Source of the DNA: a virus
Reading direction: 5' to 3' (one strand)
Virus record (IMG/VR): IMGVR_UViG_3300047168_000239
Coordinates: 1 to 26,402 of that record
DNA: 26,402 nt
This document shows positions 1 to 26,402 of this stretch, piece after piece. Positions within the stretch are counted from its first letter, which is position 1. Every line of letters begins with the position of its first letter. The notes below the pieces were generated by a model, which did no database searches, was not told the DNA's origin, and saw only the letters and a list, made by a program, of their open reading frames with translations. Made by a program: the position numbers and the translations under genes.

Positions 1-411
1 ATGACGTCAGTCGAAACGCCCGCGCTCAAGCGCGCGCGCGGCCCCGCCATGCTCGCCGCCATGATCAATGGCGCGAGCCTCACAGAGATCGCAACCTCCG
101 AAGGCATGCCCCCCAAGCGCGTCGAGAAGATGCTGCGTGACGAGTTGCGCAAGCGCTGGATCGCTCCGGTGCAGGATTATGCGCGGCTGCAAATCGCGCG
201 GCTCGAATCGATCGCGACCCAACTGAAGGAGAAATCGAAGAACGGCGACCTGCCGACGATTGACCGTCTGCTGAAGGTGATGGACCGGCTCGACCGCTAC
301 CACGGCTTCACCAAGCTCGCCGCGCTGGGCGCCGCCTCGCGCGAGGATGTGCGCGAGAAGCTGATCGTCAAGCTCGAACAGGGGGCGCGCCAGCCCGCGC
401 GTGAACAATGA
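1..411 (+). CDS. Terminase small subunit (DNA recognition)
   Basis: The 136-residue protein is basic and helical. A helix-turn-helix-like segment lies at about residues 26-52 (SLTEIATSEGMPPKRVEKML), followed by long amphipathic helices. This is the usual plan of small terminase subunits, which bind the phage packaging site and pass DNA to the large subunit. The stop overlaps the start of the large subunit as ATGA at 408-411, so the two are translationally coupled. The first ATG sits on base 1 of the window, so an upstream extension cannot be excluded and no ribosome binding site is visible. The function rests mainly on position before terL and on the fold pattern, because small subunits are poorly conserved. 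Confidence 0.75.
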   Translation: MTSVETPALKRARGPAMLAAMINGASLTEIATSEGMPPKRVEKMLRDELRKRWIAPVQDYARLQIARLESIATQLKEKSKNGDLPTIDRLLKVMDRLDRYHGFTKLAALGAASREDVREKLIVKLEQGARQPAREQ

Positions 412-1763
412 AGCGCCCACGCCGGTCCCTGAAGGCGCTGTTTGATGACCTGCTCGCGGGGTCTGCCGCCCAACGGGAGAAGCGGCTCGCCGGGCTGACG
501 GCCGAAGAGGCTGCCGAGCTTTACTATGATTGGTCGCTGTGGGCGCGGCCGGACCAGATCGCCCCCGAGGGCGATTGGGTCTATTGGTTGATCCTGGCCG
601 GGCGCGGCGCAGGCAAAACGCGCGCCGGCGCGGAGACGGTGCGCGCCTGGGCGCGCGCCTACCCTATCGTCAACCTGATCGGCGCGACGCGCCAGGACGC
701 GCGCGAGATCATGGTGATGGGCGAATCCGGTCTGCTGGCGATCAGTCCGCCAGACGAGCGGCCGCGGTTCGTGCGCGCCGCCGACCGGCTGGAATGGCCG
801 AACGGGGCCGTCAGCCAGATTTTCTCGGCCGAGGAGCCGGACCGGCTGCGCGGCAAACAGCACATGAAACTCTGGCTCGACGAACTTGCCGCCTGGCGCG
901 ACCCGGACGCCTTCGATCAGGCCTTGCTTGGCCTGCGGCTCGGCGCCAAGCCGCAGGCGATTGTAACCACGACGCCGCGTCCAACCAAACTCATCAAACA
1001 ACTCATCGACAGCCCCGACGCTGTCGTCACCCGCGGCTCGACTTTCGACAACGCCAAGTTCCTGGCCGACGGCTTCCTCACGCGCATCGCCTCACGCTTT
1101 GACGGGCGGGCGATCGGGCGCCAGGAGCTTTACGGCGACATTATCGAGGAGGCGCCTGGCGCCTTGTGGACGCGGGCGCTGATCGAGCGTCAGCGCCTGC
1201 CGAGGGACACGCCCAAGGCCGATTACGTCGAGATCGTCATCGGCGTCGACCCACCGGCGCGTTCGGGCGCGAAGGCGGACGAATGCGGCATCATCGCCGT
1301 CGGGCGCACGGCGGGCGGCGTCATTCATGTCCTCGCCGATCTCTCCAGTCAGGGAGAGACGCCGGGCGAATGGTCCGCGCGTGTGGTGAGCGCGTTCCGC
1401 CGCTATGAGGCCAACCGCGTCGTGGCGGAGATCAACAACGGCGGCGAGATGGTGATGCAGGTGCTGCGGCAGAACGACCCCAATCTGCCGGTGCGTAATG
1501 TGACGGCGACTCGCGGAAAATTCCTGCGTGCCGAACCGATCGCAGCGGCCTATGAGCGCGGCGCTGTGTTCCACCTCGGCGCTTTCGAGAAACTCGAGGA
1601 TCAACTCTGCACGCTGACCTCGGATTTCGATTCCCGCACCGCCGGCTTCTCGCCCGACCGCGCCGACGCGCTGGTCTGGGCGATCGCCGATCTCATCGCG
1701 CCGCGGCGGGCAAGCCCAAGCGACATGCTCGACTATTTCGCGCGCGAGATGAAGGGAGGCTAG
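408..1763 (+). CDS. terL: Terminase large subunit (packaging ATPase/nuclease)
   Basis: This 451-residue protein is the motor that pumps phage DNA through the portal into the prohead and cuts the concatemer. The N-terminal ATPase has a Walker A motif GRGAGKT at residues 65-71, a Walker B WLDE at about 156-159 and a coupling motif TTTPRP at about 187-192. The C-terminal RNase H-like nuclease shows GVDPP (Asp281), an acidic residue in VVAEINN (Glu341) and a final acidic motif DRADALVWA (Asp420). These are the three acidic positions of the family. Length is normal. The start overlaps the upstream stop (ATGA). Its stop overlaps the stop of the converging minus-strand gene at CTAG (1760-1763). Confidence 0.95.
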   Translation: MKRPRRSLKALFDDLLAGSAAQREKRLAGLTAEEAAELYYDWSLWARPDQIAPEGDWVYWLILAGRGAGKTRAGAETVRAWARAYPIVNLIGATRQDAREIMVMGESGLLAISPPDERPRFVRAADRLEWPNGAVSQIFSAEEPDRLRGKQHMKLWLDELAAWRDPDAFDQALLGLRLGAKPQAIVTTTPRPTKLIKQLIDSPDAVVTRGSTFDNAKFLADGFLTRIASRFDGRAIGRQELYGDIIEEAPGALWTRALIERQRLPRDTPKADYVEIVIGVDPPARSGAKADECGIIAVGRTAGGVIHVLADLSSQGETPGEWSARVVSAFRRYEANRVVAEINNGGEMVMQVLRQNDPNLPVRNVTATRGKFLRAEPIAAAYERGAVFHLGAFEKLEDQLCTLTSDFDSRTAGFSPDRADALVWAIADLIAPRRASPSDMLDYFAREMKGG

Positions 1764-2068
1764 CGACGGACGGGCGCCGCTGCGGCGTGCAGCGTCTGTC
1801 CGAGCTTTCGGTGGAACTCGGCGGCGGTGAACTGGGCGTTGAACGCGTCGGTCTTGTCGTCCTGCGGCTCCGGGCATTGCACGTCCGGATGAGAGACGCC
1901 GAACGCGCGCAACGACGCGGAAAACTCCGCCTCCAGCCTCTCGCGCTTATGCACGACGGCGAAGACCTCGCTGATCCAGACATCCTGCCCGGCCTCGGCG
2001 ACGCAGAAGGTCCAATGCGCCTTGGCCGGTGAAGCCGCCGCTAAGATGAGCGCGAGCGCAAACCGCAT
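1760..2068 (-). CDS. Small secreted protein of unknown function
   Basis: This 102-residue minus-strand gene lies between terL and the protease, against the direction of the morphogenesis operon. I chose the ATG at 2068 because GGGGAGGATCAGGC precedes it, a good ribosome binding site, and because translation then opens with a classic signal peptide (MRFALALILAAASPAKA, then HWTF). An in-frame start further upstream would bury the signal peptide. The mature part contains two cysteines (FCVAEAG and VQCPEP) and could form a disulfide in the periplasm. Its orientation suggests a moron, meaning an independently expressed cargo gene. I do not recognise the family, and the function is unknown. Confidence 0.65.
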   Translation of the reverse strand: MRFALALILAAASPAKAHWTFCVAEAGQDVWISEVFAVVHKRERLEAEFSASLRAFGVSHPDVQCPEPQDDKTDAFNAQFTAAEFHRKLGQTLHAAAAPVRR

Positions 2069-2148
2069 GCCTGATCCTCCCCCTGGCGGCTTAGCTGCGA
2101 GCACCGCAAGGGGCAAGGCGGCGCTTGGAACAAAAGAGGAACAATTTC

Positions 2149-2177
2149 TTGACCGCTTACGCCGTTACGAGTAATGT
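2149..2177 (+). promoter_or_regulatory. Possible sigma70-like promoter
   Basis: TTGACC at 2149-2154 is separated by exactly 17 bases from TAATGT at 2172-2177. The -35 box matches consensus at five of six positions; the -10 box is weak (three of six). It lies in the gap between the minus-strand gene and the protease, and a strong terminator follows about 80 bases downstream. It could drive a short RNA or, by read-through, the protease-portal operon. No independent support is available. Confidence 0.3.
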
Positions 2178-2256
2178 CCTCTACACTGGAGATGATGCGG
2201 GCGGCGGAGAGCGCGGCCCGGCGGCGTCTTCGGTCTCTCCTCCCCTCGATCCGACT

Positions 2257-2297
2257 GCGCGAGACCTCGGGCCTTGATCCCGAGGCTCGCGCTTTTT
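2257..2297 (+). terminator. Strong intrinsic terminator upstream of the protease gene
   Basis: The left arm GCGCGAGACCTCGGG (2257-2271) pairs with the right arm CCCGAGGCTCGCGC (2279-2292). This makes two 7-bp GC-rich helices with one bulged A and a 7-base loop, followed directly by TTTTT (2293-2297). It ends 15 bases before the protease start, so it either insulates that gene from terL transcription or acts as an attenuator. Confidence 0.75.
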
Positions 2298-2312
2298 CGC
2301 TTGGAGCCGCCC

Positions 2313-3221
2313 GTGCCTACGTTCGACCTGTTCCTTCCCCTGACAAAAGTCGACATTGACGAGCGCATGGTGCACGGCGTCGCCACCGCCGAGGCGCCCG
2401 ACCGCGCAGGCGAAATCTGCGACTACGACAGCACCAAGCCCTATTTCGAAGCCTGGTCGGAGGGCGCGCGCGAGGCCAGCGGCGGCAAATCGCTGGGCGC
2501 CGTGCGCGCCATGCACAGCCGCATCGCCGCCGGCAAGCTCACCGACATCGCCTTTGACGACGAGGGCAAGCGCATACTGGTGGCCGCCAAGATCGTCGAC
2601 GACGACGAATGGCAGAAGGTGGTCGAGGGGGTCTACACCGGCTTCAGTCAAGGCGGCCGTTATGTGAAGCGCTGGAACGACCCTGATACGGGCATGACCC
2701 GTTACACCGCCGACCCCACCGAGATTTCGATCGTCGATGTGCCCTGCCTGCCCGGCGCGACCTTCGACGTCGTCAAGGACGGAATCGTCGAGAAGCGCGC
2801 CTTCGCCGCGCCGACGAACAAACAAGAATCGCCAGCGCCCGCGCCTGCGGCGCCGCCGCCGCCTCCCGAGGCGCCGCAGGGCTCCTCCTCCCAGGCGCTG
2901 GCGAAGGCCGCGCTCGCTTTGGCGAGCGCGGCCGACAAATTGGAGAAGGCGATCGAGGAGAATTCGCGCCTGCGCGAAGCCCTCGGCCTCGTGACGCCGC
3001 AAGTCGCGGCGCTGACCAAGCGCGTCACCGAGTTGGAGGCGCAGCCGCAACCGGCGCGCGCGGCGTTGCGCGCGGCCTCGCGCGAATGGGACGGCGCGAC
3101 GTCGCCTTTGGTTGGCGGCGTCGACGCGGCGATCAAGACGCTGATCGACCTGCCGGAGAAAGAGCGCACGATGGCGCTGATGAAGGTGAGCTTGTCGAAC
3201 CCGGTGACGCCCGGATTCTGA
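2313..3221 (+). CDS. Prohead protease with C-terminal scaffold-like coiled coil
   Basis: This is a head maturation protease that would cleave scaffold and capsid precursors inside the prohead. The likely catalytic His is in AMHSRIAAGK (His68) and the Ser in TGFSQGGRY (Ser112). The segment ISIVDVPCLPGATF follows, as in HK97-type and XkdF-type prohead proteases. After a Pro/Ala-rich linker at about 170-190 comes a predicted coiled coil at about 200-255, ending in a short conserved tail. That suggests a protease fused to its scaffold, since no separate scaffold gene is present. I chose GTG at 2313 because TTGGAGCC lies six bases upstream, the same site used by the tape measure gene. An in-frame ATG at 2274 falls inside the terminator hairpin and is unlikely. 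Confidence 0.85.
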   Translation: MPTFDLFLPLTKVDIDERMVHGVATAEAPDRAGEICDYDSTKPYFEAWSEGAREASGGKSLGAVRAMHSRIAAGKLTDIAFDDEGKRILVAAKIVDDDEWQKVVEGVYTGFSQGGRYVKRWNDPDTGMTRYTADPTEISIVDVPCLPGATFDVVKDGIVEKRAFAAPTNKQESPAPAPAAPPPPPEAPQGSSSQALAKAALALASAADKLEKAIEENSRLREALGLVTPQVAALTKRVTELEAQPQPARAALRAASREWDGATSPLVGGVDAAIKTLIDLPEKERTMALMKVSLSNPVTPGF

Positions 3222-3259
3222 GTCGGTCTGTTTGACGGCGCTCTGCGCAGGAGAGACAC

Positions 3260-5131
3260 ATGCCTTCAGGGGGCGTCGAAACGCCGATTCCCGCCAGCGT
3301 GTTCGCGCGCCTGACCGCCGCGACGCGCTATGTCATCACCGGCGTCAGTCCCGACAGCTGGTTCGGGCCGCAGCAGCCGCTGGCCCCGCAAGCGCCGCGG
3401 GATGTCAAGGGCCGCCAGTGGGACTATCCCTTCGGCGTCAACCTCAACTATGTCCCGCGCTCCGACAACCTGATGTCGTTCGGCCAGTTGCGCTCGCTCG
3501 CCGACGAACTGCCGCTGCTGCGCGCCGTGATAGAGACCCGCAAGGACCAGATCGCGGCGCTGAACTGGACTGTCCGGCCGCGTGTCTCCGGCGGCGCGGG
3601 CGCGGCAAGCCGTTGCGCGGAATTGCGGGCGTTTCTCTGCATGCCCGACCGGCGGCATGATTTCGCGACCTGGCTGCGAATGATCGTCGAGGACATGCTG
3701 GTCATCGACGCGGCGACGATCTATACGCGCTATGCGCGTTCCGGCGCCGTCTATTCGCTCGACGTGATCGACGGCGCGACGATCAAGCCGCTGATCGGCG
3801 AGGACGGGCGCCCGCCCGCCTCGCCCGATCCCGCCTATCAGCAGGTGCTCCACGGCGTGCCGGCGGCCGACTTCGCCGCCGATGAGTTGCTCTATCTGCC
3901 GCGCAACATGCGCTCGCATCGGCTCTACGGCTTCTCGCCGGTCGAGCAGATCGCGCTGACGATCAACATCGCGCTGCGGCGCGAGCAGGCGACGCTCGAT
4001 TATTACAACACCGGCTCGATCCCGGATTCCTTCGCCACTCTGCCGAAGGATTGGACCGTCGATCAGATAAGGCAGTTCCAGGATTATTTTGACGCGCTGA
4101 TGTCAGGCAATCTCGCGCGGCGGCGGATGGTGAAGTTTATGCCGGCGGAGTTCAAGCTCACCGAGACGCGCCAGCCGCCGCTGAAGGACCTCTACGACGA
4201 ATGGCTGGCGCGGGTGATCTGCTACGCCTTCTCCGTGCCGGCGTCGGCTTTCGTAACGCAGGTCAACCGCGCGACGTCTGAGACGCTTCGCACGCAGGCG
4301 ACGCAGGAAGGGCTGACGCCGCTGAAGGCTTGGGTGAAGGCGGCGCTCGATCGCATGATTGGTCTCTGCTTCCGGGCGCCTGATCTGGAGTTCGCCTGGG
4401 TTGGCGACGACGCGATCGATCCGCTCGAACAGGCGCAGACGATTGCTATCCTCGTCAACGCGGGTGTCAAGACCGTCGTCGAAGCGCGGGCGGATCTGGG
4501 GCTTGGACAGGGCGACAGGGTGGCCAAGTTCAACCCGTATCACGATGAGCAAGGCCGGTTCACGGATGCGGATCATGCGGTCGAACCGGGGACGCCTGAC
4601 CGGGTGAAGCCGGATCGTGGTGTGCAGGTCGCGTATAACGACTTCAGCCCGACGATGTCAGATGCGACGGTCGCCCAAGGGGGTGTGGAGCCGGATCAGG
4701 ACGAGCGAGCCCCGGACGCGGAAACCGACCGGCAATCGGAACCCGACCCAAACACAGCCCTTGCCCGAGCCGTCGCACCGGATGGACTATTACCGGGATT
4801 GTCGTCGCCGAGAACCGACGTTCGCACAATGCCGACCTCCTCCGATCCCTTAACCTCCGCGAGAGCGTTCATCGCCTCGGTAAGTTCTGACCTGACCCTT
4901 GCTTCCACAAAAATCCTGGCAGATTGCCCAACCGACGCCGCGCCAAGCGAGGGCGACATCTTCGGATTGAGATATACATACACGGACGGAAGCTTTATTA
5001 CCCTTAGATATGCAGGGGCAGCCAGCTACCGGACCGCGCCAACCACCGTTAGCGTCGACATCAACAGTCCAAGCGTGAATGTCTTAAATGGTGGCCGCCC
5101 GTTAAAACTAAAATTCCCGGCAGGAGAATGA
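3260..5131 (+). CDS. Portal protein with variable C-terminal toxin-like extension (cassette 1, full length)
   Basis: Residues 1 to about 422 form a phage portal protein, the ring at the capsid vertex through which DNA enters and leaves. It is recognised by its place between protease and capsid and by motifs such as PLLRAVIETRKDQI, YNTGSIPD and RMVKFMPAEFKLTETRQPPLKD. At residues 423-440 comes KFNPYHDEQGRFTDADHA, the conserved boundary found in every cassette here. The last ~190 residues are unrelated to the other copies and end in a beta-rich domain with RYTYTDGSFITLRYAG and GGRPLKLKFP. I infer a toxin domain because the boundary motif resembles those before MuF-type toxins and because a small gene follows immediately. 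The enzymatic activity is not recognised. AGGAGAG before ATG 3260 is a good ribosome binding site. Confidence 0.85.
   Translation: MPSGGVETPIPASVFARLTAATRYVITGVSPDSWFGPQQPLAPQAPRDVKGRQWDYPFGVNLNYVPRSDNLMSFGQLRSLADELPLLRAVIETRKDQIAALNWTVRPRVSGGAGAASRCAELRAFLCMPDRRHDFATWLRMIVEDMLVIDAATIYTRYARSGAVYSLDVIDGATIKPLIGEDGRPPASPDPAYQQVLHGVPAADFAADELLYLPRNMRSHRLYGFSPVEQIALTINIALRREQATLDYYNTGSIPDSFATLPKDWTVDQIRQFQDYFDALMSGNLARRRMVKFMPAEFKLTETRQPPLKDLYDEWLARVICYAFSVPASAFVTQVNRATSETLRTQATQEGLTPLKAWVKAALDRMIGLCFRAPDLEFAWVGDDAIDPLEQAQTIAILVNAGVKTVVEARADLGLGQGDRVAKFNPYHDEQGRFTDADHAVEPGTPDRVKPDRGVQVAYNDFSPTMSDATVAQGGVEPDQDERAPDAETDRQSEPDPNTALARAVAPDGLLPGLSSPRTDVRTMPTSSDPLTSARAFIASVSSDLTLASTKILADCPTDAAPSEGDIFGLRYTYTDGSFITLRYAGAASYRTAPTTVSVDINSPSVNVLNGGRPLKLKFPAGE
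4052..4315 (+). repeat. 264-bp patch identical to 6292-6555
   Basis: Base-by-base reading shows no difference between 4052-4315 and 6292-6555 (constant offset 2240), while flanking portal sequence in the two copies differs at many positions. The patch covers portal residues from about 265 to 352. It suggests recent gene conversion or recombination between cassettes 1 and 2. Confidence 0.85.
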
Positions 5132-5133
5132 CA

Positions 5134-5592
5134 ATGCCGACACTTTCCCATTTCGCGATCTGGATTCAAGATGTATTGGGCGAATCGCTCCATGATGACA
5201 TTGGCGCCATAGAATTTGTTCTCGGCAACCGGATTCCGCTATCTGCCGGGAGCAATCAGCGGTGGCAAGTAGCTGTTGATCTTCTGCATAGGCTTTTGAA
5301 GTGCGACCTGGTTCGGGTTTCACTTTTGTGCGTCGGTCAGTCTCGAAAGAATTTGCTCTCCACACTCCAGACCCACAGCCCGTTCACCAACGCGGGCGGC
5401 CTCGAGTGGAATGGACCCTATTTTCGCGGCTCGGCGCGTTTGAGAGATCTATTTATGCGCTTCCCAGACGCGGACGTACGAAACGGCCCGGCCGACGCCG
5501 GCTTCGTCGATGCGCTTGAAGCGATCTTTGCGGAAAATGGCGTTCCATGGTCGGACGCGCCACTTCTTCCCGTCCACACCACCGTGAGTTGA
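5134..5592 (+). CDS. Candidate immunity protein for cassette 1
   Basis: This cytoplasmic-looking 152-residue protein lies directly after the portal-toxin stop. An ATG at 5128 overlaps that stop as ATGA, but the CAGGAG site at 5121-5126 spaces better for the ATG at 5134 (MPTLSHF), so I prefer the latter; the overlap still implies coupling. No signal peptide or membrane segment is present. I do not recognise the family. The immunity role is inferred from its place after a variable C-terminal domain. Its last ~30 residues (GFVDALEAIFAENGVPW) resemble a remnant at 7492-7596 after cassette 2, so related immunity genes occur twice. Codon use is less GC-biased than in the portal. Confidence 0.6.
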   Translation: MPTLSHFAIWIQDVLGESLHDDIGAIEFVLGNRIPLSAGSNQRWQVAVDLLHRLLKCDLVRVSLLCVGQSRKNLLSTLQTHSPFTNAGGLEWNGPYFRGSARLRDLFMRFPDADVRNGPADAGFVDALEAIFAENGVPWSDAPLLPVHTTVS

Positions 5593-5598
5593 GAACGC

Positions 5599-7326
5599 TA
5601 GTTCGGGCCGCAGCAGCCGCTGGTTCCCCAAGCACCGCTGGACGTCAAGGGCCGCCAATAGGATTATCCCTTCGGCCTCAACATCAACTATGTGCCGCGC
5701 TCCGACAACATCCTGTCGTTCGGCGAACTGCGCACGCTCGCCGACGCGCTGCCGCTGCTGCGCACCGTCATCGAGACGCGCAAGGACCAGATCGCCGCGC
5801 TCAACTGGACGATCCGGCCGCGCGTCTCAGGAGGGGCGGACGCTTCCAGCCGCTGCGCGGCGTTGCGGGCGTTTCTCTGCATGCCCGACCGCCGGCATGA
5901 TTTCGCGACCTGGCTGCGCATGCTGGTCGAGGACATGCTGGTCATCGACGCGGCGACGATCTATCCGCGCTACGCCGCTCTGGCGCGGTCTACTCGCTCG
6001 ACGTGATCGACGGCGCAACGATCAAGCCGCTGATCGGCGAGGACGGGCGCTCACCCGTCTCGCCCGATCCTGTCTATCAGCAGGCGCAGCATGGCGTGCC
6101 AGCGGCCGATTTCGCCGCCGACGAATTGCTGTATCTGCCGCGCAACATGCGCTCGCATAGGCTCTATGGCTTCTCAGCCGGTGAAGCAGATCGCGCTGAC
6201 GATCAACATCGCGCTCAGGCGCGAGCGGGCGACGCTCGACTATTACAACACCGGCTCGATCCCGGACTCGTTCGCGACCCTGCCCAAAGACTGGACCGTC
6301 GATCAGATAAGGCAGTTCCAGGATTATTTTGACGCGCTGATGTCAGGCAATCTCGCGCGGCGGCGGATGGTGAAGTTTATGCCGGCGGAGTTCAAGCTCA
6401 CCGAGACGCGCCAGCCGCCGCTGAAGGACCTCTACGACGAATGGCTGGCGCGGGTGATCTGCTACGCCTTCTCCGTGCCGGCGTCGGCTTTCGTAACGCA
6501 GGTCAACCGCGCGACGTCTGAGACGCTTCGCACGCAGGCGACGCAGGAAGGGCTGGCGCCGCTGAAGGCGTGGGTGAAGGCGGCGCTCGATCGCACGATC
6601 GGGCTTTGCTTCCATGCGCCCGATTTGGAGTTCTGCTGGGTCGGCGACGACGGCGTCGATCCGCTGGAGCAGGCGCAGACCATCGCGATCCTTGTCAACG
6701 CCGGCGTGAAGTCGGTCGCCGAGGCGCGGGCGGAGTTGGGGCTTGGGCTCGCGGCGGCCGTTGCGAAGTTCAACCCGTATCACGATGAGGCGGGAAGGTT
6801 CACCGATGCGGCGAATGCGGTCGAGCCGGGGTCGCATGAGCATGTGAAACCCGATCGCGGGGTGCGGGTAGCTGACAACAGAGACCACAGCACGACGATG
6901 ACGGACGCAGTCGTTGAACAGGTTGACCCTGCCCCCGAAGAGATTCGGCCTGAAGGCAATGGCCAAAGCGAAGCTAATTTCAAGCTATATTGGAACCCTG
7001 ACACAAACGAACTACGAAGCGCAACGACATCTCCAGGAAACGGCTTTGAGGTGCTAAACCTACCGGCCAAGCCGACCTTTCTGGCGGCGCAAACCTCGCC
7101 TGCCAACGCGCCTACCCCGTCAGGATCCACTGACGGGTCGACGGACAATGGTCCTCCAGTTGACGAGCAGAGCTGCGCAACCAACGGAACGCAAGTGGCT
7201 GAGCCGGGATCGACCGCAGTCCCAGCGCCAGGGATATCCGCAGCGCCTGCCCTGGACTCAACAGGAACGCCAACACGGAGACGGTCGCACGTCCTGCGCT
7301 GGAGCCGCGGTCTGGAATTATGCTGA
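5599..7326 (+). pseudogene. Decayed portal-toxin cassette 2
   Basis: Homology to the portal starts abruptly at residue Trp34, seven bases after the immunity stop, with no start codon. Trp34 and Trp54 are both TAG stops (5599 and 5659). A one-base deletion near 5977-5985 and a one-base insertion near 6174 shift the frame out and back. From about 6180 the frame is open through portal residues ~228-420, the NPYHDEAGRFTDA motif and a variable tail to a TGA at 7324. The tail contains LYWNPDTNELRSA, a version of the YYNP.TG.V motif in cassettes 5 and 6. In the same frame a second TGA at 7393 overlaps ATG 7392, so the original toxin probably ended there and 7324 is a nonsense mutation. The toxin domain itself is not recognised. 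Confidence 0.75.
6292..6555 (+). repeat. 264-bp patch identical to 4052-4315
   Basis: This is the second copy of the perfect repeat shared by cassettes 1 and 2, lying in the portal part of the decayed cassette. The surrounding portal sequence is clearly diverged, so the identity is local rather than due to a recent duplication of the whole gene. Confidence 0.85.
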
Positions 7327-7391
7327 TTGCACAGATCAGGAATTGCTTTTCGTGGCGATCCGGATGAAAATCCAGTTCTCGAGGGAAGTCA

Positions 7392-7596
7392 ATGAAAGCG
7401 TATTTCTTCGGATGGGAACGCTCATTTACGGTACAAAGCAGTGACAACAGATAGCACAAACCCAATTCGGAGATCGCGCCCCCCGGCCGCCGTCAATCCC
7501 GGCTTCATCGAAGCGATGGAGGCGATATTCGCCAAGAGCGGCGTTCTCTGGTCGGTTCAACCACTTCTACCGATCCAACCAAAGAACGCTGTCTAG
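7392..7596 (+). pseudogene. Remnants of an immunity gene (cassette 2)
   Basis: An ATG at 7392 overlaps an in-frame toxin stop as ATGA and is preceded by GAGGGA, the usual start of an immunity gene in this array, but the frame ends after 20 codons (MKAYFFGWERSFTVQSSDNR, TAG at 7452). In another frame, 7492-7596 encodes NPGFIEAMEAIFAKSGV.W followed by QPLLPI and a stop, clearly related to the C-terminus of the cassette 1 immunity protein. The gene therefore looks internally deleted or fused from two immunity genes. It is unlikely to be functional. Confidence 0.55.
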
Positions 7597-7619
7597 CGTC
7601 CTGTAGAAACAAACCGCAT

Positions 7620-7737
7620 GTCGAACTGACGATTAACATCGCGCTATAGCGGGCGCAGGCGACGCCCGGCGCCTGCAACACCGGCCGTCCCAGATTCCAG
7701 CGCCACCCCGCCGACGGAATCGCCAGTTGATCAGGCA
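7620..7737 (+). pseudogene. Portal gene scrap in the capsid leader
   Basis: The sequence GTCGAACTGACGATTAACAT matches the portal codons for VEQIALTINIAL (residues from 228) with a nine-base deletion. It continues with CAGGCGACGC, CAACACCGGC and a degraded GATCAGGCAG, with an internal TAG. This is a third, badly decayed portal copy between the immunity remnant and the capsid gene. From 7738 to 7927 I see no gene, only the capsid leader with its ribosome binding site. Confidence 0.6.
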
Positions 7738-7927
7738 GCCGCTACGGTTGCTTTTGGGCTTCTTCCCCTTCGAGGATAGCTTTCAAGAGCCTCCGACTTT
7801 GCCCTTTCTATTATCGGCTCCGATTGAATTGCACTGTCGCCAGCCTCGGCCCGCAATCTCAACCGAAAACTGTCCCAAACCGCCGCGTCCCCTGACGCGT
7901 CGCTCTCTCACGCCACAGGAACCTCGC

Positions 7928-9415
7928 ATGTCCCTCGCCGCCACGACGCAAGAGACGCTTGAACTGATGAAAGCGTCGCTCGCCAAGAACGTCACGATCT
8001 CCACCGGCCTGACTGCCTATGATCTTCAGGCGCCGGCCAAGAACCTCTATCCCGTCATCACGCCGCTGCGCAATTCGCTGCCACGGGTGCAACGCCAGTT
8101 CCCCGGCGACGCCGCGCGTTGGCGCACGATCTTCTCCATCACCGGTTCCGGTTTCGACGCGATGGGCTGGGTGCCGGAAGGCCAGCGTACCGCGAGCATG
8201 AGCTATACCGCAACGCCCATGGTTGCGCCCTATGTGACTCTCGGCGAGGAAGACACAGTCACCTTCGAAGCCGAGGCCGCCGCGCAGGGCTTCGAAGACG
8301 TCAACTCAACCGCGACGCTGCGGCTGTTGCAGAAGACCATGCGGAAGGAGGAGACGGCGCTGCTCGGCGGCAATGTCTCGGTCGCGCTTGGGACCCCGGC
8401 GACCCCAGTGCTCTCCGCCGCTGGCTCCGGCGCGACGCTGCCGGCCGCGACTTATTCCGTCATCGTTGTCGCCCTGTCCTTCGAGGGCTATCGCAACTCC
8501 TCGGCCAGCAGCGGCGTCGCCACTTCCAAGACGATCACCGGCAACGACGGCAACACCTACACGCTGAACGGCGGCTCCTCCATGCGCAGCGCCAACGCCA
8601 CACAGGCGGTGACACTCGGCCAGACACTTTCCGCAAGCGTTTCGTTGGTCAATGGCGCCGTCGCCTATGCCTGGTTCGTCGGCGCGGCGGGGTCCGAATC
8701 GTTGCAGGCGATCACAACGCTCAACAGCGCGATCTTCAGCGCGCCGCTGCTCACTGGCCAGCAGCTCGCAAACACTATCACCGCCGACAATTCGCGCAAT
8801 CCGAACCTCGCGTTCGACGGCTTGTTGAGCGTCGCGTTCAACCCCTCCAACAACGCCTATGTGCAGTCGCTGGGCGCCGGCACAGCGGGCACAGGCTCGT
8901 TCCTCACCGCCTCCGGGCGAGGCTCGGTGGTTGAGATAGACAACATGCTGATGTCGATGTGGAACAACTACCGCATCTCCCCGACGGTGCTCTATGTCAA
9001 CACGCAGGAGCAGCGCAACATCACCGCCAAATGCCTCACCAACGCCTCCGGCCCGCTGCTGCGCTACAATGTGCAGGCCGACGGCGAGTCGAGCATGCCC
9101 TATGGCATTACCGCCAACGGCGTCGTGCGCTGGTATTACAACCCGTTCAGTGTTGACGGCGGTTTCGACATTCCGATCAAGGTTCATCCCGATCTGCCGC
9201 CGGGCACCATACTCGCCTATTGCGAGCGACTGCCGGTCTGGTATCAGTCCAACCAGGTTCCCAACGTCGCCGAGGTGATGACGCGGCGCGACTATTACCG
9301 CGTCGATTGGCCGCTGCGCACCCGCCGGCGCGAATACGGCGTCTACACCGAAGAAGTGCTGGCCGTCTATGCGCCGTTCGGCATCGGCGTGCTGAACAAC
9401 ATCGGCAACGGCTGA
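7928..9415 (+). CDS. Major capsid protein with inserted Ig/FN3-like domain
   Basis: This 495-residue protein forms the capsid shell. The N-terminus (SLAATTQETLELMKASLAKN) and the region with GWVPEGQRTASMSYTATP fit an HK97-fold capsid without an obvious cleaved delta domain. Residues ~153-275 form a Gly/Ser/Thr/Ala-rich insertion that reads like an Ig or fibronectin type III domain (TYSVIVVALSFEGYRN, AYAWFVGAAGSESLQ). The capsid fold then resumes with GLLSVAFNPSNNAYVQ and the P-domain-like C-terminal half (LYVNTQEQRNI, PPGTILAYCERLPVWY). I chose ATG 7928 because ACAGGA precedes it and the longer upstream frame (to 7727) is low-quality sequence over a portal remnant. The assignment rests on position and capsid-like motifs. 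Confidence 0.85.
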   Translation: MSLAATTQETLELMKASLAKNVTISTGLTAYDLQAPAKNLYPVITPLRNSLPRVQRQFPGDAARWRTIFSITGSGFDAMGWVPEGQRTASMSYTATPMVAPYVTLGEEDTVTFEAEAAAQGFEDVNSTATLRLLQKTMRKEETALLGGNVSVALGTPATPVLSAAGSGATLPAATYSVIVVALSFEGYRNSSASSGVATSKTITGNDGNTYTLNGGSSMRSANATQAVTLGQTLSASVSLVNGAVAYAWFVGAAGSESLQAITTLNSAIFSAPLLTGQQLANTITADNSRNPNLAFDGLLSVAFNPSNNAYVQSLGAGTAGTGSFLTASGRGSVVEIDNMLMSMWNNYRISPTVLYVNTQEQRNITAKCLTNASGPLLRYNVQADGESSMPYGITANGVVRWYYNPFSVDGGFDIPIKVHPDLPPGTILAYCERLPVWYQSNQVPNVAEVMTRRDYYRVDWPLRTRRREYGVYTEEVLAVYAPFGIGVLNNIGNG

Positions 9416-9449
9416 ACACAGGCTCGCCTCAATCATAAGCGGAGCAAAG

Positions 9450-10262
9450 ATGTCTGCTTACGACCTCACAACGGTCGCGAACGTCAAGGCTTGGCTGGGC
9501 TTGCCCAGCGAGCCGACGGCGAGCGATACGATGCTGGCCGCGCTGGTCACCGCCGCGAGCCGTGCGATCTATGCGGCCTTGAGCCGGACGTCGCTGCTTC
9601 CGCAACGCTACACGGACACGATCGATATTGAGAGCGAACGCGTCTATCTCGCGAACTGGCCCATTCAACAGGTGACTTCGGTCATCCTCGATGGCCTTGT
9701 CGTGCCTCCGGCGGGAGCGCCTCCGCAACTTGGCTTTCTGTTGCAGCCTGCCGACCTCGCGCCGCCGGGCCGACCGCAGGCCCTCGACATTTTCGGCCGG
9801 CGCTTTCTGAGACGCCGGCAGAGCCTCATCGTCGCCTATCAGGCGGGTTACGCTATTGAGGGCGAAGCTTGGATGGCGCCCGCGACGGCGCCTTATCTGA
9901 TTAGCGCAGCGGCGCCGTTCGGCGCGTGGGCGAGCGACCTCGGCGTCGTCTATTCGAACTCGGGGCTGTTTCTGCAAGCGACGACGGGCGCACCGGCGGC
10001 TGGACAATATTCGGTCTCCGCCGGTCTCTATCGGTTCAGCGCCAGCGATGCCGGCGCCGCGCTCTCGCTCTCTTATGGCTTCATTCCGCAGGATCTCGTA
10101 CAGGCCGCGACGGAACTCGCCGCCGAGCGATTCCGCGCCTCCGAGCGCATCGGTTTGCGTTCCAAATCGCTCGGCGGCCAGGAAACGATCTCCTACGACA
10201 CCTCGGGGGTCTCGGCCTCTGTGTTGGCGCTCATAGCGCCTTACCGGCGCGCGGCCTTCTGA
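9450..10262 (+). CDS. Head-tail connector protein (gp6-like) with inserted beta module
   Basis: This 270-residue protein would form the adaptor ring under the portal. The N-terminus (YDLTTVANVKAWLGLPSE, AALVTAASRAIYAALSRT) is the helical start of the gp6/gp15-type connector family, and LVQAATELAAERFRASERIGLRSKSLGGQ near the C-terminus is its closing helix. Between them, 9942-10082 encodes GVVYSNSGL, PAAGQYSVSAGLYRF and SDAGAALSLSYGF. This module also occurs in the tail tube protein (20608-20757) and makes this connector longer than usual. GGAGCAAAG before the ATG is the ribosome binding site. The stop overlaps the next start (TGATG at 10260-10264). Confidence 0.8.
   Translation: MSAYDLTTVANVKAWLGLPSEPTASDTMLAALVTAASRAIYAALSRTSLLPQRYTDTIDIESERVYLANWPIQQVTSVILDGLVVPPAGAPPQLGFLLQPADLAPPGRPQALDIFGRRFLRRRQSLIVAYQAGYAIEGEAWMAPATAPYLISAAAPFGAWASDLGVVYSNSGLFLQATTGAPAAGQYSVSAGLYRFSASDAGAALSLSYGFIPQDLVQAATELAAERFRASERIGLRSKSLGGQETISYDTSGVSASVLALIAPYRRAAF
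9942..10082 (+). repeat. Beta-sandwich module shared with tail tube (copy 1)
   Basis: The encoded pattern GVVY..SG..L, PAAGQY.V.AG.Y.FS and DAGAA..SY matches the tail tube segment at 20608-20757. Amino acids are conserved but codons differ, so this is a shared protein module and not a recent DNA copy. Confidence 0.75.
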
Positions 10263-10747
10263 TGTTCGCGAGACTCACGGGCGCAGATGCGCTGGAGAAC
10301 GACCTGGCCAACCTACCTGCCGACCTGCAGGCCCGGCTCGAAGCCAAGTCGCGCGACCTCGCGAGGGCGCTCGTCGCCAAAGTGCGCGACGAGAAATTGT
10401 CGGGGGGTGTGCTGCAAACAAAGACGGGAGCGCTCAAAGACTCGATCTCGGCCGATATCTCGCTGGAAGGCGGCTCACTGACGGCGACGATCGGCTCATT
10501 CGGCGACATCAAATACGCCGCCATCCAGGAATACGGCGGCCGAACGTCGGCGCATGAGATCGTGGCGGACAAGGCGAGGGCGCTCGCCTTCCTCGTAGGC
10601 GGCGCGCTGCGCTTCGCCCGCCGCGTCTCGCATCCGGGTTCAACGATCCCCCCGCACGCCTATCTCCTGTCCAGTCTCGACGAGTCGCGCGACGAGATCG
10701 TCGCCGAACTCGCGAGCGTCGCCACGGAGGCCTGGGACGACAGATGA
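10262..10747 (+). CDS. HK97 gp10-like head-tail morphogenesis protein
   Basis: This 161-residue protein has the signature of the HK97 gp10 family: an N-terminal helical region (LPADLQARLEAKSRDLARAL), a central TKTGALKDSISADI, then YAAIQEYGGRTSAHEI and a C-terminal IPPHAYLLSSLDE, the usual P.RP(F/Y)L-type motif. Members act at head closure or the head-tail joint. I chose ATG 10262, which overlaps the previous stop. A longer frame back to 9926 is only a shadow of the connector gene. The stop overlaps the next gene as ATGA at 10744-10747, so the four genes from capsid onward form one tight operon. Confidence 0.85.
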   Translation: MFARLTGADALENDLANLPADLQARLEAKSRDLARALVAKVRDEKLSGGVLQTKTGALKDSISADISLEGGSLTATIGSFGDIKYAAIQEYGGRTSAHEIVADKARALAFLVGGALRFARRVSHPGSTIPPHAYLLSSLDESRDEIVAELASVATEAWDDR

Positions 10748-11178
10748 GCCGCGAAGCCGCTTTCTCCGCGTTGTTCCAGCGCGTTTCCGCCGCCTATGCC
10801 TGGGGCGTCGCCTCACGGCGCATCAAGCTATGGAGCGAGGTGCCGGCGCGTCTGCGTCCGGCGCTCTTTCAGTTGGAATCCGGCTCGGAGACCTACCAAT
10901 GGACCTCGCTGGCGGCGCCGCGCCGCACGCTCGAAGCCAAGCTTTTCCTCTATTTTGACGCGCGCGACCCTTCGCGGCCCGGCGCTCGCTCTATCAACGA
11001 TGCGCTCGATGCGGTCGACGCCGCGCTGGAGCCGCGTGGGCTCGACCTCACAAAGGGGCGCCAGACACTCGGCGGCGCGGTCTACGATTGCAAGATCATC
11101 GGCGTGCCCGTGCGGGACACCGGGGATCTCGACGGCGACGGGTTGGCGGTCGTTAGCGTGCGCCTTGTCGCGCCTTAA
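10744..11178 (+). CDS. Tail completion/terminator protein
   Basis: This 144-residue protein has the pattern of the gp17/DUF3168-like tail completion family: an N-terminal helix (REAAFSALFQRVSAAY), a central strand region with RRTLEAKLFLYFDARD, then INDALDAVDAALEP and a closing DGDGLAVVSVRLVAP. These proteins cap the tail tube and bind the connector. It is coupled to the upstream gene by ATGA. In comparable phages the tail tube gene follows directly. Here about 9 kb of portal-toxin cassettes intervene before the tube at 20269. Confidence 0.75.
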   Translation: MSREAAFSALFQRVSAAYAWGVASRRIKLWSEVPARLRPALFQLESGSETYQWTSLAAPRRTLEAKLFLYFDARDPSRPGARSINDALDAVDAALEPRGLDLTKGRQTLGGAVYDCKIIGVPVRDTGDLDGDGLAVVSVRLVAP

Positions 11179-11210
11179 GCGGCGCCTCCCATTCACCAAA
11201 GGACAAGCTC

Positions 11211-12848
11211 ATGCCTTCAGGGGGCGTCGAAACGCCGATTCCCGCCAGCGTGTTCGCGCGCCTGACCGCCGCGACGCGCTACGTCATAACAGGCGTCAGT
11301 CCCGAAAGCTGGTTCGGGCCGCAACAACCTCTTGTCCCGCAAGCGCCGCCGGAGGTGAAGGGGCGCCAGTGGGATTATCCCTTCGGCCTCAACATCAACT
11401 ATGTGCCGCGCTCCGACAACCTGATGTCGTTTGGCCAGTTGCGCTCGCTCGCCGACGAACTGCCGCTGCTGCGCACCGTGATAGAGACCCGCAAGGATCA
11501 GATCGCGGCGCTGAACTGGACTGTCCGGCCGCGTGTCTCCGGCGGCGCGGGCGCGGCAAGCCGTTGCGCGCCGCTGCGCGCCTTCCTCGCCATGCCCGAT
11601 CGCCGGCATGATTTCGCGACTTGGTTACGCATGATCGTCGAGGACATGCTGGTCATCGACGCGGCGACGATCTATCCGCGCTATGCGCGTTCCGGCGCCG
11701 TCTACTCGCTCGACGTCATCGATGGGGCGACGATCAAGCCGCTGATCGGCGAGGACGGGCGAGCGCCCGTCTCGCCCGATCCCGCCTATCAGCAGGTGCT
11801 GCACGGCGTGCCGGCGGCCGATTTCGCCGCCGACGAATTGCTCTATCTTCCGCGCAATCTTCGCTCGCATCGGCTTTATGGTTTCTCGCCGGTCGAGCAG
11901 ATCGCGCTGACGATCAACATCGCGCTCAGGCGCGAACAGGCGACGCTCGATTACTACAACACCGGCTCGATCCCGGATTCCTTCGCGACGCTGCCGAAAG
12001 ATTGGACGGTCGATCAGATCCGGCAGTTCCAGGATTATTTCGACGCGCTAATGTCAGGAAATCTCGCGCGCCGGCGCATGGTGAAGTTCATGCCGGCGGA
12101 GTTCAAGCTAACCGAGACGCGCCAGCCGCCGCTCAAAGACATGTATGACGACTGGTTGGCGCGGGTGATCTGCTACGCCTTCTCGGCGCCAGCGTCCGCG
12201 TTCATTACGCAGGTCAACCGCGCGACATCGCAGACTTTGCGCACACAGGCAGCGACGGAAGGCCTCGTACCGCTGAAGGCCTGGGTGAAGATGGCGCTCG
12301 ATCGTATGATCGCGCTTTGCTTCCGAGCGCCCGATTTGGAGTTCTGCTGGGTCGGCGACGACGGGGTCGATCCCCTTGAGCAGGCGCAGACGATGGCGAT
12401 CCTCGTCAACGCTGGCGTCAAGACCGTCGCCGAGGCGCGGGCGGAGTTGGGGCTCGGGCAAAGCAAGGGGGTCTTGAAGGGCAATTCGTATCACGATGAG
12501 GCAGGGCGGTTCACGGATGCGGATCATGCGGTGGAGCCGGGGGCGCATGAGCCGGTGAAGCCGGATCGTGGGATTCAGATCGCAGAGGATGAGAACCCCA
12601 CGACGATGAGGGATGCGGGGGGCGTTGGTCGCACTCCGACTTCGCAATCGCCGCAGCTTCTCGCGCAAGATCTTTCTCAGACTTGTGGTGCGTACATCGC
12701 AGCCAACCGGCAGGGGAGAGTCCTAAGGGTATTCCCCGGGCAGTTCTTGACCAGCACGCTCCAAGAGGTAATTGCTGCAGCGAAGGCCGGCGACCCTGCC
12801 GCTAAGACCGCGTGCAAGCTATTATTTGACAACCGCTTCAAAAAATGA
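11211..12848 (+). CDS. Second full-length portal protein with variable toxin-like C-terminus (cassette 3)
   Basis: This 545-residue protein is a second complete portal. The first 71 bases are identical to the portal at 3260, and the protein stays close to it up to the boundary motif (NSYHDEAGRFTDADHA, residues from about 423). The C-terminal ~105 residues differ entirely: a linker, then a compact helical domain with NRQGRVLRVFPGQFLTS, LQEVIAAAKAGDPAAKTA and CKLLFDNRFKK. Short C-terminal domains of this style end many polymorphic toxins; I cannot name the family safely. AAAGGA precedes ATG 11211, so it can be translated. A second portal gene after the tail completion gene is out of place and founds the cassette array. 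Confidence 0.85.
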   Translation: MPSGGVETPIPASVFARLTAATRYVITGVSPESWFGPQQPLVPQAPPEVKGRQWDYPFGLNINYVPRSDNLMSFGQLRSLADELPLLRTVIETRKDQIAALNWTVRPRVSGGAGAASRCAPLRAFLAMPDRRHDFATWLRMIVEDMLVIDAATIYPRYARSGAVYSLDVIDGATIKPLIGEDGRAPVSPDPAYQQVLHGVPAADFAADELLYLPRNLRSHRLYGFSPVEQIALTINIALRREQATLDYYNTGSIPDSFATLPKDWTVDQIRQFQDYFDALMSGNLARRRMVKFMPAEFKLTETRQPPLKDMYDDWLARVICYAFSAPASAFITQVNRATSQTLRTQAATEGLVPLKAWVKMALDRMIALCFRAPDLEFCWVGDDGVDPLEQAQTMAILVNAGVKTVAEARAELGLGQSKGVLKGNSYHDEAGRFTDADHAVEPGAHEPVKPDRGIQIAEDENPTTMRDAGGVGRTPTSQSPQLLAQDLSQTCGAYIAANRQGRVLRVFPGQFLTSTLQEVIAAAKAGDPAAKTACKLLFDNRFKK

Positions 12849-12861
12849 GGAGGGCGAGAGC

Positions 12862-13095
12862 ATGCCAAGTCAACTCTTTTACGTCATGAAACTGCTCGAA
12901 GAGCGACACGTTCATTTTTTTCTCGCGCAAACGCAAAAGGACGCGGTCACTATTTTTGCTACAATGGTAGGTAAGCGCATTGAGATATACGTTGATTCGG
13001 ACGACAATGTGGACTTCTCCGTGTTTCTAGGAACCGACAACGTCGTTGTCGGAGTCGACGCTCTGCTGAAGGAATTAAATGCGGATCAAATATAA
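12862..13095 (+). CDS. Small candidate immunity protein (cassette 3)
   Basis: This 77-residue acidic protein starts 13 bases after the portal-toxin stop, behind a near-perfect AGGAGGG (12847-12853). It reads MPSQLFYVMKLLEERHVHFF, then TIFATMVGKRIEIYVDSDDN. The pattern of an N-terminal helix, HF.L, and a GKRIEIYV...D beta hairpin recalls small immunity-like proteins found after polymorphic toxins, but I name no family. An internal ATG at 12886 (MKLLEERH) is possible, though the ribosome binding site favours 12862. The DNA is visibly richer in A and T than the portal genes, which suggests separate acquisition with its toxin. Confidence 0.65.
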   Translation: MPSQLFYVMKLLEERHVHFFLAQTQKDAVTIFATMVGKRIEIYVDSDDNVDFSVFLGTDNVVVGVDALLKELNADQI

Positions 13096-13161
13096 TACAA
13101 TATAATTTGTCTTATCTTGCCGCTGACCTGCCCGTCGACGAACGCGAGCATTCATCTTGAG

Positions 13162-14157
13162 ATGAGTCGCGACCTCGCGCGCCGTCGCATGGTGAAATTC
13201 ATGCCGGCGGAGTTCAAGCTCACCGAAACGCGCCAGCCGCCGCTCAAAGACATGTACGACGAATGGTTGGCTCGGGTCATCTGCTACGCCTTCTCCGTGC
13301 CCGCCTCCGCCTTCATCACCCAGGTCAACCGCGCGACCTCGCAGACCCTTCGCGCGCAGGCGGCGACGGAAGGCCTCGTGCCGCTGAAGGCCTGGGTTAA
13401 GATGGCGCTCGATCGGGTGATCGCGCTTGGCTTCAAACAACCAGACCTGGAGTTCTACTGGGTCGGCGACGACGGGGTCGATCCGCTTGAGCAGGCGCAG
13501 ACGATCGCGATCCTCGTCAACGCCGGCGTGAAGACGGTCGCCGAGGCGCGGGCGGAGCTGGGGCTCGGGCAAAGCAAGGGGGTCTTGAAGGGCAATCCGT
13601 ATCACGATGAGGCGGGGCAGTTCACGGATGCGGATCATGCGGTGGAGCCGGGGGCCGCGGAGCCAAAGGCACAGGGTCGAGGGAGTCGGGACGCGGAGGA
13701 TCAGCACCGACCACCCCTGCTCGACGTGCGTTATCGCCCTCCATCCGCAGCGGATCACGTCATAAGAAACCACTTGCACGAGGCGCCAGGCGACGCGGTA
13801 ACTTTTAAATCAGGCGACGGTCATACTTTTCTGGCGCCTCCCAGTGCCAACTTCGCCCGGGTGTTCGCAGCCGGAGAGACGGACGGATTGTTGGGAGCCA
13901 GCCACAACGTTGGTTGGTGGGGAACATTTGACTTCCAGCGAGAGGGTGATACGTTTATTCATCCATACACTAATGCGTCCAACTACGCGGTCGGCGCTTA
14001 TCTCGCCGGAGCGGGTTGCCCCTGGCCCGAGGCTCTCTTCATTGCAAATAGTTTTGCCCATTCAATGTCGTCCAACGCGGGATCGCAGGATCAAGTGGAT
14101 TGGTGGCTGCGAGGATGGTCAGATGCGACCAATAAGACTGGTCCGTTTTCAAAGTAA
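13162..14157 (+). CDS. 5'-truncated portal fragment fused to a toxin-like domain (orphan cassette 4)
   Basis: Portal homology begins at residue 281 (M.R.LARRRMVKFMPAEF), so more than half of the portal is missing and this cannot be a functional portal. The frame stays open through the boundary motif NPYHDEAGQFTDADHA and a linker into a new ~140-residue domain: VRYRPPSAADHVIRN, then GASHNVGWWGTFDFQ, YTNASNYAVGAYLAGAGCPW and DQVDWWLRGW. This domain is unlike the others; a distant link to toxin-44-type domains is only a guess. The ATG at 13162 has no clear ribosome binding site; an in-frame TTG at 13117 is the other option. I read it as a silent donor cassette followed by a membrane immunity gene. 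Confidence 0.75.
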   Translation: MSRDLARRRMVKFMPAEFKLTETRQPPLKDMYDEWLARVICYAFSVPASAFITQVNRATSQTLRAQAATEGLVPLKAWVKMALDRVIALGFKQPDLEFYWVGDDGVDPLEQAQTIAILVNAGVKTVAEARAELGLGQSKGVLKGNPYHDEAGQFTDADHAVEPGAAEPKAQGRGSRDAEDQHRPPLLDVRYRPPSAADHVIRNHLHEAPGDAVTFKSGDGHTFLAPPSANFARVFAAGETDGLLGASHNVGWWGTFDFQREGDTFIHPYTNASNYAVGAYLAGAGCPWPEALFIANSFAHSMSSNAGSQDQVDWWLRGWSDATNKTGPFSK

Positions 14158-14243
14158 CGGCTCATCGCACTTAGCGATCGATGACAATCAATGAATTCCT
14201 CTCGCGCGTTTGTCAGGTTTGTGGTATAGTCTGAGGCCAACAG

Positions 14244-14558
14244 GTGCACAGTCCCCGTAATGAGCAATTCTTCCTCGCTATCCTTAACGCCTTCGGGATC
14301 TTACTATACCTCGCTTATGCTTCAAAAGTTTGGTTACCGCCGGACGATCAGGAAATCGTTTGGGATTTTGGCGCAGGACTTCAGTGGTTTCTCACTGCGC
14401 TCCCCTGGCTGCTGGCTTGTGCAATTATAGATTTTATTTTATTTCGAACTATCATCGCGCGATTCTTGCTATACGGGCGATGGCAATCTCTGTTAGTATT
14501 GACGACGTGCGGTTTCGCCTGGCTTGGCGCAATCTATATAGATTTCGTCCATCATTGA
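14244..14558 (+). CDS. Small integral membrane protein, candidate immunity (cassette 4)
   Basis: This 104-residue protein has about three hydrophobic segments: FFLAILNAFGILLYLAYA, then WFLTALPWLLACAIIDFILF, then LLVLTTCGFAWLGAIYI. It lies 86 bases after the cassette 4 toxin stop. I chose the GTG at 14244 with TGAGGCC upstream; the ATG at 14260 is in another frame and gives no membrane protein. Membrane immunity proteins usually guard against toxins acting in the periplasm or on the membrane, in contrast to the soluble immunity candidates of the other cassettes. An extended -10 (TGGTATAGT, 14222-14230) lies just upstream. The DNA is strikingly AT-rich compared with its neighbours. Confidence 0.6.
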   Translation: MHSPRNEQFFLAILNAFGILLYLAYASKVWLPPDDQEIVWDFGAGLQWFLTALPWLLACAIIDFILFRTIIARFLLYGRWQSLLVLTTCGFAWLGAIYIDFVHH

Positions 14559-14662
14559 CTAAATATTATTTTCTTGCATTCTTATCGCTATGAATATTAA
14601 AGCACTTTCTGATCGGCGAGGACGGACGCGCGCCGGCCTCGCCCGATCCAGCTTATCAGCAG

Positions 14663-16429
14663 GTGTTGCACGGCGTGCCGGCGGCCGATTTCTCAGCCGA
14701 TGAATTGCTCTACATTCCCCGCAACATGCGCTCGCACCGGCTTTATGGCTTCTCCCCGGTCGAGCAGATCGCGCTGACGATCAACATCGCGCTCAGGCGC
14801 GAGCAGGCGACGCTCGATTACTACAACACCGGCTCGATCCCGGACTCCTTCGCGACTCTGCCGAAGGATTGGACCGTCGATCAGATACGCCAGTTCCAGG
14901 ACTATTTCGATGCGCTGATGAGCGGCAATCTGGCGCGCCGGCGCATGGTGAAATTCATGCCGGCGGAGTTCAAGCTGACCGAGACGCGCCAGCCGCCGCT
15001 GAAGGATCTCTACGACGAATGGCTGGCGCGGGTGATCTGCTACGCGTTCTCCGTGCCGGTCTCCGCGTTCATTACGCAGGTCAACCGCGCGACCTCTCAG
15101 ACGCTGCGCACGCAGGCGGCGACAGAAGGACTGGCGCCGCTGAAGGCCTGGGTGAAGATGGCGCTCGATCGGATGATCGCGCTTTGCTTCCGTGCGCCTG
15201 ACCTGGAGTTCTGCTGGGTCGGCGACGACGGTGTCGATCCGCTGGAGCAGGCGCAGACCATCGCGATCCTGGTGGGGGCTGGCGTGAAGACGGTCGCCGA
15301 GGCGCGGGCGGAGCTGGGGCTCGGGCAGACAAATGGCGTCGCAAAGTTCAACCCGTATCACGACGAGGCAGGGCGGTTCACCGACGCGGATCATGCGGTC
15401 GAGCCGGGGTCGGGCGCGAAGCCAAACGGCAGGGCTGGGAGAGCCGGACGTGACACAGGGTTGCCTGGCTCATCAACCCCGCAAACTTCGTCTCTTGCGC
15501 ACCGAGCGTTTCTGGCCGCCACCCAGGCGGCAAGGGAAGTCGTCGCAACCGCTACAGAGGCAGGCGCGACCGGCCCCCGTCAATTGGTCGGAAGCATTGT
15601 GTCATCGGCGGCGGCGACTGGAGCCCTTGCGACGGCGGCCCTGCTCGCGATGACCGATTCGACGGGCGGAGTGAAACAAGGGCCGGTTCCCGGACGCCCG
15701 GACATGAGCTATAGCTGGGCGCAAGACGAAACATCAGCGACTTTCAGTGTCCAGTCCAACGGCCAGACGCAAAGCTTTCGTGCGCAGCAGGACGGCGCAG
15801 GCGATTTCGTCGATGCGCAGGGCAATATCGTGGCGACGGTGGAGACCGGCCCTGACGGGCAGCGGACGCTCTCCGTCGATCCCGACGCCGTCGATGCCGC
15901 GATTGCGGCCTCCGCCGGCTCCGCGAGCGGATCGGGTTCAGGAGCCGGGCCGGGCGGCGAGTTGCAGGTTCTCTATTATAACCCAGACACCGGAGACGTA
16001 ACCTACGCCTCCGCCGGCGCCCCACCGCCGGGATATGTGCCGGTGTCGGGGACACCGGCCGATCAGGCTGGGAAGCCGTGTCAATCCGGCGATGCAGGCC
16101 CCTCATCGAGTAGTTCGGGCTGGAAGCCTCCGCAAGAAGCGCTTGACAAAATTCCACCGGATTGGGCGGCCCCTAAACCAAATAATGGCAATGACGGACT
16201 TCGTTGGTTTGACCCGAGGGGAGCCAAGTTCGGTGGCGTTCGTATTGATCCCGGAAACCCGAACAGTGCATTCCCATCTCAGCAGGTCGATCACGTGGTT
16301 GTCAGATCAGACGGGTTGGTTCTCGGTCGAGATGGTTCCCCAATCTCTGGAGGAATAGATGACGACCCAATCAACGCGCACATACCGCTTGATGAATGGC
16401 TGAAATGGAGGTACTGGAATAAACCATGA
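14663..16429 (+). CDS. 5'-truncated portal fragment with pre-toxin module and C-terminal toxin domain (orphan cassette 5)
   Basis: Portal homology starts at 14609 (residue Leu178, LIGEDGRAPASPDPAYQQ) without a start codon; the first possible start is GTG 14663, with no ribosome binding site. Portal sequence runs to NPYHDEAGRFTDADHA (from residue 228 of this frame). A long pre-toxin follows: a hydrophobic Ala-rich helix at about 305-330, a beta region with SYSWAQDETSATFSVQ, and YYNPDTGDVTYASAGAPPPG. The last ~75 residues form a compact domain with VRIDPGNPNSAFPSQQVDHV, VLGRDGSPI and AHIPLDEWLKWRYWNKP. I associate this pattern with C-terminal toxins of Rhs/CdiA-type proteins but cannot name the activity. 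Its stop overlaps the immunity start as ATGA. Confidence 0.75.
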   Translation: MLHGVPAADFSADELLYIPRNMRSHRLYGFSPVEQIALTINIALRREQATLDYYNTGSIPDSFATLPKDWTVDQIRQFQDYFDALMSGNLARRRMVKFMPAEFKLTETRQPPLKDLYDEWLARVICYAFSVPVSAFITQVNRATSQTLRTQAATEGLAPLKAWVKMALDRMIALCFRAPDLEFCWVGDDGVDPLEQAQTIAILVGAGVKTVAEARAELGLGQTNGVAKFNPYHDEAGRFTDADHAVEPGSGAKPNGRAGRAGRDTGLPGSSTPQTSSLAHRAFLAATQAAREVVATATEAGATGPRQLVGSIVSSAAATGALATAALLAMTDSTGGVKQGPVPGRPDMSYSWAQDETSATFSVQSNGQTQSFRAQQDGAGDFVDAQGNIVATVETGPDGQRTLSVDPDAVDAAIAASAGSASGSGSGAGPGGELQVLYYNPDTGDVTYASAGAPPPGYVPVSGTPADQAGKPCQSGDAGPSSSSSGWKPPQEALDKIPPDWAAPKPNNGNDGLRWFDPRGAKFGGVRIDPGNPNSAFPSQQVDHVVVRSDGLVLGRDGSPISGGIDDDPINAHIPLDEWLKWRYWNKP

Positions 16430-16830
16430 CCACGCTCGCTTACCCCCATTCAAGACGCGACGTCGAAGCTGCCGTCAGTGGTCTCGCCGACACGGAGTTG
16501 CAAAAGCGCGCCTGGATTGCGCGAGAGCCTATACCTTCTGGGCAATGCCCTCGCTTCGACGATGCCGTTCACCGACTCTTTGAGGACAGCGGTCTTGCCG
16601 ACGGCCCGCATACCTGCGTCGGTTATATACTCTACGACGAACAAGAGGCTGACTGTCTTGTCGGCTTGATGAGACATCTTAGCGATCTTCTCGGCAAGTA
16701 CGGAAAATCGAAGCCGTTCGAGGCATATTTCAACGCCCCAGAATGGTCTGCGATTGTGGCCAGGGCAAACGCCTGTTTGCGACAGCTTACACTCAACGAC
16801 AGCAGGAACGCGTCTTCGTTGGGGGCGTGA
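16426..16830 (+). CDS. Candidate immunity protein (cassette 5)
   Basis: This soluble 134-residue protein overlaps the toxin stop (ATGA, 16426-16429), the tightest form of toxin-immunity coupling. It contains FDDAVHRLFEDSGLADGP, then GYILYDEQEADCLVGLMRHL and AYFNAPEWSAIVARANACL, an all-helical plan. The D..HRLFEDSGLAD and L.DEQEA patterns resemble the SCO4402-like family of small helical proteins often found after polymorphic toxins (moderate to low confidence). There is no signal peptide or membrane segment, so the paired toxin probably acts in the cytoplasm. Confidence 0.65.
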   Translation: MTTLAYPHSRRDVEAAVSGLADTELQKRAWIAREPIPSGQCPRFDDAVHRLFEDSGLADGPHTCVGYILYDEQEADCLVGLMRHLSDLLGKYGKSKPFEAYFNAPEWSAIVARANACLRQLTLNDSRNASSLGA

Positions 16831-16886
16831 TTACGACTCTCAAACGCCTCTCATAGAATTAAGTCTCCGATCCGGCCTTCCAGTAG

Positions 16887-17693
16887 GCACCGCATGACGA
16901 GCCGGCGGCGGATTTCGCCGACGACGAACTGCTCTATCTGCCGCGCACCCTCCGTTCGCATCGGCTCTATGGCTTCTCGCCGGTCGAGCAGATCGCGCTG
17001 ACGATCAACATCGCGCTCAGGCGCGAGCAGGCGACGCTCGATTACTACAACACCGGCTCGATCCCGGACTCCTTCGCCACTCTGCCGAAGGATTGGACTG
17101 TCGATCAGATACGCCAGTTCCAGGATTATTTCGACGCGCTGATGACCGGCAATCTGACGCGTCGGCGCATGGTGAAGTTCATGCCGGCGGAGTTCAAGCT
17201 CACCGAGACGCGCCAGCCGCCGCTAAAGGAGCTCTATGACGAGTGGCTGGCCCGCTTCATCTGCTACGCCTTCTCGGCGCCGGCCTCTGCGTTCATTACG
17301 CAGGTCAACCGCGCGACATCGCAGACTTTGCGCACACAGGCGGCGACGGAAGGGCTGGCGCCGCTGAAGGCGTGGGTGAAGATGGCGCTCGATCGGGTCA
17401 TCGCGCTTGGCTTCCGTGTGCCCGATTTGGAGTTCTGCTGGGTCGGCGACGACGGGGTCGATCCGCTTGAGCAGGCGCAGACGATCGCGATCCTCGTCAA
17501 CGCCGGCGTGAAGACGGTCGCCGAGGCGCGGGCGGAGCTGGGGCTCGGGCAAAGCAAGGGGGTCTTGAAGGGCAATCCGTATCACGATGAGGCGGGGCAG
17601 TTCACGGATGCGGATCATGCCGTTGCGTCGGGATCGGGCGCGAAGCCGCCCAACAATGCGGCTTCGACGGCGAGTGAGGCGGCGAAACCATGA
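16887..17693 (+). pseudogene. Portal fragment of orphan cassette 6, cut off by an in-frame TGA
   Basis: Portal homology begins near residue 196 (APHDEPAADFADDELLYLPR) directly after a TAG at 16884, so there is no start; the first ATG is at 17142 inside the portal. The frame stays open through the boundary motif NPYHDEAGQFTDADHA to a TGA at 17691. The same frame then continues without interruption (GGAAFSGAPFAIRATQAAVE) into the pre-toxin and toxin at 17748-18818. One nonsense codon therefore separates carrier from toxin. Portal sequence around 17530-17620 matches cassette 4 (13551-13640) almost base for base. Confidence 0.75.
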
Positions 17694-17747
17694 GGCGGTG
17701 CTGCCTTTAGCGGGGCGCCTTTTGCCATTCGCGCTACGCAAGCTGCA

Positions 17748-18818
17748 GTGGAGGCCGCGAACAGCGCTCTGAGCGACGCGGAGCGTGCAGCAGCCACATC
17801 CGAAGAGACGACGCCCTGGGCAACCCGCGCGTTGCAGGCCGCCACGGACGCGACAAAGGCTGTCGTGAATGGCGCGCAGGAGACGGGCTCCGCGCTAGCA
17901 AGTGGGCTTGCGCGAGGTCTTACCGCGTCGTCGATGGCCACCGGGGCCCTGGCGGCAGCGTTTCTCGCCGCCTCGACAAAAGCAACCGGCGGCATTCAGC
18001 AAGGCTCGGTTCCCGACCGCCCCGACATGACCTACCGCTGGGCGCAGGACGAAACATCAGCGACTTTCAGCGTCCAATCAGGCGGCCAAACGCAGAGCTT
18101 TCGCGCCCAACAAAACAGCGCTGGCGACTTTGTCGACGCGCAAGGCAACGTCGTCGCGACCGTGGACACCGGAGCCGACGGGCAGCGATCGCTCGTCGTC
18201 GATCCCGACGCCGTGGACGCCGCAATTGCAGCTTCTTCCGGGTCTGTGAGCGGATCGAATTCGGGAGCCGGTTCGGCGGGCGAGCCGCAAGTGCTTTACT
18301 ACAATCCGGAAACTGGCGACGTGACCTACGCGCCCTCCGGCGCCCCGCCGCCGGGTTATGAGCCGGTATCCGGGGCTCAGAGCGATCAGGTGGGGAAGCC
18401 AAGCGGGGGAACGGAAACCGGAACGCCGTCTAACCGTGCGACTTCACTGGTCGATCCGAATCTGATAGCTCGCCTTGTGGCTTCGGGAGTTAGAATTGCA
18501 CCTGAAAATGTCGTCGCAACGGGTACGGCGCCGGGCGGCCAGACGGTGTGGATGGAGACTGGAAACGCTAAAGCTGGACTCGTGCACATACTCGACCACA
18601 CGCGGGACTTTGCTGGCATTGGCGTGTCGCAATCGGATATTCTGAACGTGGTAATGGGCGCAATCGCGACTGGCGACATAATTGGCGTGCAAGGCAAGGG
18701 AGGCAATCCGCGAGACATCTACCGAACGGTGGTCAGCGGCCAAGCCTATGGAATAGCCATTCAGATCGGAGACAACGGATTCATCGTTAGCGCAAACCCT
18801 ACAGGAAAAGTCCCATGA
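17748..18818 (+). CDS. Pre-toxin plus BECR-fold nuclease toxin domain (cassette 6)
   Basis: This frame is the toxin half of cassette 6. Counting from GTG 17748 (356 residues, no clear ribosome binding site), an Ala-rich hydrophobic helix lies at about 50-82. A pre-toxin closely related to cassette 5 follows (TYRWAQDETSATFSVQ, YYNPETGDVTYAPSGAPPPG). Residues ~235-356 form the toxin: LIARLVASGVRI, VWMETGNAKAGLVHILDH (His280, His284), GDIIGVQGKGGNPRDIYR (Arg322) and DNGFIVSANP. This order matches the phage Barnase-EndoU-ColicinE5/D-RelE-like (PBECR) ribonuclease family, which cleaves RNA in the target cell. The stop overlaps the immunity start (ATGA). The upstream TGA probably silences it unless recombined onto an intact portal. 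Confidence 0.75.
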   Translation: MEAANSALSDAERAAATSEETTPWATRALQAATDATKAVVNGAQETGSALASGLARGLTASSMATGALAAAFLAASTKATGGIQQGSVPDRPDMTYRWAQDETSATFSVQSGGQTQSFRAQQNSAGDFVDAQGNVVATVDTGADGQRSLVVDPDAVDAAIAASSGSVSGSNSGAGSAGEPQVLYYNPETGDVTYAPSGAPPPGYEPVSGAQSDQVGKPSGGTETGTPSNRATSLVDPNLIARLVASGVRIAPENVVATGTAPGGQTVWMETGNAKAGLVHILDHTRDFAGIGVSQSDILNVVMGAIATGDIIGVQGKGGNPRDIYRTVVSGQAYGIAIQIGDNGFIVSANPTGKVP

Positions 18819-19144
18819 AAAAAGTAAGGTTGATGGCTGACTATGGATGTGACCCTCTTTGGAAACAGCCACCATATGGCGTTGGAACCCTCTCTCCAGA
18901 GTCACTTCCAATATCTGAGCCACTTCGCAAAGCTTTGCACGATTGGGCCTCCGAATACGATCGTACGCTCGACCGAATTTATCCGCCCGATTCCGGCTTC
19001 GATACCCAAGAAGCTGCTAACAACTTCACGGCGACGGGTTACATCCTATTGGAGAAGCTCAAAGAGGAACTCGGTAGCGAATATGAAATAGACTACTTTC
19101 CGAACGCCTATCGCAGGGATATCCCATTGCGCGGCAAACCATAA
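18815..19144 (+). CDS. Immunity protein for the BECR-type toxin (cassette 6)
   Basis: This 109-residue soluble protein starts at an ATG overlapping the toxin stop. It reads VRLMADYGCDPLWKQPPYGV, PISEPLRKALHDWASEYD, and ends in LLEKLKEELGSEYEIDYFPN. The pattern ADY.C.PLW, L..W..EYD, SGF and LG..YE..YF is one I know from small proteins encoded directly after BECR-type C-terminal toxins, so this pair is the best supported toxin-immunity match in the window. It would act in the cytoplasm by binding its nuclease. The base composition is less GC-rich than the portal genes. Confidence 0.75.
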   Translation: MKKVRLMADYGCDPLWKQPPYGVGTLSPESLPISEPLRKALHDWASEYDRTLDRIYPPDSGFDTQEAANNFTATGYILLEKLKEELGSEYEIDYFPNAYRRDIPLRGKP

Positions 19145-19162
19145 TTATTAACGATTGCTTAG

Positions 19163-20061
19163 GCCGCCTATCAGCAGGCGCCGCATGGCGTGCCGGCGGC
19201 CGATTTCGTCGCCGACGAACTGCTCTATCTTCCGCGCAATCTTCGCTCGCATCGGCTTTATGGCTTCTCGCCGGTCGAGCAGATCGCGCTGACAATCAAT
19301 ATCGCGCTCAGGCGCGAGCGGGCTACCGCGGCGGCATTACAACACCGGCTCGATCCCGGATTCCCTCGCGACGCTGCCGAAAGATTGGACGGTCGATCAG
19401 ATCCGGCAGTTCCAGGATTATTTCGACGCGCTGATGTCAGGAAATCTCGCGCGCCGGCGCATGGTGAAGTTTATGCCGGCGGAGTTCAAGCTGACGGAGA
19501 CGCGCCAGCCGCCGCTGAAGGATATGTATGACGAATGGTTGGCGCGGGTGATCTGCTACGCCTTCTCGGCGCCAGCGTCCGCGTTCATTACGCAGGTCAA
19601 CCGCGCGACATCGCAGACTTTGCGCACACAGGCAGCGACGGAAGGCCTCGTACCGCTGAAGGCCTGGGTGAAGATGGCGCTCGATCGTATCGATCGCGCT
19701 TTGCTTCCGAGCGCCCGATTTGGAGTTCTGCTGGGTCGGCGACGACGGGGTCGATCCGCTTGAGCAGGCGCAGACGATCGCGATCCTCGTCAACGCCGGC
19801 GTGAAGACGGTCGCCGAGGCGCGGGCGGAGTTGGGGCTCGGGCCGGAAAACGGGGTGGCGAAGTTCAGCGTTCAGTCAATTGGACAGAAGCTGAGTTTTC
19901 GCGCGCAGCAGAACGCCGCTGGCGATTTCGTCGATGCCCAAAGCAATATCGTCGCGACCGTGGATATCGGCCCCGACGGGCAACGAACGCTCGCCGTCGG
20001 CTCTGCTTCAGTCGACACTGCGATTTCGGCGTCCGCCGGTTCCACGAGCGGGTCGAGCTAA
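19163..20061 (+). pseudogene. Broken portal/pre-toxin cassette 7 without toxin
   Basis: Portal homology begins at residue 192 (AYQQAPHGVPAADF) after a TAG at 19160. One-base insertions near 19327 and 19690 (GTATCGATCGCG against GTATGATCGCG in cassette 3) break the frame twice. At 19861-19866 the portal motif VAKF joins directly to the middle of the pre-toxin (SVQSIGQKLSFRAQQNAAGD), skipping NPYHDE and the hydrophobic helix. The frame ends at 20061 (STSGSS) with no YYNP motif, toxin or immunity gene. The cassette looks like the worn-out distal end of the array. From 20062 to 20268 I see only the tail tube leader. Confidence 0.75.
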
Positions 20062-20268
20062 CGGTAACCGAAGGGGCTTCTCTGCGGCCTTCTCGGTCTC
20101 GCCTATCAACACCCACGTCAGTTGGCTTCTCCGCGAGGCCGCGCCCTTTCGAATACCCGAAACCGACTTCGCCTCGCGCTGCTTGATGCACGATCCGAAA
20201 CACTGGCCCCCACAGTCGCCAAAACGCCAGCGTCGCTTGGCGGCGACATCATCAACTTGGAGATCTCC

Positions 20269-21003
20269 ATGTATGTGTTCGGCTCCGGCGTGCTCATCGG
20301 CACGCCGACGGGCGGTTCGCCGATCAACTTCGGCCTCGCCCAAGAAGTGACCCTCAACATTTCGACCACCACGAAAGCGCTTTACGGGCAGAACAATTTT
20401 CCCGTGGCCATCGGCAGCGGCACACGCAAGATGACGGGCAAGGCGAAACTCGCCCGCATCTCTGGCCAGGCGCTCGGCAATCTGTTCTTTGGCGTCAACC
20501 CGAGCGTGGGCGGCGTGCAAACGCAGTTTGGCGAGGTGACCTCAGTTCCCGCCGTCTCGCCGTTCACATACTCAACCAGCTTCCACGCCACATTCGTTGC
20601 TGATCAGGGCGTAGTCTACGCCTCAACCGGATTGCCGCTGAAGATGGTCGCCTCGTCCCCCGCCGCTGGCCAATATTTCGTCGCCGCCGGCGTCTATACC
20701 TTCAGTTCCGCAGATGCGGGCGCGGCCATTCTAGTCTCCTACACCTACAGCGTACCTACGTCCGGCGAGAGCGTGTTAGTGACATCTCAGACCATCGGAC
20801 CCTCCGTCACCTTCGCCGCCAATCTGTTCGCCTCAGACCCGACCACAGGCAAACAGTTCTCGCTATATCTCTACAATTGCGTCGCCGAAAAGCTCGCCCT
20901 CGGCACCAAGCTCGAAGATTTCGTGATGCCAGAACTTGATTTCCAATGCTTCGCAAATGCGGCCGGACAGGTCTGCCAGCTTAACTTCGGAGACGCCGCG
21001 TGA
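20269..21003 (+). CDS. Major tail (tube) protein
   Basis: This 244-residue protein would polymerise into the tail tube. It starts at ATG 20269 with TTGGAG six bases upstream; the longer frame back to 20122 is leader. The core has GSGVLIGTPTGG, VTLNISTTTKALYGQNNFPV, GTRKMTGKAKLARISGQALG and a C-terminal NCVAEKLALGTKLEDFVMPE, the usual tail tube pattern. Residues ~114-163 contain GVVYASTGLPLK, PAAGQYFVAAGVYTFS and DAGAAILVSYTYS, a module shared with the head-tail connector. The stop overlaps the next start as GTGA. The assignment is supported by position before the chaperone and tape measure. Confidence 0.85.
   Translation: MYVFGSGVLIGTPTGGSPINFGLAQEVTLNISTTTKALYGQNNFPVAIGSGTRKMTGKAKLARISGQALGNLFFGVNPSVGGVQTQFGEVTSVPAVSPFTYSTSFHATFVADQGVVYASTGLPLKMVASSPAAGQYFVAAGVYTFSSADAGAAILVSYTYSVPTSGESVLVTSQTIGPSVTFAANLFASDPTTGKQFSLYLYNCVAEKLALGTKLEDFVMPELDFQCFANAAGQVCQLNFGDAA
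20608..20757 (+). repeat. Beta-sandwich module shared with head-tail connector (copy 2)
   Basis: This is the second copy of the GVVY...PAAGQY.V.AG.Y.FS..DAGAA..SY module, matching 9942-10082 at protein level. Confidence 0.75.
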
Positions 21004-21341
21004 CGGACGAGGCCTTCGTCATCGAACTGGCGGGGCGTCGCTGGGCCTTGCCGCACCTGCCGTTCCGCATCATAAAGTCTATTCAGCCCGCGCTCCTTAA
21101 GGTCTATGCTGAGACCGCTGAACAGGGCGCGGTATCATTGGCTGAAAGCCAAATCGACGGACTCGCCGCCGCCGCTTGGCGGGCGATTGCGCATGTCGAC
21201 CCCGATCTCAGCTTCGATGACTTTTTGGCGCTGCCTTTCTCGCTCGCTGATCTGTTCGCCATCCTCCCCGCGGTCGCGCAAGCCGCCGGGCTTCGTATAC
21301 AGATGGCGACGGCGGAGGCGTCGCCAGAGGCGGGAAAATAG
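21000..21341 (+). CDS. Tail assembly chaperone, short form (gpG-like)
   Basis: This 113-residue helical protein starts with GTG overlapping the tail tube stop (GTGA, 21000-21003). It reads FVIELAGRRWALPHLPFRII, QIDGLAAAAWRAIAHVDPDL and SFDDFLALPFSLADLFAILP. Position between tail tube and tape measure, size, and the slippery sequence at its 3' end mark it as the lambda gpG-type chaperone, which coats the tape measure during tail assembly. The stop TAG at 21339 follows GGGAAAA immediately, so a fraction of ribosomes should shift -1 and make the long form ending at 21565. Confidence 0.8.
   Translation: MTDEAFVIELAGRRWALPHLPFRIIKSIQPALLKVYAETAEQGAVSLAESQIDGLAAAAWRAIAHVDPDLSFDDFLALPFSLADLFAILPAVAQAAGLRIQMATAEASPEAGK
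21332..21338 (+). promoter_or_regulatory. Programmed -1 ribosomal frameshift site GGGAAAA
   Basis: The zero-frame codons are GCG GGA AAA TAG, so the heptamer reads G GGA AAA, in the exact X XXY YYZ register needed for a -1 slip, with the stop codon next. After slipping, ATA GAT TTC opens the 75-residue downstream frame to 21565. The same arrangement is well known for tail chaperone genes G/GT of lambda-like phages. Confidence 0.8.
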
Positions 21342-21565
21342 ATTTCGACGCCCTGATCGCCGAAGTCGTCACGGCGACAGGATGGACCTGGGACGAGGCC
21401 CTCGACGGCCTCACGGTTCCGCGTTTCCTCGCCTTGCGCGCGGAATGGCGGCGCCGTCCGCCTGCACATTGGTTGCTCTCGGCCGCCTTACGCACGCACG
21501 ATCCTGAGGCCTCGCCTCACGAACGACGCCCCTCGCTCGCTGAACTACGGGCCGCGCTCTCCTGA
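21338..21565 (+). CDS. Tail assembly chaperone -1 frameshift extension (gpT part of gpGT)
   Basis: Read from ATA at 21338, this frame gives 75 codons: IDFDALIAEVVTATGWTWDE, then LTVPRFLALRAEWRRRPPAH, then a charged tail ending at TGA 21563. There is no ATG or GTG start in the early part of the frame, so expression as a fusion by frameshifting is the simplest explanation (188 residues in total). In gpGT proteins the T part binds the tail tube subunit and recruits it to the chaperone-coated tape measure. The codon use looks genuine, while the overlapping alternative frame (21106-21507) is Arg/Ser-rich and looks like a shadow. Confidence 0.75.
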   Translation: MDFDALIAEVVTATGWTWDEALDGLTVPRFLALRAEWRRRPPAHWLLSAALRTHDPEASPHERRPSLAELRAALS

Positions 21566-21601
21566 TAAGGGCGAGCCCGGCGCCGCCTGATTGGAGCCAC
21601 G

Positions 21602-22843
21602 ATGACCGACGCCAACGTCACCGTTACTTTCAGCGCCTCGACAAGCGACTTTGAATCAGGAGTTGCTTCTGCGCGGGAGGCGCTCGCCAGTCTCGCGGGG
21701 CCAATCGCCGACATCAACGGCAAATATGCAGCCCTCGGCGCTGCTCTGACTGAGTCGCATTCTCGCGCCCTGCAGGCCATGCAAAGCGGCGACAACGCCG
21801 CCTATGCGCAGGCCCTGCGCACCGCACAAGAGGCGATCTCAGGACAGATCAAGGCTGAGCAAGACGGCCTTCGCGAGAAGCTCGCCGCCTACGCCGACGA
21901 TGCACGAAATCATAGAATGACCGAACAGGAAAAGCTACAAGCCTCCCGCGAGGCCATCGAGCAGACCTATTCGGCCGAGCTTGATTTGATGAATCGCAAG
22001 CGCGACCTTGCCCAGGGTTCGCTCGCCAATCAACAACGCGTTGACAACCAGATCGCCGCGCTTGAGCGAAGCGAGCAGAGTCAGCTAAGCGCGCTGACAC
22101 GCCAGGCGCTCGACGAACAGTCACAGAGTTATATACAATTCGGCAATTCAGTGGCGAGCGCGTTCAACTCCCAATTGCGCGGACTTCTTTCAGGGACAGA
22201 GAGCTGGCGCGATGCATTCAAGAGTGTGCTGAGCCAGTTGGTGATCGACTTCATTTCGTCGGTCGACAGCATGGTCGTACAATGGGCTGTCGGCGAGGCG
22301 GCGAAGACCGTGGCGACCGCAACGGGAACGGCGTCCCGTTCCTCTCTCCAACAGGCTGGCGCTGCAGCCTCTCTCGCAACCCAAGGCGCGACGATCATTC
22401 GCTCGATTCTTGGTTCCGCCGCCGAGGCTTTTGCGGGCGTTTTTGGCTTCCTGGCTCCTGTCATGGGGCCTTTCGCTGCGGGGCCCGCGGCGGCTGCGCA
22501 GGCGACTGTGGCCAGCGCCGCCGGCGCCGTCGCCTCCGCCGATATCGGCATGTGGAGCGTCCCCGCCGATATGCTTACGCTTGTTCATCACAACGAACTC
22601 ATCATGCCCGCTGCCGAAGCCGGCGCGTTCCGCGGTCTGCTCTCCGCGTCTTCTTCTGGAACCGATCGCAACCACGGCAATGTCTCGATTGCGCCCACCA
22701 CTCATTTCCACGTCAGCGCCATCGACGGCGGGTCCGTTTCGCAATGGATGAGGTCGAACTCGACCGAGATGCTGCGCGCAATCAACGAAGCTGTGCGCCA
22801 CGGAGCCCATCTCGGCATGAAAGGCATGGGCGCCGTGCGATAG
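21602..22843 (+). CDS. Tail tape measure protein (short)
   Basis: This 413-residue protein sets tail length. ATG 21602 follows TTGGAGCC. The N-terminal half is coiled coil, with a long charged helix at about 85-175 (LREKLAAYADDARNHRMTEQ, QRVDNQIAALERSEQSQLSA). Next comes ESWRDAFKSVLSQLVIDFIS, a typical tape measure segment, then Ala-rich hydrophobic stretches at about 235-315 that could insert into a membrane during DNA ejection. The C-terminus has IGMWSVPADMLTLVHHNELI followed by MPAAEAGAFRG, seen at tape measure ends. By the usual scaling of tape measure length, 413 residues imply a short siphovirus tail. A terminator overlaps its stop. Confidence 0.85.
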   Translation: MTDANVTVTFSASTSDFESGVASAREALASLAGPIADINGKYAALGAALTESHSRALQAMQSGDNAAYAQALRTAQEAISGQIKAEQDGLREKLAAYADDARNHRMTEQEKLQASREAIEQTYSAELDLMNRKRDLAQGSLANQQRVDNQIAALERSEQSQLSALTRQALDEQSQSYIQFGNSVASAFNSQLRGLLSGTESWRDAFKSVLSQLVIDFISSVDSMVVQWAVGEAAKTVATATGTASRSSLQQAGAAASLATQGATIIRSILGSAAEAFAGVFGFLAPVMGPFAAGPAAAAQATVASAAGAVASADIGMWSVPADMLTLVHHNELIMPAAEAGAFRGLLSASSSGTDRNHGNVSIAPTTHFHVSAIDGGSVSQWMRSNSTEMLRAINEAVRHGAHLGMKGMGAVR

Positions 22844-22871
22844 CCCGCGTGATGATTGCGCGCGGGCTTTT
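22842..22871 (+). terminator. Intrinsic terminator after the tape measure gene
   Basis: AGCCCGCG (22842-22849) pairs with CGCGGGCT (22861-22868) across an 11-base loop, and TTTT (22868-22871) follows. The hairpin begins inside the tape measure stop codon. It would end the head-tail transcript before the fibre genes, which then need their own promoter or read-through. Confidence 0.65.
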
Positions 22872-23274
22872 CGCCGCCTCCAAATAGACTTCAAATCCTC
22901 CGCGAAGGTGGGCCCTCCTGAGCAAAGACAAGTGATCGCTCATGCGGTATGCCCCAGCCGCAGCGCTTTCGCCGAGGCGCTATGCAGGCGCGCTGGCCTC
23001 GCAATGATAGAGCGGGAGGGCTCGTCAAAGCATGCGGGCGGGGGCGTCCCTACGCGCGATGGCGAAACAAACCTTAAGCACTGAACGGTCCTTGGCAGCG
23101 GTAAAGCGAGTGCGGTTGTTGCGCGGCTTATTTCCGTAGGTCGTCGCGCAGCTCAAAATGTTGAGGGGAATCCTCTCGCTTTGCGGATGCGCCGACCCGT
23201 CTGGAAGACCTTTCGCCCAACCATTCTGCTTCGAACCTCTAAACCCGGCCGGGTCTCAGGAAAGGCGACGACTT
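22872..23274 (+). other. Non-coding stretch between tape measure and fibre genes
   Basis: About 400 bases hold no convincing gene on either strand, no tRNA and no clear promoter. A possible upstream extension of the next gene (from 23158) is Cys/Pro/Arg-rich and unlike phage protein. In siphoviruses this place normally holds distal tail and hub genes; they are absent here. Confidence 0.6.
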
Positions 23275-23883
23275 ATGTCCACTTTGACACTCCTGCCGCT
23301 GATCCGCGTTTCAGACGGCGTGCAATCTGATGAAGATTGGCAACTCAGCATCGCCTTCTATCTTGACGACGAGGTTACGCCGGTTCCGCTGAGCGGCCTG
23401 AGCTTCAGCCTATCGGTGGGCGCCTTCGCGACCCTAAGCACGGCCAGCGGCCAAATCGTTGTGACGGGCCCCAATAACAACCTTCTGATCATCACCGCCC
23501 TGGCCTCGCAAAAGGCGAGTTGGCCGCAGGGTGTGTTCCCAATCAACCTCACCGCCACCGACGCCTCCGCTACGCGCGATCTCTTCGCCTCTTCTACACT
23601 CTCGATCGGCTCCGGCCAAATCGCCAGCGTCTCCTTACTCGTCGCGCCTGACAACACCCCGCGCTCGGTCGCTGCTGCAATTCCGGCAGCCCTCGCCGCA
23701 GCTCTTCAGGCCCTGCAACCCACGCAACTGGCCGCGGGCCTCGCAGGCCTTACCAGCTTGCAACTCGGCGTCCTGACGCAGGCGCTGTTTGGCGCCTTGC
23801 CTGTGCAGACAGGTTCCAGCGCGCCGGTCCCCAGCGGGCAGGCATTCATCAACAGCTCCGGATATGTGGTGATCGCGCAATGA
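23275..23883 (+). CDS. BppU-like tail/baseplate protein
   Basis: This 202-residue protein starts at ATG 23275 behind AGGAAAGG. The N-terminal ~130 residues form a beta sandwich: DGVQSDEDWQLSIAFYLDDE, VPLSGLSFSLSVG, ASGQIVVTGPNNN and WPQGVFPINLTATDASATRD. This is the pattern of the N-terminal domain of BppU-type baseplate proteins that anchor receptor-binding fibres. An Ala/Leu/Gln-rich helical segment follows (AAIPAALAAALQALQPTQLA), probably a trimerising stalk, then a short tail ending INSSGYVVIAQ. The stop overlaps the fibre gene start (ATGA, 23880-23883), so the two are co-translated and likely act together in host binding. Confidence 0.7.
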   Translation: MSTLTLLPLIRVSDGVQSDEDWQLSIAFYLDDEVTPVPLSGLSFSLSVGAFATLSTASGQIVVTGPNNNLLIITALASQKASWPQGVFPINLTATDASATRDLFASSTLSIGSGQIASVSLLVAPDNTPRSVAAAIPAALAAALQALQPTQLAAGLAGLTSLQLGVLTQALFGALPVQTGSSAPVPSGQAFINSSGYVVIAQ

Positions 23884-26402
23884 AACGACGTTCTATCCTA
23901 TTTGTTCTAATCGTCGCGCTTTGTGCGACGCCAGCATTCGGTCAAGTGTCGCCCCCCGTGCTGAAAATCGAGGATGGCGGCACTGGCGCCAGTTCACCGG
24001 CGACTGCGCGTGCGAATCTAGGCGCTGCGGCGGCTGGTCCTAACGGCGACATCAGTTCGCTCTCGGGGCTAACCACGCCGCTGCCGCCCTCCGAAGGCGG
24101 CACGGGCGCCACTGGCGGCGTTTCCCCGACGGGATCGTTGACCACGACGCCAGAGACTGTCATCAACGTAGCGGACTACGGGGGCTGTTCAGGGTCGCCG
24201 TCTAGCGACACTGCAAATCTGAACTCCGCGCTGGCCGCCGCCCGAAACTCCACCGCTTACGCGAACAACCAACCGGTGCGGGTTGTCGGCGGATTCTCGG
24301 CGACTGGCGTCGCCTGCGCCGTCACCCAAGTCAACGCGACAGGTTTCACCCGGTTTGGCGGCGGCGCTCGTTTGCTCATCGATGACTTGACCTTGTCATG
24401 CTCCGGCTCCGGCGACATCTGTCTGGACACGCTCGGCTCGCTTAGCGTTCAGTTCAACAAGGTCACCATCATAGGCTCTGCAAGTTCGCCACCGATGATC
24501 GGCCTGCAAGAGGGCAATATCGCGCCCGCGTCCTACGCTTGCTGCATTCATACGCATTACGGGTTGGAGATCATTGGGTCTTTCACATTCGGGGGGATAT
24601 ATTCTGCCGCGTCCGAATCGACTACCTATTATTCGCCAATCGTCAGGAATAACGGGGCCAATCTTGGTGTCATCGGCACGCTCGGCGCCATTTCTGGCGG
24701 GAGCGGCTACGTCAACGGCGTCTACTCCAATGTTTCGCTAACGGGATCAGCGACCGGCGCTGGCGCGGTGGCGAGCATTCAGGTATCTGGCGGGACGGTG
24801 ACTGGCGTCACTTTGACCAATCAGGGAAAGCAATACGCAATCGGCGATAGCCTGACGGCCTCCGCGGCTTCTCTGGGAGGATCGGGCGCAGGCTTCAACG
24901 TCCCCGTCGCCAATATCGGTCAATTCGCGATGGTGCTGGATGGTCAGAATCACTGGGGCGTGACATCCTCCTTCCAAACCGTCAATTGGCCTGCCGATAC
25001 CTATTATACATTCACCGAGAACAACATCATCGGCGGTTCGCTTCGCTATTACGGCGCGAGCTTCATGGGCGCACCGCTTTGGATGGCCTCGGTCGAGGGC
25101 CTGCGAACAGCGCACCTTTATCTTGCACAGTCCGCCTCCGGTCCTTGTGTCTCGTTGTTTGACAACAACGCGACATATTCTCTGCATAATATCAGCGAGA
25201 CACTGGAAATCGAATGCGAATCCTCCGCCGCCAGCTACGATGTGGAACTGACGGGCTCCAATCCCACTCCAAACGTCAGCGGTCTGACTGTGTTTGACCA
25301 GCTTAGCACCGTCAATACCGCAATCCTCGGAGTGGACGCCGGCATCACGGCTATCACTGCGCACGGCGCCAGCGTCACACTGGGGCATTCTGCAACGAAC
25401 GTCCCGCTGTTTGGTATAGGCTCGGCCGCGCTGTGGAACTTTGATGGGGCCGTTAACCTGCCCTTCGCTTGGGAGTATAATGCGCCGTCGTCCTCGCTTG
25501 TCTCTGGCGCATCCGGAGGCGTGCCCTCGACTGGCGGCGGGCCGCTCGACTTCTTGACATCAACTTCCGGCGTCTCAGGCGCGTACTCTTGTGCGCGGCG
25601 GCTTTCATTTTCTTACAATGGCCCGCTCTGCAATGTCAGACGCTCCAGCGACGCCGCCAGTGTCGACTTCTATCCCAACGCCGCCGGCGTGATCGACAAG
25701 TCAGCGATTTCTACTTTCTGCGCAAACACGTCCTGCTACATAGTGACTGAGTATGATCAGTCAGGCAATGGAAACGTCGCTCGCAACACGAACGCGTCAA
25801 CGCAACCTGCGCTTGTGATCGAGGGAGCAGCGCTCAACTATGCCCTTTGCGGCGCCTGGGGTAATGGCGGCAATGCGTCGCTCACGGTCAGCGCGAATTC
25901 GGCGATCAACAATTTGTTCTTTTCCGCTGGCTTTGCTTCTGTGGTCTCAAACAAGACTGCAACGATCACAAACTCGATGCGCCTCCTTTCTAGACTGTCT
26001 GGAAGTTCAGGCTGGGAGATTTCCGGAGCCTATACATCAGGGTATGGCTTTCCCCAGTTCACCATCGGCGCTACGGGCGGCTCTGGACAGTGGGTTTCCT
26101 CTTCGCCCATGCCGGCGACGGGAGCGCAGATATACGACCTCTCGTATAACTACACGCTGCTGTCAAACGTTCCGGCTCTTGGCGTCAACGGCGTCTCAGC
26201 GTCCTATCAAAACGCAGTTCAGCCAAGCGGTTCTATCGGCGACACGAACAATCTCATCATCGGGAACAATTCCACCGGCGGTTACGGGTGGCCCGGCGAC
26301 ATATGCGAGGTGGTTCTCGCCAGGCAAGCCTTGTCCGCCGCCCAGATTGAGGCGATACGGCGGAATCAGGCTGTATTCTATGGCCTGTCCGGTGTGCGTT
26401 GA
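23880..26402 (+). CDS. Tail fibre/spike with signal-peptide-like N-terminus and arabinofuranosidase-like C-terminal domain
   Basis: This 840-residue protein begins with a basic and hydrophobic stretch ending in an ATPAFGQ cleavage-like site (residues 1-22), unusual for a virion protein. Next come two fibre repeats, GGTGASSPATARANLGA and EGGTGATGG, then INVADYGGCSG, the usual entry into a right-handed beta helix that fills residues ~95-500. From about 550 the sequence CARRLSFSYNGPLCNVRRSS, then CYIVTEYDQSGNGN, is the pattern of AbfB-type arabinofuranosidase catalytic domains (concanavalin-like fold), ending in a LamG-like sheet with GDICEVVLARQALSAAQIEA. It probably binds or degrades a surface polysaccharide. 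The gene ends exactly at the window edge with a TGA. Confidence 0.8.
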   Translation: MKRRSILFVLIVALCATPAFGQVSPPVLKIEDGGTGASSPATARANLGAAAAGPNGDISSLSGLTTPLPPSEGGTGATGGVSPTGSLTTTPETVINVADYGGCSGSPSSDTANLNSALAAARNSTAYANNQPVRVVGGFSATGVACAVTQVNATGFTRFGGGARLLIDDLTLSCSGSGDICLDTLGSLSVQFNKVTIIGSASSPPMIGLQEGNIAPASYACCIHTHYGLEIIGSFTFGGIYSAASESTTYYSPIVRNNGANLGVIGTLGAISGGSGYVNGVYSNVSLTGSATGAGAVASIQVSGGTVTGVTLTNQGKQYAIGDSLTASAASLGGSGAGFNVPVANIGQFAMVLDGQNHWGVTSSFQTVNWPADTYYTFTENNIIGGSLRYYGASFMGAPLWMASVEGLRTAHLYLAQSASGPCVSLFDNNATYSLHNISETLEIECESSAASYDVELTGSNPTPNVSGLTVFDQLSTVNTAILGVDAGITAITAHGASVTLGHSATNVPLFGIGSAALWNFDGAVNLPFAWEYNAPSSSLVSGASGGVPSTGGGPLDFLTSTSGVSGAYSCARRLSFSYNGPLCNVRRSSDAASVDFYPNAAGVIDKSAISTFCANTSCYIVTEYDQSGNGNVARNTNASTQPALVIEGAALNYALCGAWGNGGNASLTVSANSAINNLFFSAGFASVVSNKTATITNSMRLLSRLSGSSGWEISGAYTSGYGFPQFTIGATGGSGQWVSSSPMPATGAQIYDLSYNYTLLSNVPALGVNGVSASYQNAVQPSGSIGDTNNLIIGNNSTGGYGWPGDICEVVLARQALSAAQIEAIRRNQAVFYGLSGVR

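What the first reader, a model, noticed from the sequence alone, without database searches (positions are those of the whole stretch)
3260..20061. Portal protein used as the carrier of a polymorphic toxin system
Seen: two complete portal genes and three intact portal fragments share a constant region up to NPYHDE.G.FTDADHA, then diverge completely, and four of these five are followed within 13 bases by a different small gene. Known: this constant-carrier/variable-tip/immunity plan defines polymorphic toxins (CdiA, Rhs, MuF proteins), and phage MuF proteins carry BECR nucleases after a similar boundary. Inference: here the portal itself is the carrier, so up to twelve toxin copies per virion would face the capsid interior and leave with the DNA. 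I cannot tell from sequence alone whether portal-toxin fusions of this kind have been described.
Basis: partly seen in the sequence, partly recalled or inferred. Interest (0 to 1): 0.9.

Follow-up and report, generated by a model that had tools for sequence, protein, structure and literature searches.

The report
Phage portal carries swappable toxins
A soil phage appears to use its portal, the ring through which DNA enters and leaves its head, as the base for interchangeable toxin domains, each followed by a probable antidote gene, with spare pairs stored behind it; one pair is related to a known bacterial toxin and antidote whose joint structure is solved.

Summary
The window is an IMG/VR phage contig with two complete portal genes and five broken or partial copies. 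The constant portal ends at an NPYHDE-type boundary; different tips and small downstream genes follow. None of the five tips matches a Pfam toxin family, but tip 5 and its downstream gene match both chains of one crystallised toxin-immunity complex, CdiA-CT/CdiI of Serratia marcescens (PDB 7M5F; E 4.6e-26, 9.8e-21). Homologues of tips 2 and 4 sit beside homologues of their downstream genes in unrelated bacteria, partly on Rhs proteins. In related phages full portal ORFs end in colicin E5, RNase A-type or CdiA (BWH57-type) toxin domains. Tip and downstream gene travel together: among 46 full portals, 23 of 27 tip-alike pairs have alike downstream genes, against 3 of 876 tip-unlike pairs. Of 37 pairs with cores at least 90% alike, 35 differ in tip. 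Portal fragments follow 27 of 40 tip-bearing portals and 4 of 66 others. An isolate, Roseiarcus fermentans DSM 24875, has such an array.

The carrier interpretation is supported by homology; toxicity and delivery are untested. MuF toxins and portal-effector fusions are published; my searches found no portal-based toxin-immunity arrays. New variant of a known kind.

The parts
3260..5131 (+). Full portal 1 with tip 1 (tip about 4679-5128), intact 623-aa ORF
   Evidence: Pfam PF04860 E 2.8e-22; SD-like AGGAG before ATG; tip 1 aligned with 9 relatives' tips; no Pfam match of its own
5128..5592 (+). Imm1, predicted immunity gene of tip 1 (overlaps portal stop by 4)
   Evidence: Relatives of tip 1 are followed by homologues
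5572..7326 (+). Broken portal copy with a degenerate tail
   Evidence: tblastn register from core residue 25; frame lost
11211..12848 (+). Full portal 2 with tip 2 (12606-12845), intact 545-aa ORF, after the neck gene
   Evidence: Pfam E 4e-21; tip 2 relatives L034, L045; homologue at the C end of an Rhs-like ORF in Caballeronia
12862..13095 (+). Imm2
   Evidence: Homologue follows the tip 2 homologue in Caballeronia (32.8%, E 7.8e-8) and in L045 (45%)
13162..14157 (+). Portal fragment (from core residue 281) with intact tip 3 (13738-14154)
   Evidence: tip relatives L010, L012, L019; R. fermentans prophage (42%)
14244..14558 (+). Imm3, predicted multi-TM protein
   Evidence: Hydropathy, and homologous membrane protein behind the same tip in L010 (41% over 87); similar one in L012
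14609..16429 (+). Portal fragment (from core residue 178), spacer, intact tip 4 (16091-16426)
   Evidence: tip 4 homologues on two Streptomyces Rhs proteins, in Cronobacter and in Janthinobacterium
16426..16830 (+). Imm4, DUF7945 / SCO4402 family
   Evidence: PF25656 E 9e-18, NF047838 E 3.2e-29; homologues follow tip 4 homologues in Cronobacter and Janthinobacterium (E 2e-19, 9e-19) and weakly in Streptomyces (E 0.001)
16869..17693 (+). Portal fragment of cassette 5, ended by an in-frame stop at 17691-17693
17748..18818 (+). Spacer and tip 5 (18456-18815), homologue of CdiA-CT BWH57
   Evidence: PDB 7m5f chain C, phmmer E 4.6e-26; profile with L022 E 7.2e-42
18815..19144 (+). Imm5, homologue of CdiI BWH57
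   Evidence: PDB 7m5f chain A, E 9.8e-21
19166..20061 (+). Decayed portal fragment joined to the spacer, no tip left

Best explanation
The phage's portal gene is the carrier of a polymorphic toxin system. The constant portal of 420-odd residues ends in a conserved junction (N-x-Y/H-H-D-E-x-G-R/Q-F or D-Q-P-R-D-E-x-G-R-W), and a toxin domain with its immunity gene is attached behind it as an exchangeable cassette (shown by comparison). New cassettes enter by recombination, probably within the portal's 3' half; displaced ones stay behind as portal fragment + tip + immunity gene, as orphan CdiA-CT/CdiI modules do (inferred from the arrays). The fused portal is assembled at the head vertex with its C terminus towards the interior, the tip is released, probably by the maturation protease, and enters the next cell with the DNA, where it harms cells lacking the matching immunity gene; lysogens and sister phages are protected, and orphan immunity genes widen that protection (all inferred).
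For: Tip 5 and Imm5 match chains C and A of one CdiA-CT/CdiI complex, 7M5F; PMC8616854 (passages) describes it as a BECR-fold predicted RNase with its CDI immunity protein. In L022 one 653-aa frame is portal plus that toxin (residues 530-651, E 2.9e-36), followed by the CdiI homologue (E 1.4e-17). Tip 2 and Imm2 homologues adjoin at an Rhs-like ORF; tip 4 and Imm4 homologues adjoin at 3 of 3 loci examined (of 5 hits), one an annotated Rhs gene; tip 5 homologues lie on 'hemagglutinin repeat' (2) and 'ALF repeat' (1) proteins among 6 plasmid hits. Above the curated cut-off on full portals of relatives: RNAse_A_bac (L037), Colicin_E5 (L026, L031); on fragments: Ntox37 and Gln_amidase (L141), glucosaminidase (L135). 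Named immunity families among 66 downstream genes: Imm-NTF2-2 3, Imm35 1. Co-occurrence: 91 of 116 vs 4 of 2095; full portals alone 23 of 27 vs 3 of 876. Of 37 full-portal pairs with cores at least 90% alike, 35 have unlike tips. Fragments within 2 kb: 27 of 40 tip-bearing portals, 4 of 38 short-tailed, 0 of 17 MuF-like, 0 of 11 other. Isolate array in R. fermentans.
Against: No toxicity, neutralisation, virion content or injection was or could be tested. None of the window's five tips matches a Pfam toxin family, and in the two alignments of 55 and 27 tips at most about 15 matched toxin-type families, several below the curated cut-off; NCBIfam on the 55 gave one RNase A-like match. Tip 1, on the first full portal, has no relative in Pfam or PDB and no solved fold match. 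The best-identified toxin in the window (tip 5) lies behind a fragment cut by a stop. No Imm5 homologue was found beside tip 5 in the Rhizobium CdiA-type locus, nor an Imm3 homologue beside tip 3 in Acidisarcina. The R. fermentans full portal's tip looks shifted out of frame (by eye). The portal is not known to be ejected. Signal-peptide genes behind some tips do not fit purely cytoplasmic delivery. Some tip clusters are probably joined by shared linker.
Confidence: 0.8

Rival explanations
1. The tips are effectors injected for the phage's own benefit (host takeover, counter-defence), not weapons against other bacteria; downstream genes merely protect the host cell while the phage assembles.
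For: Related portals carry Acb1 (anti-CBASS, E 3.3e-39, L130) and NUDIX plus ADP-ribosyltransferase (L133) tails; PMC5512222 and PMC9503650 (passages) describe PBECR, 2H and Nudix fusions to portal or MuF as injected effectors.
Against: Window tips 2, 4 and 5 are relatives of Rhs/CDI-type toxins with matching downstream genes; tip exchange at near-constant portal and orphan cassettes fit competition better.
Confidence: 0.12
2. The tips act inside the lysogen as toxin-antitoxin or addiction modules and are not delivered; the portal is only a genetic landing site.
For: Orphan cassettes persist with their downstream genes although their portal fragment cannot form a portal.
Against: Tips are kept in one frame with the portal in 46 full-portal ORFs (a few of these tips may be shifted, as in L087), needless for an addiction module.
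Confidence: 0.1
3. Fragments and tips are recombination debris without function.
For: Copies at 5572-7326 and 19166-20061 are broken; cassette 5 has a stop.
Against: Tip-downstream pairing is conserved across divergent portals; the two full portals compare with dN/dS 0.134; fragments accompany mainly tip-bearing portals.
Confidence: 0.03
4. The array is a metagenome mis-assembly of strain variants.
For: Metagenome contig with near-identical repeats.
Against: A second contig from another sample (L008, 13.3 kb read) has the same order from the broken copy to the tip 5 fragment; an isolate, R. fermentans, has the same kind of array.
Confidence: 0.02

Closest known systems
MuF polymorphic toxins of temperate phages (PMC5576092, PMC3482391; passages read)
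   Same: Phage head protein as constant part, variable C-terminal toxin, small predicted immunity gene behind, predicted loading into the head
   Different: Carrier here is the portal itself; no MuF domain in the window's portals; displaced cassettes inside the morphogenesis module. In more distant relatives MuF sits in the same slot of the portal (8 of 8 scanned, chosen from 23 MuF-like tails)
Portal fusions to PBECR, 2H and Nudix domains (PMC5512222, PMC9503650; passages read)
   Same: Effector domain on the C terminus of a portal
   Different: Described there as injected effectors; the passages read do not describe paired immunity genes, tip exchange or orphan arrays
Contact-dependent inhibition CdiA/CdiI, BWH57 type (PDB 7M5F, PMC8616854; passages read)
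   Same: Tip 5 and Imm5 are homologues of this toxin and immunity protein; orphan-module layout (recalled for CDI)
   Different: The carrier is a phage portal, not a CdiA filament
Rhs toxins
   Same: Homologues of tips 2 and 4 occur at the C end of Rhs-type proteins with homologous downstream genes
   Different: The carrier here is a portal; Rhs repeats were not searched for in the window

Membership tests
Polymorphic toxin system | Constant carrier with sharply bounded variable C-terminal domain | tested here: met
   35 of 37 full-portal pairs with cores at least 90% alike have unlike tips
Polymorphic toxin system | C-terminal domains shared with other toxin carriers | tested here: met
   Met for tips 2, 4 and 5; not for tip 1; tip 3 only in a separate ORF behind an Rhs gene
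Polymorphic toxin system | Cognate gene directly behind, moving with the tip | tested here: met
   91 of 116 vs 4 of 2095 pairs; 23 of 27 vs 3 of 876; Imm5 = CdiI homologue
Polymorphic toxin system | Orphan toxin-immunity cassettes headed by a carrier fragment | tested here: met
   Fragments behind 27 of 40 tip-bearing portals vs 4 of 66 others
Polymorphic toxin system | Toxicity and neutralisation | not testable with these tools
   Needs expression assays
Polymorphic toxin system | Delivery into target cells | not testable with these tools
   Needs virion proteomics and injection assays
MuF toxins | MuF domain in the carrier | tested here: not met
   Window portals give Phage_portal and a sub-cut-off Portal_Mu match, no MuF
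Phage portal (PF04860, HK97-like) | Phage_portal domain among packaging genes | tested here: met
   PF04860 E 2.8e-22; PHROG portal E 1.5e-72; terminase, protease and connector genes around. The NCBIfam HK97 portal model matches only below its cut-off (28 of 112 bits)
CDI system | Toxin carried on a CdiA filament protein | tested here: not met
   The frame before tip 5 is portal-derived; in L022 one frame joins portal and toxin
CDI system | CdiB transporter encoded nearby | not tested
   No CdiB search was run

The most novel reading that the evidence does not exclude
Portal-tip phages are a toxin-delivery system of their own: up to twelve portal-borne toxins per head are cut free inside the capsid by the maturation protease at the conserved junction, injected whether or not the phage DNA can establish itself, and so let particles kill lysogens of rival phages that repressor immunity would protect, while tandem orphan cassettes serve as an immunity library and a store for switching the tip.
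Probability: 0.25. Interest if true: 0.92.

Novelty: new variant of a known kind. Interest (0 to 1): 0.78.

Why it matters
If the tips are delivered, a core structural protein of tailed phages doubles as an antibacterial weapon drawing on the same toxin pool as CDI and Rhs systems. It would link phage-phage and lysogen-lysogen competition to polymorphic toxins, give a natural way of loading enzymes into phage heads at a fixed place, and offer a cultured host (R. fermentans DSM 24875) in which the open question of what head-borne phage toxins are for could be tested.

Tried and rejected
Tip 5 structure prediction from two sequences gave pLDDT 43.8 and was not used; the sequence match to 7M5F served instead. 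Tip 1 model (pLDDT 74.7) gave no convincing fold: best Foldseek E 0.17; best VIA Z 7.6 to a designed protein, within the background the tool describes. Profiles of tips 1, 2 and 3, and tip 4 alone, found no PDB relative worth following (weak hits at E 0.085-0.11 taken as chance). The TruB-C_2 match to tip 5 (E 0.0015, below cut-off) and the SpoIIE match near tip 4 (E 0.054) were taken as chance. Labels I first gave by eye and then checked: the L052 tip ('JAB-like') and the L151 tip ('transglycosylase-like') match nothing in Pfam that supports the name, so the labels are dropped; one of the two L135 glucosaminidase matches (the one on the full portal) is weak, E 0.0028, and the Ntox37 matches on full portals (L094 7.4e-5, L161 3.3e-4) and the M23 match (L163) are below the cut-off. 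Whether the fragments are decaying local duplicates: their dN/dS of 0.05-0.16 against the full portals, with dS of 0.31-0.71 in nine of ten comparisons (0.11 in the tenth, remnant 6 against portal 2), fits import from diverged working portals for most; remnant 6 may be a local copy; not proven. A site-specific breakpoint: 74 copies starting after core residue 20 (a few are full portals with a divergent N-terminus) show a rise at 160-215 but no single point. Tip 3 homologue in Acidisarcina lies in its own ORF behind an Rhs gene. Limits of counts: the three viral scans kept the best 80 of 168, 531 and 443 relatives. In one search, 183 tails were sorted by regular expressions, 70 used; dropped were 52 short and 29 longer motif-less tails, 23 MuF-like, 7 with tips under 45 residues and 2 open-ended. 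L008, near-identical to the window, stands for it in part and was left out; loci re-fetched from the same contigs were left out too. Rows are related, so the Fisher values are not probabilities of independent events. Literature: eight searches in an open-access library without preprints; one search listed 15 of 523 and 5 of 9. Passages only were read of nine papers: PMC9503650, PMC3482391, PMC5576092, PMC5512222, PMC11699363, PMC8616854, PMC7302621, PMC10654107, PMC9206674.
Full report
What is in the window. The 26,402-base window is IMG/VR contig IMGVR_UViG_3300049216_000573. It holds a phage morphogenesis module: terminase, maturation protease, portal, a gene in the capsid position (PHROG family of unknown function), connector genes, then an array of portal copies, then a gene in the tail-tube position, tape measure and fibre-like genes (several names are by position). 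Portal genes at 3260-5131 and 11211-12848 are complete and compare with dN/dS 0.134 over 437 codons. Five further copies are partial or broken.

The observation. Six copies reach the boundary motif. Four of five tips are followed within 13 bases by a small gene; for tip 3 the gap is 86 bases. Two corrections: the portal part before tip 5 ends at an in-frame stop (17691-17693), and tips 4 and 5 and remnant 6 share a spacer before their final domains.

What the tips are. None of the five window tips matches a Pfam toxin family. Tip 5 (18456-18815) nevertheless matches chain C, and the next gene (18815-19144) chain A, of PDB 7M5F, the CdiA-CT/CdiI complex of Serratia marcescens BWH57 (E 4.6e-26 and 9.8e-21). 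[quoted passage not shown] Tip 4 has five plasmid hits: two Streptomyces proteins annotated as Rhs, Janthinobacterium, Ochrobactrum, and a Cronobacter array that includes VENN pre-toxin, polymorphic toxin and MafI immunity annotations and reads like orphan CDI modules. In the three loci examined a homologue of Imm4 follows, weakly in Streptomyces (E 0.001). Imm4 belongs to DUF7945/SCO4402. Tip 2 has a homologue at the end of an ORF with Rhs-core-like sequence (my reading; the record has no gene annotation there) in a Caballeronia plasmid, followed by an Imm2 homologue. Against this, the Rhizobium CdiA-type relative of tip 5 shows no Imm5 homologue behind it, and the Acidisarcina relative of tip 3 no Imm3 homologue. 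Tip 3 recurs in related portals with a homologous multi-TM protein behind it. Tip 1 recurs in nine aligned relatives with homologous downstream genes but matches no known toxin or fold.

Related phages. Three scans of viral contigs and one of genomes gave about 200 loci (205 records read, the window included). Full portal ORFs above a curated cut-off end in RNase A-type CdiA-CT (L037, E 9.8e-13) or colicin E5 RNase (L026, L031, about 1e-10). In L022 one frame is portal plus the BWH57-type toxin, with the CdiI homologue overlapping its stop; its weak PBECR1 match (E 0.0024) agrees with the BECR fold. Weaker matches on full portals: Ntox37 (L094, L161), DUF4258 (L050, L092), RNAse_A_bac (L009), glucosaminidase (L135), M23 (L163). 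On portal fragments: Ntox37 (L141, 8.3e-14), Gln_amidase (L141, 3.9e-5), glucosaminidase (L135, 6.9e-12). Other portals of the wider family end in MuF (8 of 8 scanned, chosen from 23 MuF-like tails), Acb1 (L130) or NUDIX plus ADP-ribosyltransferase (L133). So the portal C-terminus is a general slot for head-borne domains, and the immunity-paired tips are one use of it. Most of the 82 tips scanned match no toxin family.

Pairing and exchange. Among 70 usable tips, 91 of 116 tip-alike pairs have alike downstream genes, against 4 of 2095 tip-unlike pairs. With 46 full portals only, and the near-copy L008 left out: 23 of 27 against 3 of 876; one tip-alike and 131 tip-unlike pairs lacked a downstream ORF on at least one side. 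Of 37 pairs with cores at least 90% identical, 35 have unlike tips; 26 of the 28 tip-alike pairs lie between cores under 90%. The cassette, not the genome, is the unit that moves. These rows are related sequences, so I give counts rather than lean on the Fisher values.

Immunity genes. Among 66 downstream genes, 3 match Imm-NTF2-2, 1 Imm35, 1 CPCC and 2 DUF7945; the 34 families found (25 shown) are otherwise mixed and often weak. The genes behind both glucosaminidase-type tips of L135 and behind the papain-fold tip of L141 begin with signal-peptide-like sequences, as do those behind two tips that Pfam does not identify (L151; the second candidate ORF of L052); those behind the colicin E5 tips and the RNase A-type tip of L037 do not (signal peptides judged by eye). 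This agreement between predicted immunity location and toxin target is expected of toxin-immunity pairs but rests on few cases, and it means some tips probably act in the periplasm.

Arrays. A portal fragment lies within 2 kb behind 27 of 40 tip-bearing portals, 4 of 38 short-tailed, 0 of 17 MuF-like and 0 of 11 other portals. The isolate Roseiarcus fermentans DSM 24875 carries terminase, a full portal and several fragments with a tip 1-like and a tip 3-like tip and two Imm1 homologues, so such arrays are not a metagenome artefact. In the window the distal copies of the second array are the more damaged ones, fitting displacement away from the intact portal; the broken copy right behind cassette 1 fits less well.

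How it probably works. Shown by comparison: constant portal, boundary, exchangeable tip, paired downstream gene, displaced cassettes. Inferred: toxicity, assembly of tip-bearing portals, release of the tip and its passage into the next cell. That portals are twelve-fold rings and that their C-termini face the capsid interior is recalled, not tested. The portal is not known to leave the particle, so release by the maturation protease, encoded next to the portal, is my proposal. The junction motif also occurs near the end of an archaeal provirus portal (E 3e-4) and in capsid maturation proteases of other phages (E 0.1 to 9), which would fit a processing or packaging signal but proves nothing.

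Known or new. MuF toxins are published, with predicted (PMC5576092) and tested (Bxa, PMC11699363) immunity proteins, as are portal fusions to PBECR, 2H and Nudix domains (PMC5512222, PMC9503650) and portal-MuF fusions (PMC7302621), all seen as passages. Searches combining portal with polymorphic toxin, toxin domain, immunity, orphan, contact-dependent and MuF terms, and polymorphic toxin with virion and capsid, showed no account of the portal as carrier of immunity-paired, exchangeable toxins or of such arrays; most subscription papers and all preprints are outside that library. I file it as a new variant of a known kind.

Noticed in passing
L246 (FR725450.1) 1792-4019: Archaeal provirus Nvie-Pro1: its portal carries the same junction motif near its end, and the overlapping next gene has an annotated Rel_Spo-like domain followed by a small gene; possibly a portal-linked toxin in an archaeal virus.
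   Followed up: partly
L130:2453-3838 and L133:7261-8946: Portals fused to an Acb1 anti-CBASS domain (E 3.3e-39) and to NUDIX plus ADP-ribosyltransferase domains.
   Followed up: no
L247 2015-3292; hits H50-H56, H58, H59: The junction motif also lies inside capsid maturation proteases, twice in the Manatee Spring phage; the hits are weak (E 0.2-9).
   Followed up: partly
Roseiarcus fermentans C7, about 165000-178000 (L087, L236): Array with two Imm1 homologues in a row and, by eye, two CPCC-like genes, as if extra immunity genes were collected.
   Followed up: partly
74 portal copies starting after core residue 20, in 48 loci: Starts are commonest at portal residues 160-219 (30) and 270-339 (23), and none lies after residue 354; reason unknown.
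   Followed up: partly
L099:11141-12041 and L100:650-1415: The junction motif occurs in proteins that are not portals by this search in Hyphomicrobium and Caulobacteraceae genomes, the latter peptidase-like by eye.
   Followed up: no
NZ_CP119142.1 and NZ_CP119140.1: Two 2.17-Mb Neisseria gonorrhoeae records filed as plasmids hold a portal relative; by size they look like chromosomes.
   Followed up: no
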